Source: a virus
DNA length: 64,000 nucleotides
Direction: 5' to 3' (one strand)
IMG/VR virus record: IMGVR_UViG_3300042519_001676
Span: 1 to 64,000 of that record
Shown here: in pieces, positions 1-64,000 of the stretch
Numbering within the stretch: the stretch's first letter is position 1
Layout: each line of letters begins with the position of its first letter
Program-made: the position numbers and the translations under genes
Notes under the pieces: model-generated
Seen by the model: the letters and a program-made list of their open reading frames with translations, nothing else
The model's database searches: none
Told to the model about the DNA's origin: nothing

Positions 1-1
1 A

Positions 2-97
2 GGTGTTAGCGATATGACACAACGGTTCCGCATTGTTGATATCAGTGTGGTGGAAGAAGAGATTACTGAACTTGGTGAGGAGAGCTACGATGCCTAA
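2..97 (+). CDS. C-terminal end of an upstream early gene (partial)
   Basis: The frame is open from the window edge and ends at a TAA at 95-97. The visible tail is acidic and ends in GEESYDA. An internal ATG at 14 could start a 27-residue peptide, but the open upstream frame makes a truncated C-terminus more likely. Its stop overlaps the start of the next gene by 8 nt (ATGCCTAA), the tight packing seen throughout this early block. Function cannot be judged from this fragment. Confidence 0.5.
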   Translation, partial: GVSDMTQRFRIVDISVVEEEITELGEESYDA

Positions 98-665
98 TTG
101 GTGCAACAACTCGGTAGAGATCTACCACGAAGACCCAGCGATGATTGAACGAGTGCGTGAAGCATTCAACAAGGGTGCCCTGCTACAAGAGTTCATCCCA
201 GTGCCAGAGAGTCTGCAGATTGTAGCAGGCTCAGTAGGCGATCCTGTAGAGCAGGCCAAGTTGATAGAGGATACCAATCGTAACCTAGAGGTCCACGGCT
301 ACGGCAACTGGTATGACTACTGCGTAAACGAATGGGGAACTAAGTGGGACATCGGTGCTGATGGCAACCCTGCACAGGACATCCCAGGTGGATTGATGTT
401 GGGCTTTGACTCAGCATGGGCCCCTCCTTGTGCAGCCTATGAGAAGTTGACCGAGCAGGGCTTCCGTATCCGTGCCATGTATTACGAAGGTGGCATGGCC
501 TTTGCCGGCATTTGGGAAGAAGGCAATGATGACTATTACGAGTATGGTGGCTTAGACAGTAAGGGCATTGCTGACACACTGCCTGCAGAACTAGACGAAG
601 CGTTTGGCATCTCTGAGAGTGCGGCAGAATGGGAAGCAGAGAACGCTGAAGAGGATCAAGAATAA
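90..665 (+). CDS. Api92-like / DUF1281-type small protein
   Basis: A 191-residue protein starting with MPNWCNN, the opening typical of the DUF1281 (Api92-like) family of phage and plasmid proteins with a ferredoxin-like fold and no established function. The start at 90 is chosen over an upstream start at 33 because this N-terminus fits the family and a GAGGAGAG site lies about 10 nt before it. The middle is rich in Trp, Tyr and Gly (GYGNWYDYCVNEWGTKWD) and the last 25 residues are strongly acidic. It is followed by a small hairpin and the first strong promoter of the block. The family is inferred from the N-terminal motif only. Confidence 0.75.
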   Translation: MPNWCNNSVEIYHEDPAMIERVREAFNKGALLQEFIPVPESLQIVAGSVGDPVEQAKLIEDTNRNLEVHGYGNWYDYCVNEWGTKWDIGADGNPAQDIPGGLMLGFDSAWAPPCAAYEKLTEQGFRIRAMYYEGGMAFAGIWEEGNDDYYEYGGLDSKGIADTLPAELDEAFGISESAAEWEAENAEEDQE

Positions 666-671
666 CCCTAC

Positions 672-689
672 AGCCCCCAGGGGCTTTGG
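672..689 (+). terminator. short hairpin with T run after the DUF1281 gene
   Basis: AGCCC (672-676) can pair with GGGCT (681-685) around a 4-nt loop and is followed by TTTGGTT. It lies between a stop codon (665) and the next -35 box (690), as expected for a weak intrinsic terminator. Confidence 0.45.
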
Positions 690-718
690 TTGACAACTGT
701 GCGTTTTACTGTTATAAT
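690..718 (+). promoter_or_regulatory. early sigma70 promoter, TTGACA-17-TATAAT
   Basis: Perfect -35 (690-695) and -10 (713-718) hexamers with a 17-bp spacer, about 31 nt before the ATG at 749. The stretch from 711 to 735 is repeated exactly at 1134-1158. Confidence 0.9.
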
Positions 719-748
719 ACACTTACACTAAACAGCAAAGGAAGCGAC

Positions 749-1096
749 ATGCAAGCAGTTACATTTAACACAAACGGTCTGGGCTATTGGAGCCGCACTG
801 CTAAGGCAGTAGAGATTGTTGACATGCGTATTAATTACATTAACGACGAAAAGAGCTTCGGCGAGTTGTGTGTTTACTTTAACACAGACACATGGGACGT
901 AAACACAATGGGTCTCATTTATACAGACAAACAGTTTAAGCGAGAGCTTAACGAGTTTCTCGTAGCACAGGGTCTTGCAACTGCGGAGTATAGCGAGCAG
1001 GGTATGCAGGGAGAGGACTATGTTAGTTTAGACGTAGAGGGCAAGTTCCTGCAACTGTGGGAAGCTAAGTTTGGGACAGTACTAGTAGTCGAGTAA
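749..1096 (+). CDS. hypothetical early protein
   Basis: A 115-residue protein starting MQAVTFNTNGLGYW. The start at 749 follows the promoter at 690-718 and an AAAGGAAG ribosome site; the longer open frame would begin inside the promoter. It begins with the same residues (MQAV) as the protein at 1652, but the rest differs. It has mixed alpha/beta character, no membrane segment and no recognised motif. Function unknown; being the only gene of its transcript unit suggests individually tuned early expression. Confidence 0.8.
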   Translation: MQAVTFNTNGLGYWSRTAKAVEIVDMRINYINDEKSFGELCVYFNTDTWDVNTMGLIYTDKQFKRELNEFLVAQGLATAEYSEQGMQGEDYVSLDVEGKFLQLWEAKFGTVLVVE

Positions 1097-1104
1097 AGTG
1101 GAAG

Positions 1105-1131
1105 GGCATTGCTTGACAGCAGTGCCTTTTT
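1105..1131 (+). terminator. intrinsic terminator whose loop contains the next -35 box
   Basis: GGCATTGCT (1105-1113) pairs over 9 bp (one G-U) with AGCAGTGCC (1118-1126) around a TGAC loop, followed by TTTTT (1127-1131). The loop plus its closing pair is exactly TTGACA, the -35 of the next promoter. Confidence 0.8.
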
Positions 1132-1141
1132 GCGTTATAAT
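1113..1141 (+). promoter_or_regulatory. early sigma70 promoter, TTGACA-17-TATAAT
   Basis: -35 at 1113-1118 and -10 at 1136-1141, spacer 17 bp, embedded in the terminator hairpin of the upstream gene. It drives the pair 1167-1364 and 1361-1600. Confidence 0.9.
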
Positions 1142-1166
1142 ACACTTACACTAAACAGGAGCAGAC

Positions 1167-1364
1167 ATGTTGTCAAACGCAGAAAAGAGTGCTTTACTCA
1201 ACAAAGCAGTAGACATGCTTAACGAAGCAGACGCACTAGTGCAACAGGCACTAGGGGATAGCGATGTAACTTGGGAAACCCATATTGCAATACAAAGTAT
1301 TGCTGACGACATTGTGTCAGACATTATTGAGTTTGACGACATGTCGGCAAAGGAGCAGGCATGA
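1167..1364 (+). CDS. hypothetical early protein, acidic and helical
   Basis: A 65-residue acidic protein, Ala/Asp/Glu-rich and probably all-helical (AEKSALLNKAVDMLNEADALVQQAL). It starts at an ATG 25 nt after the -10 box, with an AGGAG site. Its stop overlaps the next start (ATGA at 1361-1364), so the two are probably translationally coupled. No motif was recognised. An antisense frame here is longer but has no promoter or ribosome site. Confidence 0.75.
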   Translation: MLSNAEKSALLNKAVDMLNEADALVQQALGDSDVTWETHIAIQSIADDIVSDIIEFDDMSAKEQA

Positions 1365-1600
1365 TCACAGCAGCCAACGTTCGCTACATGATCGACATCC
1401 CTGTCGAGCATATGAAAGCCATTGCCGTTGAGAACAAGATCAGCGGCTATGCTATCACAGGGGTCAAGTTCCTGGGCATGACTAACGGCAGCGAGTTCTG
1501 CTATCACATTGTCCACGAGGTCAAAGGCGGCAGTGACAGTGCCAAAATGTTCCTGCGATATGACCCTACAGCGGATAGGGTTACTGCCAGCATCGGTTGA
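1361..1600 (+). CDS. hypothetical early protein
   Basis: A 79-residue protein coupled to the preceding gene by an ATGA overlap, with AAGGAGCAGGC just before its start. No family recognised. Its stop codon TGA (1598-1600) forms the centre of the -35 box TTGACA (1597-1602) of the next promoter, so the coding end and the promoter share bases. Confidence 0.75.
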   Translation: MITAANVRYMIDIPVEHMKAIAVENKISGYAITGVKFLGMTNGSEFCYHIVHEVKGGSDSAKMFLRYDPTADRVTASIG

Positions 1601-1625
1601 CAGTTGGACAGATCTTTGTTATAAT
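1597..1625 (+). promoter_or_regulatory. early sigma70 promoter, TTGACA-17-TATAAT
   Basis: -35 at 1597-1602 overlaps the upstream stop codon; -10 at 1620-1625. The leader from 1618 to 1654 is repeated at 1923-1959 with one difference. Confidence 0.9.
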
Positions 1626-1651
1626 ACATACATCGCAACAAGGAGCACACT

Positions 1652-1921
1652 ATGCAAGCAGTCAACATCAGCAACATCACTAAAGTTTACTCGGGCAAGG
1701 CCGGGACCTGTATGTGCGGTTGTGCAGGCAAGTACAGTTACACGGCTAAAGGGGCAGTAGAAGACAGCCCGGGCTATGACGTAAGCGACAGTGTCAACGA
1801 GCGTAGTGTCAAGATCATAGCAGGCAAAGTGTTGCGTAATAGCAACACAGATCGTAGTGATGCAGGCTATGCAGTACTTGACCAAAATGGTCGGGTATTG
1901 GTTGTGTTTTTCAAAGACTGA
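1652..1921 (+). CDS. small early protein with CMCGC motif
   Basis: An 89-residue protein with a Cys cluster (CMCGC) near residues 20-24 preceded by VYSGKAG and followed by AGKYSYT. Similar short proteins with a VYSGK...CxCGC...Y pattern occur in many unrelated phages, as I recall the family; the function is not established and metal binding is an inference from the cysteines. The start follows a strong promoter and AAGGAG. It ends 3 nt before the -10 region of the next promoter. Confidence 0.8.
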   Translation: MQAVNISNITKVYSGKAGTCMCGCAGKYSYTAKGAVEDSPGYDVSDSVNERSVKIIAGKVLRNSNTDRSDAGYAVLDQNGRVLVVFFKD

Positions 1922-1930
1922 TGTTATAAT
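1902..1930 (+). promoter_or_regulatory. early promoter with degenerate -35
   Basis: Perfect -10 TATAAT (1925-1930) but the -35 position reads TTGTGT (1902-1907) because it lies inside the coding end of the upstream gene. The leader is almost identical to that at 1618-1654. Confidence 0.7.
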
Positions 1931-1956
1931 ACATATATCGCAACAAGGAGCACACT

Positions 1957-2202
1957 ATGAAAGTATCACAACTCATCGAGCAACTGCAATGCATGGATGC
2001 CGAAGCAGAAGTTCACTTCAGCTACTGCTACGGTGACCACTGGCGTACTGAGGTCGCTCCTAGCGTGAGCCGTGTTGACGAAGGTGTAGTGGAGTTCAGC
2101 GACTACCACCGCATGGACAAGATGGTAGACGACGAGGACTGCTACGACGAAGAAACGGGCAACTACAAAGAGTCCGTCCGCCGCGTTGTTGTGCTAGGTT
2201 AA
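1957..2202 (+). CDS. conserved small phage protein, unknown function
   Basis: An 81-residue protein beginning MKVSQLIEQLQCMDAEAEV, with a central GDHWRTEVAP segment and an acidic C-terminal half. The N-terminal pattern (KVSxLIExLQxMDxxAEV) is shared by a widespread group of small phage proteins of unknown role. AAGGAG precedes the start; promoter at 1902-1930. The gene at 2210 follows after 7 nt and is probably in the same transcript. Confidence 0.8.
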   Translation: MKVSQLIEQLQCMDAEAEVHFSYCYGDHWRTEVAPSVSRVDEGVVEFSDYHRMDKMVDDEDCYDEETGNYKESVRRVVVLG

Positions 2203-2209
2203 GGAGAAA

Positions 2210-2398
2210 ATGATGAAGATCACGATTACTGTTCCAAAACATGCTGTCAAATCAGTCAAGGCCTACGTTAAAGAACTCAATGGCAAGACTCCTTCTACAA
2301 AAGTGCTAGAGAAGTTCTTTGAGCAGGACATCGAGGGCTTTTACGGCGATACCTTTGAAGAAGGCATTGAGGATGCCGTAGAAAATTATTTCGGTTGA
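2210..2398 (+). CDS. hypothetical early protein
   Basis: A 62-residue protein, basic at the N-terminus and acidic at the C-terminus. Start at 2210 follows TAAGGAGAAA; the second codon is also ATG, so 2213 is possible. The stop TGA (2396-2398) lies within the next -35 box TTGACA (2395-2400). No family recognised. Confidence 0.75.
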   Translation: MMKITITVPKHAVKSVKAYVKELNGKTPSTKVLEKFFEQDIEGFYGDTFEEGIEDAVENYFG

Positions 2399-2423
2399 CA
2401 AAGTCGGTAAAACCTGTTATAAT
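2395..2423 (+). promoter_or_regulatory. early sigma70 promoter, TTGACA-17-TATAAT
   Basis: -35 at 2395-2400 overlapping the upstream stop codon, -10 at 2418-2423. It drives the 44-residue ORF at 2450. Confidence 0.9.
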
Positions 2424-2449
2424 ACATACTTAAACAACAAGGACTTCAA

Positions 2450-2584
2450 ATGCAAAAGACTATCGCTTCAAGCACCGGCGGCACTATTACTTTCACTAAG
2501 ACTGGCCTGATCCACACCGCAGGCAAAGCCTACAGCGGTAAGATCGCCGCTCAAGAAGCTAAACAGAAGCCCGCCAAGAAGTAA
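2450..2584 (+). CDS. basic 44-residue early peptide
   Basis: A short ORF of 44 residues with its own perfect promoter and an AAGGACT ribosome site. It is rich in Thr, Lys, Ala and Gly and ends with a basic tail (KQKPAKK). No acidic patch or membrane segment is present. Such a small basic protein could bind nucleic acid or a host protein, but this is only inference from composition. Strong support comes from its position between two promoters. Confidence 0.75.
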   Translation: MQKTIASSTGGTITFTKTGLIHTAGKAYSGKIAAQEAKQKPAKK

Positions 2585-2593
2585 GGGCATTGA

Positions 2594-2622
2594 TTGACAG
2601 CCAATCCAAAAGACGCTATAAT
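2594..2622 (+). promoter_or_regulatory. early sigma70 promoter, TTGACA-17-TATAAT
   Basis: -35 at 2594-2599 and -10 at 2617-2622. GATTG (2592-2596) can pair with CAATC (2602-2606), placing the -35 partly in a short hairpin. Confidence 0.88.
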
Positions 2623-2654
2623 TAACACTTACACAAACACACTAGGAGCTGACA

Positions 2655-3161
2655 ATGGGAACACGAAGCACTATTGCATTGGAATTCGCAGACGGCACAG
2701 TTGAGCAGGTCTACTGCCACTGGGACGGCTACTTGGACTACAACGGCAAGACCCTGCAGGAGCACTACTCCGACCCGTTCAAACTGCGTGACTTGATTGA
2801 CATGGGCGGCATTAGTTCGCTAGGCAAGAACATTGGCAAGAAGCATCCCTTTAGCCCTGCTTACAATGAGACTGACGCTTTGAAGCGGGCCAAGATCCAA
2901 ACAGAAATTGACTTGGCTAACGAAGCAGGTTACACTACATTCTACGCACGTGACCGTGGCGAAGAGATCAGCGTCAACAAGTACAAGAACGCAGACGAAT
3001 ACTTCGACTGCTCACAGCAAGAAGAATACGACTACATCCTCCGCAACGTCGACGGCGTGGCTACGTGGTTTGTACGCTGCTATGCTACAGACGGCGTCTG
3101 GGCTACAATGGATGAGGCCCAGGGCCTTGTTGCATTGGTAGCAGAAGGCGAAAACTATTAA
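2655..3161 (+). CDS. conserved phage protein of MGTRSTIA type, unknown function
   Basis: A 168-residue protein starting MGTRSTIALEFADGTVEQV and containing YCHWDGYLDYNGKTL and LRDLIDMGGISSLG. These blocks mark a widely distributed family of phage proteins without assigned function. The start is after TAGGAGC and a strong promoter. Its stop (TAA 3159-3161) touches an alternative upstream start of the following gene, suggesting co-transcription. No catalytic motif is evident. Confidence 0.8.
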   Translation: MGTRSTIALEFADGTVEQVYCHWDGYLDYNGKTLQEHYSDPFKLRDLIDMGGISSLGKNIGKKHPFSPAYNETDALKRAKIQTEIDLANEAGYTTFYARDRGEEISVNKYKNADEYFDCSQQEEYDYILRNVDGVATWFVRCYATDGVWATMDEAQGLVALVAEGENY

Positions 3162-3193
3162 TGACAGGCTTTAAAAGTAAAAAGGAAATGGCT

Positions 3194-3376
3194 ATGAGTA
3201 AAATGGCAGAACTGAGCTACGACATTCAAGAGTTGTACATTGACGGCCTGAGTGCCAAACAGATTGCAGCCGAGTTAGGCTGTCCAGTCGAAATGGTTCT
3301 TGGAGAGCTAGCAGAAATGGGTGTGGCAGATAAGCCACAAGAGGAGGAGATCTATAGCCCCTACTACGGTGCCTAA
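3194..3376 (+). CDS. small helix-turn-helix-like protein
   Basis: A 60-residue protein with a probable helix-turn-helix (IDGLSAKQIAAELGCPVEMVLGELAEMG), the pattern of sigma-like or Trp-repressor-like DNA-binding helices. The start at 3194 is chosen because AAAGGAA lies about 7 nt upstream; starts at 3161 (overlapping the upstream stop) and 3188 are possible. The acidic tail ends in YSPYYGA. A DNA-binding regulator of early genes is a reasonable guess, not proven. Confidence 0.7.
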   Translation: MSKMAELSYDIQELYIDGLSAKQIAAELGCPVEMVLGELAEMGVADKPQEEEIYSPYYGA

Positions 3377-3388
3377 ACCAAAAAACGG

Positions 3389-3418
3389 TTGACACTGCCG
3401 TCCAATCAGTGTTATAAT
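3389..3418 (+). promoter_or_regulatory. early sigma70 promoter, TTGACA-18-TATAAT
   Basis: -35 at 3389-3394, -10 at 3413-3418, spacer 18 bp. A 4-bp stem (ACGG 3385-3388 with CCGT 3398-3401) places the -35 in the loop. The leader is longer than usual and contains a TGCGAA/TTCGCA hairpin at about 3427-3442. Confidence 0.85.
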
Positions 3419-3474
3419 TTAATTAATGCGAAACGGTTCGCAGATGACATACACACATACACAAAGGAGTTAAC

Positions 3475-3867
3475 ATGTCTAAATCTTTTACCCACGCTGG
3501 TGTTTCTAAACTGGACGGTAAGTTCAAAGTTCGCTATTGCAATGATAGCCTTCGTACCAAGGTGCTGATCAAGAACGGTCACACTGATATTGATATCTTG
3601 GAGTTGAAGCATCCTATGATCAAAGAGGATGTGGTCACTTACCTGTTGAGCATCAACTTCGACAACGGTAACAAAGAAGTCCGAGCTGCACTAGAAGCAG
3701 AGCAGGGCAAGCGTGAGCCCAAGGCACCTAAGTCAACTGGCAAGGTTGAGAAGGTCAAGGCAGTCAAAGCCACTGCAAAGAAGGCAGTCAAGCCTACGCT
3801 GGAGTCTATCAAGGCCAAGGCCAAAGTGCCTGCAAAGGTTGTTGAGAGCGAAGACGCACCGTTCTGA
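3475..3867 (+). CDS. early protein with lysine/alanine-rich histone-like tail
   Basis: A 130-residue protein. Residues 1-80 look globular (SFTHAGVSKLDGKFKVRYCNDS); residues from about 83 to 125 are a Lys/Ala/Val/Pro-rich tail resembling histone H1-like bacterial tails (KVEKVKAVKATAKKAVKP), ending EDAPF. It probably binds nucleic acid through the tail (inference from composition). It has the longest 5' leader of the block with a small hairpin, and is followed by a strong terminator, so it forms an isolated transcript unit. Confidence 0.8.
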   Translation: MSKSFTHAGVSKLDGKFKVRYCNDSLRTKVLIKNGHTDIDILELKHPMIKEDVVTYLLSINFDNGNKEVRAALEAEQGKREPKAPKSTGKVEKVKAVKATAKKAVKPTLESIKAKAKVPAKVVESEDAPF

Positions 3868-3870
3868 TTT

Positions 3871-3920
3871 ACTGTGGGGTCTTAGTACTCGGTCAGAAAA
3901 CTGGATCCCACAGTCTTTTT
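3871..3920 (+). terminator. strong intrinsic terminator
   Basis: ACTGTGGG (3871-3878) pairs with CCCACAGT (3907-3914), extendable by three more pairs including one G-U, followed by CTTTTT (3915-3920). It lies directly after the gene at 3475-3867. Confidence 0.85.
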
Positions 3921-3937
3921 ACACTTAGGAGTTTGAA

Positions 3938-4168
3938 ATGAAAGCATTTTTAGCAATTGCTGGCGTGCTGGCCACGCTGTTCTTTGTAGTGATCCTGACC
4001 ACGCTGGTCGGCGGCATTGTTGGCTGGTGTGTGAACTTGTTGTTCCCTGTGGTCAATGTAACGCTGAATCAGGTTACTGGCCTGGCACTTGACGCATTTG
4101 ATATGGGTGCGGTCTTGGGCTTCGTTGGTAGTTTCTTCAAGTCTACAAACACTTCGAGCACCAAATGA
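3938..4168 (+). CDS. small membrane protein
   Basis: A 76-residue protein with two likely membrane segments: residues about 4-30 (FLAIAGVLATLFFVVILTTL plus GG) and about 33-65, with a polar Ser/Thr/Lys tail. A TAGGAG site precedes the start. No promoter of the early type is seen between the strong terminator (3871-3920) and this gene, so expression may depend on read-through. It overlaps the next gene by 4 nt (ATGA). Function unknown. Confidence 0.7.
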   Translation: MKAFLAIAGVLATLFFVVILTTLVGGIVGWCVNLLFPVVNVTLNQVTGLALDAFDMGAVLGFVGSFFKSTNTSSTK

Positions 4169-4383
4169 GCCGCTTACAACTGCACGGGCGTCCCTGGGTA
4201 GTGTTTGACGCCAAAGATAAAGAACATCGCAAATGGTTTGCCGAGTTTAATCGTACAGCCAAATGGGGCCGTTGCCCTGTAAGGTTTGTGGTTAACGATG
4301 ATCACGGTGATCTCATTACCCAAATCCAACGAGAACTGATTGCACACTATGTGGGCAGAGAGTTTGGCAAAATTCGTGGTTGA
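4165..4383 (+). CDS. hypothetical early protein
   Basis: A 72-residue basic protein rich in aromatic and charged residues (WVVFDAKDKEHRKWFAEFNRT). It overlaps the preceding membrane protein gene by ATGA. The stop TGA (4381-4383) lies inside the following -35 box TTGATT (4380-4385). No family recognised. Confidence 0.7.
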   Translation: MSRLQLHGRPWVVFDAKDKEHRKWFAEFNRTAKWGRCPVRFVVNDDHGDLITQIQRELIAHYVGREFGKIRG

Positions 4384-4408
4384 TTTACCAGTCTAGGTTA
4401 TGTATACT
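4380..4408 (+). promoter_or_regulatory. early promoter, TTGATT-17-TATACT
   Basis: A weaker variant: -35 TTGATT (4380-4385) overlapping the upstream stop codon, -10 TATACT (4403-4408), spacer 17 bp. It drives the HTH gene at 4449. Confidence 0.7.
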
Positions 4409-4448
4409 TGTTATTAACTGCACAGCAGTCTAAAACAAGGAAACTATT

Positions 4449-4718
4449 ATGAAAACAATTAACCCAGAAACCAAAACCGGTAAGCTATTCACAGCATTGA
4501 AGTCAGGCGAAGCAGTAACTCCTGCTCAGGCTGCAAAGCGTTTCGGTATTAAGAATGTCACAGCTGAAGTCAGTCGCATTCGTCAAAGCGGTTTTGCAGT
4601 GTATGCAAACAACCGCAAAGCCGGTAACGGTGTTGCAGTCACAGAGTATGTGATGGGTCAACCAAGCCGCAAGTTGATTGCCGCAGGTTATAAGGCTATG
4701 GCTCTCGGCCTAGTTTAA
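4449..4718 (+). CDS. helix-turn-helix DNA-binding protein
   Basis: An 89-residue basic protein with a winged-helix or HTH pattern at residues about 11-50 (KLFTALKSGEAVTPAQAAKRFGI, then NVTAEVSRIRQSGFAV). This domain arrangement is common in small T4-like phage proteins. The AAGGAA site fits the start at 4449. Its promoter is weaker than the neighbours', as often seen for regulators. A role in controlling the early promoters is possible but unproven. A highly structured non-coding stretch follows it. Confidence 0.75.
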   Translation: MKTINPETKTGKLFTALKSGEAVTPAQAAKRFGIKNVTAEVSRIRQSGFAVYANNRKAGNGVAVTEYVMGQPSRKLIAAGYKAMALGLV

Positions 4719-4720
4719 AG

Positions 4721-4800
4721 AGAGCTCGCTCCTAAGTCCTGGGGGTAGTGTCCCAGGCAAACCCCCGAGCCCCGCCCTGCTGTGAAGCATCGCGGGGCTC
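4721..4800 (+). ncRNA. structured intergenic RNA, possible terminator or attenuator
   Basis: CCTGGG (4738-4743) can pair with CCCAGG (4752-4757), or alternatively GGGGG (4741-4745) with CCCCC (4762-4766). A second hairpin pairs GAGCCCCGC (4767-4775) with GCGGGGCTC (4792-4800), with an inner TGCT/AGCA stem closing a GTGA tetraloop. The T run after it is weak (ACCTTTGTTG). Class is uncertain. Confidence 0.5.
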
Positions 4801-4806
4801 ACCTTT

Positions 4807-4822
4807 GTTGTAAAAATACAAC
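4807..4822 (+). repeat. hairpin overlapping the 28-bp repeat upstream of the 4834 promoter
   Basis: GTTGTA pairs with TACAAC around a short A-rich loop. The 28-bp sequence at 4813-4840 recurs exactly at 6910-6937, where its first part is the coding end of another gene. Confidence 0.6.
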
Positions 4823-4833
4823 ACCAAAAGAGG

Positions 4834-4862
4834 TTGACAGAGTGGTAAAACCTTGCTATAAT
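4834..4862 (+). promoter_or_regulatory. early sigma70 promoter, TTGACA-17-TATAAT
   Basis: -35 at 4834-4839, -10 at 4857-4862. The -35 flank is identical to that of the promoter at 6931 over a 28-bp repeat. Confidence 0.9.
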
Positions 4863-4889
4863 ACATACATAGACAGCAAGGAGCACACA

Positions 4890-4973
4890 ATGACAGGAAC
4901 TGAAATTATCGTAACCACACTGATCGTAGCGGCAATCTTCGCTATCAAGTGCTGGATCATCACTAAACTCTAA
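4890..4973 (+). CDS. 27-residue single-span membrane peptide
   Basis: A 27-residue ORF that is almost entirely one hydrophobic helix (IIVTTLIVAAIFAI, then KCWIITKL). It is the first gene behind a perfect promoter and has an AAGGAG site 8 nt before the ATG, so it is probably translated despite its size. The gene at 4984 follows after 10 nt. Comparable mini-membrane ORFs occur at 6482 and 6597. Function unknown; interaction with the host membrane or a membrane complex is inference. Confidence 0.7.
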   Translation: MTGTEIIVTTLIVAAIFAIKCWIITKL

Positions 4974-4983
4974 GGAGCAGGAC

Positions 4984-5301
4984 ATGGCTAAACTGTTAAT
5001 CACAACCCAGGTCTACGAGAACTACGGTGCCCATGATTGGGACGGTAAGAACGAGTGCCCACAGTACTGGAAAGCCAAAGGCGGTTCGGACTACGTGGTC
5101 AAGAAGTTCAAAGGTGGCTCTACTGATGCTACCATGGCGGTCATGTGCCTGCGAGCACAGATCGAGTCAGACAACGATCACTTCCGTGAGACTGTGATCG
5201 ACTTCCGCATTGTCAAGGACGACTACCTTACAGAGTTTGAGCAGAGCCAGCTGGACTACGAAGGTAAGATCCGTTTTGCATCTAAGGAGTTGGTATGGTA
5301 A
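4984..5301 (+). CDS. hypothetical early protein
   Basis: A 105-residue soluble protein beginning MAKLLITTQVYENYGAHDWDGK. The N-terminus suggests a beta strand followed by a Tyr/Trp-rich loop; conserved similar openings are known from other phage hypotheticals but no function is assigned. AAGGAGCAGGAC precedes the start. Its end overlaps the next start by 7 nt (ATGGTAA at 5295). Confidence 0.75.
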   Translation: MAKLLITTQVYENYGAHDWDGKNECPQYWKAKGGSDYVVKKFKGGSTDATMAVMCLRAQIESDNDHFRETVIDFRIVKDDYLTEFEQSQLDYEGKIRFASKELVW

Positions 5302-5519
5302 GAGAGCACATTGAGATGGACACACGACACGGTGGTCCTTATGATCGCGGTATGGCAGACAGCTACTACCGCAGGGACTACAATCCCCACTACTACCTGG
5401 GCGACACCAAAGCTTCAGGGCGTGTCATCCTCAAGGACATGACACCCGATGAGATCGTGGCCTACACCGCAGGCTTCAACGACAACGAAGAGATGGGCGA
5501 CTACAAGGAATGGCTATAA
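5295..5519 (+). CDS. hypothetical early protein, Tyr/Asp-rich
   Basis: A 74-residue protein with MDTRHGGPYDRGMADSYYRR near the N-terminus and many Tyr and Asp residues throughout. It overlaps the preceding gene by 7 nt. A downstream in-frame ATG (MDTRHGG) may be the functional start because it matches the usual start of this kind of T4-like phage protein. No catalytic motif is visible. Confidence 0.75.
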   Translation: MVREHIEMDTRHGGPYDRGMADSYYRRDYNPHYYLGDTKASGRVILKDMTPDEIVAYTAGFNDNEEMGDYKEWL

Positions 5520-5528
5520 CCCTACTGG

Positions 5529-5557
5529 TTGACAGGTTATCCAAAAGGCGTTATAAT
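5529..5557 (+). promoter_or_regulatory. early sigma70 promoter, TTGACA-17-TATAAT
   Basis: -35 at 5529-5534, -10 at 5552-5557. ATAACC (5516-5521) pairs with GGTTAT (5535-5540), so the -35 ends a hairpin loop. The spacer and -10 region are nearly identical to the promoter at 6427. Confidence 0.9.
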
Positions 5558-5587
5558 ACATACATAGACAGCAACAAGGAGCAGAAC

Positions 5588-5800
5588 ATGGGATATCGCG
5601 TAATGGACACCGTAGACATGATGCGTGACAAGTACAGTGCCCGCAAGGGACTAGAGGGTCCGTTCAACTTCTCCGGTCGTGTTCTGTACTACGATGTCAA
5701 GGAAGGTCTGTACTACGATCCTACTACAGACTTCTATGTGTTCAAAGAAGAGATGGACATCATCAACAATCAATTTATGGAGCATTTCAAGAATGGCTGA
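5588..5800 (+). CDS. hypothetical early protein
   Basis: A 70-residue protein (MGYRVMDTVDMMRDKYSARK) with a repeated LYYD element around residues 33-45. Start at 5588 follows AAGGAGCAGAAC; the longer open frame begins before the promoter and is discarded. It overlaps the next gene by 8 nt. Function unknown. Confidence 0.75.
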   Translation: MGYRVMDTVDMMRDKYSARKGLEGPFNFSGRVLYYDVKEGLYYDPTTDFYVFKEEMDIINNQFMEHFKNG

Positions 5801-5990
5801 CATCTCGATTCACCCTAAGCTGAACCCACTAGAAGTGATTCTAGTTGAGGAGTACATGACCAAGCACTGGCCCCGGGTCACACACTATACAATGACTCCG
5901 GGCAACGAATGCGTCTGGGTCTATTACAGCAACATGAACCTCTACTTCGTATTCCGTGACGGAAAAGTGGTTGACGTCCAGATCGATTGA
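5793..5990 (+). CDS. hypothetical early protein
   Basis: A 65-residue protein (MADISIHPKLNPLEVILVEEY) overlapping the preceding gene by 8 nt, so probably translated by coupling. It has aromatic beta-rich segments (VWVYYSNMNLYFVF). Its last codons contain the -35 element (TTGACG, 5971-5976) of the following promoter. Confidence 0.7.
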   Translation: MADISIHPKLNPLEVILVEEYMTKHWPRVTHYTMTPGNECVWVYYSNMNLYFVFRDGKVVDVQID

Positions 5991-5999
5991 AGTTATAAT
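5971..5999 (+). promoter_or_regulatory. early promoter, TTGACG-17-TATAAT
   Basis: -35 TTGACG (5971-5976) lies inside the coding end of the gene at 5793; -10 at 5994-5999 starts 4 nt after its stop codon. Spacer 17 bp. Confidence 0.85.
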
Positions 6000-6028
6000 A
6001 CATACACACTAACACAAAAGGAGCTCAC

Positions 6029-6418
6029 ATGTATAATTGGCACGATCTTATCCGCCCTATGGAACTGCAACACGCTATCAACTTCCTAGGTGCCAGCCGC
6101 AAAGCCTATAACAAGAACTCTGGTGAGAAGGCTCTGAACTTCCAAGAGACCTTTGACATGATCGAAGAGTGTGCCCCTAATGTAGGCACTAATCAAGATC
6201 ACGCTATGATGAAGACCATCCAAGCTCACATTGATGAGAAACTGGCCAAGTTGGAAGCCCAACTGTGGAAGGACCTCGCCAAGCAGGTCGACGTCAAGGC
6301 TGTGAACCAGATGCTCAAGGACGACATGCTGTTTGAAGACAGTGACGAGTACATGATGACCGATGAAGAGTACGAAGAGTCGGAGTTCTACGACGAGGAC
6401 AACGGCTACGGCTATTAA
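6029..6418 (+). CDS. hypothetical early protein with acidic tail
   Basis: A 129-residue protein. Residues 1-95 are helical and mixed-charge (MELQHAINFLGASRKAYNK; AKLEAQLWKDLAKQVDVKAV); the last 30 residues are extremely acidic and Tyr-rich (EEYEESEFYDEDNGYGY). Acidic tails of this sort can mimic DNA or bind polymerase, but that is inference. AAAAGGAGC precedes the ATG. No family recognised. Confidence 0.75.
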   Translation: MYNWHDLIRPMELQHAINFLGASRKAYNKNSGEKALNFQETFDMIEECAPNVGTNQDHAMMKTIQAHIDEKLAKLEAQLWKDLAKQVDVKAVNQMLKDDMLFEDSDEYMMTDEEYEESEFYDEDNGYGY

Positions 6419-6426
6419 CCCGCCAG

Positions 6427-6455
6427 TTGACAGGGTTTCCAAAAGGCGTTATAAT
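6427..6455 (+). promoter_or_regulatory. early sigma70 promoter, TTGACA-17-TATAAT
   Basis: -35 at 6427-6432, -10 at 6450-6455. AACCC (6417-6421) pairs with GGGTT (6433-6437), again leaving the -35 in a hairpin loop. Confidence 0.9.
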
Positions 6456-6481
6456 ACATACATCGCAACAAGGAGTTGACT

Positions 6482-6595
6482 ATGTTAAAATTGATAGGTT
6501 GGTGTACAGTGATTTGGGCCATGTTCCATTTTGGTATCGCTCAACTGATTGCAATCTACACCATGCTGGCCCTTTCTTTTATCGCAGGAGTTTAA
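6482..6595 (+). CDS. 37-residue membrane peptide
   Basis: A 37-residue, strongly hydrophobic ORF starting MLKLIGWCTVIWAMFHFG. It is first behind a perfect promoter with AAGGAG 9 nt upstream. Most residues could span a membrane once or form a hairpin. A second mini-membrane ORF follows after 1 nt. Too short for a family assignment. Confidence 0.7.
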   Translation: MLKLIGWCTVIWAMFHFGIAQLIAIYTMLALSFIAGV

Positions 6596-6596
6596 T

Positions 6597-6680
6597 ATGC
6601 AGGCCTACATCAACCTAGCTATTGTTATGATGCCCGTCATCGTTATGGGTTTGGCAATGATCATCATGGGAGAGTTCTAA
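6597..6680 (+). CDS. 27-residue membrane peptide
   Basis: A 27-residue hydrophobic ORF (NLAIVMMPVIVMGLAMIIM core) beginning 1 nt after the previous stop, with GCAGGAG about 8 nt upstream inside the previous gene. Its stop overlaps the next start (TAATG). Together with 6482 it forms a coupled pair of tiny membrane proteins. Confidence 0.65.
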   Translation: MQAYINLAIVMMPVIVMGLAMIIMGEF

Positions 6681-6934
6681 TGTCAGTTGAGTTCACAATC
6701 CAAGGGCTCAATGCCCAACAGCGAGTCCTAGCAGACATCATCTGGGCCTGCCGAGACTTTGCAGGTGTTCAGAAGTTCATCAAGGCACTGCCTACACAGG
6801 CCCTGCGTGACGAAGCTTGCTCCATCGTAGAGCTGATGAAGATGGCGGCCATCGAACAATGCTACGACGGAGTCAATCAGGAGATGGAAGAAGCTGACAG
6901 TGTGTTGCGAAAATACAACACCAAAAGAGGTTGA
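6680..6934 (+). CDS. conserved hypothetical early protein
   Basis: An 84-residue helical protein (LADIIWACRDFAGVQKFIKAL; LRDEACSIVELMKMAAIE). Similar small proteins are frequent in T4-like phages; function unknown. It overlaps the preceding mini-ORF by 1 nt. Its last seven codons lie in a 28-bp sequence repeated at 4813-4840, and its stop TGA (6932-6934) is inside the next -35 box. Confidence 0.75.
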   Translation: MSVEFTIQGLNAQQRVLADIIWACRDFAGVQKFIKALPTQALRDEACSIVELMKMAAIEQCYDGVNQEMEEADSVLRKYNTKRG

Positions 6935-6959
6935 CAGGTTTGTGGTTTTACCATATAAT
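6931..6959 (+). promoter_or_regulatory. early sigma70 promoter, TTGACA-17-TATAAT
   Basis: -35 at 6931-6936 overlapping the upstream stop codon; -10 at 6954-6959. Confidence 0.9.
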
Positions 6960-6988
6960 ACATACTTAAACAACGCAAAGGAAACACT

Positions 6989-7351
6989 ATGTTCGCAGTA
7001 GCCGCTAAAGAGACTTTCAACGCAGACGCAGTCCAAGACGCATGTAACGAAGCCGCAATCCAAGCTCGTACAGCCTGCAAGCAGACGCTGGCCCAAATGG
7101 GTGGCGACCGTGGTGCTTGTGGCTTTGCTTGGGTTAACGTGTGGGGCGTCCGTAGCAACTCCAAACTGGGCAAGGCCCTGTTGGCCGCAGGCTTCCGCAA
7201 AGACTACACCGGTTCACTGCAATTGTGGAATCCGGGCAAGGCGGCTGCACAGAGCATCGACGTTCTGGAAGCAGGTGCCTATGCATACGCAGAGGTGCTC
7301 AAAGAGAAATTGGGCTTGGAGAAGGTCTACGCTGGCTCGCGTATGGACTGA
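6989..7351 (+). CDS. hypothetical early protein
   Basis: A 120-residue Ala-rich protein (MFAVAAKETFNADAVQDACNE; RGACGFAWVNVWGVRSNSK). The GxCGFAWV and KLGKALLAAGFRKDYTGSLQLW segments resemble a conserved group of phage hypotheticals without assigned role. AAAGGAAAC precedes the ATG. It is alone behind its promoter and ends before a hairpin carrying the next -35. Confidence 0.78.
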   Translation: MFAVAAKETFNADAVQDACNEAAIQARTACKQTLAQMGGDRGACGFAWVNVWGVRSNSKLGKALLAAGFRKDYTGSLQLWNPGKAAAQSIDVLEAGAYAYAEVLKEKLGLEKVYAGSRMD

Positions 7352-7363
7352 TAAGTAAGACTG

Positions 7364-7387
7364 ATAGGGCTTGACACTAGGCCCTAT
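7364..7387 (+). terminator. inverted repeat with the -35 box in its loop
   Basis: ATAGGGC (7364-7370) pairs with GCCCTAT (7381-7387); the 10-nt loop begins with TTGACA (7371-7376). It sits between a stop codon and a promoter, so it may end the upstream transcript; the T run after it is poor. Confidence 0.55.
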
Positions 7388-7399
7388 TGGTGTTATAAT
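7371..7399 (+). promoter_or_regulatory. early sigma70 promoter, TTGACA-17-TATAAT
   Basis: -35 at 7371-7376 within a hairpin loop; -10 at 7394-7399. It drives the AAA ATPase gene. Confidence 0.9.
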
Positions 7400-7429
7400 A
7401 CTAACTTCGCAACACACTAAGGAAGCAAA

Positions 7430-8308
7430 ATGGCAACAGCAAAGAAGGCAGCACAGAAACCCAGCAAGGGCACCACCGTTCTGGAGTTTGACACACAGGC
7501 TATCAAAGCCAACGAGAACCGCGTGGCACGTGAAACAGATCAAGAGATCCTGGCCAGATTGGGCGAGCGTTTTGAGATTCTGGACGAGATGACCAAGGCT
7601 GTGAAGTCAGGTGATGTCCGTGCTATGATCGTATCGGGTCCTCCGGGCGTGGGCAAGAGCTACGGTGTTGAGGCAGTACTGCAAAAAGCAGACCTCTTCA
7701 ATACCTTAGCAGAGAAGAAGCCCAAGTTTGAGATCGTCAAAGGTGCTATGTCAGCACTGGGTCTCTACGCTAAACTCTACGAGTTCTCGGATGCAGGTAA
7801 CGTTGTAGTGTTTGACGACTGCGACTCAATCCTTATGGAAGACCTGAGCCTGAACATCCTTAAGGGTGCCTTGGACAGTTCAGAACGCCGTTTCATTGCT
7901 TGGAACACTGACAGCCGCTTGCTACGCTCAGAAGGCATTCCAGATCGCTTTGAGTTCAAAGGTGCAGCCATCTTCATCACTAATATTAAGTTCGAGCACG
8001 TAAAGTCTAAGCGACTGCGTGATCACTTGGATGCATTGGAAAGCCGTTGCCACTACATCGATCTGCAGATGGACACTGATCGTGAGAAGATACTCCGTAT
8101 CAAGCAGGTTGTAAATGAAAAGGGCATGTTGGACCGCTACGATTTCGAGCAGTGTGTGAAAGACGAGATTGTTACCTTCGTAGAGCAGAACCAGAGCAAG
8201 CTTCGTGAGCTGAGCCTGCGTATGGTACTGAAGTTGGCAGACCTGCGTAAGAGCTTTCCAAAGAGCTGGACTGCAATGGCCAAGACAACCTGTATGAAGC
8301 GAGTCTAA
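7430..8308 (+). CDS. AAA-type ATPase
   Basis: A 292-residue P-loop ATPase. Walker A is GPPGVGKS (residues 70-77) and Walker B is VVVFDD (125-130); FITN (near residue 183) fits sensor 1. The N-terminal 20 residues are basic and disordered. This single-domain AAA protein is common in T4-like phages of aquatic bacteria; its substrate is unknown. MoxR or clamp-loader-like remodelling are both possible, and no helicase motifs are seen. AAGGAAGC precedes the start, and two small genes follow closely, suggesting one operon of three. Confidence 0.88.
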   Translation: MATAKKAAQKPSKGTTVLEFDTQAIKANENRVARETDQEILARLGERFEILDEMTKAVKSGDVRAMIVSGPPGVGKSYGVEAVLQKADLFNTLAEKKPKFEIVKGAMSALGLYAKLYEFSDAGNVVVFDDCDSILMEDLSLNILKGALDSSERRFIAWNTDSRLLRSEGIPDRFEFKGAAIFITNIKFEHVKSKRLRDHLDALESRCHYIDLQMDTDREKILRIKQVVNEKGMLDRYDFEQCVKDEIVTFVEQNQSKLRELSLRMVLKLADLRKSFPKSWTAMAKTTCMKRV

Positions 8309-8309
8309 C

Positions 8310-8510
8310 ATGTTGACTAGGCTAGCACTGTACACCGCATTGGGCCTAGTGCTCAGTGCTGTGGGTGCCACACTGGACACATGGCAGTTCTGGTCAGTGG
8401 TGGGATTGTTCTGGGCATCGGAGCACTTGACCAGACAGGAACTGTGGGATCAGATCACTGAAGAAGTAGCTCGGATGCGAGCAGACAACAACAACAAGGA
8501 CACACCATGA
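8310..8510 (+). CDS. small membrane protein
   Basis: A 66-residue protein with two hydrophobic segments (LALYTALGLVLSAVGA and WSVVGLFWAS) and a charged C-terminal half (EEVARMRADNNNKDTP). It starts 1 nt after the AAA ATPase stop and overlaps the next gene by ATGA, so it belongs to the ATPase operon. It may tether something at the membrane; no family recognised. Confidence 0.7.
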   Translation: MLTRLALYTALGLVLSAVGATLDTWQFWSVVGLFWASEHLTRQELWDQITEEVARMRADNNNKDTP

Positions 8511-8812
8511 AGCAGCAGAGCACACAGATCACAGCATGTACCTACCTGGGTCACACCAACACTGCCTGTGGACACGCAACACTGCCCGGCAAGAGCTACT
8601 GTGCAGAGCACTACGCAATGGTCTACAAGGTAGGCTCGGGCACACGTAGACGCAAGGACGAACTGATCGCACAGAAGGTTAGGCTAGTAGAGTCACTGTT
8701 CAACGATGCTATCGAACAGCTGGAAGCAGAAGGATTTGACTGCTACGGCACATCAGAACTCAAGACTAATCAGTTCGAGGCTGATGAGGACCAGGTGGTG
8801 GTGGGGCACTGA
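8507..8812 (+). CDS. small putative zinc-binding protein
   Basis: A 101-residue protein with a likely zinc site in residues 11-36: CTYLGH, ACGHATLPGKSYCAEH. This Cys-x(n)-CG-x(n)-YCxxH pattern resembles the C-terminal zinc element of GcrA-like regulators. The middle is basic (GTRRRKDELIAQK), consistent with DNA or RNA binding. Its stop codon lies in an 18-bp G-rich tandem repeat. It is the last gene of the ATPase operon. The GcrA comparison is by pattern only. Confidence 0.7.
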   Translation: MKQQSTQITACTYLGHTNTACGHATLPGKSYCAEHYAMVYKVGSGTRRRKDELIAQKVRLVESLFNDAIEQLEAEGFDCYGTSELKTNQFEADEDQVVVGH

Positions 8813-8838
8813 GGTGGGGTGGGGCACTGAGGTGGGGT
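8803..8838 (+). repeat. 18-bp G-rich tandem repeat (2 copies)
   Basis: GGGGCACTGAGGTGGGGT occurs twice head to tail (8803-8820, 8821-8838), followed by more G runs to 8844. The first copy holds the stop codon of the preceding gene. With at least six G runs, the + strand could form a G-quadruplex. Confidence 0.85.
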
Positions 8839-9093
8839 GGGGGGTCGCTCCCCTGCTGCCGCTTGCCCGCTAGCTTTGCTTGCTTGTCAAACTTTTTCCA
8901 AAATCCCCACCCCTGTTAGACTAGATCACCAGGACCACGGTTCTCACTCTATACTTTTAACTGCGTAGTAATTTTTTGCGGGCTATATAGACCGGGGTTG
9001 TAAAACTCTCGGCCACTACTGTTTTGCACTCTTGAAAATTTTTTTACGCAATTTTTTGTCCGCTGTATACTTCGGCCTGTATAAGTACACACT
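8839..9093. other. non-coding spacer at the end of the early block
   Basis: No convincing gene. It contains C/T-rich and G-rich parts up to about 8930 followed by A/T-rich DNA with several T runs (around 8971, 9047, 9052). A possible promoter at 9056-9085 lies at its right end. The abrupt composition change makes it a boundary between early and late-type regions. Confidence 0.6.
9056..9085 (+). promoter_or_regulatory. possible promoter, TTGTCC-18-TATAAG
   Basis: -35-like TTGTCC (9056-9061) and -10-like TATAAG (9080-9085) with TG before it. It is 8 nt before the ATG at 9094, so the mRNA would have almost no leader. Confidence 0.4.
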
Positions 9094-9279
9094 ATGAGCA
9101 CAAGACAATACGCTATATACACTCTAGATCCCAATTTCCGCTACTGTTTAGAATGGGTTGGTCAGCATAACCTACAGTGGGAACCGCACCTAAACCGTAC
9201 TCGCTTTTGGGTTCCCGAAGGTCCACTACTCACAGAGTTCTTACTACGTTGGGGTCAGCATTGTGAGCACATTGACTAG
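9094..9279 (+). CDS. hypothetical small protein
   Basis: A 61-residue Trp/His/Arg-rich protein (MSTRQYAIYTLDPNFRYCLEWVGQHNLQW). No Shine-Dalgarno site is visible and the promoter-like -10 is only 8 nt upstream, suggesting a near-leaderless message. No family recognised. Confidence 0.6.
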   Translation: MSTRQYAIYTLDPNFRYCLEWVGQHNLQWEPHLNRTRFWVPEGPLLTEFLLRWGQHCEHID

Positions 9280-9290
9280 TGTTGGTACTG

Positions 9291-9296
9291 TAAATA
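9291..9296 (+). promoter_or_regulatory. T4-late-type TAAATA motif
   Basis: GTAAATACACT immediately before the ATG at 9301 (4-nt gap). It is the first late-type motif on the + strand. Confidence 0.6.
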
Positions 9297-9300
9297 CACT

Positions 9301-9495
9301 ATGCGTCTATTATACACTGCGTTGAGTCTTGTGCCCGCACCCTTGTTCTTTATAGGTTTCATTTGGAGCCTGTTTAATCACAGTCCCATCTGCGGCACTG
9401 ACTATAGTATGACTGCCATGTGGTTTATCATGAGTCTAGCACATGTTCTACCTTGGCTACTGTGGTGGCAACAGCGTAACTTTACCGGGCCATGA
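9301..9495 (+). CDS. small membrane protein with two spans
   Basis: A 64-residue protein with two hydrophobic segments (residues about 4-26 and 37-56, the latter AMWFIMSLAHVLPWLLWW) separated by a short loop with Cys. The start is set by the TAAATA motif 4 nt upstream; no ribosome site is seen. Its 3' end overlaps the convergent gene 9457-9681 by 39 nt. Holin-like size and topology are possible, but no lysis genes are nearby. Confidence 0.6.
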   Translation: MRLLYTALSLVPAPLFFIGFIWSLFNHSPICGTDYSMTAMWFIMSLAHVLPWLLWWQQRNFTGP

Positions 9496-9681
9496 CCAAC
9501 AGCAGTGATACATGCCCTGTGTACTGGCCCATGCTGACCAATAGTAACAGTCCAATACTGCCTGTTCATCCACTATCCACAGTAGATCTTTCAACAGTAG
9601 TGTACCTTTTGGACCACTGATAACAGCGTCTAGTCTATTTGGATTCAGTGTTTGTGCAGTGACTCTCACCAATGAGATCAT
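9457..9681 (-). CDS. hypothetical protein of the radical SAM cluster
   Basis: A 74-residue protein rich in Trp, Cys and Tyr in its second half (DCYYWSAWASTQGMYHCCWSW). Its ATG overlaps the stop of the upstream gene 9678-10223 (ATGA), which argues for real, coupled translation, although composition alone is not decisive. It overlaps the end of the convergent gene 9301-9495. Unknown function. Confidence 0.5.
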   Translation of the reverse strand: MISLVRVTAQTLNPNRLDAVISGPKGTLLLKDLLWIVDEQAVLDCYYWSAWASTQGMYHCCWSWPGKVTLLPPQ

Positions 9682-10223
9682 TGTGCTTCAGGGTTAGTCA
9701 ACATAGAGTATGCTATTGGACCCACATCCAGCATTAGACTGATACGTCTTACATGCCGTCTTGTGACCACTGTAGCACGTGGAATTTTGGTGTTGATCAC
9801 TGTGGGCTTTCTCATAGTGACTCGTGCCATTTCTACAGCACTTTCACTGTTATATCTCCAGTAGTTGGCTGTCACAGTGGGATCATACTTGAGCATTTCA
9901 GCTGTGGGATAGTAAGCAGTGTATCCATACTCACAGCCTATAACTGGAATTTCCAATCTAGCACCCGGGCCCAATATTTCAGAGTATATAGCAGTACTGT
10001 CCAACTCTTTTAACACAGTAAGACTAGCAGTTTTCACAGTGAAATTATACAGACTCAACAGTGGACGTATAGTGGGAATTTCATTGTACAGCATGTCCAA
10101 ACTGATTTCACGCCATGGGATTGTTATGGGGTTATGAATCAGATCCAAACTCAATGCCAGCATTGCTGCCTGCTGTTGGATAGCTGAATGTTCGTAGTCT
10201 AGTTGTTTATAGTAGGGCAGCAT
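9678..10223 (-). CDS. unknown protein, neighbour of radical SAM enzyme
   Basis: A 181-residue protein (MLPYYKQLDYEHSAIQQQAAM) with a central GPGARLEIPVIGCEYGYTAYYP segment that could be a beta-barrel or cupin-like core, but no complete metal motif is seen. A TAAATA late motif lies 4 nt before this ATG, so the mRNA would be leaderless. It sits downstream of the radical SAM gene across a terminator and is coupled to 9457-9681. A partner or substrate of the radical SAM enzyme is inference from position only. Confidence 0.65.
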   Translation of the reverse strand: MLPYYKQLDYEHSAIQQQAAMLALSLDLIHNPITIPWREISLDMLYNEIPTIRPLLSLYNFTVKTASLTVLKELDSTAIYSEILGPGARLEIPVIGCEYGYTAYYPTAEMLKYDPTVTANYWRYNSESAVEMARVTMRKPTVINTKIPRATVVTRRHVRRISLMLDVGPIAYSMLTNPEAQ

Positions 10224-10227
10224 CCAG

Positions 10228-10233
10228 TATTTA
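10228..10233 (-). promoter_or_regulatory. T4-late-type TAAATA motif
   Basis: Minus strand ATAAATACTGG directly before the ATG at 10223 (4-nt gap). Confidence 0.55.
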
Positions 10234-10275
10234 TTTTAATGTGGTTTAAATTATTATCTGGGTAGTTTATGTTAG

Positions 10276-10320
10276 AAAAATTTCTGCGTTACCGCTTCGC
10301 GGCTTCGCCGCAAGAAACAG
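10276..10320 (-). terminator. intrinsic terminator after radical SAM gene
   Basis: On the minus strand TTTCTTGCG pairs with CGCAGAAA around an inner GCGGC-GAA-GCCGC type hairpin, followed by TTTTTC. It starts 7 nt after the radical SAM stop codon. Confidence 0.75.
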
Positions 10321-10326
10321 GAATGT

Positions 10327-11268
10327 TCAGATCTGCCGGATGGGGATCAAGCGTTTGGGAGTTAATATGTCCGTGGTGCAGTGGCAGTGGTTCAGTTCAC
10401 AGATCACGGATTCTGTGGGCCATTTCAGCAGGGGATCTTTCAGCCATCCTATATATCCGCCCTGCGAGCAGTTGCCCCTACGATAGCTGCCGTCGTACTG
10501 CACAAATAGGCTGTTTAGGCCAATGTCACATTGCCAGCCGGTGAAATAGTGTTTATTCTGGCTGATCAGCTGATTTGCCCAGGGACCCGATGCATATTCA
10601 GTGTGGCCCGCTAGATAGTGTACAGTGGCAGAATATTCCAACTTGTCAGTGGCAAAAGGACGGGGCTTTTTGTTCCGGCACTGGTCCAACCATGCTAGCT
10701 GTTCCTCAGTGTACAGTACTGTTTGACTGCCACCGCCCCAATCCAATATGCGTACAGCTTCTACACCCATGGGAGTTGCCTGCAACATTTTAAACACTCT
10801 GACACATTGATCCCATCGATCGGGATCCATCATTATTCTGGCAGTGGTGTGCGGTATCAGCTGATTAGTAGCCACAGCACGAACAACCCACTCATCGTCT
10901 GCGTATTCGGCATGATAGCTGAGACAGATATAGTCCGGGCGGCAATCACTCCAGTAATGAGCAGCACGAACACCGTTTGAAGTCACTCCTACCTGATGCC
11001 CCCTGCTGAGAAATAGATTAATGAGATCTTTAAGCCAGGGACTCACAGTGGGTTCACCACCTGCTATGGCCAACTGTATATGTTCATGTCGATCCATCAG
11101 GGCCAGGGCAAAACGTTCTGCGTGTGCCCATTCATAGTGATGATTTTTTCCAGAATGCAGTGTTGAAGGGCAGTAACGGCAGTGGTTGGTGCAGATATTG
11201 TTGATACTCCAGGTCAATTGGAATACAGGGTCGTTAGCTGTGATTTCTAAAATTTCAGTGTTTACCAT
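10327..11268 (-). CDS. radical SAM enzyme
   Basis: A 313-residue radical SAM protein. The CX3CX2C iron-sulphur motif is Cys26, Cys30 and Cys33 (NNICTNHCRYCPS), followed by the GGEP motif (AIAGGEPT, residues about 67-74). The C-terminal third has further cysteines (GWQCDIG, RRGNCSQGG, VICELNHCHC), suggesting a SPASM-like auxiliary cluster region. Such enzymes modify peptides, tRNA or cofactors; the substrate here is unknown. It lies beside the tail fibre gene, transcribed divergently from a late-type motif, so it may act late in infection. A TAAATA lies 6 nt before the ATG, with no ribosome site. Confidence 0.88.
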   Translation of the reverse strand: MVNTEILEITANDPVFQLTWSINNICTNHCRYCPSTLHSGKNHHYEWAHAERFALALMDRHEHIQLAIAGGEPTVSPWLKDLINLFLSRGHQVGVTSNGVRAAHYWSDCRPDYICLSYHAEYADDEWVVRAVATNQLIPHTTARIMMDPDRWDQCVRVFKMLQATPMGVEAVRILDWGGGSQTVLYTEEQLAWLDQCRNKKPRPFATDKLEYSATVHYLAGHTEYASGPWANQLISQNKHYFTGWQCDIGLNSLFVQYDGSYRRGNCSQGGYIGWLKDPLLKWPTESVICELNHCHCTTDILTPKRLIPIRQI

Positions 11269-11274
11269 ACAGAG

Positions 11275-11280
11275 TATTTA
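11275..11280 (-). promoter_or_regulatory. T4-late-type TAAATA motif
   Basis: Minus strand GTAAATACTCTGT before the radical SAM ATG at 11268 (6-nt gap). Confidence 0.65.
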
Positions 11281-11296
11281 CTTGTTAATATCCTGC

Positions 11297-11302
11297 TAAA
11301 TA
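11297..11302 (+). promoter_or_regulatory. T4-late-type TAAATA motif
   Basis: CTAAATATA 38 nt before the fibre ATG at 11340, with an AGGATAACC site in the leader. This is the leadered class of late promoter. Confidence 0.65.
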
Positions 11303-11336
11303 TAAAAATTAGCATATCTAAACAGGATAACCTTGA

Positions 11337-16723
<5,387 letters not shown>

Positions 16724-16728
16724 AGTTT

Positions 16729-16757
16729 ATTATAAACTATTTGCAATCTAATGTCAA
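16729..16757 (-). promoter_or_regulatory. early sigma70 promoter, TTGACA-17-TATAAT, on minus strand
   Basis: Minus strand -35 at 16752-16757 and -10 at 16729-16734, spacer 17 bp, 6 nt before the ATG at 16723. The -35 contains the stop codon (16754-16756) of the upstream gene, as in the early block. The -10 is in a small palindrome (AGTTTA/TAAACT). Confidence 0.85.
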
Positions 16758-17440
16758 ATACTTAATTGTTTATCGGTTGCTTTAGTAATTGCAGACATAA
16801 GATGTCCAACTAAGCCGTCGTTGCGAAGGCTTTTGAATGCCAGATTTGCAGGACCAAATTCGCCATCTTTTGCCAGTCCCGCCTTTCTGAAATTCTTCAG
16901 CATGTCTTTTAGTTTTTCCATAAATTCTAGATCACCAGTTTTAACTGCTTTAAGAATTAAATTTTCCCACATATCAAACAATCGTCTAACTTCTTTCCGA
17001 TCATAGTCCATAATAGGAGCACCGGGTTTCTTAATCCACTCTCCTCTAAGAACTGAGTATGTAGACGAAACAGCAGGCTCTTTAGAATCTTCTGCGTACA
17101 ATTCTACAGGAACGTTACGAATGTATAGATCGTGATTTTGTTTCCATAATCTTCTTTTTGCGTCAAACAATTCTGCAACTGCAAGATCACAATCGACGCT
17201 GTCATACGGAACAATAAGATGCAGATCTAAATCTGAATGTCGAGTATAGTTATAGTTTGCCTGACTGCCTGTTACTAGTATGTCTATAATAGGAACATCT
17301 ATGTCTAAAAAATTATAGTAGGCTTTGGCTATTTTTAATAACGCAACTCTTACATCTGTTCTTAGATCACTGCCCTGCCACAATGCAGGATTGAGTTCTT
17401 TATTAAGATCAATTGGGTCAGTAAATTCAGCAATACTCAT
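16754..17440 (-). CDS. nucleotidyltransferase-fold protein
   Basis: A 228-residue protein with the nucleotidyltransferase signature GS (58-59) followed by HSDLDLHLIV (Asp70 and Asp72 as metal ligands). The C-terminal half is helical and basic. Family members add nucleotides to RNA, proteins or small molecules; similar proteins occur in many T4-like aquatic phages with unknown target. A late-type TAAATA motif lies 6 nt before the ATG, back to back with that of the YqgE-like gene. Confidence 0.78.
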   Translation of the reverse strand: MSIAEFTDPIDLNKELNPALWQGSDLRTDVRVALLKIAKAYYNFLDIDVPIIDILVTGSQANYNYTRHSDLDLHLIVPYDSVDCDLAVAELFDAKRRLWKQNHDLYIRNVPVELYAEDSKEPAVSSTYSVLRGEWIKKPGAPIMDYDRKEVRRLFDMWENLILKAVKTGDLEFMEKLKDMLKNFRKAGLAKDGEFGPANLAFKSLRNDGLVGHLMSAITKATDKQLSI

Positions 17441-17446
17441 AACTAT

Positions 17447-17452
17447 TATTTA
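17447..17452 (-). promoter_or_regulatory. T4-late-type TAAATA motif
   Basis: Minus strand ATAAATAATAG, 6-nt gap to the ATG at 17440. Confidence 0.55.
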
Positions 17453-17458
17453 TTTTAT

Positions 17459-17464
17459 TAAATA
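17459..17464 (+). promoter_or_regulatory. T4-late-type TAAATA motif
   Basis: TTAAATATCTCG directly before the ATG at 17470 (5-nt gap), divergent from the minus-strand copy 12 bp away. Confidence 0.65.
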
Positions 17465-17469
17465 TCTCG

Positions 17470-18030
17470 ATGAGTGAAATAAAAAGTTTAACCGGAAGTA
17501 TTATAGTATCGCAGCCTAGAAGCGAGGATCCCTATTTTACCAAGGGAGTTATATTAGTTGCAAAACACAGTCCTAGCGGGTCTTGGGGTTTAATGGTTAA
17601 CAAACCTGCCGCAAATTTAACCCTGGGTACAATTATGCAGGCAGTAGGGATTGATTCAAAAAAACGAGATAAAGTATTTGTTGGAGGACCAGTCGATACG
17701 CACAGAGTGTTTATTATTCATACTCTAGATTGGCAAAGTTCTAATACTATAAAAATTACGCCAGATATTGGAATCACTAACGAAATGGCCATACTTGCTG
17801 CAATTAGTAAAGACGAAGGCCCGGGACTTTATAGAACATGTATAGGTAGCTGTGGTTGGGCACCTAATCAATTAGACGGAGAATTTAGGGGAGATCCTCC
17901 GTGGAAACCACAAAATAGATGGCTCGATGCCCCGGCAACCATTGAGTCAATTTTCAATCTAGTCGATGACGGTCAATGGAATCGCAGTATAGAACTAGTT
18001 GCACAAAACAAAATCTCCAATTGGCTTTAA
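17470..18030 (+). CDS. YqgE/AlgH-family protein
   Basis: A 186-residue protein matching the bacterial YqgE/AlgH (UPF0301) family: SLTGSIIVSQPRSEDPYFTKG at the start, GSWGLMVNKPA (about 37-47), VFVGGPVDTHRVFIIHT (about 75-91), and GSCGWAPNQLDGEF (about 134-147). Length fits the usual 180-190 residues. The bacterial family has no firm biochemical role, though AlgH is linked to alginate regulation. A phage copy is unexpected; capture from a proteobacterial host is inference. It is on the + strand among minus-strand genes and overlaps the helicase gene end by 4 nt. Confidence 0.85.
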   Translation: MSEIKSLTGSIIVSQPRSEDPYFTKGVILVAKHSPSGSWGLMVNKPAANLTLGTIMQAVGIDSKKRDKVFVGGPVDTHRVFIIHTLDWQSSNTIKITPDIGITNEMAILAAISKDEGPGLYRTCIGSCGWAPNQLDGEFRGDPPWKPQNRWLDAPATIESIFNLVDDGQWNRSIELVAQNKISNWL

Positions 18031-19475
18031 TCCTTTTCCGGACTAAAACTACTCAGGATATCTCTAACACTTCTTTGTTGCGGTGAGACTTTGGCCTTAG
18101 GCAACGAGCTGCCTCTAGTAGGATCGATTTCACCAGTTTCCGGATCAACGTTAGTTGCTGTAACTACACTGGTTTTCTTTAATCCGTCAATTAATGCATT
18201 GCTTGCTGCACTACGTTGTTGGCTAAAACTGCCCTCTTCTTCTTCACCTAAGTCCTTAATTCTAAGACTATCGATGTCAAATTCTAAGTCAACCTTTTGC
18301 CCTACTCCGCTCGAACTACGTGTCTTCATAAATTGAATTTGATAACGTCCACGTTCACGCATAGCCCTACTGGTAAAGATACCAATAACGTTATCTGCTG
18401 TTTGAATCTTACTTAAACCACCTGAGATGTGACTGTGATCAAATTCGATTTCTTCAACAGCACTGCGGTTCAACTGTGCGGCAGTTACTACTACACACTG
18501 AGTTTCCATTGCAAAGTTACGAAGCTCTTCTGATACGTATTTGTCTTTAACAAACAAGTCACTTGGGCTAACTTTAACACTTAGTGGCATCATAAGGTCC
18601 AAGTAGTCCACTAAAATAATGTCAGGTTTTTTGCCTGTTTTGACCTGATATTCTTTTAAATATGACCTTAAATCGTTACAGTTTTTGCCGGAAGGCATGT
18701 ATTTTATCTGCATTCCGCCAGCACGGCGACCAGTGAGTTTAACCTTCATTTCAACGTCATCTAAGTTCTTAAAGATGTCTTTGGAAGCAATACCAGTTAG
18801 CATACTGTCCACACGCATACCCACTAAACCTTCACTCAATTCAAAGGTAAAATAGATCACGTTCAACCCGGCGAGCGAAAAGTTTACACCTAAGTTGGCA
18901 AGGAATAAACTCTTACCGCCACCAGAGCCAGCACAGAAAATGTTCAATTCACCACGCTTGAAACCGCCGTACAGCTTGCGATCAATACTTGGATAACCAG
19001 TGCTGATCTGTCCATTATTGTCCTTCAACAATAACAAGCGGGCTCTTGGATCAAACCAGTAGTCAGTGCCCATGTCTTTGTTCAAACTGATCTGGATAGC
19101 GTCTTTGATCAGCTTTTCGACCGGAGTGTACTCGCCCTTTTCCAACAAGTCGGCTGATTTAAGAATTGCCCGCTCTAGCCCTTTATGTCGACTAAATGTT
19201 TCAAATTCATTCATCAACCAGTCATAGTTTTCTTTAGGTAATGTAATAGCCTGAAAGTCTGTGCTACAGCTAGCATTAACAATACTAACCTCAGGCATGA
19301 CTTTGTAGTCGTCTACATACTTGGTAACAAACGCCGCAGAATCCTGATATCGTTTGTCAAAATTTTCAGCATCAAAGATATTCTGACAGCGGATAAAAGT
19401 TTCAGCATCTGAAAGAAACATCTCCAGATACAGTTTTTGCATTTCTGCGTTATAATTAGGTTTGTTCATCGTCAT
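18027..19475 (-). CDS. 41: replicative DNA helicase, gp41/DnaB-like
   Basis: A 482-residue RecA-fold helicase. The N-terminal part (1-140) is the helical primase-interacting region, and Walker A is GSGGGKS (about 183-189) within GELNIFCAGSGGGKSLFLANLG. Walker B (IILVDYLDLMMP, about 275-285) and the DnaB-type arginine-rich end (SRAMRERGRYQIQFMKTRSSSG) follow. As T4 gp41, it would unwind DNA ahead of the fork with primase gp61. The primase gene lies immediately upstream and overlaps by 20 nt. The tail past residue 430 is Ser/Pro/Lys-rich and variable. Confidence 0.9.
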   Translation of the reverse strand: MTMNKPNYNAEMQKLYLEMFLSDAETFIRCQNIFDAENFDKRYQDSAAFVTKYVDDYKVMPEVSIVNASCSTDFQAITLPKENYDWLMNEFETFSRHKGLERAILKSADLLEKGEYTPVEKLIKDAIQISLNKDMGTDYWFDPRARLLLLKDNNGQISTGYPSIDRKLYGGFKRGELNIFCAGSGGGKSLFLANLGVNFSLAGLNVIYFTFELSEGLVGMRVDSMLTGIASKDIFKNLDDVEMKVKLTGRRAGGMQIKYMPSGKNCNDLRSYLKEYQVKTGKKPDIILVDYLDLMMPLSVKVSPSDLFVKDKYVSEELRNFAMETQCVVVTAAQLNRSAVEEIEFDHSHISGGLSKIQTADNVIGIFTSRAMRERGRYQIQFMKTRSSSGVGQKVDLEFDIDSLRIKDLGEEEEGSFSQQRSAASNALIDGLKKTSVVTATNVDPETGEIDPTRGSSLPKAKVSPQQRSVRDILSSFSPEKD

Positions 19476-20457
19476 GCAGGTTCTCTAGTTTTTTCTTTAG
19501 TAATTGTATTTTTATCTCATTTGCTTCTACGTACTGTAGAATTGTGAACAGGGTATACAATCTACCATATCTATGCACAGCATCGGCACAGTCTTTGACG
19601 CTGTCTTGCCACTCTGGCATACTCACTGTCCAGCTATTTTCTAATGCGGCTTGTATTAATTTTGCTCCAGGCTTGTCTCGATCAGGCACCGCGATAACTC
19701 GCTTACCTAACTTATTAATTCTAGCAATTTGCGTAGCATTTGGTTCGTTAGTCATAATTGCTACACCGTCAACAGCTATCGCATCAAATTGCCCTTCAAC
19801 TACAATTACATATTCTCTATCTTCGGTCTGCCGATCGATGTTGAACACATAGCCACTTTGACTGTCTGTAAGGTATTTGGGTTTACCGGGTTTTATTTTC
19901 CGCCCAGTAAACCCCACTACCACACCGTCCTGATAGAAGGGAATAATAACTCGATCACGATATCCGTTCTCCGGACTCCACATCCAGTTGTACCATTCTA
20001 AATCCATGCTTCTACCAGCAAGGTAATCAACCACTGCTAATACTTCATCGTTTGGCTCAGCCATTAACCATTCTAATATTGACTTACAGTCTTCCGGGAG
20101 AGGTCTGGGCTCTTGATGAAAATTAATAGTAGGAGCAGCTACCGGTTGATCTTCTTTACTACGTAACGCCTCGAGGTTTAGTTTATTAATTTCCTCACTA
20201 GGCATTCCCATCCAGTTAAACAAATTTTTAGTATTCTTGCTTAATAACCTTCCGGGTGTCCAGCCTGCTTTGAATCCGCAGTTGAAACAATGATATTGGA
20301 ATCCATCGTTACTGAACAGCACACCACCACGTTTTCTTGTGTCTTGATGATCTCCATTGTGATGGCAACAGACTGCGTTGAAACCTATCCAGCCACTAGG
20401 AGTTGTCTTCCTTTTAGGAGGCAGAAAAGTTTGTACGGAAGCCTGTATGAGATTCAT
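19456..20457 (-). CDS. 61: DNA primase, gp61-like
   Basis: A 333-residue primase. Residues 28-62 form a CHC2-type zinc site (AVCCHHNGDH...HCFNCGFKAGW with Cys57 and Cys60), and a TOPRIM domain begins at VIVVEGQFDAIAV (about 213-225), with AVPDRDKPG (about 250-258) supplying the DxD acidic pair. It makes RNA primers for lagging-strand synthesis in the T4 replisome. It precedes the helicase with a 20-nt overlap, the usual functional pair. Size is close to T4 gp61 (342 residues). Confidence 0.9.
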   Translation of the reverse strand: MNLIQASVQTFLPPKRKTTPSGWIGFNAVCCHHNGDHQDTRKRGGVLFSNDGFQYHCFNCGFKAGWTPGRLLSKNTKNLFNWMGMPSEEINKLNLEALRSKEDQPVAAPTINFHQEPRPLPEDCKSILEWLMAEPNDEVLAVVDYLAGRSMDLEWYNWMWSPENGYRDRVIIPFYQDGVVVGFTGRKIKPGKPKYLTDSQSGYVFNIDRQTEDREYVIVVEGQFDAIAVDGVAIMTNEPNATQIARINKLGKRVIAVPDRDKPGAKLIQAALENSWTVSMPEWQDSVKDCADAVHRYGRLYTLFTILQYVEANEIKIQLLKKKLENLHDDEQT

Positions 20458-20466
20458 ACATACAGT

Positions 20467-21585
20467 TTAGCTTCTTACAAGTACTTTGTCAATTTTTCCG
20501 TTTGGATAATAAGCCGAACCAGGAGTAGGATTGCCTGGCATTTCAGGACTGTAGAAGTTTAACAGATTTGGTAAATTTGAATTATCAGGATACCATTTTA
20601 CTCTAACATCACTCCAAATGCCTACTGCATTTGCATAATCTACACCGGTAAAATTTGTATAGGTTTTAGTTTCTAATGTTGCATAATTAGCAAAGTTAGA
20701 AGGTGCATTGTCCAAGGTTGCTTGCACATCTACGGTGCCAGTGTAATTGGTAAAATACATAGCGATTGTAGTGGCCTGACTCATTTCAGGATTTGCACGT
20801 AAGTTTCCAGAATAGAATTCATATCTATTAGGTTCGACGTCCCTATTTGCAAAATATTTAAAGGCAGCAGTTTCTAAACTGTCTTTCAATACTGGTACAA
20901 GTTCGCTAGTTAATCTTGCAACTCCGGCAATATTATAATATGTGTTTGAATATGCAGGGATAGATGAACCATCATTGTCAGTCAATGTAACTGAAAAATT
21001 ATAGTAACCGTTATGTAGTTCTCGAGTGTCGTTTTCAGTCAACGATAATACCGCTAGTCCGCGAGTTGCAGTAGTAACACCGTTGTCAATAACTTCAAGT
21101 GTTTTCTGCACAACCATTCTATTTTGTTCTGCATCAAACATAGAAAATACAAAATTATGATTGAAAGTAACCGCGGTGCCCGATGTTATAGTTTCAGTAA
21201 TGGGTGATAGGAATTGTCCTAGATCAGCATCGTATTGTGGATCTAAGTTATCAAGTGTTAGGGTATTTGAATTAATTGCAGAAATATAAGTGCCGTTAGT
21301 TACACTATCACTGTTCACTAGCATACCTACTTGGACATTGGTAGCATCGGCTACTGTGAGTAAATTAGAAGCAGATGTTGCAGCCCCAACAGTACTAGAT
21401 GCAGCTAAAATTCTAACTAATTTTTGATCAGAGTTTTTAAACTGTAGCTGTACCTTGTTTTTAAGTCCTCTTTGTAATTTTAACTCTCGTTGGTACATAG
21501 TTTCATGTGTCCTTGTTATATCGTCGTCCAGATCTAATTGTACACTGAACAAATTGGAGTATAAATAGATTGGTAATTTCTGCAT
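20467..21585 (-). CDS. probable virion structural protein
   Basis: A 372-residue Asn/Thr/Ser-rich beta protein starting MQKLPIYLYSNLFSV. Gaps such as SASNLLTVADATNVQVGM resemble beta modules of tail or fibre proteins. The start at 21585 is chosen because a TAAATA late motif is 5 nt upstream and the N-terminus (LPIYLYSN) fits similar phage proteins; a start at 21636 would lie behind the divergent gene's start. Late-type promoter and composition suggest a virion component; no named homologue. Confidence 0.7.
   Translation of the reverse strand: MQKLPIYLYSNLFSVQLDLDDDITRTHETMYQRELKLQRGLKNKVQLQFKNSDQKLVRILAASSTVGAATSASNLLTVADATNVQVGMLVNSDSVTNGTYISAINSNTLTLDNLDPQYDADLGQFLSPITETITSGTAVTFNHNFVFSMFDAEQNRMVVQKTLEVIDNGVTTATRGLAVLSLTENDTRELHNGYYNFSVTLTDNDGSSIPAYSNTYYNIAGVARLTSELVPVLKDSLETAAFKYFANRDVEPNRYEFYSGNLRANPEMSQATTIAMYFTNYTGTVDVQATLDNAPSNFANYATLETKTYTNFTGVDYANAVGIWSDVRVKWYPDNSNLPNLLNFYSPEMPGNPTPGSAYYPNGKIDKVLVRS
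21560..21567 (+). promoter_or_regulatory. T4 late consensus TATAAATA
   Basis: Exact TATAAATA on the + strand, 32 nt before the ATG at 21600, within the start of the divergent structural gene. A chance match in A/T-rich DNA cannot be excluded. Confidence 0.4.
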
Positions 21586-21590
21586 ACATA

Positions 21591-21596
21591 TATTTA
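21591..21596 (-). promoter_or_regulatory. T4-late-type TAAATA motif
   Basis: Minus strand ATAAATATATGT directly before the ATG at 21585 (5-nt gap). Confidence 0.6.
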
Positions 21597-21599
21597 TTA

Positions 21600-21983
21600 A
21601 TGACCAACAAGGACGAGTTTCAACAAAAGTTTCCATTCATAACCTGCATCAAAACCTCAGATAATGAGTATATAGGTATCATTGTAAATCACGATGATAA
21701 CGTTACTAGCATATACAACTATGCTGATATACGCAACGAAGAACATAAACACTTGTTCTTAGAAATGGGAGAAGTTTGGTGGTGGGAAAGTAATAGGAAA
21801 ATCCCTATCAACATTTTTCTAAAACAAGAAATGGTGGCTTTCAGGCCTTTTATAAAAACATTCAACAGCAAAGATGTTGAAATTATTTTTGGGCCAATTG
21901 TTAATCTAGGTGAGATTGCTGAAAAGCGTGTCAAACGCAAGAGCATTCAACTGGTTAGAAGTGTTAAGAAAAAGGGTAGCTAA
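21600..21983 (+). CDS. conserved T4-like phage protein, unknown function
   Basis: A 127-residue protein (MTNKDEFQQKFPFITCIKTSD) with EYIGIIVNHDDNVTSIYNY, MGEVWWWESNRKIPINIFLK and a basic C-terminus (EKRVKRKSIQLVR). The WWWESNR block looks like a conserved signature of T4-like phages of aquatic hosts, in my recollection. The basic end suggests nucleic-acid or polymerase contact, which is inference. It lies alone on the + strand and overlaps the DnaE-like gene end by 20 nt. Confidence 0.75.
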   Translation: MTNKDEFQQKFPFITCIKTSDNEYIGIIVNHDDNVTSIYNYADIRNEEHKHLFLEMGEVWWWESNRKIPINIFLKQEMVAFRPFIKTFNSKDVEIIFGPIVNLGEIAEKRVKRKSIQLVRSVKKKGS

Positions 21984-22542
21984 CCCGTTCGCAAATCAAG
22001 TTAAGTTGAACAACAATAACGTGAGCATAAGCAACAGCATGAGCCTTCTTAAAGAAATAAGCATCATCCGTTTTAGTCCATATCTCCTGTTGGATACCTT
22101 GGAAACCTTCTTTCTCGCATACTGGGATGAGATGTTTTTTACCCGGGCGGAGAAGTGCAAGGAACATGGATAATTCTTCAATGCTCTTAGGCTTTAATTT
22201 TGCAATCAATTGATGATACCCATTGATATGAAACAGCTGGTCACATACCGCCGGATCTTCTAATAAGTCCCAAAGCGGCTCAGCTGCTAATAATTCTTTA
22301 AGATGTTCTTCATTACGGACACCTTCATATGCACTAACATTTAAAAAATCAATTTTAAAGTAGCCTCGAGATTCTGCTTCTTTATAATTGATATTGGCAT
22401 TGCCGGTTAATGAGTTAACAGGAATTGCATGACAATACGCACCTGTGTTATGTTTCTTTCCGTCTTCAAGACAAGCAGGCACATGCTGAATTATATCCAA
22501 CACATTTGAACGATTTAAGAAATCTATATCAATATCAGGCAA
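21964..22542 (-). CDS. miniature DNA polymerase III alpha (DnaE)-like protein
   Basis: A 192-residue protein starting at TTG (GGGAG site 7 nt upstream). It opens with MPDIDIDF, the DnaE motif that carries two catalytic aspartates (here Asp5 and Asp7). It continues with HNTGAYCHAIPVN, YFKIDFLNVSAYEGV (Asp65 aligning with the third catalytic Asp), CDQLFHINGYHQLIAKLKP, LALLRPGKK and KKAHAVAYAHVI. All are recognisable palm and fingers motifs of C-family polymerases. Spacing between the second and third Asp is 58 versus 152 in E. coli DnaE, so the thumb is nearly absent. PHP, tau-binding and OB parts are missing. Activity is unknown; it may be a degenerate or accessory protein. Confidence 0.75.
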   Translation of the reverse strand: MPDIDIDFLNRSNVLDIIQHVPACLEDGKKHNTGAYCHAIPVNSLTGNANINYKEAESRGYFKIDFLNVSAYEGVRNEEHLKELLAAEPLWDLLEDPAVCDQLFHINGYHQLIAKLKPKSIEELSMFLALLRPGKKHLIPVCEKEGFQGIQQEIWTKTDDAYFFKKAHAVAYAHVIVVQLNLICERVSYPFS

Positions 22543-23227
22543 TTCCAGTCTCCCTACAAATTTCTTTTACAAACGCCACATCCGCCGGGCAGTCTCTAAA
22601 TTTCTTTGACCAAAAAGATAAATCTAATGTTTGATTAATCATATCCAATTGCTCGTCATTAAACATTCTCATTAGTTCAACTCCGCTCCCAGAATTTAGA
22701 ACTAACCAGGGACTGACTTTTCCATCTCTAATATGATGTACTGCACGATTTACATTTACGTATTTGAAGTAATGTGCAAAATTTGCATTTTGTTCTTCGC
22801 CCCATTCCATCATATATTGCAAGCTTCTTTCAATAGCACTTTCTACAGGCTCTATTTTGATCAGCTCACTTAGATATTTGTCATACAGATCATCTCTACA
22901 CCAATGATCTAATTTAATTCCGCTCTTAACTACGTAGTCGATAAATCGTTCTGGATACAAAGGATTTACATTGTTAATAAAGCTACCAAATTTTACAAAG
23001 GCATTATAGTATGCACTCTTACAAAAGTCACTATAGGGTTTTTGTTTTTTTGCAGCCTGAGTAAGTTGATAAAATCTGTTGTAGGCAAAGAATCCCATCT
23101 GGACTCTTTTTTCATCCTTTTGTAGCACTCGCCTTTTTCGTTCACACATATGAGCAACAAGAGTTTTCTCTTGCATAAAACTCTTGTTACAATGCACACA
23201 TGTAAAAGGTTGGTCAACTAACTCCAT
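22535..23227 (-). CDS. zinc-finger protein of unknown function
   Basis: A 230-residue protein with an N-terminal C2HC finger (Cys10, Cys13, His26, Cys28: FTCVHCNKSF, VAHMCERKRR) followed by a basic stretch and a helical, aromatic-rich domain (RVQMGFFAYNRFYQLTQ). The finger and basic region suggest DNA or RNA binding. It lies between the clamp-loader-like gene and the DnaE-like gene with 8-nt and 1-nt overlaps, implying an operon with a role in replication. Confidence 0.75.
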   Translation of the reverse strand: MELVDQPFTCVHCNKSFMQEKTLVAHMCERKRRVLQKDEKRVQMGFFAYNRFYQLTQAAKKQKPYSDFCKSAYYNAFVKFGSFINNVNPLYPERFIDYVVKSGIKLDHWCRDDLYDKYLSELIKIEPVESAIERSLQYMMEWGEEQNANFAHYFKYVNVNRAVHHIRDGKVSPWLVLNSGSGVELMRMFNDEQLDMINQTLDLSFWSKKFRDCPADVAFVKEICRETGIA

Positions 23228-23688
23228 TACTCGTATTCTTTCCGTTGTTTCTTATCAAATCCCATTTTATCAAACAATTCTTGTTTGTCTTTATCGTCCA
23301 TCAATGATGCTAACACTTTGATATCACTTAACTTCATTGCAGGATATAATTCTTCAAGAAGCTTCTCAATCTTGTTTGCTTTGCCTTTGGCACCTGACTT
23401 CAGGTATGTGTATTTGACAGGCACACCAACTCCGCAACTGGCAAATAATTGCCAAAGAAGTTGCTTATGACCTTTACTTAAAGTCCAGTGATTGATATTG
23501 ACAAGATCATTAACTCGTTCGAGAATGAACTGATATGTTTCGGGATCAACTTGAGGATTGCTTACATATCTCATTAAAATATACGGACTAAAAACTTTCT
23601 TCTCTTCGTCAGTTAAGTTCTTATAAAAATCGTGGTCTCTACGATTTACCGCTGTTAATTCTCTGCCAATGTCTAGTTTTGCTGCCAT
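23227..23688 (-). CDS. 62: clamp-loader small subunit, gp62-like
   Basis: A 153-residue helical protein. It follows the layout of gp62 of T4-like phages: an N-terminal part with FSPYILMRYVSNP, a middle FILERVNDLVNINHWTLSKGHKQLLW, and a C-terminal YTYLKSGAKGKANKIEKLLEELYP block resembling the YKxxLxKxGK...L segment of T4 gp62. gp62 works with gp44 to load the sliding clamp. No gp44 or gp45 lies in this window. The assignment is by pattern and context, so moderate. Confidence 0.55.
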   Translation of the reverse strand: MAAKLDIGRELTAVNRRDHDFYKNLTDEEKKVFSPYILMRYVSNPQVDPETYQFILERVNDLVNINHWTLSKGHKQLLWQLFASCGVGVPVKYTYLKSGAKGKANKIEKLLEELYPAMKLSDIKVLASLMDDKDKQELFDKMGFDKKQRKEYE

Positions 23689-23690
23689 GT

Positions 23691-23990
23691 TTATACCGGA
23701 TGATGAGGAACTTTATATTCTTTGTCTTTGCTTAGATAGTACAATATTTTAACACGTTCTAAGGCGTTTTCCAATTCTTTATTGTCCAAGGCTGCTTGTC
23801 TAATATCATGCCATAACTGAGATTCGCTAGGCGTACTCATATAATTTCTGTGATCTAACGGATCCCTATGATAGTCGTATCCCACAACGGTCCTTTCAGT
23901 GCTACCTTGTTCGCGGGCATATACAGTGCCGCCTACTCGTTCGTAAATTAGCTTAACGTTCGGAGTCAGACTGCCCATACGTATATCCAT
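23691..23990 (-). CDS. hypothetical protein
   Basis: A 99-residue protein (MDIRMGSLTPNVKLIYERVGGTVYAREQGS) with a TVVGYDYHRDPLDHRNY segment and a helical C-terminus (LENALERVKILYYLSKD). Similar proteins occur in T4-like phages near replication genes, but no function is known. It overlaps the small gene 23953-24111 by 38 nt. Confidence 0.75.
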   Translation of the reverse strand: MDIRMGSLTPNVKLIYERVGGTVYAREQGSTERTVVGYDYHRDPLDHRNYMSTPSESQLWHDIRQAALDNKELENALERVKILYYLSKDKEYKVPHHPV

Positions 23991-24111
23991 ATTGTGAATG
24001 TGCCCAGCGAGAAAATCGTTCTAATCCTTCTCGATCATTCGGATAACTCTCTGAATAGATTCTAATTAGTCTATTCAATGTTTCAAATATTTGCGGTTCA
24101 GTATACGGCAT
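23953..24111 (-). CDS. 52-residue hypothetical protein
   Basis: A 52-residue ORF (MPYTEPQIFETLNRLIRIY...RFSRWAHSQYGYTYG) filling the gap between two larger genes. It starts 1 nt before the upstream gene's stop (24113) and overlaps the next start by 38 nt. Helical and Arg/Tyr-rich. Support is the tight fit in the operon and an unbroken frame; no family recognised. Confidence 0.6.
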   Translation of the reverse strand: MPYTEPQIFETLNRLIRIYSESYPNDREGLERFSRWAHSQYGYTYGQSDSER

Positions 24112-24112
24112 A

Positions 24113-24616
24113 TTACCAGCACCTTGAGTAATCTACTAGTTCACTTTGACGACTGACTTCTTTAACAAAGTATGCACACGGAGGTTTAGGATCGTTGTTT
24201 AACGGAGTACATAACAGTTGTCCTGGCTTCATTTTAGGAAAATACCAACGAACATCTTGATACACATCAACAATATCAATATCGTAAAACTCGGGTCTAA
24301 ATGAGCTCAATGGATTAAAAATAAATGTTCTAAAGCCGCGATCATTCAAACTAGTCAGAGGTATAATTTCCATATCGGGACCCTCTGGGTCTCCTACAAT
24401 AGTACACCAATCTAATGGCATGTTTACAGTATATGGCCCGACTTTAAGTACCGCAGCAGGTGCAGTGAACGACTCTAAGAATATTAGAGGAATATAAAAA
24501 TAGTCAGGATTTTGTGGATCGCTATTGTCCATAACACTGAATCTGAGATCTTCATCAACCTCATCTGGTAGGTCGTTTAGATGATAAATCTTATTATCAA
24601 GTGTGAGAATTTGCAT
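24113..24616 (-). CDS. conserved hypothetical protein
   Basis: A 167-residue beta-rich protein (MQILTLDNKIYHLNDLPDE; FIFNPLSSFRPEFYDIDIVDVYQDVRWYFPK) ending in a Cys/Tyr-rich tail. No motif identified. It follows the UvsW gene directly (overlap of 1 nt at 24616), so it is likely in the recombination operon. Confidence 0.75.
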   Translation of the reverse strand: MQILTLDNKIYHLNDLPDEVDEDLRFSVMDNSDPQNPDYFYIPLIFLESFTAPAAVLKVGPYTVNMPLDWCTIVGDPEGPDMEIIPLTSLNDRGFRTFIFNPLSSFRPEFYDIDIVDVYQDVRWYFPKMKPGQLLCTPLNNDPKPPCAYFVKEVSRQSELVDYSRCW

Positions 24617-26073
24617 TAATATTTTACCTTTTCAATTGTGAACGGATACTTGGCGTCTTTGTAGAACTTCTTTCGTTCAGTAAGGTGTCTCTTCGCATAC
24701 TTCGTCGACGCTGTAATATCCCAGATTTGTACAAAGTCTTTGTCGTCTGCTTTTCTAATGCCTCGCCCAATGCTTTGTATAACCCTTGTAAAGCTCTTTC
24801 CGGACTCAACCATAACCAAATTAAAAATACGGGGGATATTAAGACCCACAGCGGCCACACCATAAGTCGCCACAATAATCTTTTTATCAGCAGTTCTAAC
24901 TTCGTCATACTCAGTCTTCCGGTCTTTAGTTTTTACTTCTCCCGAGATAAAGACACTATCTGGGATGTTGTCTACTATTATACGTCCTGTTTCAATCCTG
25001 TCAACCAGTACTAACGTATTTCCACTTTCTGCAATTCCTGCAACCAGTTTACTAATCCATGCAACTCGATCTTCATCGGTCACTAGATACTTTAGTTCTT
25101 CAGGATAACTGCCAAATTCTTTCCACTCAGCAGTTTGGATAACATTTACATGGCAGGTGCTTAGTACTCCTGCCTCTTGCAGAGTATGTGCCTTAACTGT
25201 GTGTACTACTTCGCCTAATGCACATTTAATATTTTGAAAATCTATATCTTCTTTAGGCACAGTTCCGGTTAGTCCCCAACGAATGGGTGCATTGGCAAGA
25301 TTGTTGGTTAACAGTTTCTTCAACACTTCTGCCTTGGCCATATGCACCTCATCAACCATTACTGTTTGAACACCTTCAAGTAATTCTGCCAGTGTTAATA
25401 ACTCTTCGTCGGTGGTATTTTTAGATCTCTTGTCAAGAATATTCAAACTTTGCCAAGTACAGATAGTATGTGTCTTATCAAGATTTTTTCTATCTCCGTA
25501 GTACACTCCGACGTCTAATCCGCAGTTAATGAAGTCTTCTTCAGTTTGTTCAACTAGACTTTTGTTAGGAACAATGGTCACAGTTCGACCATATTTTTCA
25601 CAGATTTTTGCCAACGTGGCTGTGGTAATTGTCTTACCAAAGCCCGTGGCAATTTCTTGAATGCACTGAGGATTTTCTAGAAACTTGTTAACAACTTCAA
25701 CTTGATCATCACGCAGTCTAATCTTTGATCCGGCAAACCGATGACCTTCAGGCCATGTTTGGTCACCCCAAAAATCTTCAGCAACTAGGTCAAAGCTCAA
25801 GGCCATAGGAACACGATGATCTTCTAGTACAGGATCGTAACCCTGATGTACTAATTCCTCAATAACATCAGGTAACATACTCATATAGGTAGTGCCACCA
25901 AGTCCAAAGAAGCTAGTGCAACCGTCCCAACGACCTAATTTATAAGCAGGCAAGTAGCGAGCTTTTTGATCAAAATATTTGAATTTTGTAACCAGTTTTT
26001 TTCTTGTGTCAAGGTCTAAGTTTTCAATTTTTACATTGACTTCATCCTTGATTATAATTTTACAATAGGCCAA
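24616..26073 (-). CDS. uvsW: recombination helicase UvsW
   Basis: A 485-residue superfamily 2 helicase. Walker A is ATGFGKT (about 142-148), the DExH box is DEVH (about 241-244), motif III is LTGTVP (about 267-272), and the C-terminal motif VI is QSIGRGIRK. An N-terminal double-strand-DNA-binding region of about 110 residues precedes the core, as in T4 UvsW (503 residues). It branch-migrates recombination intermediates and resolves R-loops during the switch to recombination-dependent replication. It overlaps the upstream gene 26060-27262 by 14 nt. Confidence 0.9.
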   Translation of the reverse strand: MAYCKIIIKDEVNVKIENLDLDTRKKLVTKFKYFDQKARYLPAYKLGRWDGCTSFFGLGGTTYMSMLPDVIEELVHQGYDPVLEDHRVPMALSFDLVAEDFWGDQTWPEGHRFAGSKIRLRDDQVEVVNKFLENPQCIQEIATGFGKTITTATLAKICEKYGRTVTIVPNKSLVEQTEEDFINCGLDVGVYYGDRKNLDKTHTICTWQSLNILDKRSKNTTDEELLTLAELLEGVQTVMVDEVHMAKAEVLKKLLTNNLANAPIRWGLTGTVPKEDIDFQNIKCALGEVVHTVKAHTLQEAGVLSTCHVNVIQTAEWKEFGSYPEELKYLVTDEDRVAWISKLVAGIAESGNTLVLVDRIETGRIIVDNIPDSVFISGEVKTKDRKTEYDEVRTADKKIIVATYGVAAVGLNIPRIFNLVMVESGKSFTRVIQSIGRGIRKADDKDFVQIWDITASTKYAKRHLTERKKFYKDAKYPFTIEKVKY

Positions 26074-27262
26074 ACTGGTATCCTGATTTAGTTTTATCTG
26101 TATATCTAATTACGTCTGCCCTACCATCCAAGTATGTAGAAACACTATAGTGAACTCCGGACAGACTTCCTAGATTTACAATTAGTTTAAATTCTATGCC
26201 ACTTTTAATCAATGGTTTAGGAATCTTTTGGCTGACAAATACAATTTTAGTGTTATCGTTAATAGGGTTGTTTAAGTTGTTCTGTTTTACTAGTTCGTTA
26301 AACATGCCACCGGTGTCACTGTCTAGTCTAAACAATACACTAATGTCTTTTTCTTTAAATCCTTGAGATTTTAACCAGGTAGTCCATGTTTTTAAAGTGA
26401 AGAATTCGCCGTAGCCGGGAATGATGATCAATGCGGGAACATTATGCTTGAACAGCTCAGTAAACTGATCAATACTATTTTCATTGACGTCAAATTCTGG
26501 CTTATTCGATATCGATTCTTCTAAAAACGATGTCAGAACTGGTGAAAAATTTGCATTTTTTATCAGATTTTCAACAGTTTCGTCCCATGTACTAATGCCG
26601 TAGTGCTTGGCCAGTAACAGAGTCTCAATTAGATCATTAGATTCAGGTTGAGGTACTGTTCGATATACATTCTTGAACAAGTACTGGTTATTTTCGTAAG
26701 CCACTGTGGGTACATAGTTTTCCATATTTTCAAGAATTTCGGAAATTTGACCAGAAAATTCAAGAAATTCAGGATCCACTATAAAACTATCATTTAGGAT
26801 ATGTTGAGTGATCCATAGTACATTATTTTCTTCTAAGGCAAACTTCCATGCCTTAGAGTCACCGTTCCACTCCACAGTTTTAACTTTTACTTCTGATTTG
26901 AATTTTCTAATTTTTTCAACAATTTCCTCAGAAAATGGAAATTTTATCAAAATTTCCTTCCCTTCTATTTTAATGGACTTTTCTTGAAGTGCAGGTTCTA
27001 TTAAATTAAATTTAAACTCAGGAGCATCAAGGGCCACGGTAACTGCGGTGCCGAGGTCAGCGGTAAGCTGGCCTTGGTATTTTTTACAAAGACGTAAAAC
27101 CAGTGATCGTTGCTTCTCTGTGAAGCCTCGGCCAGCTGATGGATTGGCCGCAAGGCTGTGTACTACTTTTTCATCCATTGCCCATAAAGAGATTGGATTA
27201 GAAAATAGATAGCTTCCGGTGTTACCGAGCCTACAGATGAGATCTTCAATGTAGAGTTTCAT
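26060..27262 (-). CDS. unknown protein with HARP-like segment, beside UvsW
   Basis: A 400-residue protein. Residues 103-150 (EILIKFPFSEEIVEKIRKF, then W...KAWKFALEENNVLW) resemble the HARP module of SMARCAL1-type annealing helicases (a Y/F-xxxL/V-K-W-N-xxxK-W-xF-L pattern). The rest lacks Walker motifs, although the second half has Rossmann-like strands (VPALIIIPGYGEF; TKIVFVSQK). It overlaps UvsW by 14 nt and ends a UvsX-UvsY-UvsW operon, so it may cooperate with UvsW. No named function; the HARP comparison is by eye. Confidence 0.6.
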   Translation of the reverse strand: MKLYIEDLICRLGNTGSYLFSNPISLWAMDEKVVHSLAANPSAGRGFTEKQRSLVLRLCKKYQGQLTADLGTAVTVALDAPEFKFNLIEPALQEKSIKIEGKEILIKFPFSEEIVEKIRKFKSEVKVKTVEWNGDSKAWKFALEENNVLWITQHILNDSFIVDPEFLEFSGQISEILENMENYVPTVAYENNQYLFKNVYRTVPQPESNDLIETLLLAKHYGISTWDETVENLIKNANFSPVLTSFLEESISNKPEFDVNENSIDQFTELFKHNVPALIIIPGYGEFFTLKTWTTWLKSQGFKEKDISVLFRLDSDTGGMFNELVKQNNLNNPINDNTKIVFVSQKIPKPLIKSGIEFKLIVNLGSLSGVHYSVSTYLDGRADVIRYTDKTKSGYQFGLL

Positions 27263-27263
27263 T

Positions 27264-27719
27264 TTATATTGACACGTCTTCCATACCGGCGGTACGGAGT
27301 TTAATGATGTTACTAACTTGCCACTGTTTTATGTCTAATCCCTTGATAATACCCAACCATTGATTACGCAAGAGTGCAAACTCATTAATGATCTTTTCCA
27401 TATCAACTACGTCTGCTTCGCCGTCGACATATTTTTCAACATCTCTAGAACTAAGAGCCCTAGCATAGTTTTCTAAATATTTTTTAAAGGTCTTTGATCT
27501 GATTCTGCGAAGTTCAATGTTCAGGTATTCGAGGATACCTTCAATTTCTTGAAGTTGATTAAATCGATGTGCTACAATTCCTGGTAAGGCGGCAGAAGTT
27601 TTTTCTATGTTGCCATAGACTTTAACCTCGCCCCTTGCCTGTTCTAATTCGGAATAGTAATGATCGATACAGCCTGGTAAGTGAGCAATATCATTGCTAA
27701 CTTTGCTGTACCAGTTCAT
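27264..27719 (-). CDS. uvsY: recombination mediator UvsY-like
   Basis: A 151-residue helical protein. The C-terminal part (VVDMEKIINEFALLRNQWLG, IKQWQVSNIIKLRTAG) matches the shape of the T4 UvsY end (a long helix then KxxxIKxxIxxRxFxAG). UvsY loads UvsX onto gp32-coated single-stranded DNA. It lies between UvsX and UvsW genes in one operon, which strengthens the call. T4 UvsY is 137 residues. Pattern and context only. Confidence 0.6.
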   Translation of the reverse strand: MNWYSKVSNDIAHLPGCIDHYYSELEQARGEVKVYGNIEKTSAALPGIVAHRFNQLQEIEGILEYLNIELRRIRSKTFKKYLENYARALSSRDVEKYVDGEADVVDMEKIINEFALLRNQWLGIIKGLDIKQWQVSNIIKLRTAGMEDVSI

Positions 27720-27967
27720 TAATAGTCCTCGTCTTCTTCGGAATAACCGTCGTCTTCTTCGTCTTCGAATTCTTTTTCTTCATCAACCACTGCCTTAACA
27801 GCAATGTCTAGATGAGGATCATATCCCATAAGAGCTTCAAGTGCGGCAATTTCGACATCCTTGCCTAACAAGAAATCAACGTACTGATGAGCAGCCAATT
27901 CTTTGTTTTTGTCTGGGATATATTCTCGGAAGGTATCCCATACCTCCATAATCAATGCTTCTTCCAT
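27719..27967 (-). CDS. small acidic protein in the UvsX operon
   Basis: An 82-residue protein with an extremely acidic tail (EEKEFEDEEDDGYSEEDEDY). It starts at the UvsX stop codon (1-nt overlap) and ends at the UvsY-like start. The tail may contact positively charged proteins such as UvsX or gp32 partners (inference). No family recognised. Confidence 0.75.
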   Translation of the reverse strand: MEEALIMEVWDTFREYIPDKNKELAAHQYVDFLLGKDVEIAALEALMGYDPHLDIAVKAVVDEEKEFEDEEDDGYSEEDEDY

Positions 27968-29025
27968 TATGCTTCCTCAGTATCTTCAGCAACTACTGCC
28001 GCAATATCCATTGCAGCTTCGTCCCATTCATCCATAATAATTTTTAACTTGTCTTCAGTCCAACCTTTTCGGAAAAAAGAATGAACTTCGCCAGTTTCTT
28101 TACTTATATATTGTAGCTTATTTCCGCTCTTTGTCAAAACGTTTTTAGCTTCAAATAAGTCCACTAATCCGGACGTCGGTGCCATACCTGTTGCATACGG
28201 GATCTCAACTTGTACTGACTCAAATGGTTTTGCATAACGAGTTTTCATAATCTTACAAGCAGAACGGATACCGTTAACTGTTGTAGTCTTATTACCATCT
28301 GCGTCTGTTTTCAATTTCAATTTACGCATAGCAACTACAATAGAGCTAGCATAAATGAAGCCTTGGCCTCCACTGATCTTGTCATCAGGGTCAAACATAT
28401 CCTGGCTAGCATAGGTGTGGTTAGTACAAACTAACCCAACGTTATAGCTACCAAACATGTTGACACAATTACGAACAAGAGATGTAAGTGCTTTGGGTTT
28501 ACGGCCCATGTCACCTTTCATTTCGCCTGCTTCAAACTGATTTACGTCAGTAGGAGTCAACAACATGCCTAAAGAATCAATTACAAACAAAATTTTTGGA
28601 CGTTCTTCCAACGGCATTGTTTTATATTCTTTCATGAATTCACTAATGGTTTTTGCCACGTCGTCAATCATAGCCATGTTAAGTTTTAGAAGTTTTTTCT
28701 CTGAAGTATCAACACCAAGTGCGTGTAGCCATGCTTCGTCAAGTGCATTTTCGCTATCAACTAGGATAACATACATGTCTTGCTCTTGTGCATGTTTAAT
28801 AATGTTGCCTGAACAAATATAACTCTTACCTGCACCGCTTTCGCCTGCGAAAACAGTAACTTTACCAAGGGGGACCCCTTTATTAAAGTCCCCCGAGATC
28901 AAGTAGTTAAGAGCAAAGTTGCCAGTTGAAATCCAGTCAGTAGGATCGTTGAAGCCAATACCTAAGCCTTCAATAGACTTAGTGATGGACTTGCGAAACT
29001 TAGAAATATCAAATGATTTTGCCAT
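27967..29025 (-). CDS. uvsX: RecA-like recombinase UvsX
   Basis: A 352-residue strand-exchange protein. Walker A is GESGAGKS (61-68), Walker B is ILFVIDSLGML (about 145-155), and the L1/L2 DNA-binding loops fall around GEMKGDMGRKPKA and DPDDKISGGQGFIYAS. Length is close to T4 UvsX (391). It catalyses homologous pairing on gp32-covered DNA. It lies 14 nt downstream of gp32 and is followed by the acidic gene, UvsY-like, the HARP-like gene and UvsW, an almost complete recombination operon. Confidence 0.93.
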   Translation of the reverse strand: MAKSFDISKFRKSITKSIEGLGIGFNDPTDWISTGNFALNYLISGDFNKGVPLGKVTVFAGESGAGKSYICSGNIIKHAQEQDMYVILVDSENALDEAWLHALGVDTSEKKLLKLNMAMIDDVAKTISEFMKEYKTMPLEERPKILFVIDSLGMLLTPTDVNQFEAGEMKGDMGRKPKALTSLVRNCVNMFGSYNVGLVCTNHTYASQDMFDPDDKISGGQGFIYASSIVVAMRKLKLKTDADGNKTTTVNGIRSACKIMKTRYAKPFESVQVEIPYATGMAPTSGLVDLFEAKNVLTKSGNKLQYISKETGEVHSFFRKGWTEDKLKIIMDEWDEAAMDIAAVVAEDTEEA

Positions 29026-29039
29026 TATGATCTCCTAAA

Positions 29040-30059
29040 TTAAGCGGTTGCGTTACGTGCTTTAATCTTAGCTAAGATATCTTGAGCTCGTGAACTTGCT
29101 TCGCTTCCACCTGCTGGTGCAGTCGGTGCAGGAGTGAATGACTTTTCAGCTACTTGAACTTCTTCTTCCCACGGTGCCGCTTCTGCTACCGGAGTAGCAG
29201 CCATTGGAGCCGCCGGTGCTGGACGAGCAGCTGGGGCAGCAGATGCTGTACCCGAGGCGTTGTCACGACCACCATAACCTGCTGGCTTGAAGTATTGACC
29301 CCAACGTTCCATGTCAAATGCTTCACCGTCTACTGACGCTTCAAACATTTCTTTCATGACTTTGAGTTCAACATCGCCGGGCTTTTTAGGCAAGAATGAC
29401 TTTAAGTCAAACGCACCGTATTGTGTCAAAGCTGCCTGTTCAGCATCACCTAGAGCACGTTCACGACGAGCCCATTGTGATGTAGAGTAGTCTGCATATC
29501 CGCCCTTGCTAGTTTTAACAATGCGGAAGTCCACACCGCGAAGTGTGTCAGTTGGCAATTCTTCCATATCAGGATCTAGCAAAGCTGCCTTGATAATGTT
29601 AAAGATTTGACTGCCGATAATGAATCGACGAATTGGATTTTCAGGAGTTTTGCCATCTTCTTTGTACTGGCTATCTACTACATAACCTTGGAACAGGTAT
29701 GACTTCTTTTTCCAGTACTTACGACCCATGTCTTCCAAAGACTTGTCTTTAAACCAAGGGCGAACCTCAGTAAGAATTGGACATGTCTCGCCCCACATTT
29801 CCATACAAGGAACTTGCACAGTCACGGGCTTGGAATTTGCTTCACCTTTGACACCGGCGAAAGGCAATTTGATCATTGCACGTTCGATCCAGAAGAAGGT
29901 GTTGTTTGGATCAGCGTCAGGCAAGAAACGAACCGTTGCGGTTTGTCCTTCTGCGATGTTCCAATGGGGGTAAATTGCGTTGTCTCCACCGGATGAGCCA
30001 CCAGTGTTTTGTTGAGATGATGCTTGAAGTTTTGCTCTAATTTCTGCTAACGTTGCCAT
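29040..30059 (-). CDS. 32: single-stranded DNA-binding protein gp32
   Basis: A 339-residue protein with the gp32 layout: basic N-terminal LAST-like opening (MATLAEIRAKLQASS), an OB core (YPHWNIAEGQTATVRFLPDADPNNTFFWIE), and an acidic, Ala/Pro-rich C-terminal tail that in T4 binds other replication proteins. T4 gp32 holds zinc with one His and three Cys; here only two Cys remain in the matching segment (VPCMEMWGETCPIL), so zinc is probably lost. An AAGGAA site precedes the start. Long alanine/proline runs distinguish the tail. Confidence 0.88.
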   Translation of the reverse strand: MATLAEIRAKLQASSQQNTGGSSGGDNAIYPHWNIAEGQTATVRFLPDADPNNTFFWIERAMIKLPFAGVKGEANSKPVTVQVPCMEMWGETCPILTEVRPWFKDKSLEDMGRKYWKKKSYLFQGYVVDSQYKEDGKTPENPIRRFIIGSQIFNIIKAALLDPDMEELPTDTLRGVDFRIVKTSKGGYADYSTSQWARRERALGDAEQAALTQYGAFDLKSFLPKKPGDVELKVMKEMFEASVDGEAFDMERWGQYFKPAGYGGRDNASGTASAAPAARPAPAAPMAATPVAEAAPWEEEVQVAEKSFTPAPTAPAGGSEASSRAQDILAKIKARNATA

Positions 30060-30113
30060 AATGTTTTTCCTTAATGTTGATTTATTATGCCTCTTCTTTA
30101 AAGCCCACTGACT

Positions 30114-30150
30114 AAAAAGAAAAACTGTGCATACGGTTAAGTATACACAG
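30114..30150 (-). terminator. intrinsic terminator between FkbM gene and gp32
   Basis: On the minus strand CTGTGTATAC and GTATGCACAG (arms at 30141-30150 and 30125-30134, one mismatched pair) form a 10-bp stem, followed by TTTTTCTTTTT (30114-30124). It separates the methyltransferase from gp32 transcription. Confidence 0.85.
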
Positions 30151-30183
30151 CTTTATTTATCACTGCAACCTATTTGGTTGAAA

Positions 30184-30846
30184 TTATTGAGCGAGTTCTG
30201 CCAACATGTGATAATGTAGATCGTACATTTCTAGGCCGTTGTGCTTGCCGTCAAAAATTCTATAGGGCTCGCCGCGGTACCCTGAAAACTTGTGTTCAGT
30301 TACTACATAGCCTTGTTCATTTAAGAAATTTACCACTTCTTCATATTTGACTTCATCAAAATACATGTGAAAATGGAACTCAATTGCTAGTGTAGGTTTA
30401 AACTTTTGAATAAATTCTTTGCCGCCTAGTATGACATCTAAGTCACTGCCTTCGGTGTCAATTTTTACAAGAATATTGTCACCAACTTTTGCTTCGTCAG
30501 ATAGACTATCAAGAGTTATTGTCCTGATTCCTTCTTCTGTGCGGTCAATATTTTCGTATAAGTCTTTACCAAATACCGTAAATTGTCCCGAATCTGCAGA
30601 AGGGGTAGAAATTGATTTTACCTGATCTAACTCATTTGAACAGATATTTTTTAAGAATTTTACCTTGTTCTGTTGATCATTTATTTTGATTTTTGCAGCA
30701 TCCAGTGCTTCAGTTGATGGCTCAACAAAGATAATTTTAGAATAGTCGTTGTATAACTGCGACGACCACATACCTACGTTCCCACCAATATCGATGAATA
30801 AATCACCTTGGAAATCGTATTCAAATGATTCAATTTTTTTTAACAT
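30184..30846 (-). CDS. FkbM-family SAM methyltransferase
   Basis: A 220-residue methyltransferase of the FkbM type. Motif I is LFIDIGGNVGMWSSQL (about 16-31), the acidic end of the next strand is IIFVEPSTEAL (38-48), and the family signature KIDTEGSDLDVILGGKEFI is around residues 129-147. FkbM enzymes usually methylate sugar hydroxyls of polysaccharides or small molecules; in phages they often sit near fibre or glycan genes, target unknown. A GAGGTT site precedes the ATG. It is followed by a strong terminator. Confidence 0.85.
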   Translation of the reverse strand: MLKKIESFEYDFQGDLFIDIGGNVGMWSSQLYNDYSKIIFVEPSTEALDAAKIKINDQQNKVKFLKNICSNELDQVKSISTPSADSGQFTVFGKDLYENIDRTEEGIRTITLDSLSDEAKVGDNILVKIDTEGSDLDVILGGKEFIQKFKPTLAIEFHFHMYFDEVKYEEVVNFLNEQGYVVTEHKFSGYRGEPYRIFDGKHNGLEMYDLHYHMLAELAQ

Positions 30847-30895
30847 TGCAACCTCATTAGCTAATCAATTAATTATCTATTAAGGTTGCTGTGAC

Positions 30896-32836
30896 TTAAA
30901 TTCTTGAAAGACCTGCTAGTTTTTTAATAGCTTCGAACTGCATTGTGGCTTCTTGTTGACTACGCATTGCTTCAGTTTTGGCCTGCATTTCTTCAACATA
31001 CTTCTCTACAAGTTTGCCAACATGATCGCCAAATTGCTTGCCAGCCATAATGCCTAACTCAGTAGGACCTTTACGCCACTCGCCTAAACCCTGTTCTTGG
31101 GCGTGTTTATTATAGAAAGGTTTGATAAATTCTACAATTTCTTTCATTGACGGGCTACGACCTTCTGGCTTGCTTTCTTGATTTTCCATGTCTTCACCTT
31201 CTTCAGGCGTGTTATCCATGTTTCTCAATTCTGATAATGTATCACCTACAAAGTCTTCGTCATAGCTGATCATGTGACGTGCATGTTTTGGACTCATGTC
31301 AAGATGTTTAACTAATATCATGCCAATAGCACTGATCAATTCGTTTTCTTTTGCAGAATCGTATTTGATACCTTTATCAAAAAGAATTTTAGCAACCTGA
31401 TAGCTTGTGCGATCTTCTGGGGCTTCCGCAACAGGTTGATCGACTGGCATTTCTGCAGGAGGTGCGGCTGGAGGCATTTCTGCAGGTGCAGGTGCAGGTT
31501 CAGCCGGCTGCTCTCCGCTTAGTTCTTGTGCAGCTTCTGGATCATCTTTCATCAGCCAAGATAAAATTGTGCCTTTAGGATCACCCTCTGGGTTTAATTG
31601 TGCGGCTGCTGTTAGTGCATTCTCTAGTGCATCATTAAACACTCCAATACCTTGCAGTGCTTCAATAGCACCGGTTGCATCTGGGCCGCCAAATGTTAAA
31701 CCGTTGTCTAATAGATCTTTCAATGCCATAATAGTGTCAGGCTCTAGTGTACCTTCAGATACAGAGGTTGCCCAAGACTCAAATGCAGCAAAGTCATCAA
31801 CTGGCATTGTTTCTTCACTAATATCTTCTTCAACTTCACCAAAACTTTCAAGATCAATTTCACTTGTTTCTTGCATAATTTTGTGGATCAGTGGAAAGTA
31901 TTGTGCCAAGTCTTCTTTGAAATTCTTAACTGTAAACTTACTCTTGTAGTCTTCCATAGTGGCTTGATCTAACACAAAGCCGTCATCTTCATTAGATGGT
32001 TGAAGAGATTCTACCCATGATTCATAAAATTTCTGTCCGCCAAGTCCTTCGATTACTTTACGAATTTGTTCAAGTTTTACTTGACTGCGTTCAAGAATTT
32101 CATTTACTTCTTGATTCATGCCGTCGTGGTGTCCTACATGTCTTTTAAATGCAACTAGCTGACTTACTTTTTCGCTTAGAGAAATAATTTCTTTGCCTGC
32201 ATCGTCGTACGGTCTGCCACCATTTGATACATGACGTTGCATTGCTTTAGCACCAGCCAAGTGGATGAAAGGATACTTAAAACGTTCACCGTCGGAGTTT
32301 TCAATATATAAGGAATTAATATTTCTACTTCTTGCACCCTTCTGTGTTTCGTCAACTACTTTAGAGTGACGTACAATCAGTCTAGTGTTTTCTAGTTTTC
32401 TCATGCTGGTCTTTGGACCTCTACCAATCATTGCAGACTCGTTCATATTGTTTTCCTTCGTTCCTGTTTGTGCAAGATATTGAAAATCATTCTTGTTTAA
32501 ATTGCTTTTTGTAATGTCTCTAGTGTCAAATCGTAGCATTCTACGTTTGGCAAAATAACGCATTTCTCTTAAAAATTCATACCACTCATTAAGAGTAATA
32601 GTGTCTACGTCCTCAGTAATACCTTGACTATAGAAAACTTTTAAGCTGCCTAAATCGTTAATTGAAACACTAACACGACCTAAATTGTTGCCTTCAATGA
32701 CAAAATCAAAGTCAAAAAATCGTGCATCTTTCGGTGCGGTGGTTATTGTGCCCTCGGCGTCACCCATCTCAACATTAGTGAAACGGCCGCGTACTTTGTC
32801 AAAGACGTCTTGTGCAATAAATTCGATGATATTCAT
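30896..32836 (-). CDS. large hypothetical, probably virion or head-core protein
   Basis: A 646-residue protein. Start at 32836 (MNIIEFIAQDVFDKVRG) is chosen because the longer frame runs into the terminase gene and a TAAATA motif lies 7 nt upstream. Residues 1-300 are mixed alpha/beta; residues about 455-490 are a Pro/Ala/Glu-rich linker (EPAPAPAEMPPAAPPAEMP), followed by a helical C-terminal domain. Position between the large terminase and gp32, late promoter and linker suggest a packaged or head-associated protein. No family recognised. Confidence 0.65.
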   Translation of the reverse strand: MNIIEFIAQDVFDKVRGRFTNVEMGDAEGTITTAPKDARFFDFDFVIEGNNLGRVSVSINDLGSLKVFYSQGITEDVDTITLNEWYEFLREMRYFAKRRMLRFDTRDITKSNLNKNDFQYLAQTGTKENNMNESAMIGRGPKTSMRKLENTRLIVRHSKVVDETQKGARSRNINSLYIENSDGERFKYPFIHLAGAKAMQRHVSNGGRPYDDAGKEIISLSEKVSQLVAFKRHVGHHDGMNQEVNEILERSQVKLEQIRKVIEGLGGQKFYESWVESLQPSNEDDGFVLDQATMEDYKSKFTVKNFKEDLAQYFPLIHKIMQETSEIDLESFGEVEEDISEETMPVDDFAAFESWATSVSEGTLEPDTIMALKDLLDNGLTFGGPDATGAIEALQGIGVFNDALENALTAAAQLNPEGDPKGTILSWLMKDDPEAAQELSGEQPAEPAPAPAEMPPAAPPAEMPVDQPVAEAPEDRTSYQVAKILFDKGIKYDSAKENELISAIGMILVKHLDMSPKHARHMISYDEDFVGDTLSELRNMDNTPEEGEDMENQESKPEGRSPSMKEIVEFIKPFYNKHAQEQGLGEWRKGPTELGIMAGKQFGDHVGKLVEKYVEEMQAKTEAMRSQQEATMQFEAIKKLAGLSRI

Positions 32837-32843
32837 ATTAGCG

Positions 32844-32849
32844 TATTTA
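32844..32849 (-). promoter_or_regulatory. T4-late-type TAAATA motif
   Basis: Minus strand ATAAATACGC, 7-nt gap to the ATG at 32836, inside the end of the terminase gene. Confidence 0.5.
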
Positions 32850-34436
32850 TTAATAATGTGATACAAATATCGGCATGGGCAGATCAATATCGTCCATTGC
32901 CCTATCTTCTACCATTCGATCGTACACTGTAGGATCCCAATCACCTAACTGGCTGATCATCCGTACTGCTAGTAGCGTAGAAGATACTAGATCGTCGTGT
33001 TCATTGGTTTTTGCTTCAAAACTAATGCCTTTTGCAATATAAGTTTTAAGCTCACTGATTAGGGCTTTACTTTTAATTTTTAAACGTTTTTGTTCAATTA
33101 ACTGCTTGAGCTTTGCACACGCGGATATTTTGCTTACATTTGTAGTGTTAAAACCTCTGCGGAATCGTCTCACGTGCCCTTTCTTAATGGGCTCGCTCAT
33201 AAACATTCCGGGTATAGTTTCTTCGCCCATTTCGTTAATTGCAACTAGAGCAGCTTCTCCAACAGTATTGTTTTCTACTGAGTAATAGATCTGGCCTCTA
33301 TTTTCGCTCTTTGAGCATTCATTATCGATGTGCTTGCAAATATCTCGCATGATTCTAACCTGCTGTTGAACTGGAGTAGTATTGTGATTCCACTCGCCTA
33401 CTTGTTCAAAGCTAGGTACTTCAAATATCTGAAGTGCTGCATAATCCCCGCCCGTGCCCAGGCTTGGATCAAGAGACACAACATATATACTGTTAGGATC
33501 TATCTTCTTGTACCACCTTACCTGACCCATTTTCATGATCGGGTCAACACCTTCTAGATCAGATAATGTAATACTATTAATCAGAGTTTCGTCAAAAATC
33601 AAGAATTCGCAATCGTGTTCTCGACGGAATCTCTCCTCACCAATACGGGATTTTTCAGTGTCAGCCCACTCTTGGTCTCTGTCTGGATGCTCTCTCCAAA
33701 ATGCTCTAAAGGGGAAGAATCCGTTACGACCAACTTCTTGTTCGTTCCCGTATTCGTCAAATTTCTTGTTTGCTTCTTTCCAGATCTGTGCAAACTGATC
33801 TTCGTCACTGTTTGGCGTAGAAGTAATAATCGCCTTACCACCAGTAGCTAGTGTAGGGCTAATAGACGTCCAGAATTCTGTAGCAATGTTAGGTTCAACG
33901 AATGCAAACTCATCAGCGTATAGTAAGGACAAAGATAAACCTCGACCAGTAGTCGGAGTAGTTGTCTGTGCAATAATACGTGAACCGTTGTCAAATTCAA
34001 TGCTCTGTTTATTGTAACTCTTTACACCGCAACGAATATGATCGGGACATAATTCGTATGCATAACGAATACGCGACATAATTTCCTGGGCACCTGTATA
34101 CTTGTGAGCTGCAACTAAGATAGTTGAATCAGGAATAAACATAGCGTACCATAACAGGTAGCCCGCCGCGGTAGTAGTTTTACCTGTTTGACGTGGTAGT
34201 AAATTTACATTAAATCGATGATCGTGATAACTGTCGATTAATCTTATCTGATATTCGAACGGTACATACTTCATCTTACCCTTAACTGGATGTTGGATGT
34301 AGAAGAAATTATCAAGAAAATAATGAGGGCCAATTACTGAATCAGTACATTTCATTAAATCTTCGATGTCCTGTTCTGTCCATTTCTGTGTAGAATAGGG
34401 CTTCTTGATTAAGTTATCGTATTTGTTAGCTGACAT
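32850..34436 (-). CDS. 17: large terminase subunit gp17
   Basis: A 528-residue DNA-packaging motor. Walker A is LLPRQTGKTT (79-88), Walker B is LLYADEFAFV (about 173-182), the motif SPTLATGGKAIITSTPN fits the coupling region, and the C-terminal RNase H-like nuclease starts at VSLDPSLGTGGDYAAL (about 299). It cuts concatemers and pumps DNA into heads with gp16. A TAAATA motif ends 5 nt before the ATG at 34436, giving a leaderless message. A terminator lies just upstream. T4 gp17 is 610 residues. Confidence 0.93.
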   Translation of the reverse strand: MSANKYDNLIKKPYSTQKWTEQDIEDLMKCTDSVIGPHYFLDNFFYIQHPVKGKMKYVPFEYQIRLIDSYHDHRFNVNLLPRQTGKTTTAAGYLLWYAMFIPDSTILVAAHKYTGAQEIMSRIRYAYELCPDHIRCGVKSYNKQSIEFDNGSRIIAQTTTPTTGRGLSLSLLYADEFAFVEPNIATEFWTSISPTLATGGKAIITSTPNSDEDQFAQIWKEANKKFDEYGNEQEVGRNGFFPFRAFWREHPDRDQEWADTEKSRIGEERFRREHDCEFLIFDETLINSITLSDLEGVDPIMKMGQVRWYKKIDPNSIYVVSLDPSLGTGGDYAALQIFEVPSFEQVGEWNHNTTPVQQQVRIMRDICKHIDNECSKSENRGQIYYSVENNTVGEAALVAINEMGEETIPGMFMSEPIKKGHVRRFRRGFNTTNVSKISACAKLKQLIEQKRLKIKSKALISELKTYIAKGISFEAKTNEHDDLVSSTLLAVRMISQLGDWDPTVYDRMVEDRAMDDIDLPMPIFVSHY

Positions 34437-34441
34437 GTGAA

Positions 34442-34447
34442 TATTTA
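34442..34447 (-). promoter_or_regulatory. T4-late-type TAAATA motif before terminase
   Basis: Minus strand GGTAAATATTCAC then ATG (5-nt gap). Confidence 0.7.
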
Positions 34448-34450
34448 CCG

Positions 34451-34478
34451 AAAAAAATAGCCTCCTAAGAGGCTATTT
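34451..34478 (-). terminator. intrinsic terminator upstream of the terminase gene
   Basis: Minus strand stem AAATAGCCTC/GAGGCTATTT (34455-34464 with 34469-34478), 4-nt loop, followed by a run of T (34451-34457 on the minus strand). It ends the operon of the gene at 34495. Confidence 0.9.
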
Positions 34479-34494
34479 GGTTAATCCAAATGGA

Positions 34495-35484
34495 TTACTT
34501 TCTTGGGCTAGAGAAAACTTTAGCACCAACCCTTTCGTTTCGTTTGTCGTTAGCTTCTTTATTAGCGGCCTTGCCGGGCTCTTTTGACTTACGGATAAAC
34601 GCAGGAACGTCTTCAGGTTTCGGACCTTCTGCAACAAACTTTCTATAATCATCCATTAGCTTAGATTCAAATGCAGCCACCGGGCTAGCAGTCTCTTCCT
34701 TCTTTTTTGCGTTCGGATCGGGCATTGGATTAGAACCACTGTTCGGCGGAGTATAATCAAAATCACGAACTTTGTTTACTACATGTGCAAAGTCGTTAGG
34801 GTTATAATCGCGTGTCTTTGGATCAGGTGTATTATCATACCCTTCGTCTTCTGGCTTTCCGTTATCACGTGCATTTAACTTGTCAGTTGTGCTGCCTTTA
34901 ATAGGTTCGTCGCTAGTAACCTTAACTGGCATATCTGTGGAGATTTTTACTGGTTGCCCTGTGCGAATCTTTTTAATAATGTCAGCTAATTCGTCTGCAC
35001 CGCTATCGTCTATGTTTGCAGGAGGCTCAGCAGTTAATGGGCCATCATCTGGTTGCTCAAGATCGTGATCCGTCATATCATGATCACCATCCATGTCAAC
35101 ATCGCCCAATGCTTTCATCATAGGATCCATTCCTGGCATACCCATTGTAGCACTAGGAGTATCAGTTTTAGCCAGATCCATAATGCCACGCATCATAGAA
35201 ACAATTTCTTGTGCATTGCCAGCACTCATGTTAATACTAGCTGGCATCTGAGGTGCCATATTCATTGGAGACCCCATGCCCATCATACCGCATTCTGCAA
35301 GTGCAGACTCATTAAGTTGTTTCTTAAAACCGCTTAATGCTCTTAGCTCGGACATATCTGGCTCAGGTAGATTCAATTCTACTTCTTTGCTTTCTGTTAA
35401 GACTGCTGGCTTTTCAACTAGTGCAGGCTGTGCGTTGCTGCCGTTTAGGCTAGACAATTTTTTAAGTATGTTTAACATTTCCAT
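34495..35484 (-). CDS. Met/Asp-rich structural or scaffold-like protein
   Basis: A 329-residue low-complexity protein. Start at 35484 (MEMLNILKKLSSLNG) has an AAGGAAAT site and lies 13 nt after the upstream stop; longer starts overlap that gene. The sequence is Met/Gly/Pro-rich around residues 70-140 and acidic in the middle, with a basic C-terminus (KANKEANDKRNERVGAK). Such flexible acidic proteins are typical of phage prohead cores, but no firm homologue was recognised. It belongs to the operon with gp16 and gp4. Confidence 0.65.
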   Translation of the reverse strand: MEMLNILKKLSSLNGSNAQPALVEKPAVLTESKEVELNLPEPDMSELRALSGFKKQLNESALAECGMMGMGSPMNMAPQMPASINMSAGNAQEIVSMMRGIMDLAKTDTPSATMGMPGMDPMMKALGDVDMDGDHDMTDHDLEQPDDGPLTAEPPANIDDSGADELADIIKKIRTGQPVKISTDMPVKVTSDEPIKGSTTDKLNARDNGKPEDEGYDNTPDPKTRDYNPNDFAHVVNKVRDFDYTPPNSGSNPMPDPNAKKKEETASPVAAFESKLMDDYRKFVAEGPKPEDVPAFIRKSKEPGKAANKEANDKRNERVGAKVFSSPRK

Positions 35485-35497
35485 ATTCGTATTTCCT

Positions 35498-36016
35498 TTA
35501 TTGACCCGAAGTAGGGATCTGTTCCCCACGCTCTTTGCGTCTAGCTGCGGCATCTGCATTTAACTGTTTCAAAAATGATGTATTATATTTTTCACCGTAG
35601 TAATCATCAAACTTTGCATTAGGCAATTCTTTGTACTCACTATCTGTTAGTAACGCACCTTCTCTCTTTTCTACGGGTTCTTGATATTCTTCCGACGGCT
35701 CTAATGGGCTACGTACTACCATGTAGTTTTCGTTAATGCCTAATTCTGCTGTCAGATATTTGTGTAATTCATTTGCAGTAGTTGGGTAATTAAGAGAGAT
35801 TTCGTAGATACTAACTTCTGCATTTTTAATTTTTGGAAAGTCTAGTGGTAATTGCTGGATAGGAGTTTTGCCTTTTTTGCTAAACTCAGCTACGCTGAAA
35901 CGTTCTAATAAACCCTTCATCTTTGCTTCTGATTCAGAGGTGCATTCTTGTGCGACTTTAATTTTAAAATCGTATTTTTTTACAGACTCTGTAAGATATT
36001 CTTTAAATGATCTCAT
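35498..36016 (-). CDS. protein with capsid-targeting-like N-terminus
   Basis: A 172-residue protein starting MRSFKEYLTES, very close to the capsid-targeting sequence of T4 internal proteins (MKTYQEFIxEA pattern), which directs proteins into the prohead core and is then cleaved. The rest is mixed alpha/beta with an acidic region and basic tail (ARRKERGEQIP). Location in the head/packaging operon agrees. It is probably packaged in the capsid (inference). Confidence 0.65.
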   Translation of the reverse strand: MRSFKEYLTESVKKYDFKIKVAQECTSESEAKMKGLLERFSVAEFSKKGKTPIQQLPLDFPKIKNAEVSIYEISLNYPTTANELHKYLTAELGINENYMVVRSPLEPSEEYQEPVEKREGALLTDSEYKELPNAKFDDYYGEKYNTSFLKQLNADAAARRKERGEQIPTSGQ

Positions 36017-36032
36017 GGTGATTTCCTATGCT

Positions 36033-36500
36033 TTATTTATCCAGATTTTTAAGTTTTGCAATGAGGCTGTTACGGTCTGTAATCAGCACTCCTTCAGCTT
36101 GTACTGACTCAGGATTTGCATTACCTTCTTTTTTATCTACAGCATATTTTTTTAGCTGTAATTCTACCATTTTTAACTTTTTATCAATTTTTGCACTTTT
36201 GGCAGTGATTGCGGCATTTAGCATATTGCCTGCAACTTCAAACATGCGGGCACCGTAACGTGCTTCGACGTTCATACCTAGATCCATTAGATCGTCGTAG
36301 GCTTTTTCAGCTTTGTTTGCTAGTGCATCTAATTCACTATCGCTAATGTCGCCAAGTCCTTTAACACGAGGTAAGGCTGCTGAAATTTTGTCAAATTCTT
36401 CTAGTTTTTCTTGTAAGGAAATTGTTATAGGTTCGGCAGGAATAACTACTTCCTCGTTATCTTGCGGCAAATTAAAAAGTTCTTCAAGTTTCTTTGTCAT
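36033..36500 (-). CDS. 16: small terminase subunit gp16-like
   Basis: A 155-residue helical protein. The central ALANKAEKAYDDLMDLG and MFEVAGNMLNAAITAKSAKIDKK resemble the T4 gp16 pattern of helices (YxDLxxxGxxAxDDLxxIAxxSExPRAYEVxxxLIKTLSDxN). gp16 forms rings that recognise DNA and stimulate gp17. Location beside gp4 and upstream of gp17 supports it. Size is like T4 gp16 (164). Confidence 0.7.
   Translation of the reverse strand: MTKKLEELFNLPQDNEEVVIPAEPITISLQEKLEEFDKISAALPRVKGLGDISDSELDALANKAEKAYDDLMDLGMNVEARYGARMFEVAGNMLNAAITAKSAKIDKKLKMVELQLKKYAVDKKEGNANPESVQAEGVLITDRNSLIAKLKNLDK
36034..36039 (-). promoter_or_regulatory. T4-late-type TAAATA motif
   Basis: Minus strand GATAAATAAAG 17 nt before the ATG at 36016, with AGGAAATC in the leader; within the end of the gp16-like gene. 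Confidence 0.5.
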
Positions 36501-36508
36501 AATATTAC

Positions 36509-36949
36509 TTATCGCTTTTTACTGCCATTATGGAAAATATCACGCTCGCTTACTACTCTAAACTGTATTCCACGGGCTTTACACCATGCACTGGCTGCTT
36601 CCCATTTTGCCATATTTTTTACATAAGCTGCTTGATTATGGGGGTTCTTGCCCACAGATTCTTTTACTGCTTGATTGTTGGGTTTAATTTCTATCATTTC
36701 CGCATGACGTTTTTGATTCTTATCCGAATAGACGATTAAAAAATCCGGAACGTATACTGTATTCTTTCCGGTGAGCGGATCTCTATAAGGAATCTTAACA
36801 GCTTCACTAGCCCACTGCTCTATTGCAGGGTTGTTGTCGCAGAACAGCATAAACGTATGTTCCCAACTTGATCTATAAACAGGATCATGTTGCCCCACAA
36901 ATTTTTCAGGATTTTTGGGAATGTATCGACCTTTAGCTGTGTTTCTCAT
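36509..36949 (-). CDS. 4: head completion protein gp4-like
   Basis: A 146-residue protein matching the gp4 head-completion family of T4-like phages: GRYIPKNPEKFVGQHDPVYRSSWEHTFMLFCDNNP, PYRDPLTGK, VPDFLIVY and EMIEIKPNNQ. The E...PDF...EIKP arrangement is that of a PD-(D/E)xK nuclease fold (TnsA-like), thought to trim DNA ends while the head is closed. It starts at the stop of the upstream gene (1-nt overlap). Confidence 0.85.
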   Translation of the reverse strand: MRNTAKGRYIPKNPEKFVGQHDPVYRSSWEHTFMLFCDNNPAIEQWASEAVKIPYRDPLTGKNTVYVPDFLIVYSDKNQKRHAEMIEIKPNNQAVKESVGKNPHNQAAYVKNMAKWEAASAWCKARGIQFRVVSERDIFHNGSKKR

Positions 36950-37320
36950 TAGGGTAAAATGTTACGTTTAACCACTTCAACGGGTGTAATGTTTTGTGTT
37001 GTGCCCAATACACTGGTCTTAAATCTATTGAAATTTAATATTTCCGATACTAACTGGCTCAGCTCAACATTTCCTAAATTTTTCATAGAATCGAGAACGT
37101 TCATCGGATTAAAGCTGTCACGCTTGGCCTGCATCATAATTGTTATGGCAATATTTTCTGCAGATTCGTCGCTGAATCCTTTGTTAGACAATAGCCCTTT
37201 CATTGCGGTCAACGTGTCGTTATGTAATTGAACAGGTAAATCATTATATTGATTTAAGTTCTTGTTTGATAAATCACTTGCAGACCTTGCTGCTTGTTTA
37301 GGTGGTATATTGGTATACAT
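36949..37320 (-). CDS. hypothetical tail/baseplate-operon protein
   Basis: A 123-residue helical protein (PPKQAARSASDLSNKNLNQ; AENIAITIMMQAKRDSFNPMNVLDSMKNLG). It lies between the baseplate tube protein and gp4 with 1-nt overlaps on both sides. Unknown; possible gp53- or gp26-like baseplate role is not supported by a motif. Confidence 0.65.
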   Translation of the reverse strand: MYTNIPPKQAARSASDLSNKNLNQYNDLPVQLHNDTLTAMKGLLSNKGFSDESAENIAITIMMQAKRDSFNPMNVLDSMKNLGNVELSQLVSEILNFNRFKTSVLGTTQNITPVEVVKRNILP

Positions 37321-38936
37321 TATGCAAAATATGTAGTTGTTGAATCGTCGTCATCTTCTTGGACTTCGTATACTTCTGCTTCTGAAACATCTATGTCTTC
37401 TGTGTCTGAGAATCGAGTTTCGGCATTTAGCCTTTCAGTTTCGAACGGATCGTCGGCACCTATTGTTTCATCTGAATTTTCAGAAGCTTCTGCCTCTGCT
37501 AGTAATGTTTCTAATTCTGCATCTTCTAAAGCAATAGTGTTTAAACTTGATGTTAATTTATCAGGATCTGTGTAGCCAAGCTCATCAAATTCTGCATAGA
37601 TTGCTTCTACTGCTTCAGGGTCCCCGTCTGCTGCTGCAATCCTTGCATCTAGTTCGCCTTTTAAACTGCGACTTTGTGCAATCTGTGCGGAAATATCTGA
37701 GGCCAATGCTGCTTTTTCTGCACGAGCAGTTGCAATTGCGGCAGATGTGCCGGCAGCACTAGACGGCAACAATCCTTTGATTGCGTTTCCGATCTTATCA
37801 GTTAATCCGCCAACTGCTCCGCCGATGCCTGCCGCTAATCCGCCTAAATTAAAGCCACCGCCACCGGCCTGCTGCGACCTAGGTACTGCGGTAGTAGGCA
37901 TCTCTCCTGGTAATGTTGCTAGAGAAAGTCCAGCAGGACTTTTTCCAGTTAACACATCAGGTAACTTTCCAGTTCTTGCAACTTTGTCTAAAATTCCGTA
38001 ACCTTCTGATAAGATACTTGCCTTGGAGATATTCTTAGCATTGTTAAAAATTGCAGCGGCACCTCTTGCAGTTTTGAATAATCCTAACGGACTTGCATCA
38101 CCTGCACCGCCAAATATTTCTCCAATTCCGGGGATAATGCCGCCTGGCCCTAATATACTATTGTTGCCGCCGCCAAAAATACTCAATGGGCCGGGAGTTG
38201 TATCGTAATGTATAGTAGCAAACCCAGTAGGGCTATCTCTTTTAATTTGCCCAGTTCCGTACAGTACTGTTTCAAATTGCACAGTCATATTATTTTCTAA
38301 CAATTTACTCTGTGTTTGATCTAGTTTATCGTGACTGAAATCTGTAATAATAGGATTGACTAGTACAAACGCTGTAAACTGTTTTCTATTGAGCTGATAA
38401 ATTTCAATAGATCTAAAGAAAGGATCTGTTTGCCCATTGTTTAGACCAAACGCTGTGCTTTCGTTAACATTGGTTCCTATCTTTTTATATTTTGTATCTG
38501 CAAATCCTGGGGCAATGGTCAATGCAGAAGTGTTCTTTCCGTCAACAAAATAATAGTTGTAATAGGCTTTCCACATACCAGTAGTGGTGTTATTGTGATC
38601 ATCATGAAACGCCATAGCCACTGGTTGATATTCAATTTTACTCTGTACAATAGCTTTTCTATTGTACTGATTAATTGTTTCTGTAGCAATTCTGTATTTA
38701 GGTAGGTCGATATTTTTTACCAGCAAACCTAACTCAGCACCGTTCTTTGTTAAAAACTGTTCAGTGATAGGATTGTTATTTCTGTTGATGTTAAACACAA
38801 CATAATACATGAACCCAGACTTGGGTGCTAGTCTAAAATAGTCATCAACATACAATCTACTCGCATGTTGGTAGTCTTTAACCTGCGTAGTGGTCGTAAG
38901 TGCTTGACCTAGAAAATTAGTGAATGCATTTGCCAT
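37320..38936 (-). CDS. baseplate tail-tube protein, gp48/gp54-like
   Basis: A 538-residue protein with a tube-protein fold pattern: RLAPKSGFMYYVVFNINR, NIDLPKYRIATETINQYNRKAIVQSKIEYQPVAMAFHDD and KQFTAFVLVNPIITDFSHDKLD. In T4-like phages this belongs to the baseplate-tube junction proteins that start or cap the tube. Residues about 330-520 are an Ala/Gly then acidic extension (EDIDVSEAEVYEVQEDDDD). The late motif CTAAATATTACT directly precedes the ATG (5-nt gap). Whether it equals gp48 or gp54 cannot be settled. Confidence 0.75.
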   Translation of the reverse strand: MANAFTNFLGQALTTTTQVKDYQHASRLYVDDYFRLAPKSGFMYYVVFNINRNNNPITEQFLTKNGAELGLLVKNIDLPKYRIATETINQYNRKAIVQSKIEYQPVAMAFHDDHNNTTTGMWKAYYNYYFVDGKNTSALTIAPGFADTKYKKIGTNVNESTAFGLNNGQTDPFFRSIEIYQLNRKQFTAFVLVNPIITDFSHDKLDQTQSKLLENNMTVQFETVLYGTGQIKRDSPTGFATIHYDTTPGPLSIFGGGNNSILGPGGIIPGIGEIFGGAGDASPLGLFKTARGAAAIFNNAKNISKASILSEGYGILDKVARTGKLPDVLTGKSPAGLSLATLPGEMPTTAVPRSQQAGGGGFNLGGLAAGIGGAVGGLTDKIGNAIKGLLPSSAAGTSAAIATARAEKAALASDISAQIAQSRSLKGELDARIAAADGDPEAVEAIYAEFDELGYTDPDKLTSSLNTIALEDAELETLLAEAEASENSDETIGADDPFETERLNAETRFSDTEDIDVSEAEVYEVQEDDDDSTTTYFA

Positions 38937-38941
38937 AGTAA

Positions 38942-38947
38942 TATTTA
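38942..38947 (-). promoter_or_regulatory. T4-late-type TAAATA motif
   Basis: Minus strand CTAAATATTACT then ATG (5-nt gap). Confidence 0.7.
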
Positions 38948-38952
38948 GCCGT

Positions 38953-38975
38953 AAAAAAAGGCCCCCTAAAGGGCC
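38953..38975 (-). terminator. intrinsic terminator after tail tube gene
   Basis: Minus strand GGCCC (38971-38975) pairs with GGGCC (38960-38964), loop TTTAGG, followed by TTTTTTT (38953-38959). It separates gp19 from the baseplate gene. Confidence 0.85.
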
Positions 38976-38993
38976 AATCTTTGAACAGGTTAA

Positions 38994-39632
38994 TTAACCT
39001 GTTGCTAAGGAAGATAATGTTCTTCCTACAGTAGCTCCTAAGCCAACTGGTTGACCTGAAGGTCCGATCTGTAGTGCGTTATCGTATTGGATTGTAAGTG
39101 CAATCTCCATCGGAGCACTCTCAGCATATGCCAATTCGTTATAGTTTACTGACTGCAAATAGCAACCATAAACTTCCCATGTTTCTAATACGTTAGCTGC
39201 CCAATTTGCATTGTCGCCATTGCCGCCGTCAAGCATCTCAATACGAGTTAAGAACTTGTATTCAGCACCTGCTGCTGCACTTGCTTGTTCAAAGAAATCA
39301 AACTGCTTCTGTAGTTGTTCGCCAACTAACTTAGTAACGTTGCCTTGAGCATCGTCGCGAAGAGTCAAGTTCATTGGTTGCCATGTGTGCTTACCGGCAT
39401 AGTTAATCTGGCTGTTATACACGTGAATTGTTTGATTTTCAAACTGAACTTGCGGTCTAGCTGCCGTTACAACTTGCTTGGTTAGCTCAGTGGTAGGTTT
39501 TGTAACACCAAAATTTTCTAGTGATACACGGAAGCGATACTTCAACTTCGGCATCAATAGACCTTGAACGGTACTACTTTGTCCACCACCTGCTAGTGGA
39601 ACTGTGAATCTGCTTAAACTTGCGATTGCCAT
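38994..39632 (-). CDS. 19: tail tube protein gp19
   Basis: A 212-residue tube subunit. Recognised by LKYRFRVSLENFGV, VVTAARPQVQFENQTIHVYNSQINYAGKHTWQPMNLTLRDD and WEVYGCYLQSVNYNELAYAESAPMEIALTIQYDNA, all typical of gp19 in T4-like phages (T4: 163 residues). It stacks to form the inner tube through which DNA passes. A TAAATA motif 22 nt upstream and AAGGAG give a leadered late transcript. Confidence 0.93.
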   Translation of the reverse strand: MAIASLSRFTVPLAGGGQSSTVQGLLMPKLKYRFRVSLENFGVTKPTTELTKQVVTAARPQVQFENQTIHVYNSQINYAGKHTWQPMNLTLRDDAQGNVTKLVGEQLQKQFDFFEQASAAAGAEYKFLTRIEMLDGGNGDNANWAANVLETWEVYGCYLQSVNYNELAYAESAPMEIALTIQYDNALQIGPSGQPVGLGATVGRTLSSLATG

Positions 39633-39654
39633 CTTATGTGCTCCTTGTCCTTAA

Positions 39655-39660
39655 TATTTA
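39655..39660 (-). promoter_or_regulatory. T4-late-type TAAATA motif before gp19
   Basis: Minus strand GGTAAATATTAAGG, 22 nt before the ATG at 39632, with AAGGAG between. Confidence 0.7.
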
Positions 39661-39664
39661 CCAA

Positions 39665-42600
39665 TTATAGTCCAGCTTGAATATCGCCAGTGTTTTTCAA
39701 GCGTAGTGGAATATAGATAAATTCAACTGCTTTTACTGGTTCAATAGCAATGTCTAACCATAGTTCTGAACGGTCTACTCTTGTAGGTGTGTTGTTTGTT
39801 TCATCACACACTACTAAGAAGTCGTACAGTGCTCGCTGTCCTACTAACTCTAGTAAGAAGCTTTCTGTTGCTTGTTTGATCTCGTTACGAGTAATTCTAT
39901 CGTTAGGTTCAAACAAGAACGGCTTAACTAATAGACTTAACTGTCTACGTAAGTATGCAACTAAACGTGCAACGTTAATTCTGTCTAATGCACTGGCGTT
40001 TCTTGCACGAGTGTATTGACCAAAGTTAACAATGCCAGCACCTGGAATTGTAGCGATTGGGTTAACTTTAACTCCTGCTAGTACATCACGTAAGCTCTGT
40101 GGCAAGCTAGTTGTTTTAAACTCGCCTTCACTAGTAATGTAACCAACACTGGTAGCATTGTCAACACCGCCGCGACGTGTGCCAGCCGGAGCAAACCACT
40201 GGAAGCTCTTAGCATCGCTGTTAACGATAGTACGTAGCATCATGTGGCTTGGTGGAACAACAATAGCATTTCCTAAGTTGTCATTTGTATAACCGCTTGG
40301 ATAGAACATAGCCATATATTCGTCATAGCTAACTGCACCTTCTTCACTGTTGTCAAATGCCAACGCTGTGTTGAAGCCCCAGTTGTTTAGTTCTGTTCCG
40401 TTAGGTTGTAATCTAAACGGTGTATCACCAACAACAAATGCTGTTAATCCGCGATCTGTGTTGAATGCAATCATATTTTGAATTGCTTCTGGATATCCAG
40501 GAGCTGCAATCAAATTAAAGATTACAGTGTCAGTGTCACGAATACTTTGGTTAGTGTCAATTAGGGCTTTGAATGCTTCTACAACAAAACCTCGTTGAGC
40601 CCAACGACCAAAGCTGCCCTGGCCGGTTGGTTGGTTAGGACTTACTGTGATCCAACGGTTAGCAACATAAGGAGTAGAGCTGTTAGATCCGTCCATTTGC
40701 TCGTCGTTGTAACGTGGGTTCTTACCGTCGTTTGCATCAATGTTGATGTGTGTTGTAACATACTTCTTAACGTTGAATCCTGAACGGCGTAGGTTCCACA
40801 AATGCATACCACGTGGGTATAATGCTGGATCTGGTGCGTCTGGGTCTAAGTAGTCACTGGCTAGTAGATCAACAATGTCTGCCATCTCTTCGCTTGTTCC
40901 TGCTGTGCTCCAACGTGCATCTGCAAACAACCATCCGTCTGGAGTTGTTTGATCTGTAGTGTCTTGTAAAATCCATTTTCCGCCTGTACGGATATAAACT
41001 ACTCTGCCATAGTTACTGACGTCAGCTGTGCTGATCCAAATGTCGTTATCAACTAATGGATCACCGTTGCTCTGTGTAGTAGGTGCTACACTGGCAACAA
41101 TTGGACCTGCAGGATCAGTTAAAGGATATACATTCTTATAACCTTTCCATGTTGTTCCGTTGTGAACCATAATATCTACTTCGTCAACAACACTGCTATA
41201 CCATAATTGACCATCAATTGGGTCTGTAAATGGTGTTTGTGCTGCTGCTTCGTATACTAAAGGCTTCCAGTTACTTGCATAGAACGTGATGTCTCTGCTG
41301 TCGTATGTAGCTTTTGCGTATAAATTCTTTGTTCCAGTTTCAATACCGGTAGTGCTGTTTCTGCTCCAACCGGAGAATCCTAACACACTAGTCAATGGTG
41401 AACCTGTACCATTCTTAAGATTGATCTGGCCGCCTATTGCGTGTTGAATTGTTAAACTTGTAGCTGCTCCGCTAGCGTTTGAACTAGCAACACTAGCAGT
41501 TACATGCGTCATATTCAGTGCGTTAATCTTGCTGATAATATCATCAACATCGTCGCCTGCTACTAAGTTAACAGTGTATGCAGTGCTATAATTAGCAACG
41601 CCAGCAGTGGATGTGTCTAAACCTTCGTAAATTACAAAGTTAGATGTTGTAGAAACTGTTCCAGTTGTAGCAACGCTGGTAATCTTTGTTGCACCGCTGG
41701 CGTTTCTTCTGTAGGCTTTGAATGCAGCAACCTGCGGACTAGATGTAGAAGTTGTTGCACTTCCTGCACCCATTGTAAAGTTCTGCTGAATATAGACTCT
41801 GCCAACTGGAATATCACCAGTAGCATCGATAGTATTAATAGCTGTTTGATGCTCATCAAAAATACTAGCAGATTGCAAGCTAAATGCACCTTGTGCTTCG
41901 CTGTACAACTTAACATACCAATCTGCACCGCTGTTAGGCACAGTTGTTTTAACATATACAGAACCTGTTGGCTTATCGCCAAAATCTGGATACTTAGTGT
42001 GAGGTGCTTGATATAGAGTTACTGCATCATAAGTAGCTGCTGGTAAACCAATAGCAGTTAACATTAATGCTAATCCAGTACCTTCTACAATTCTAATCTT
42101 TCCGTCAGATACAGAACCGTCACTCTTTGCACGAGCATCTGCATATAGCTCTAAGAACCCGCCGGCATTTACTCTAGAACCAACTCCATGCACTCTCATA
42201 GCAGTGTTAATGCTAGTTGCTAGTGCAGTTAGTGTAGTTCCGCTTAGGGTAACAGTTTGACCGTTGATGATCAATGTGTTGCCATTATAAGCAGTTAATG
42301 CAGGGTTAGATGCAGTAGATACCACAACAGGGTGGCTTGTCTGCCAGCATGTGCTAGAGAATGTTGCAGCAGAAGCAAAACCTGCTTCAAAGTTTGTACC
42401 GACTACTACCCAATTTCCGCTGCTGTTTTTGTACCATACAGTGTTGGCATTATCGCTAGTTACTACTATTGCATACTGACCGTTAGAGCCAAAACTTGCT
42501 TTTGGAGTAACGCCAGTACCGCCATCAGTTACTGTGGCATAGTTATCGTTATCAATTACTAGAGGAACTTTGTTAGTAAAGCTGTCTGTAGAAGTGTTCC

Positions 42601-43045
42601 ACTCAAAAATACCCCAACGTGTGTTAGATGTATCAAGCCAGTATGTTCCGTCTACTGGTTCGCCCACTGGCATAGAACTTGCTGCACTAATTTGACTTAG
42701 ATCTAAATCTGCACGAACAACATATGCACGTGAACTTACACCTAATACAGAATATGCTGCTTGTAAGCCGTATTCGTTTTGTTCACCACCGTGTACTGGA
42801 TTTCCGCTTGCATCTTGATAGAATTGCGGAGTTCCGAATGTATCAGTTAGATCACGTTGGCTAGTAATTAAATAAACTCGACCAGCATTTGCTGATAGTG
42901 TTCCGGGTGCCGTACCTGTACCGCTAGCATTCTGCTTGTTGGATGCGGTTGCCACAAAAATCAAAGGTACAGTCGACGGTGCTGCCGGTAAGTAAAAACT
43001 CTCGTCAATTACGCTAACTTGTACGCCTGGTGAATTTAAAGCCAT
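39665..43045 (-). CDS. 18: tail sheath protein gp18
   Basis: A 1,126-residue contractile sheath subunit. The N-terminus (MALNSPGVQVSVIDESFYLPAAPSTVPLIFVATASNK) and C-terminus (RDVLAGVKVNPIATIPGAGIVNFGQYTRARNASALDRINVARLVAYLRRQL; WLDIAIEPVKAVEFIYIPL) are classic gp18. T4 gp18 has 659 residues; here about 450 extra residues of beta-rich, Ser/Thr/Asn-rich sequence fill the middle (about 140-690), probably surface-exposed insertions. A GGGAG site and TAAATA 34 nt upstream give a normal late leader. Confidence 0.93.
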   Translation of the reverse strand: MALNSPGVQVSVIDESFYLPAAPSTVPLIFVATASNKQNASGTGTAPGTLSANAGRVYLITSQRDLTDTFGTPQFYQDASGNPVHGGEQNEYGLQAAYSVLGVSSRAYVVRADLDLSQISAASSMPVGEPVDGTYWLDTSNTRWGIFEWNTSTDSFTNKVPLVIDNDNYATVTDGGTGVTPKASFGSNGQYAIVVTSDNANTVWYKNSSGNWVVVGTNFEAGFASAATFSSTCWQTSHPVVVSTASNPALTAYNGNTLIINGQTVTLSGTTLTALATSINTAMRVHGVGSRVNAGGFLELYADARAKSDGSVSDGKIRIVEGTGLALMLTAIGLPAATYDAVTLYQAPHTKYPDFGDKPTGSVYVKTTVPNSGADWYVKLYSEAQGAFSLQSASIFDEHQTAINTIDATGDIPVGRVYIQQNFTMGAGSATTSTSSPQVAAFKAYRRNASGATKITSVATTGTVSTTSNFVIYEGLDTSTAGVANYSTAYTVNLVAGDDVDDIISKINALNMTHVTASVASSNASGAATSLTIQHAIGGQINLKNGTGSPLTSVLGFSGWSRNSTTGIETGTKNLYAKATYDSRDITFYASNWKPLVYEAAAQTPFTDPIDGQLWYSSVVDEVDIMVHNGTTWKGYKNVYPLTDPAGPIVASVAPTTQSNGDPLVDNDIWISTADVSNYGRVVYIRTGGKWILQDTTDQTTPDGWLFADARWSTAGTSEEMADIVDLLASDYLDPDAPDPALYPRGMHLWNLRRSGFNVKKYVTTHINIDANDGKNPRYNDEQMDGSNSSTPYVANRWITVSPNQPTGQGSFGRWAQRGFVVEAFKALIDTNQSIRDTDTVIFNLIAAPGYPEAIQNMIAFNTDRGLTAFVVGDTPFRLQPNGTELNNWGFNTALAFDNSEEGAVSYDEYMAMFYPSGYTNDNLGNAIVVPPSHMMLRTIVNSDAKSFQWFAPAGTRRGGVDNATSVGYITSEGEFKTTSLPQSLRDVLAGVKVNPIATIPGAGIVNFGQYTRARNASALDRINVARLVAYLRRQLSLLVKPFLFEPNDRITRNEIKQATESFLLELVGQRALYDFLVVCDETNNTPTRVDRSELWLDIAIEPVKAVEFIYIPLRLKNTGDIQAGL

Positions 43046-43078
43046 TTGTTATCTCCCATATAATGGTTTTCTTTTGTA

Positions 43079-43084
43079 TATTTA
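43079..43084 (-). promoter_or_regulatory. T4-late-type TAAATA motif before gp18
   Basis: Minus strand ACTAAATATAC 33 nt before the ATG at 43045. Confidence 0.7.
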
Positions 43085-43110
43085 GTACCAATGGCTAAAA
43101 ACTACCGGGT

Positions 43111-43116
43111 TAAATA
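43111..43116 (+). promoter_or_regulatory. T4-late-type TAAATA motif before HNH gene
   Basis: GTTAAATACTGAAC 31 nt before the ATG at 43148, with AAAGGGCGG in the leader. Confidence 0.55.
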
Positions 43117-43147
43117 CTGAACAAAAGGGAACTAAAAGGGCGGTCGT

Positions 43148-43483
43148 ATGCGTGATCTATGTAAAAAATGTCAAAGAAGGCCTGTTGCTATCAATTATCT
43201 TAAAGAAGGCAGGATATACTATAGGTCAATGTGCGATCATTGTTCTAAGAGTTACAAGACAGCTCGCCCTACCTGGTCAAGTAGTGGGTACAAAAAGAAA
43301 GCCGCATGTGATAGATGCGGCTTTAAAGGTGAAGACTCGGAGCAGTTCGATGTGTATCACATAGACGGTGACATCAGTAATTGCAAGTATTCAAATTTAA
43401 AAACAGTCTGTGCTAACTGTCAACGAATATTACACAAGCTCAAACAACCTTGGAGGCGTGGGGATCTAACACCAGATTTTTAA
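43148..43483 (+). CDS. HNH endonuclease-like protein
   Basis: A 111-residue protein with Cys5/Cys8 and Cys29/Cys32 (CKKC, CDHC) zinc knuckle, then an HNH core: CDRCGF (Cys54, Cys57), YHIDGDISNCKYSNLKTVCANC (His71, Asn84, Cys88, Cys91). Free-standing HNH nucleases of this size are common in T4-like phages, either as homing enzymes or packaging helpers. Strand is opposite to neighbours and its end overlaps the dNMP kinase gene end by 44 nt, a sign of insertion or independent expression. Confidence 0.8.
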   Translation: MRDLCKKCQRRPVAINYLKEGRIYYRSMCDHCSKSYKTARPTWSSSGYKKKAACDRCGFKGEDSEQFDVYHIDGDISNCKYSNLKTVCANCQRILHKLKQPWRRGDLTPDF

Positions 43484-44096
43484 TCTGTTCGAATAGTGCA
43501 TCGATGGTAGTATCATTGTAGACTGTGTGGTCAATATCTCTACCAACCCAAGCAGTTTCACTAGCGTGTATCTTAAGTTTGTCTAAATGACTCTTGCTTA
43601 GACTCCAAGTAGAGTTACCATCGGGGCCTCTATTGTAGCTAACTGCGGCGTCATACCATTCAGGATCATCTCCCCGCTTAATACGAACCACAATACCTCC
43701 AGCATTGTGAATAGCTTTAATTTCGTTAGGAAAACGTACATCTGAGATAACAATATTATCACCAGTTTTTCGCATTTTATTTTCTAATGAAGCAATCCAG
43801 ATATCGTCGTGGAAGCCAGTGCGGCAAACTTCTGTACCCCATAACTGTAGCATAAGTCTAGGAGTAAGATTAGGCATTTTTAAGCGTTCTGCCCACCAAG
43901 TATCTACTTGTTCACGCCATTCGCGGGCTTCTTTTGTGCGGCCTTCTAACAGAGTGCGATCCCATCCAAATACGCAGGCCACTGCATCTTTAAGAGTATT
44001 TGCAAATGAGTCTCGTCGATAACCGTGAAAATTTACCAAATAATCTGCGGCAGTGTCTTTGCCTGAGCCAATAAAACCAACGAAACCTACTATCAT
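43440..44096 (-). CDS. 1: deoxynucleoside monophosphate kinase gp1-like
   Basis: A 218-residue P-loop kinase: GFIGSGKDT (7-15), RDSFANTLKDAVACVFGWDR with the nucleotide-binding region, RLMLQLWGTEVCR (about 80-92) and VISDVRFPNEIKAI (about 117-130). T4 gp1 phosphorylates dGMP, dTMP and 5-hydroxymethyl-dCMP for DNA synthesis. The presence of this enzyme here, among tail genes, is common in T4-like phages. The end overlaps the convergent HNH gene. Confidence 0.85.
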   Translation of the reverse strand: MIVGFVGFIGSGKDTAADYLVNFHGYRRDSFANTLKDAVACVFGWDRTLLEGRTKEAREWREQVDTWWAERLKMPNLTPRLMLQLWGTEVCRTGFHDDIWIASLENKMRKTGDNIVISDVRFPNEIKAIHNAGGIVVRIKRGDDPEWYDAAVSYNRGPDGNSTWSLSKSHLDKLKIHASETAWVGRDIDHTVYNDTTIDALFEQIKNLVLDPHASKVV

Positions 44097-44124
44097 AGTA
44101 TCTCCTGCGATACTATAATTTACA

Positions 44125-44883
44125 TTATCCTATGACAAATGTCAACGGTGTTTGGTTATCTTTGTAGTTGATTAGATCCATTTCTAAGGCTTCCATTTCG
44201 GCTTTGCCTTCTGATTTTAATGCAGTACCGTTTAGGTTGGTGCCGCCTTGCGGACTTGCAATAGTTGCAAACTTTTCACGTGCTTCACCTAGCATGACTT
44301 TACAGTTTGCCAGTGCATAGTCCTTGATCCATATGCCAGAGTAAGGGTCTTGAATGATGGTAAAATCAGGCTTCTGATTATACATCCACAATAGAACGTT
44401 TTCTTCTCCGCGAGGGCGTTGAGTAATTCTCAAACGCTTTGCAGTAGGATTCCAATCAAAGTTAATGTAGCTACCAAACATTTTACCAACTTCTTTCTGG
44501 TAGCTAGCAAACATATAATAGGTAGCAATCCCACCCATCTGTGTGCTGGCCATTAGATAAGTGTTAGTATAGGCCAAGTTAAACGGTTCAAATAGCGTAC
44601 CGCCATCGCCACCGCCTGTTCTACTGCCTACGCTTCTACGAAATACTTGACGAACTTGCATAACTTCTGGTGCAAGTATGTAATCATTAACATCTGTTTG
44701 CAAGGTTAAGAAGCCAAAACTTTCTTCAACAGCATTGCTGCTACGTTGACGATATTTTGCTAGGGCACGATCAATAGCAGTATTGTAGTGTTTAGGGTCT
44801 AATTCAACATCGACCATCCCGTCACCTAGCATGGTACGGATATATTCAACTACGTTTTGTCTTTGGGTGTCAAGTTCGTTCAT
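44125..44883 (-). CDS. 13: neck protein gp13-like
   Basis: A 252-residue protein with VVEYIRTMLGDGMVDVELDPKHYNTAIDRALAKYRQRS, TDVNDYILAPEVMQVRQVFRR and WMYNQKPDFTIIQDPYSGIWIKDYALANCKVMLG, the gp13 neck pattern of T4-like cyanophages. gp13 and gp14 close the head and connect the tail. The ATG at 44883 is preferred to the TTG at 44898 because TAAATA ends 5 nt before it; no Shine-Dalgarno site exists. Its gp14 partner is transcribed divergently from 28 bp away. Confidence 0.78.
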   Translation of the reverse strand: MNELDTQRQNVVEYIRTMLGDGMVDVELDPKHYNTAIDRALAKYRQRSSNAVEESFGFLTLQTDVNDYILAPEVMQVRQVFRRSVGSRTGGGDGGTLFEPFNLAYTNTYLMASTQMGGIATYYMFASYQKEVGKMFGSYINFDWNPTAKRLRITQRPRGEENVLLWMYNQKPDFTIIQDPYSGIWIKDYALANCKVMLGEAREKFATIASPQGGTNLNGTALKSEGKAEMEALEMDLINYKDNQTPLTFVIG

Positions 44884-44888
44884 ACCAA

Positions 44889-44894
44889 TATTTA
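44889..44894 (-). promoter_or_regulatory. T4-late-type TAAATA motif before gp13
   Basis: Minus strand GCTAAATATTGGT then ATG (5-nt gap). Confidence 0.7.
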
Positions 44895-44898
44895 GCAA

Positions 44899-44904
44899 TA
44901 AATA
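44899..44904 (+). promoter_or_regulatory. T4-late-type TAAATA motif before gp14
   Basis: AATAAATATATGACT then ATG at 44912 (7-nt gap); divergent from the gp13 motif with 4 bp between them. Confidence 0.6.
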
Positions 44905-44911
44905 TATGACT

Positions 44912-46117
44912 ATGCCAAGACTATCACTTTACCGCCCTGAAAAAGGCAATGATTTCCGTATGATTGACCGTGTCATTTATGAACAGTTTCAAGTCGGCGG
45001 TACTGATATCATTATTCACAAATACCTAGGTCCTGCTGACCCTTTAGAGGGCGAGGCAACTCCTACCACTCCTGTAAACACTAACCCTATTCCTGAACTA
45101 GGAATACAAGATGTGTTGTTTATGGAAAATAGAGACAGAAAATATGAACCCGATGTGTATGTTTCTCGAGGAATCTACACAATGCAGGATATTGATTTTA
45201 ATCTTCAGCAGTTTGGTTTCTTCTTATCTAACGATAACATTATGATTACTTTCCACCTACGTGGTATTGTAGAACTGTTAGGTAGAAAATTAATGGCAGG
45301 AGATGTGTTAGAACTGCCGCACTTAAAAGACGAATATGCACTAGGCGACGATATGGTTGCACTAAAACGATTTTATGTAGTGTCGGATGTTGCTCGTCCT
45401 GCATCAGGTTATAGCCAAACATGGTATCCACATTTGCTCCGTGCAAAATGTGAGCCACTAGTTGACAGTCAAGAATACAAACAGATATTGGATCAAGACA
45501 GCGGTGATGGACAGAACAGCCTTCGAGACATCCTTTCAACATACAATCAAAACATTGCCATTAACAATCAAATTATTGCACAGGCAGAATCAGATGCTGG
45601 GTTAAGTGGATACGACACTGATCAATATTATATTTTGCCTTTACAAGAAGATGGCAAATTAGATATTCGAGACACTACTGATACAGATGTTGATGCTAGC
45701 TATGACGGTAATGCAGCAGATGCAAGTTCTGTATTTGTAACTCCTGAAAAAGACGTTTACATTAGCTATCTTCAAGGAGACGGCAAACCACCAAATGGAG
45801 CACCTTACAGTTTCGGCATTGAATACCCAGCTAACCCCGGTATAGGTGCATATCATTTACGCACAGATTACATGCCAAATAGATTGTTTAGATTTAGCGG
45901 CAACGGTTGGGTTTATGTAGAAAGCAATGTTAGAATGACTATGACTAACAAGCCAGTTGACGGAATTCCTGCACCAGATGCATTAACTAGACATACTCAA
46001 CTTGGCAGTTTTATTAACAATAACAACACTGCAACTATTGCAGGCCGAGTTATTGAAGAGAGACAGAGTCTAAGTAAGGCTTTAAAGAAACGACAGGGGC
46101 CTGAAGCAGATTTATGA
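44912..46117 (+). CDS. 14: neck protein gp14-like
   Basis: A 401-residue protein starting MPRLSLYRPEKGNDFRMIDRVIYEQFQVGGTDIIIHKYLG, the typical gp14 opening. It continues with DPLEGEATP, IQDVLFMENRDRKYEPDVYVSRGIYTMQDIDFNLQQFGFFL and DVLELPHLKDEYALGDD. It joins head and tail. The start at 44912 fits the family and the TAAATA motif 7 nt upstream; 44906 is possible. Longer than T4 gp14 (256) through a C-terminal extension after residue 200 (TPEKDVYISYLQGDGKPPNG). The stop overlaps the next gene by ATGA. Confidence 0.85.
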   Translation: MPRLSLYRPEKGNDFRMIDRVIYEQFQVGGTDIIIHKYLGPADPLEGEATPTTPVNTNPIPELGIQDVLFMENRDRKYEPDVYVSRGIYTMQDIDFNLQQFGFFLSNDNIMITFHLRGIVELLGRKLMAGDVLELPHLKDEYALGDDMVALKRFYVVSDVARPASGYSQTWYPHLLRAKCEPLVDSQEYKQILDQDSGDGQNSLRDILSTYNQNIAINNQIIAQAESDAGLSGYDTDQYYILPLQEDGKLDIRDTTDTDVDASYDGNAADASSVFVTPEKDVYISYLQGDGKPPNGAPYSFGIEYPANPGIGAYHLRTDYMPNRLFRFSGNGWVYVESNVRMTMTNKPVDGIPAPDALTRHTQLGSFINNNNTATIAGRVIEERQSLSKALKKRQGPEADL

Positions 46118-46275
46118 TAGAGGTATATATGGACGATTATCAAAATTACAAAAGATTTACATCTAAATGCAAATGCGGATGTCCTGCACACTGTGATCAT
46201 AGTTGTACTGAGTGCGAATACTGTCCGGACTGCGAATGCCCTGAATGCAAAGAGCTTGACAAATCTAGAGGATAA
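46114..46275 (+). CDS. 53-residue Cys-rich protein
   Basis: A 53-residue ORF fitted between gp14 and gp15, overlapping the gp14 stop by ATGA and ending 5 nt before gp15. It has ten cysteines (CKCGC, HC, SC, EC, YCPDCECPEC) and two histidines, enough for two zinc or iron sites in a metallothionein-like or zinc-ribbon arrangement. An in-frame ATG at 46129 would give 48 residues. No family recognised; a metal-binding role is inferred from cysteines. Confidence 0.7.
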   Translation: MIEVYMDDYQNYKRFTSKCKCGCPAHCDHSCTECEYCPDCECPECKELDKSRG

Positions 46276-46280
46276 AATTA

Positions 46281-47711
46281 ATGGAACATTTTTACGACGG
46301 CCAAATACGCCGTTACTTGACACAATTTATGCGACTAATGAGTAATTTTACTTACAAAGATGGTCGTGGAAATGTGATTCAAATACCAGTTAGATATGGA
46401 GATATGTCTAGGCAAGTAGCCAGCACATTGAAAAAGAACAGTGAGAACGTGCTTAACTCTGCACCTTTCATTGCCTGCTATATTAAAAGTCTAGACATAG
46501 CCCGCGATAGGTTACAAGATCCTAGCTTTGTGGGCAAAATGCACATTAGAGAAAGGCAGTTTGGTTACGTTGATGAAAACCCAGATAGCCCTACATTTGG
46601 ACAAACTATTCAAGACTACGCAAATGTGCAAGGTGAAAATTATACAGTTGAACGATTAATGCCAACACCGTTTAATTTACAATTTGTTGCAGACGTGTGG
46701 AGTACCAACACTGAACAGAAACTACAAATTCTAGAACAAATTTTAGTATTGTTTCGTCCTGCAATGGAAATACAGACTACTAGTAACTATATTGATTGGA
46801 CCAGTCTCAGCTATGTAGAGCTTACCGGAATGAATTGGTCTAGCAGAACTATTCCGCAAGGTACTGAAAACGACATTGACATTGCCACCATGAATTTCTT
46901 AACTCCTATATGGTTAAGTCCTCCTGCTAAAGTTAAAAAGTTAGGTATCATTACTAAAATTATTGCTAACATTTTTGCAGAGGAACAAGGTACAAGTGCA
47001 ATGGGTCCTGAATTTAGTTTCTCTAATCCAGTATCTAGAGTCACGGTAACTCCGGGCAACTTTTCGATCTTGTTAACAAATAACACAGCTAAACTAATGG
47101 CAGCATCTGAAAACTTGTTAGTAAATGACTTAGAACAGATTCCAATTAAAGCTGGCACTAAAATTAACTGGAAGGCATTATTAGATCTATATCCTGGCAA
47201 GTTTAGAACAGGACTGAGCCACATCGAACTTACAAAACTTGATGGTGGGAAAATTGTAGGCTACCTAAGTATTAATCCATTTGACGAAGCAGACATGGAT
47301 GTTTTAAACATTCAGTTTGACGGAGAAACTTTGCTGAACACTGCAATTTCTGATCTTACAAATACTGTAAGTAGGGGCACAGTCAATGCTATTGTAAATC
47401 CAAAAACATTTAATCCAGGTACACCTAGTGTTGATGCACGTTATTTGATACTAGAAGATATTGTTACAACAGAAGAGGATGGACCTAATGCATGGGCCAA
47501 CAGTAATAGCACCAACTTTACTGCATCTGCAAATGATATTATTCAATGGGACGGAGTGCAGTGGAATATAATTCTCAGTTCTGCAGATACAACTGAAACA
47601 ACATATATAACTAATTCATATACAGGAATACAATACAAGTGGGATGGCACCCAGTGGTCTAAGAGTGTAGACGGTATGTATTATCCTAGTGAATGGCGTT
47701 TAGTTTTATGA
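46281..47711 (+). CDS. 15: tail sheath stabilizer gp15-like
   Basis: A 476-residue protein opening EHFYDGQIRRYLTQFMRLMSNFTYKDGRGNVIQIPVRYGDMSRQVAST, followed by NVLNSAPFIACYIKSLDIARDR and NYTVERLMPTPFNLQFVADVWSTNTEQKLQILEQILVLFRP, the T4-like gp15 pattern. gp15 caps and stabilises the tail before it binds the neck. T4 gp15 is 272 residues, so a long C-terminal extension is present, with a KWDGTQW-type end. An AGAGGATAAAA site precedes the start. Confidence 0.88.
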   Translation: MEHFYDGQIRRYLTQFMRLMSNFTYKDGRGNVIQIPVRYGDMSRQVASTLKKNSENVLNSAPFIACYIKSLDIARDRLQDPSFVGKMHIRERQFGYVDENPDSPTFGQTIQDYANVQGENYTVERLMPTPFNLQFVADVWSTNTEQKLQILEQILVLFRPAMEIQTTSNYIDWTSLSYVELTGMNWSSRTIPQGTENDIDIATMNFLTPIWLSPPAKVKKLGIITKIIANIFAEEQGTSAMGPEFSFSNPVSRVTVTPGNFSILLTNNTAKLMAASENLLVNDLEQIPIKAGTKINWKALLDLYPGKFRTGLSHIELTKLDGGKIVGYLSINPFDEADMDVLNIQFDGETLLNTAISDLTNTVSRGTVNAIVNPKTFNPGTPSVDARYLILEDIVTTEEDGPNAWANSNSTNFTASANDIIQWDGVQWNIILSSADTTETTYITNSYTGIQYKWDGTQWSKSVDGMYYPSEWRLVL

Positions 47712-48142
47712 TACGTGAAGACATTGTATGCAGTGGAGGTTTATTCTTTGCTAAAGATACAAAAAGATTTTTATTTTTGTTAAGAAATCAAGGCAAAACT
47801 GCGGGCACATGGGGCATTGTTGGCGGCAAGAAAGAGCCTGCTGATGCTACTCCGTATGCCGCATTAGAAAGAGAAATCACAGAAGAAGTTGGATCTCTGC
47901 CTAAAATAAAGAAAGTAATTCCGCTAGAGCTGTTTACTAGTGAAGATCAACGATTTTATTTTAACACATACATGTTAATTGTTGACAAAGAGTTTATTCC
48001 TGTGCTTAATGACGAACACGTGGGATACGCATGGTGCAGTTTAAATCAGTGGCCAAAGCCTCTGCATCAAGGTGTTAAGAGAAGCCTATCTAATCGAACT
48101 AACAAAACTAAAATAGAATTGCTAATTGAAATAGTCAGCTGA
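47708..48142 (+). CDS. Nudix hydrolase
   Basis: A 144-residue Nudix protein. The Nudix box spans residues 39-62 (GGKKEPADATPYAALEREI then TEEVG), all catalytic residues (REITEE) present. Nudix enzymes cleave nucleoside diphosphates linked to other groups, such as damaged dNTPs or capped RNA. The ATG at 47708 overlaps the gp15 stop (ATGA), so it is coupled to tail-gene expression. Confidence 0.85.
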   Translation: MIREDIVCSGGLFFAKDTKRFLFLLRNQGKTAGTWGIVGGKKEPADATPYAALEREITEEVGSLPKIKKVIPLELFTSEDQRFYFNTYMLIVDKEFIPVLNDEHVGYAWCSLNQWPKPLHQGVKRSLSNRTNKTKIELLIEIVS

Positions 48143-48466
48143 TTACCAAGGCTTGTTTAGAGTAACAACAGCAGGTGCCTTTTGTTGCTCAATTTGATTT
48201 TCTAAATTTAGTTTATAATCTGCAAGGACTTCTTCACCCATTGCAGTTTCAACCCAGGCCTGCACAGCATCTTGAGTCAATAGATTAAATGGCTTATATG
48301 TTTCTGGATCAGGTTCCGAAAGGCCAACTGAACCAAAAATTTGAGATCCGTGCCCTTCACCGTCTGTTGCAGATAAGATAAACTCTACATTATACACGAC
48401 ATTTGTCAAGCCGTTTAATGTAGGGTGTGCAGCAAATCTAGGAAATTCCCAAGTATATGTAATCAT
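48143..48466 (-). CDS. small TYTW-type protein, copy 1
   Basis: A 107-residue protein starting MITYTWEFPRF and containing VVYNVEFILSATDGEGHGSQIFGSVGL and LLTQDAVQAWVETAMGEE. It is a paralogue of the proteins at 49035 and 49690. Such proteins are found near fibre genes of T4-like phages with unknown function (a DUF7936-like group, by recollection). Start at 48466 is chosen because a TAAATA motif is 5 nt upstream. Confidence 0.72.
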   Translation of the reverse strand: MITYTWEFPRFAAHPTLNGLTNVVYNVEFILSATDGEGHGSQIFGSVGLSEPDPETYKPFNLLTQDAVQAWVETAMGEEVLADYKLNLENQIEQQKAPAVVTLNKPW

Positions 48467-48471
48467 AATAA

Positions 48472-48477
48472 TATTTA
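48472..48477 (-). promoter_or_regulatory. T4-late-type TAAATA motif
   Basis: Minus strand GATAAATATTATT then ATG at 48466 (5-nt gap). Confidence 0.65.
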
Positions 48478-49038
48478 TCTCCAATGCGGTCCTTCGTACC
48501 ATCCTGCTAAACTATGTCGTACACCGCTAATTAACGGTGTAACTTCATGAAAAATGATACTAGGAAATACACAAACTGTTCCTCTAGCACGAAGATTTTC
48601 CGAGTTAGGATAATGCCCAACATCTAAAAACTTTAAATCACCGCCTTCGTATGCGTCAGGATCACTAAGTTGTACAGTTACACTCAGCTTTCTTTGCGTA
48701 GGTAACGGTGCTAAAAATACATCCTGATGCCGTTTGTAAAAACTCTGTTCTTCACCAGTGTAGGTAGCAAACTGTATTGCAGGTAAAAATTTATAATCTA
48801 CCTGAAACCATTCTTTATTAATTTGATCAACTACCTTGTCTAATTCATTAAACAAGTATGACCATGTGGAGTTTCTTACTATACCGCGAATTGAGCTTCT
48901 ACGCCATTCGTTGTTAACCCTATCACTAGAAGGCCCTAATTTTGCTTCTTGTTCTGGCAAAATTAGGGCCTCTTGAATTATTCTATCACATTGTTCGGGC
49001 GTAAAATAACTTTTAATATAAGCCCACTCACCTATCAT
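48475..49038 (-). CDS. 2-oxoglutarate/Fe(II)-dependent oxygenase
   Basis: A 187-residue hydroxylase of the prolyl-4-hydroxylase/PKHD type. The facial triad is His104 and Asp106 (YKRHQDV) with His164 (FHEVTP), and Arg174 (VRHSLAGW) binds 2-oxoglutarate. T4-like aquatic phages often carry this gene near fibres; it may hydroxylate Pro or Lys in collagen-like fibre proteins, a plausible link given the Gly-X-Y fibres here, but inference. The start overlaps the upstream gene by 4 nt. Confidence 0.85.
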   Translation of the reverse strand: MIGEWAYIKSYFTPEQCDRIIQEALILPEQEAKLGPSSDRVNNEWRRSSIRGIVRNSTWSYLFNELDKVVDQINKEWFQVDYKFLPAIQFATYTGEEQSFYKRHQDVFLAPLPTQRKLSVTVQLSDPDAYEGGDLKFLDVGHYPNSENLRARGTVCVFPSIIFHEVTPLISGVRHSLAGWYEGPHWR

Positions 49039-49418
49039 GTATTATTTGGGTCAGGAGTTGCTGTTCGTTTTGCAATAGTGCTAGCCATTGCTTCGGCTAC
49101 TGTAGTGGCTGTTGTGGTATCTGTTCCTGAAAAAGTAATAGTAGTAACATTAGGCAGTAAGTCTCTTTCAATTACAGAAACTGCTACAGTATTTTTAACC
49201 CAGCCAATAATATCTTGTTTAGTTACGTTGTCAATTGACACAAATACTTCAGAATTCACATTAGGGTTAAGTTCTACAATTCCTACCTGATACTTAGAAT
49301 TTCCTTCACCGTCGTCTGCTGTGCATTTCCATGTGACACGAAATACTACGTTTTCATTTCCGTTGTGAGAACTTATTAAATCTACGTTCTCAATATCCCA
49401 GGTATAAGTTGTTGCCAT
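49035..49418 (-). CDS. small TYTW-type protein, copy 2
   Basis: A 127-residue protein (MATTYTWDIENVDLISS; NVVFRVTWKCTADDGEGNSKYQVGIVEL; VTKQDIIGWVKNTV) paralogous to 48143 and 49690. The tail (TTTATTVAEAMASTIAKR) is Thr/Ala-rich. A GGAG site and a TAAATA motif 25 nt upstream give a leadered transcript. Confidence 0.75.
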   Translation of the reverse strand: MATTYTWDIENVDLISSHNGNENVVFRVTWKCTADDGEGNSKYQVGIVELNPNVNSEVFVSIDNVTKQDIIGWVKNTVAVSVIERDLLPNVTTITFSGTDTTTATTVAEAMASTIAKRTATPDPNNT

Positions 49419-49443
49419 TGTTTTCTCCGCTGTACTAAACTAG

Positions 49444-49449
49444 TATTTA
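49444..49449 (-). promoter_or_regulatory. T4-late-type TAAATA motif
   Basis: Minus strand GAATAAATACTAG 25 nt before the ATG at 49418. Confidence 0.6.
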
Positions 49450-49629
49450 TTCTTTACCAGGTCCCATTGCACCTTGGCCGCCTGCGGCCTGTTGTTCTTG
49501 AAGTTGCGGTGCGACTTGCTGACGGATTGAGTCAACAACAGCAAAGCATTGTTCGTAAGGTAGTTTGCCTAAACCCGCCATGATGGTGTTTAGTTCGTTC
49601 ATATCTAAAGTTAAATTAATCTTGTTCAT
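49447..49629 (-). CDS. small hypothetical protein
   Basis: A 60-residue protein (MNKINLTLDMNELNTIMAGLGKLPYEQCF) with helical N-terminus and Gln/Gly-rich tail (QEQQAAGGQGAMGPGKE). A CGGAGC site and an exact TATAAATA lie upstream. The N-terminal NINLTLDMNELNTIMAGLGKLPYEQ type recurs in fibre regions of T4-like phages, function unknown. Confidence 0.75.
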   Translation of the reverse strand: MNKINLTLDMNELNTIMAGLGKLPYEQCFAVVDSIRQQVAPQLQEQQAAGGQGAMGPGKE

Positions 49630-49650
49630 AAAAGCTCCGTTAAGGTATAT

Positions 49651-49658
49651 TATTTATA
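49651..49658 (-). promoter_or_regulatory. exact T4 late consensus TATAAATA
   Basis: Minus strand TATAAATA, 21 nt before the ATG at 49629. A 9-bp inverted repeat (ATACCAATA 49658-49666, TATTGGTAT 49672-49680) lies immediately upstream. Confidence 0.75.
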
Positions 49659-49689
49659 TACCAATATAATCTATTGGTATTTTCTGAGT

Positions 49690-50082
49690 TTAAGGTTGTA
49701 AAGACGGGTCGGCAACAGATGCTGCTCCCGGTTCAGCAATAGACGCTGTTCCTTTACCTGGTGCCCACGGCAATTCTGGTTGAGAAATTGCGGCACTGTT
49801 TATTTTATCTTGTATTCTTGCATTAACATGCTGTTCGTAATCGCCCACTACTACTGCTTTAATCCAATTTAACACAGTTTCTTCAGTCAGTTGTTCAAAA
49901 GCAATAAACTCTCCTGCTGGCACACTGGCTGCAGAAAAAGGTGTTGCACCTTCAAACGTTCCAGAATTACCGTTCTCGTCAGTGCCGGTCTTTTTCCAAT
50001 AAGTTTGCACTACTGCATTAAGATTTTCGCCTTCAGTTCTAGTTCTAAGAGAAGTAATTTGCCATGTGTAAGTAACTGCCAT
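49690..50082 (-). CDS. small TYTW-type protein, copy 3
   Basis: A 130-residue protein (MAVTYTWQITSLRTRTEGENLNAVVQTYWKKTGTDENGNSGTFEGATPF; FIAFEQLTEETVLNWIKAVV). It is the fullest copy of the three paralogues. Start at 50082 (ATG) has AGAGGATTG upstream; TTG at 50088 is possible. It follows gene 50085-50483 in the same operon. Confidence 0.78.
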   Translation of the reverse strand: MAVTYTWQITSLRTRTEGENLNAVVQTYWKKTGTDENGNSGTFEGATPFSAASVPAGEFIAFEQLTEETVLNWIKAVVVGDYEQHVNARIQDKINSAAISQPELPWAPGKGTASIAEPGAASVADPSLQP

Positions 50083-50084
50083 AA

Positions 50085-50483
50085 TCAATCCTCTACTGCA
50101 TCGCTATAGTAATTTAGAGTTTTTAAGAAATCATATGCTTGTTCTACCACTGTTTTTGTAGATGCCATGTCAATAGACATCCAGAAATTAGTTTCTGATT
50201 TGGTTTCAACTCGCATGTCTGCAGGTACATCTGTAGGATAAACTCCAATATGTGCAATTGGTAATTTGCCTGCATCTCTTGCAGCTTTATTATAAAATAC
50301 CTGTACGCATACTCTACCGTAGTATCCTTTTTTCCACTGCCAATCAGGACAGTTAGCCGGTCTAACACCTCCCGGATCCGGAATATCTGTTGGAATCTTA
50401 TGTGTTATAACTTGACTTATTACATGGTACGCAGAGTCGGCGTCAATACCATTAGCAAGTTCATACCTTTTAATTAGTGCCAT
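50085..50483 (-). CDS. hypothetical protein after the giant fibre
   Basis: A 132-residue protein ([52 protein letters not shown]). It overlaps the fibre gene end by 14 nt and continues into 49690. Small proteins at this place can be fibre chaperones or structural decorations, but no motif supports this. Confidence 0.7.
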
Positions 50484-53400
50484 TTTTTATTATTTCCTTG
50501 AGTTCATCAATTTCAGCTTTTAGATCTTTAATCGCCTGGATTAAGAACGGCGTAATCTTGTCGTATTTAACAGTTAGGTAACTCTCGATGTTAGAATCTT
50601 TGCCAGCACATCTACCTGCTTTGTTTTCAGCTACGGCAATTGGTAAAATTTCTTGTACTTCTTGTGCAATCAGTGCAGTTTCGACCTGCCCTTCGTAGAA
50701 ACCGTCATTGACTTTGGTTGCTAATTCGTTCCATTCGAAGCTAGACGGTACTAGACGATCAACTAATGCTAAACCGGATCCTTTTTCTAGAGGTTTGATG
50801 TTCTGCTTTAATCTACGATCGGACCAGTAGGCGGTAACTTCACCACGTGCGTACAGGTTATTTCCGCTGTGATAAATTCTCCAACCGTTGCCCGAACGAT
50901 GAATACCTCCGTCACCGTCGTTCATCATCAGTGTAGAACCAGATGCAAAATAGATACCATACCAGCCGTTACGAGTTCCGTCCATACGCCAAGAACCGTA
51001 GTCACCGTTGTTTGGATATATGTGAGCACCGTTTGTATCGGAATAAATTCCTTGATGTCCGGAAACGTTTATCCAGCGATCTATAAAGATGTAATTGCTG
51101 CTACCGTTGACCTGCATAACACGACCACTCATATCGTAGTCTGTGTAGAAACGCATACCTTCGTAGCTAAGGTTTGCACCAAACTTTAGACCAGTATGGA
51201 ATGCAATTCTTAAGTCAGGGTATGGGAATCCCCAGCCGCCGCCTTCTTGGAATATCGAGTAAGCACGAGTTCCGTTACCGCTATCCCCGCCTTCGCCTTT
51301 AAAGCTCAACCAACGAACTGTGGTACCTTCTGTGTTAAGTACGTTTACGTTACTGGTACTTGCAGGGTCAGTATAGTAACCAGTATTGTTTCTATCATAA
51401 TAGATATAGGCTCTTGCATCGTCTAAGTATGTAATACGATACAGTTCCATGTTGGCATTGCCAGCTTCCATACGCAACTGCCAGTTACCTGAACTGTTTA
51501 ATAAACCAAATTCATTACCAGTAGTACCATATAGGTAACCCATAACGGTGCCTTGATAACCGTTACGTAATCTAATACCACCAGTGCCTTGCTGGCCTGC
51601 ATCCCAATAGTTTCCGTTGATACTGTACCAATGGTTAGCCGTTGCTTGATTATATAGACCCTGGCCGGCATTATTATTACGGAACCAGCCGTTGTTATAG
51701 ATATCACTAAATGTAACACTGCCTTGGCCGTTGACCACATAACCAGGTCCGTTACTCAACTGACTTAGGTTGGATAAGTTTCCTGCATGCCATACTAAAT
51801 GTTGGCTGTCAGTTGCATAGAAATTACCATCTGCATATACGTTAACTTGGCCGCCAGTTGATGAGAATCCCCAATTAACTGTACCACCACTGTATTGATA
51901 ACCAAATGCCGCACTTGGCCATACACTAGGTCCTATAAAGTTAGCACCGTTTTGTATGCTGCTTACTGCACCGCCTGAGGTAATAAATCCAGGTCCGTTG
52001 GTTAACTGACTTAGGTTAGTTAAATTACCACTATCCCATACAGTATATTGTGTACCAGCACCGTAAGTTGAACGGTTAACGTAAATTGTTCCCTGATCCC
52101 ATCTCCACTGCCATCCGTAACTGTTGTTATGGAATCCAGTAGTATTTGAGTTTATCATTAACGATACGTTACCGCTAATATATCCTGTAAATTCAATACC
52201 ACCCCAACCGTTTTTACGTCCTTCAGAATACCATGAACCGTAGCTGTTAGGGTTTGGATAAAAATGTGGTGCATTATTAAAGCCGCCAATTGGTGCGTAC
52301 AGACCATGATTGCCTGTTAACTGCAACCAAGTGTCTACTTGATAATATGCATTACCAAACTTGCCTAAGAATCCAGGTCCGTTAGTCAACTGACTCAGAT
52401 TTGTTAAGTTGAAGTTGTTCCAAATTCTACGCCATGTACCGTAACTGCCGTTTTCAATACGTCTGTTGTAAATTTCACCGTCGTCATAGAAACTAGCAGC
52501 CCACTGATTACCAAAGTTATTACCGGTGTTGGTATGACGAGTATGTAATGCGGTATACCAAGTACCGGTCGGTGTGCCGTTGTTATAGGCGTTATAGAAT
52601 CCGGATGGTAACGCTGCTGTTAATCCTGTTTCTCTAGTCTTAGTTGAGTTATCACCGTAGACAAACCTGTCGTAATAAATTCCACCTAGGTTATCAACAC
52701 TACCGCTGCTGGTAATAAATCCGGGTCCGTTAGTTAACTGACTTAGGTTAGTTAAGTTGCCGCTATCCCAGTTGGTAAATGCACTACCTCTAGTATAGAT
52801 AGGTCGACCACTGTAATAGTTTAAGTATAGATCGTAACCGTTGGCTGCATCAATGTGCAGGTTGCCGTTAGTTGCTGCCACAGTAGCACGAGTCGCATCA
52901 GTGCGGCCGTTACCGCCAATAATTAAATCGGCACCCCAGGAACTGTTTGGTCCAAAATATGATCTACTATCGCCTTGGTGTCTAGTATCTCCGTTAATAT
53001 GTAATCTTGTTGTAGGATCAGTAACGTTAATACCCACAAATCCATCAACTGGATCGATGGTCATGCGTTCGATAGGAAGATCAGTTCCGCCACCAGTTGT
53101 ACCTGTACCTGGCTTAGTTGCAAATACCAAGAAGCTACGCTCGCTACCCGGAGTATCGTGCAGTCTTAAACCTACCCAGGCATGTGGTGAAATATTATAG
53201 CTGGTATTGTCTGCATTCAGTGTTCCGCCTGAGTAGTTTAGCAAGTGGTTAAATGCAATGCCGCCGTAGTAACTGTTTGCAGTTGTTACACGACTAGTTG
53301 CAGGGCCAACTTGCAGTGCATAAGAATCACTGTTAATAGTGCTTGCCCCAGTTCCGCTTGAATGGAACATGTGCTTACCGCCGCGGAAATCTAGCGGGCT

Positions 53401-56400
53401 AGTGTAGTACGCAGTAATGTATCCCGGACCGTTGCTTAACTGACTTAGGTTAGTTAAACTGTAATTAGTGTGTGCTCGTGCCGCAGTAACTGGGCCGGTT
53501 TCCACAGTGTCAAATGCTGTTGGGAAAGTAATTGCCCAATCATCATTCCAGTCTGTATTACCGTAGGCATTATATCCAGCTTGGAATTCAGTAATGAATA
53601 CCTGAGGATACGTCCATGCTGTGCTAGTTTCACCAATCCAAATTGCATTTCTTGTGCCGTCGTGGCCCCAACGGACATTTAAGTCTCCGCCGCCATGTGT
53701 GATCTGATGTGCAAAAACGTTGTACCAACCACCTGGTCCGTAGTTGTAACCACCTAGTTCAATTGTTCTACTTGTGCCTGCATTGCCGCCTGCGTATTCG
53801 TAGATCTTGACAGTCATTCGCATCATTGTAGATGATCTAAACTGCGGTAATCTAATCTTAATTGCACCTGTTACTGTGCTTGTGCCAGTAACATATGATC
53901 CACCACCCGGTGCGTAAACTTTTAAACCATTATTATTGTCAGTTAAACCACCGTTGGTAGTTAACACATATTGGAATGTGGCTGCACCGCCACCTGTGAC
54001 AAATCCCGGGCCGTTGCTTAACTGGTTAACGTTGGTCAGGTTACCGGCATGCCAGATAACGTTAGTACCCACATACGGATTATAACCAAATGTTGTTCTA
54101 CCAGTGGACGCACTTATATCAAACGCTGCATCGGCCCTTGCTGCAATACCTCCAGTAAATCCGTTCTTCATAATGACAAAGCCATCATTATAAACAGAAG
54201 TCGCCATCTTACCAACAAACCATGCAGTTGTACTACCTGCAACTAGTGGGAATAAAATAGCTGAGTATGTATTTGCATTAGGATTAACTCTAATACCTTC
54301 TGACCAGTTTCCGGCACCTGTTGTATTAATTGTTAGGGCAGGGACTCCAACTCCGCTGCCGTTTAATGTACTACCTGTAGGAGCCCATGTAGCAAAATCA
54401 GTAATAGTGCCGCCAGTAGTTGTCCAACTGTTTCCGTTACCAAAAGTTAAAGTACCGTTGGCTGCACGGATCACGCTAGGGTTGTTAGCACCCGAGCTGT
54501 CCTGATTACCCATCAACAGACTTTGTACTCCTGATGTTGCAGTAATTCTTACATATCCCTGGAATGCTGCTTCACCAGCAACATCTAATTCAAAAACAGG
54601 TGCCGCAGTACTACCAATTCGCATCTTGCCGCCACCACCGGCAGCATAGACATCAGCATTTACATAGTGATTTAAATATACGCCTTTGCCCGTAGTAGAG
54701 CCGTCAATAATAACTTGACCTTCTCCGTAACCTTTGATGTTAGCTGCACCGGATGCACGATCTAAGTAAAGAATGTCAGTTCGTTGATCAGTTGCATCAT
54801 ATATTGCTGCGGAGCAGATGTACCATGTTAAAGGAGCACCTGCTGTAGGTGTTGGACTACCAGTAACGTAGAAGAAGTGCGTTGAACTGAATGTTCCTGA
54901 ATCACCGCAGATTACTACATATGCGTATTCTTCCCACTTGCCTGTGCCTACATTGTTTGTTGCCCAATAGCTTTGGCCGTTTGTTCCGATAGAATTACTT
55001 GCCCAGGTTAACGTGTAGCCAGCCGGCAGTCTAGCTTTAAATCTTGCTACTAAAATTGCATTGGCTCTAGTGCCTACAGCAAAGTAGAATCCGCCGAATC
55101 CGGGACTTTGACTGCTGCCTGTATGCTGTACCTGCAACACAAATCCAGAAGTAGTAGGAGTACCCGACGGTGCTGCAATTCGAGTGATAGCAGTTTGTCC
55201 AGAACTTGCGTTATCGTAAACTGCAATACTGTTAGTTCCGTTAAAGAAATTCTCATCAAGATAGTTTGCGTGTTTCTTTCCCGGTGCACCTAGTGCATTA
55301 AATGATAAAGTTGGGCCGCCACTCAGTGTTGTTTCAACATGATCCCACGATGTCTTACCGTCAAATCTTAGGCCACCACCAATGTTTAAATTAGTACCGT
55401 CAAACGTTAAGTTTGCACTGCCTGCAAATAAGTTACCACTGTCTTTATAAACAACCTGATTAGCACTGCCTGCACCAATACCTGCACCTGCTTGACCTGT
55501 TGCACCAATTTCTCCCATTGCACCAAATGCCACATTAGTAATTGCCACCGCAGTAGTTTGTAAACTAGAGTCAAAATGTAGCGGAGAACTAGAAACAGCT
55601 CTTGCTGTTGTTTTTAACAGTGTTGCATTTTGCCAGTATCTAACATTGCCACCGTCGTATGTGATTGTAAATTTGTCAGCAGTAGTATATGCACCACCAG
55701 TTAATACTGATGCACCTGCTTCATAAATTGCCACGGTGCCGGCATTAAAATAGATTGCATAATCAAGTGTGTCAAAGCTGGCGTTGTTTGCTGGGTCAGA
55801 GTTAAGACCAAACATTGCACGACCAGTGGTGTTGTTAACACTGGCACTTGCATATGCACCGCGGACGAATCCTTCCGCTGAATAAACTTGTACATCCCAG
55901 TTTCCGTTAGTTCCACCAGTTTTAGTGAATAGAGAATAGTTAGTAGATGTAATGCCTGCACTGATAATTGGAGTCCAATATCCTGCACCAGTAATACCTG
56001 TTGATCCTGTTAGGCCGGTAGCACCTGTTGCACCTGTACTGCCTCCAGTACCTGTTGGGCCAGTAGCACCTGTTGAACCTGTTAGGCCAGTTGCACCTGT
56101 GGCACCGGTTGCACCTGTAAATCCAGTAGCACCTGTTGATCCTATTGCACCTGTTCCACCGTTTGCACCAGCACCGCCTGTAGGTCCTGTGGCACCAGTT
56201 GTACCTTGATTTCCTTGTATACCAGTTGCACCTGTAGCACCTGTACCGCCTCCGGTACCTTGTGCTCCGGTAGTTCCTGTTAAACCAGTAGAACCTACCG
56301 GTCCTGTTGCACCGGTTGAACCAAACATACCAGTAACATCGATAGTCCAGTTTGCATATGGTCCAGCACCGTTAGTCCCACCAACATAGTCTACGTTCAC

Positions 56401-57480
56401 AGTGATTGCTAAACCTACAATGCCTGTAATAGTACCTTCCATGTAGTTAACTGGAATAGCTGGATACACAATGCGAACACGCATACCCACACTGAACGCA
56501 CTGGCTTTGTTTACTGTCCAAGTCTTGCTGCCGGTTGCATTAGTGTTTGATGTTGAACTGGTAATATCATATCCTAGTCCAGTAGCACCTGTTCCACCTA
56601 TACTACCATTAGAGCCAGCTGCACCAGTTGCACCTTGCAAACCAGTGGCACCAGTTGCACCTTGCAAACCAGTGGCACCAGTTGCACCTGTAAAGCCAGT
56701 AGCACCTGTAGCACCTGTAGAGCCTGCATTACCAACGTTACCCGCAGCACCTGTTGCACCCTGGACACCCGTTGATCCACGCTGTCCTGTTGCACCTGTT
56801 GCACCAATACCACCTGTAGCACCAGCTTGACCAGTTGCACCTGTAGCACCAAGTTGTCCTGTTGCACCCGTAGCACCTGCATTACCAACACCGCCCGCAC
56901 CACCTGTGGCACCAATTGGGCCAGTGGCACCTGTTGCACCCGGATAACCAGTTGCACCCTGAGGACCTGTTGATCCTGTGCTGCCTCGTAGACCAGTAGC
57001 ACCTGTACTTCCCGGCAATCCAGTAGCACCTGTTGCACCAGTAGCACCTGTTGGACCAGTAGCACCTGTGCCGCCGCCTACACCTGCTCCACCTGCAGTA
57101 CCTGTGGCACCTTGTGGACCTGTGGCACCAGTTGTACCTTGTGGGCCTGTGGCACCAGTTGTACCTCGTAGACCTGTTGCACCGGTTGAACCAGTAGCAC
57201 CTGTTGGGCCAGTAGCACCTGTTGCTCCCTGCAGACCAGTAGCACCTGTTGCACCAGTTGCACCTGTAGAACCAACTGGTCCTGTAGCACCTGTGGCTCC
57301 AGAAACGCCGCTTGCACCGGTTCCTGGGGCAATAAATGCCAAAGTTCCCTGTGTATCGACAAGACCAATAAGCCAACCGCTGGTGTTAGCACTCTGTGGT
57401 AAGGTTAAGGTCACTGTACCTGTAGTCGGAGACTTCAGTGTTACATTACCTTGTGGACTGGTATCAAAATTAATTGCCAT
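50470..57480 (-). CDS. giant collagen-like tail fibre with S74 chaperone
   Basis: A 2,336-residue fibre. Residues about 57-297 and 383-497 are Gly-X-Y repeats (GATG units), separated by a beta module ([18 protein letters not shown]..., about 297-380) related to those in the fibre at 11340. From about 1140 to 2050, the element [13 protein letters not shown] recurs six times, usually after WDSGN or WHAGN, between beta domains. The C-terminus ([12 protein letters not shown], about 2218 on, with [10 protein letters not shown]) is a peptidase S74 chaperone. Probably a long receptor-binding fibre. A TAAATA motif is 21 nt before the start. Confidence 0.9.
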
Positions 57481-57501
57481 AGTTACTCAATTGTTATTCA
57501 G

Positions 57502-57507
57502 TATTTA
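57502..57507 (-). promoter_or_regulatory. T4-late-type TAAATA motif before giant fibre
   Basis: Minus strand AATAAATACTG 21 nt before the ATG at 57480. Confidence 0.6.
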
Positions 57508-57521
57508 TTAGTTCAAAACTA

Positions 57522-60500
57522 TCAGGTCGTAACCTCAACAGTTTCCACTTTTGCCACAAATCGTACACTGCCGCTTGCGACGCCTATTGCTTGAACACTT
57601 AAACCTCCGTTTACTGCATCAGCTACAACATTCACATCGTATGCCTGACTTGCCCAAATTTTTGTTTTGTTAACTGTGCGTACCACAGTTGTGTTTGCAC
57701 CTGCATATCTAGAAATAGATCCGCTAAACTCCCATGCACCTTCATCGTTACTGGTAGTAGACTTTGCAGTGGCAAATACTTTAAACATATAACTAGAATT
57801 ATCAGGAAGAATAACTTGATTGTTTGTAGTTGCAGTAGTGTTATTCACAGTCAAAGTAAATGTAGAAGTTGAAGTTGCTAATCCTCGTAAAATGTATGAC
57901 CCGGATTGTGCATCTCCTGCTGCTGCAAATGTTCCATTTGAAACTATATTTGCATCTAAAATTCCTCGAGTAGTTGCACCGTCGCCGAGAACAATGTTAT
58001 CGCCAACTGCTAGGCCGCCTGTAATAACTACCGCAGCACTTTGAGTATTAATTGCAGTTTGTGTACTTCTAAAATTAGTCAGTGTACTGCCAACAGTTAA
58101 TACACCCAACGCACCTGTTATGGTAGAACCAATATTAATGTTGGCAATAGATGTAGCAACACCAGCAGTACCAATGTTAACTGTTTTTAGTGTTGCAGCT
58201 AAAGTTGCTGCTGATGCAATGTTTGCAGTCAGTGCCGCAGTATTGTTAGAAATATTAGCAGTTGTACCGCTGTGTGTTAACGTTCCAGCTACTGTTAAAT
58301 CTTCAAAAGAGGTAACATCAGGATCGTCAATTGTTGCTGTAGCACCTAAACTTGTAACGCTTGCTGCCCAAGAGCTGTTTACAATCATAGCAGGTGTAAC
58401 TGTTTGATATGCTGTGTTTGCTGGAATTTCTTCAGTAATCAGTGTCCAAATACGGCCACCAGCAACAGTTGAACGTCTCCAGTATTCAAAATCACCAGAT
58501 ATAGGATCGTATGTTACTGTATGGTTAGTAGTGCCGACACTCAGTGCAGCCTCTCCGCTTTCTGATATCCAATATACTGTACCCAACACAGTTGATACTG
58601 CATCTTTTACATAGCTAACCCATAGAACATCGTTGTCCATGTTATCACTATAAACTACACTAGCAGTGGCTTTAACTGCACTCTTTATTTTAAAGGTAGT
58701 GCTGTCGCCTACATTAGGCAGTGACCATGTCAAGCATTTAATCCACTGGTTTGTTCCCGGACTTGCACCAGCATATTCGCTGTGTTCAATGTAGCCAGGT
58801 GCACCAAATATGCTGCCTTCGACGTATAAATTCTTTTTAATACTTACACCGCCAGCAACTTGTACTGAGCCAGTTGCAGTGTTTGTGGCCTGAGATGTAT
58901 TATTAAAATATATAATTTGATTAGTTGACGAAGTTCTGCTGGTAATAGAATCTAATGTAGCAGTGCTCCAGATTGTGATTGCACCAAAGTTAGACGATAC
59001 TGCGGTGTCAGTTCCTGCAAAGATTTGACTTACACCAATACCGCCAGAACCTAAACTAGAAGTGGTTAATACTTCTAACCCTGCTGCATAAATTCTGTTG
59101 CCAACATATAAGTCACCGCCAATACCAGCACCGCCGGCAACAGTCAACGCACCAGATACTGTATTAGTTGCACTGGTAGTATTAACTAAATTCAAGCTGC
59201 CAAACTGTGCAGCACCCCAAGTTCCTGTATTAGAAAATAGTGCTGGAAATTCTTGGAAGCCGCCTGGCCAAATATCTGTCTTATAAACCAGCTTCTTGCT
59301 GGCATTGTCCATGCCAAGGAAAGAATGGTTATCGTATGTAGATGAAGATGAAGCCGTCGTACTGTAATGCAATAGTACGCCTCGATCAAAACCGTCATTG
59401 ACATTTAAGTTAGTATTGTCAATGCCTGCACCAAGACTCAGAACCGGGTCAATTACGACTGTTTGAGTTGAATTTACATAGGTTTGTGTGCCAAAAACTT
59501 GTAAATTACCGTAAATTGCAGCGTTTCCGCCTACAATTAAATTACGGCCTATACCAACACCACCGGCAACAGTTAATGCACCTGCTGTAGAAGTATTTGA
59601 ATCTGTATTATTACTAATACTGATAGCATTGGTAGTAGTTGCACCTCTATTTGTAACAGATTGCAGGGTGGAAGTATTCCAAACAACTACCGTTCCAGTA
59701 GTTCTACTCACGCTAGTGTCTGTTCCTGCTGTTAGAGTCTGAACACCTAAATTAGTGAACGTCACAATACCAGTGGCCGAACTGACTCCAATGTAAGTTG
59801 ATCCGACTGCGGCAATAACACCAGTGTTATTGATAGTAAAGCTGGTTGCGGTTCCGACGCTGATTTCATCAGTTATAGTAATACCAGAACCGGCAGTTGG
59901 ATTTACATTGGTAACAACACGATTTCCGCTATCATATAACTCGGCTGCACGTACCTGTTTACCGACTCCCAACCCTCCGTAGATAACCACAGCACCATCA
60001 GTAGTGGTTGTACTTGCAGTTGTATTTTCAAAGACCGCAGTAGCAGCAGGAGTTCCTTTTAAAGATACTGTAATTAATGCAGTTTCAATTGTTGCTTGTC
60101 CGCCAATACCAACACCACCAGAAACAACCAGTGCACCTGTTGATGTGCTGTTTGATACAGTATTATTGTTAATAATAATTGCGTTAGTTGTAGAATTTCC
60201 TCTTTCGGTGACTAACTGTAATGTGTCAATAGACTCAATAATCACAGCACCGGTGCTGGTATTAACTGCAATACCAGAACCAGTAGTTAAACTGGTCACG
60301 CCATATGTGCCCAACGAAGCATTGGTGATTACTAAGCTGCCATTTGAATAAATGTTTGCAGCTTTGATATCCCCGCCTACTTCTAGTTGAGCAGTAGCAG
60401 TGGCAGTATTAATTCCAACAAAATTAGAACCTGATGAGCCGCCAGCAATTTTTACAACATCGTTTGCACCCAATGCCAGCGTTTGACTTCCTGCAGGTAA

Positions 60501-63500
60501 TAGTTGGAAGTATCCTGTAAGGCCTGTACCAGTCCATAGTAAATCTACAATCCCGCCGACTGGGTCGTACCATGATTGTAGCTGATTTGTTCCGTTTACA
60601 GTTAACGCACTTCTGCTGTCAATTGCTCCCACAATAGGGCTTGACATGAATGTGACAAATTCGTTAACGTAGAGTTTTTTGCCTACATATAAGCCACCAC
60701 TAATACCTACTGCTTTAGTACTTCCAGAAATTGTTGCCTGCGAAGTATTTGAGAATGTAACAGCATAAGGAGTAATGGCTCCACGCATTGTTACACTTTC
60801 TAAAGTGTCTGTTTCAGTAGTTAATACTTGAATACCATTTGAATAGATATTAGCAGCATATACATCGCCAGTAATACCTACTCCGCCGCGGACTGTTAAC
60901 GCACCGCTGGTTGTGGAAGTACTAGATGCAGTGTTTAAAATAGTGATTGCCGCAGTGGTTGTTGATCCTCTGTTGGCAACAGTGTCTAGTGTAGATGTGT
61001 TCCAAACAACTATAACACCAGTAGAAGAAGAAACTGCTGTGTCAGTACCTGCTGTTAGTGCAGTTACACCCAAATCTCCAATACTTGATTCAGTTACAAC
61101 TGGACTTCCATTGGAGTATAAGTTGCTAGCATATAAGTTTCCGCCAACTCCTACTCCGCCAGTTACTACTAATGCACCAGTTGTGGTACCGGTTGAGTTA
61201 GTTACATTGGCAAAAGTCAATGCAACAGTGGTTGTTGATCCTCGTTGTGTAACAGTTTGAAGTGTAGATGTATTACTGATTGTAATAACGCCACGGCCTG
61301 GATATGTAATGCCACTTTCAATATTAATGTCAGCACCGGCCAATGCCTGTGTTACAACATATTGGCCGATTGTTGCAGTTGAAACAATTAATCCGGTTGA
61401 ATCAAAATATCTATTAGCGTATAAATCTCCGGCAAAGCTGCCGCCGCCTGCTACTTTTAATGCACCGCTGTTTAGCAACCCGCCGGCGTCGGTCCTCATT
61501 AATTCTAATGTGCCGAACTTTGCTGCACCCCAAGTACCAGAACTTGCAAAGCTAGGAGTATATGCTCCTGCAGGACCTGTTATAACTCCAGTTTTATAGA
61601 TTAGAGTTTCACTATTATTATCCATACCCAAGAATGTTCTTGTGTATGTACTAGTTCCTGAGCCTGTGTTGTAATGTAATAATAAACCGCGATCAAAACC
61701 ATCGTCAACTGTTAAATCTGTTCCGTCGGGGTTAATACCTAAATCTAGTATAGGGTCAACAATGCTGGTCTGTGTACTGTTAACAATTGTAGTTGTTCCT
61801 CGAACAACTAGATCCCCGACTATAGTTGCCTTACCGCCAACCCATAGGTCTTTAGCAATGCCAACACCGCCCCTAACTACTAATGCACCGGTCGTTGTGG
61901 ACACTGCATTTTCAACACTTGTGGCTAAAATTTGTCCAGTAAAGTTTAATGCACCGTTAACTTGCAAATCACTTTCAATTGTGGTTAAACTACCTGCAGG
62001 ATTTAAAGTTAAGTTACCGCTAATTGTCTGTATTGTGCTTCCAGAAAGCAACAACTGCCCTACTTGAATACTTGTAGGTTGTAAAACTGATGTGTTAACA
62101 CCGTCACTGATTGTTAAGCTAGACAACGGCCCTAATCTAAAGTTAGCTGTACCAAAGTCAACGTTACCTGTACGTTGATTAATACGGAATTCAGGACCTA
62201 CTCTAAAGTCACCTAAGTGGTCAACTGTTTGGAAGTATACTTTTGCACCATTTAATCTAACAATTTCATTTGCTTGAATTGCAAGGCTTGGGTCGTTGGT
62301 AAAGTCTTTTCCGCTACCAATGTGACTCATGTTAAAGGCAATTGCTTTAAAGTCAATACCTTCGCCATCTGCATATATACCGTAATTACCGTAGACTACA
62401 GCAGATCCAATACTACGCAACTCTCCGCCAAACTGTCTGTAATCTGCAAGACTGATTTGTTGAGCACTGGCTACTACTGCCGCAGTATAAGTTCCAGTAG
62501 TGGAGTAAACGTTTTGACTGCCTAATCCGTCATCTGTAAAACTTGTACTTAAATTTGCACCGTCGCAGTGTAATAATACAGTTGTGCTATTGTCACTTGC
62601 GTAAGCACTAGTTGGAGGTGTAAAAGATCCGGTGTATCTAGGAGTAGTGCTTATTCTAAGTTCGTCTAGATAACCTCGTAAACTTAACGTTGGTACACCT
62701 GTATAGCCGCCAATTGTCAAACTATCTGCATTGGTTATATTTGCAGACGAAGTAGTAGTTGCTTCAAGGTTACCATTGATAAACAATCTATTAGTATTGC
62801 TTAAATCACGGCTCATCATTACATGATACCATGTGCCAGTGCTTAAGGTATTTGTAGAAGTAAATGCAATAGCACCGTGTTGTCCTGCAAGTTTGTTGTC
62901 TGCACCTACCCAAAGACCAAATGTTGTTGAAGGAGTAAGTCCTTTATTGACAACGTATTGCTTTCTGTTATTCTGTGTTAGGTGAATCCAAGCTTCAACG
63001 GTATAAGAACTAAACCCGTACTGTAAATCAGCATCGCTTACAATGTCTAATAAGTCGCCGTCGGTGGTAAAGTATGCTGCACCTGTTCCGAACTTGCGTT
63101 CAAAACTGCTGATTACTGTGGCATTGTAAACGTTAATTGTTTTACCAGTTCTGTCTGCTGCTTCAACAAACCCAGATGCCTTGCCGTCTAGGTAAACGTA
63201 TTCGCTAGTGACTTCGTCAATTAATCCCGAAGCTAATAATGTACCAGTTGAACCAACATAATGTAGATTATGACCAACAGTGAATGTTCCTGTACTGTTT
63301 GCTAGACGTAGTCTTGTACGGCCTTGACCACCCCAACCAACAGATCCGCTGGTACCAACAATACCCTTATCTGCAAAATAACTAAAACCGTTTAATAATT
63401 CAACTCTTGTTCCGTTAGTAATATGTACCGCTTCACTGCTAGGAACAATAAAAGTTGCTTCGTTGAATAAAAAGGCTGCTTCGAGACTGGTAGGGTCAAC

Positions 63501-64000
63501 ATTTGCACCATCTAAGTATGCACCGCCGCCTGCATCATTGCTGTCAAAACCGTAAGGGTCACCTACCGTAGGGTTTGATCCTTTTGTCAGTACTGAAAAT
63601 CGTTCTACATACGGGCTACGTGTTGTGATTTTTGCACCCGGTGCAAACTTAAATGCATATCCCGGTTTGTAAAATCCGCCAACAGTAAAGTCGCTGATTG
63701 TGGTTTCACCGTTTAATAAAAATGCACTCTGTGTATTGGTTGCAGTAGTAGGAGAAACGTATACCTGTCTAAGTCCTGCACCTTTAACTGATACTCCAGC
63801 TGGTACAGTTAGCGGGAATTCTTCAACGTATGTTCCTGCTAAAATGTTAACCGCAGCATTTGCTCCAACGGCATCTGCAAGTTCTAAACCTCGCTTTACA
63901 GTTCTAACAGCAGATTGCGGCAATTTGCCGCTTGCATTATTGTCACCGTCTTCAGAAACATAGAAATGATGATAATCACTTTTTAATAAATTAACACCCT
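57522..64000 (-). CDS. giant fibre/structural protein (5' end beyond window)
   Basis: Open from the window edge: the frame continues past 63923 (FYVSEDGDNNASGKLPQ), so the start is outside. At least 2,158 residues. The N-terminal part resembles a right-handed beta-helix (NILAGTYVEEFPLTVPAGVSVKG), followed by a LamG/concanavalin-like domain around 62,600-63,100 (YTVEAWIHLTQNNRKQYVVNKG; RLFINGNLEATTTSS; GYLDELRIS). Then about eleven GALxVxGGVGIGxNLYVG units, and a roughly 100-residue block duplicated at about 61,500-61,800 and 59,190-59,490. No S74 end. Probably a tail fibre or baseplate-associated adhesin. Confidence 0.85.
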   Translation of the reverse strand, partial: GVNLLKSDYHHFYVSEDGDNNASGKLPQSAVRTVKRGLELADAVGANAAVNILAGTYVEEFPLTVPAGVSVKGAGLRQVYVSPTTATNTQSAFLLNGETTISDFTVGGFYKPGYAFKFAPGAKITTRSPYVERFSVLTKGSNPTVGDPYGFDSNDAGGGAYLDGANVDPTSLEAAFLFNEATFIVPSSEAVHITNGTRVELLNGFSYFADKGIVGTSGSVGWGGQGRTRLRLANSTGTFTVGHNLHYVGSTGTLLASGLIDEVTSEYVYLDGKASGFVEAADRTGKTINVYNATVISSFERKFGTGAAYFTTDGDLLDIVSDADLQYGFSSYTVEAWIHLTQNNRKQYVVNKGLTPSTTFGLWVGADNKLAGQHGAIAFTSTNTLSTGTWYHVMMSRDLSNTNRLFINGNLEATTTSSANITNADSLTIGGYTGVPTLSLRGYLDELRISTTPRYTGSFTPPTSAYASDNSTTVLLHCDGANLSTSFTDDGLGSQNVYSTTGTYTAAVVASAQQISLADYRQFGGELRSIGSAVVYGNYGIYADGEGIDFKAIAFNMSHIGSGKDFTNDPSLAIQANEIVRLNGAKVYFQTVDHLGDFRVGPEFRINQRTGNVDFGTANFRLGPLSSLTISDGVNTSVLQPTSIQVGQLLLSGSTIQTISGNLTLNPAGSLTTIESDLQVNGALNFTGQILATSVENAVSTTTGALVVRGGVGIAKDLWVGGKATIVGDLVVRGTTTIVNSTQTSIVDPILDLGINPDGTDLTVDDGFDRGLLLHYNTGSGTSTYTRTFLGMDNNSETLIYKTGVITGPAGAYTPSFASSGTWGAAKFGTLELMRTDAGGLLNSGALKVAGGGSFAGDLYANRYFDSTGLIVSTATIGQYVVTQALAGADINIESGITYPGRGVITISNTSTLQTVTQRGSTTTVALTFANVTNSTGTTTGALVVTGGVGVGGNLYASNLYSNGSPVVTESSIGDLGVTALTAGTDTAVSSSTGVIVVWNTSTLDTVANRGSTTTAAITILNTASSTSTTSGALTVRGGVGITGDVYAANIYSNGIQVLTTETDTLESVTMRGAITPYAVTFSNTSQATISGSTKAVGISGGLYVGKKLYVNEFVTFMSSPIVGAIDSRSALTVNGTNQLQSWYDPVGGIVDLLWTGTGLTGYFQLLPAGSQTLALGANDVVKIAGGSSGSNFVGINTATATAQLEVGGDIKAANIYSNGSLVITNASLGTYGVTSLTTGSGIAVNTSTGAVIIESIDTLQLVTERGNSTTNAIIINNNTVSNSTSTGALVVSGGVGIGGQATIETALITVSLKGTPAATAVFENTTASTTTTDGAVVIYGGLGVGKQVRAAELYDSGNRVVTNVNPTAGSGITITDEISVGTATSFTINNTGVIAAVGSTYIGVSSATGIVTFTNLGVQTLTAGTDTSVSRTTGTVVVWNTSTLQSVTNRGATTTNAISISNNTDSNTSTAGALTVAGGVGIGRNLIVGGNAAIYGNLQVFGTQTYVNSTQTVVIDPVLSLGAGIDNTNLNVNDGFDRGVLLHYSTTASSSSTYDNHSFLGMDNASKKLVYKTDIWPGGFQEFPALFSNTGTWGAAQFGSLNLVNTTSATNTVSGALTVAGGAGIGGDLYVGNRIYAAGLEVLTTSSLGSGGIGVSQIFAGTDTAVSSNFGAITIWSTATLDSITSRTSSTNQIIYFNNTSQATNTATGSVQVAGGVSIKKNLYVEGSIFGAPGYIEHSEYAGASPGTNQWIKCLTWSLPNVGDSTTFKIKSAVKATASVVYSDNMDNDVLWVSYVKDAVSTVLGTVYWISESGEAALSVGTTNHTVTYDPISGDFEYWRRSTVAGGRIWTLITEEIPANTAYQTVTPAMIVNSSWAASVTSLGATATIDDPDVTSFEDLTVAGTLTHSGTTANISNNTAALTANIASAATLAATLKTVNIGTAGVATSIANINIGSTITGALGVLTVGSTLTNFRSTQTAINTQSAAVVITGGLAVGDNIVLGDGATTRGILDANIVSNGTFAAAGDAQSGSYILRGLATSTSTFTLTVNNTTATTNNQVILPDNSSYMFKVFATAKSTTSNDEGAWEFSGSISRYAGANTTVVRTVNKTKIWASQAYDVNVVADAVNGGLSVQAIGVASGSVRFVAKVETVEVTT

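Follow-up and report, generated by a model that had tools for sequence, protein, structure and literature searches.

Leaderless mRNAs are known from lambda cI, transcribed from PRM, and from mycobacteria. The genes described here have in common with these the lack of a Shine-Dalgarno (SD) site and a 5'-terminal AUG, which in our case is predicted, but they would form a genome-wide class among the late genes of T4-like phages, behind one promoter type. The late promoters of T4 (gp55/gp33/gp45) share an AT-rich box about one turn before +1 with the clade studied here, an uncultured group related to PA5oct that also has a gp55-family sigma gene; in the clade, however, only the last 6 bp of the box (TAAATA) are conserved. 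The T4 box spans -13 to -6 (PMC2988020), so that a distance of 5 nt to the start codon puts the predicted +1 on the A of the ATG. In T4 itself the histogram of box-to-ATG distances climbs between 21 and 29 nt, in front of SD-led genes; its box matches at 5 nt include no convincing gene start. No clear 5-nt peak was found in T4, Syn9, P-SSM2 or PA5oct.

According to extracts of PMC5312081, phage transcripts are in general often leaderless (citing Brock 2008), the late promoters of the phiKZ nvRNAP carry TATG with the G as start, and the leaders of AR9 are 26-491 nt long; both the polymerase and the motif of these giant phages differ from those of the clade. In Pelagibacter phages, TAAATA-N5-ATG occurs 14 times in HTVC008M and 11 times in Mosig, against 4 and 3 for reversed-pattern controls, and in the cultured HTVC008M the 5-nt peak is present at deposited CDS starts. 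These two phages are a distant lineage and use the pattern mostly at other genes (DNA end protector, head closure, tail completion and others), while a gp25-like gene is in the short class in both groups. Extracts of PMC7029224 state that pelagimyophages encode bS21 and that prediction of their middle and late promoters was "unsuccessful"; bS21 was not found in eight clade records, which may be fragments. A search of mainly open-access journal papers turned up no description of leaderless late genes as a class in T4-like phages.

TAAATA boxes in the window

The window is the whole 64-kb stretch of DNA that was analysed, taken from an 84-kb record. The first-pass annotation had listed twelve genes with TAAATA 4-7 nt before the ATG, and all twelve boxes are present with the gaps it gave, the gap being the number of nucleotides between TAAATA and the start codon. 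Six sites have a gap of exactly 5 (17470, 21585, 34436, 38936, 44883, 48466), the others of 4 (9301, 10223), 6 (11268, 17440) or 7 (32836, 44912). A thirteenth gene, 36500, is a probable member of this set with a variant box. Among the sequences compared, the sole homologue of 9301, 10223 and 11268 is in each case an identical copy, and the conservation counts leave out these three.

Candidate late boxes with a short gap:
9291..9296, + strand: TAAATA, gap 4 to ATG 9301 (64 aa, no PHROG family)
10228..10233, - strand: TAAATA, gap 4 to ATG 10223 (181 aa, no family)
11275..11280, - strand: TAAATA, gap 6 to ATG 11268 (radical SAM-like gene)
17447..17452, - strand: TAAATA, gap 6 to ATG 17440, back to back with the box at 17459; 4/4 homologue contexts at gaps 4-7 (identities 41-100%)
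17459..17464, + strand: TAAATA, gap 5 to ATG 17470 (AlgH-like, DUF179); 4/4 homologue contexts at gap 5 (identities 37-100%)
21591..21596, - strand: TAAATA, gap 5 to ATG 21585; 4/4 homologue contexts at gaps 4-6 (31-100%)
32844..32849, - strand: TAAATA, gap 7 to ATG 32836 (virion structural protein); 51/51 distinct contexts at gaps 4-7
34442..34447, - strand: TAAATA, gap 5 to ATG 34436 (gp17, large terminase); 43/48 distinct contexts at gap 5
36506..36511, - strand: variant TAAGTA, gap 5 to ATG 36500; 28/38 distinct homologue contexts with TAAGTA exactly at gap 5
38942..38947, - strand: TAAATA, gap 5 to ATG 38936 (tail-tube-related structural protein); 55/55 distinct contexts at gap 5, identities 35-100%
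44889..44894, - strand: TAAATA, gap 5 to ATG 44883 (gp13-like neck / head-tail adaptor); 49/52 distinct contexts at gap 5, 3 without
44899..44904, + strand: TAAATA, gap 7 to ATG 44912 (virion structural protein); 40/50 distinct contexts scored gap 7
48472..48477, - strand: TAAATA, gap 5 to ATG 48466 (DUF7936); 10/12 distinct contexts at gap 5; ambiguous because of possible coupling

The five exceptions for gp17 have gaps of 4, 4, 6 and 8 and, in one case, no box, and in eight of the remaining ten contexts of the 36500 family the TAAGTA is displaced by 1-2 nt. From its position and size, the 36500 product may be small-terminase-like. The label gp14 for 44912 was not borne out, as its PHROG is annotated "virion structural protein" and a Pfam search gave no match. 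A second in-frame ATG of this gene lies at gap 1, and since the smallest gap was taken in scoring, the window's own context is counted there as gap 1. The weakest of the twelve cases is 48466, because GGAG lies 12 nt 5' of its ATG, where the coding frame of the upstream 2OG oxygenase gene comes to its end; the TAA of the box is the stop codon of that gene. Likewise, the TAA of the TAAGTA box is the stop codon of the gene upstream of 36500, and at 32836 such a stop TAA lies just before the box.

Candidate boxes with a long gap (leadered):
43079..43084, - strand: gap 33 to tail sheath ATG 43045; 53/53 contexts at gaps 18-35
39655..39660, - strand: gap 22 to tail tube ATG 39632; 43/52 contexts at gaps 18-24, 9 without box
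43111..43116, + strand: gap 31 to ATG 43148 (HNH-like); 56/58 contexts at gaps 17-32
49651..49656, - strand: gap 21 to ATG 49629
49444..49449, - strand: gap 25 to ATG 49418 (TYTW gene)
57502..57507, - strand: gap 21 to ATG 57480 (giant tail fibre)
36034..36039, - strand: gap 17 to ATG 36016, AGGA present
11297..11302, + strand: gap 37 to ATG 11340

Intrinsic-terminator-like hairpins before short-gap boxes:
34455..34478, - strand: hairpin with T tract, directly before the gp17 box; found in 49/50 gp17 records
38960..38975, - strand: hairpin before the 38936 box; found in 44/56 family records

Such hairpins are limited to three of 39 short-gap families. Two gene pairs are divergent: the boxes of 44883 and 44912 stand back to back in a 28-bp intergenic region, and 29 bp are left between 17440 and 17470. 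Little space for another promoter is thus left at those genes that have a terminator or a divergent gene next to them. In-frame starts within about 50 nt upstream occur in 13/51 records for gp13, 15/43 for 44912, 10/10 for the family that holds 48466 and 1/51 for gp17.

Distances, ribosome sites and start codons among relatives

The spacing was compared with shuffled DNA and with related phages, as the first-pass annotation had proposed. Counted as a simple pattern, TAAATA-N1-10-ATG does not stand out from dinucleotide shuffles in the window (13 vs 11.0), because TAAATA itself is rare: its 30 copies give an observed/expected ratio of 0.56, and none of the 64 TAANNN hexamers is avoided more strongly. 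Given these 30 boxes, gaps 4-7 hold 12 ATGs where 1.9 would be expected (P about 7e-7), and gap 5 alone holds 6 where the expectation is 0.47. In relatives the peak is very strong: of 540 dereplicated TAAATA sites, drawn from 160 loci of relatives, 88 have an ATG exactly 5 nt downstream, with 9.5 expected, and the same sites show a second hump near 19-34 nt. By gene family, 26 are at gap 5 and 13, 11 and 8 at gaps 4, 6 and 7, whereas gaps 8-16 average 2.3 families per offset and are used at background level only. Four long clade records have 69 starts at gaps 4-7, 10 at 8-16 and 79 at 17-37, and in the 151-kb record 43 boxes have an ORF downstream, of which 20 are in the short class. Each family keeps its own gap across relatives, with sheath and tube long or without a box.

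Hexamer scans of six clade records with no preset motif place TAAATA as the top-enriched word 5 nt before the ATG (at -11), above SD words. The box is strict: TAAATA is found at 209 starts and single-base variants at 0-5 each, except TAAGTA (31) and TAATTA (14). It is also the leading hexamer of the leadered SD class (234 vs 4-49 for variants). The 8-bp T4 box TATAAATA is not enriched, with 2 found against 3.96 expected; only the hexamer is, so the match to a TATAAATA-like box concerns the hexamer core only, and the first TA of the octamer is not conserved. No letter is strongly conserved over the 14 nt that precede the box, the -35 region proper being seen in single contexts only. At gap 5 the ATG is preceded by T (0.64) or C (0.27, weighted by family), and this T/C-then-A pattern at the predicted +1 was not seen at the corresponding place in leadered genes.

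Elsewhere in the clade genomes, SD words show strong enrichment. An SD match is present in 31/337 short-gap records (a 4-bp match is absent in the other 306) but in 254/328 long-gap records, where records within one family are not independent. Of the twelve genes for which the first-pass annotation saw no room for an SD site, eleven have none, the exception being 48466, whose family has GGAG in 10/10 short-gap contexts. Sheath, tube, fibre and TYTW genes had been described as carrying the box 17-38 bp upstream, with good ribosome sites; the window gaps agree (33, 22, 21 and 25). The long-gap 43148 family lacks AGGA/GGAG/GAGG in 50/53 contexts. The 36016 gene, leadered in the window, is short-class (gaps 5-7) without SD in many relatives: the SD is absent in 29/29 short-gap and present in 10/11 long-gap contexts.

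Leaderless mRNAs have a strong preference for an AUG start. At gap 5, 209/210 starts are ATG compared with 243/268 where AGGAG precedes (Fisher P 6e-6, from records that are not independent), and at gaps 4-7 pooled 321/325, with GTG at 3/18 starts at gap 4. At the family level the bias is weaker, with a non-ATG start in 1/29 families against 20/117.

A gp55-type sigma (phrog_234) was found in five of eight clade records, including the 151-kb one (E 7e-27 to 2e-25), and not in G000 (the window's record), G005 or G007. The gp45 clamp profile PF09116 matched 0/8 clade records in a search that matched no control either.

Two probable late classes and the alternatives

We consider it probable, at about 0.86, that one T4-type promoter with a gp55-like sigma gives two late classes, leaderless and SD-led. 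The first-pass annotation had proposed such classes, and most of the sequence-level predictions examined are borne out: gene-wise spacing, bimodality, SD contrast, near-strict ATG, a shared strict box, the sigma gene in five of eight records and, for a part of the genes, the crowding by terminators or divergent neighbours. The exceptions are the 43148 family, 48466 and the GTG starts at gap 4. The phage's own sigma would recognise a core of TAAATA at -11 to -6; both the promoter role and the location of +1 are inferred from T4 numbering. At about half of the late promoters +1 would be the A of the start codon or lie 1-3 nt before it, and on such leaderless or near-leaderless mRNAs translation would have to begin at an AUG on the very 5' end. 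At the other half the box, at least 17 nt before the start, would leave a leader of at least 12 nt, long enough for an SD.

TAAATA might instead be an AT-rich, non-SD translation-initiation element in mRNAs begun further upstream. SD-less genes often have AT-rich start regions, and the distance to the ATG is fixed; the near absence of most single-base variants, however, points to a specific hexamer and not to AT-richness, SD genes have this hexamer too, 17-37 nt upstream, and the clade's genomes are otherwise rich in SD words. Terminators or divergent neighbours also crowd gp17, 38936, gp13, 44912, 17440 and 17470, although a promoter could lie within the neighbouring coding region. We regard this explanation as improbable, and slightly more so the idea that ribosomes re-initiate at the nearby ATG after stopping at the TAA of the box. 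That geometry is true where the box overlaps the upstream stop (48466, 36500) or directly follows it (32836), but coupling is impossible for the divergent 44883, 44912, 17440 and 17470, unlikely behind a terminator at 34436 and 38936, and leaves the conserved ATA or GTA behind the stop unexplained. A chance origin, or a side effect of AT-rich intergenic DNA, would fit the simple window count but neither the sharp distances in relatives with gaps fixed gene by gene nor the lack of a comparable peak in the AT-richer T4 and PA5oct, and its probability is negligible.

Leaders of 2-3 nt, at least in gap-7 genes, would be a variant of the leaderless reading and compatible with it, with odds well short of even. 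Gap 7 is kept in the 44912 family, and most of its contexts that were displayed have ACT before the ATG, so that +1 may be at the A of this ACT; on the other hand, families at gap 5 outnumber those at gap 7. For the gap-7 genes themselves such a short leader is as likely as none.

Meaning for T4-like phages

Speculatively, leaderlessness may serve to hold down the amounts of low-copy products (terminase, neck, gp25-like), with capsid, sheath, tube and fibres SD-led. It is possible, though we lean against it, that a leaderless late class arose at least twice in T4-like phages, in the PA5oct-related clade and in pelagimyophages. The box-to-AUG distance would then switch the translation mode, leaderless for low-copy or motor products and SD-led for bulk structural proteins, and the two groups would be set differently by the state of the host initiation machinery in late infection.

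If the two-class reading is true, there is a branch of textbook T4-type late transcription in which about half of the late promoters give leaderless mRNAs. As the other genes of these phages plainly use SD sites, leaderless and SD-led translation could be compared naturally within one genome, and the 36016 family would be one gene family switched between the two. A leaderless class could also explain the failed promoter prediction in pelagimyophages (extracts of PMC7029224), and HTVC008M with Pelagibacter HTCC1062 is a cultured pair with the relevant pattern in the phage.

Spacing between the late box and the start codon

The predicted late-promoter hexamer TAAATA (the box) is present at all twelve sites that the first-pass annotation placed 4-7 nt before an ATG, with the gaps it gave. 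Because the window contains only 30 copies (observed/expected 0.56), a plain count of the pattern does not rise above shuffled sequence (13 against 11.0), but given the copies present, gaps of 4-7 are found 12 times against 1.9 expected. Among the 64 TAANNN hexamers, TAAATA is the most avoided in the window, in three related clade records (G001, G002 and G003), in T4 and in PA5oct, as if stray late boxes were possibly selected against there; it ranks second in the clade record G005 and in P-SSM2, third in HTVC008M and only 38th in Syn9, which lacks the avoidance.

The window belongs to an IMG/VR virus record of 84,294 bases, and its gp17 has less than 60% identity to all 2,519 phage records matched, the best match among those listed being the Pseudomonas jumbo phage PA5oct (54%). 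IMG/VR is rich in relatives, 559 for gp17 and 436 for gp13, and 80 of each were kept as relative loci. G001 (151 kb) encodes gp17 and gp13 proteins identical to those of the window and carries the genome further. A scan of genome contigs for the host found no relative. Moraphages (PMC12619734) were weighed as a possible name for the clade, and no support for it turned up.

In the 160 loci, 540 dereplicated TAAATA sites were surveyed, leaving out near-duplicates (<30% mismatch) and boxes too close to the end of a locus (40 nt before, 76 nt after). The distance histogram is sharp, with 88 ATGs at offset 5 against 9.5 expected and a second hump at about 19-34. In eight clade records TAAATA-N5-ATG occurs 80 times and the reversed pattern 14 times. 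Among start candidates, TAAATA beginning at -11 outranks every other pair of hexamer and position in G001, in G005 and in G002 with G003 (41 against 0.58 over the four), with AAGGAG lower. Without an ORF filter, six clade records again have it at the top of the hexamers lying 5 nt before ATG (63 against 8.8). The offset peak in the relatives, the conditional counts in the window and the hexamer scans rule out a chance origin of the 5-nt spacing.

The spacing is also kept gene by gene. One match was taken per gene and locus, and a single-base difference made a context distinct. Matches were left out if their alignment started after residue 25 or if they were less than 60 nt from the end of a locus. 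Where several boxes or starts fitted, the smallest gap was scored, which biases towards short gaps; sheath and tube are nonetheless long, as the annotation had claimed for these leadered genes.

Gap between TAAATA and start codon in distinct homologue contexts, by gene start in the window
38936, tail-tube-related: 5 in 55/55 (identities 35-100%)
44883, gp13-like neck: 5 in 49/52; three without a box
34436, gp17 large terminase: 5 in 43/48; the rest 4, 4, 6, 8 and one without a box
44912: 7 in 40/50; the rest 1, 1, 5, 6, 8, 8, 29 and three without a box (the window's own context has ATG at gaps 1 and 7 and is scored as 1)
32836: 4-7 in 51/51
17470: 5 in 4/4
17440 and 21585: 4-7 in 4/4 each
48466, DUF7936: 5 in 10/12
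9301, 10223 and 11268: an identical copy is the only homologue among the relatives
43045, tail sheath: 18-35 in 53/53
39632, tail tube: 18-24 in 43/52; nine without a box
43148, HNH-like: 17-32 in 56/58

Short-gap and long-gap genes

Four long records have 69 starts at gaps 4-7, 10 at 8-16 (background level) and 79 at 17-37. This survey, like the start-codon and box-variant counts below, left out ORFs shorter than 60 aa and those whose frame stays open for more than 40 codons before the start. Of the 79 boxes in G001, 43 precede an ORF of at least 40 codons; 20 of these are at gaps 4-7, 21 at 17-42 and 2 between (44912 entered at gap 7; ORFs shorter than 40 aa, or with a frame open for at least 60 codons before the start, left out). 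With +1 at 6 nt after the box, leaders would measure about 0-3 nt in one group and 12 nt or more in the other, the latter long enough for a Shine-Dalgarno (SD) site. Such a contrast is found: 31 of 337 short-gap records have a 4-bp SD match, compared with 254 of the 328 long-gap ones (duplicate N-termini and ORFs shorter than 60 aa left out, as for the base before ATG). In the family of the gene at 36016, SD is absent in 29/29 short-gap contexts and present in 10/11 long-gap contexts; this family has switched predicted class.

There are exceptions. In the 43148 family, 50 of 53 long-gap contexts lack AGGA, GGAG and GAGG. The annotation's statement that there is no room for an SD site fails at 48466, where GGAG is found in 10/10 short-gap contexts of the family. 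In two relatives of 44912 (in loci L056 and L069) the leader is long and carries AGGAG, and ATT stands where others have ATG; this is possibly a non-canonical start codon, the start not being certain.

Start codons at gap 5 are 209 ATG and 1 TTG, and at gap 4 15 ATG and 3 GTG, compared with 243 ATG, 16 GTG and 9 TTG behind AGGAG; at the family level the contrast is weaker, 1/29 families (gap 5) against 20/117 (AGGAG) having a non-ATG start. The box is specific, since its single-base variants precede 0-5 starts at gap 5 against 209, except TAAGTA (31) and TAATTA (14). The ten TAAGTA cases listed, of 35, all belong to one family, that of the gene at 36500 (possibly a small terminase, judging by position and size), which has TAAGTA exactly at gap 5 in 28/38 contexts. 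The TAA of this variant box in the window (36506-36511) also ends the head-closure gene before it.

TAAATA is also the foremost hexamer in the SD-led class. One source places the T4 late box at -13 to -6 (PMC2988020), so TAAATA-N5 would set +1 on the A of ATG; we infer both this position and the use of the box as a promoter. In about 91% of cases (family-weighted) a pyrimidine precedes the ATG, a pattern not seen at the corresponding place in the leadered class. A gp55-family sigma gene is found in 5/8 clade records. A terminator-like hairpin with a T tract lies just before the box in 49/50 gp17 records and 44/56 of the 38936 gene (6/2000 random 45-mers), although in only 3/39 short-gap families. 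As the hairpin should stop read-through, a promoter is expected in the few bases left before these two genes. The divergent pairs gp13/44912 and 17440/17470 have back-to-back boxes within 28 and 29 bp, respectively.

Some other elements of the window were observed. The region 1-9290 has no TAAATA and many small ORFs, and is possibly an early gene block. The AlgH-like (DUF179) protein at 17470-18030, whose gene stands back to back with that at 17440, has a short-gap predicted late promoter. In the region 30100-30165, ahead of the gene for the ssDNA-binding protein, a TAAATA falls in the spacer of a sigma-70-like TTG...TATACT sequence and is followed at once by a hairpin and T tract; the two relatives whose DNA was inspected are similar. 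At 21560-21600 the late boxes of divergent genes, starting at 21585 (-) and 21600 (+), cross over:
21562-21567, +, box of 21600, within the coding region of the minus gene
21591-21596, -, box of 21585, within the leader of the plus gene

Alternative starts and initiation

Wrongly placed start codons were considered as a rival reading. In-frame alternatives with at least 4 bp of SD match were sought, on the upstream side as far as the stop and on the downstream side over a maximum of 40 codons. Seven of the twelve window genes have none, but five do:
21585: ATG 51 nt upstream with TGAT; ATG 87 nt downstream with AAGGA
34436: ATG 81 nt downstream with AGGA
44883: ATG 66 nt downstream with AGGTGA
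44912: ATG 48 nt downstream with AAGG
48466: TTG 18 nt upstream with AAGGA
Against the downstream start of 44912, its first codons (MPRL) are kept with synonymous changes; against that of gp17, alignments extend to residues 1-9 among the relatives listed.

With the starts at the short gap, transcription by the gp55-directed polymerase would most likely begin on the A of AUG, and translation by host ribosomes would most likely initiate on the 5'-terminal AUG. Phage-encoded translation helpers were rejected as a cause: bS21 and IF3 are each found in 0/8 records, which may be fragments. Scanning the window, G001, G005, G002 and G004 for tRNA genes gave a single one, a tRNA-Met with a CAT anticodon (L177:1220-1294, corresponding to G001:C1:121220-121294). 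The acceptor stem of initiator tRNAs, as a rule, does not begin with a G-C pair. That of this tRNA does, and it is probably not an initiator.

Predicted leaderless late genes in other phages

We surveyed 16 chosen cultured-phage records, a subset of T4-likes. The counts of TAAATA-N5-ATG/reversed pattern are PA5oct 15/12, Phosso 3/2, Atu_ph07 15/9, CBB 4/10, T4 10/5, Syn9 3/3, KVP40 2/2, P-SSM2 6/6, phiM12 0/0, HTVC008M 14/4, Mosig 11/3, Melnitz 5/3, S-SKS1 6/5, DLP_6 0/0, Cr30 0/1 and phiW-14 0/0. Four of T4's ten matches open ORFs of at least 30 codons, two within longer frames and two of 41 and 62 codons. Unlike in the clade, SD words are the top start-candidate hexamers in T4, and TAAATA shows at -34.

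The Pelagibacter phage HTVC008M resembles the clade. It has 14 ATGs at gap 5 against 3.5 expected, and 15 short-gap sites that open ORFs of at least 30 codons; the 13 within the two stretches compared with the deposited annotation all match its CDS starts. Back-to-back divergent boxes lie at 18916/18943 (DNA end protector, head closure), and the gp25-like gene is short-class in this lineage and in the clade. The HTVC008M capsid gene is SD-led, and so is that of each of the four clade records inspected, out of seven with a capsid match. P-SSM2 and Syn9, placed in the same family, have no 5-nt peak, so the distribution of the short class would reflect convergence or loss. A pelagimyophage study describes its middle/late promoter prediction as unsuccessful (PMC7029224).

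A role of the two classes in copy number is speculative, and the leadered HNH-like gene 43148 and baseplate proteins (G001 5409 and 22284) run counter to its simplest form. Phage transcripts are, in a passing remark, said to be often leaderless (PMC5312081), and the literature searched contained no report of a leaderless late class in T4-like phages. Spacing, SD contrast, start codons and box specificity support the annotation's suggestion of two late classes, leaderless and leadered, as far as sequence evidence can. On this reading, T4-type late promoters would make leaderless mRNAs as a class.
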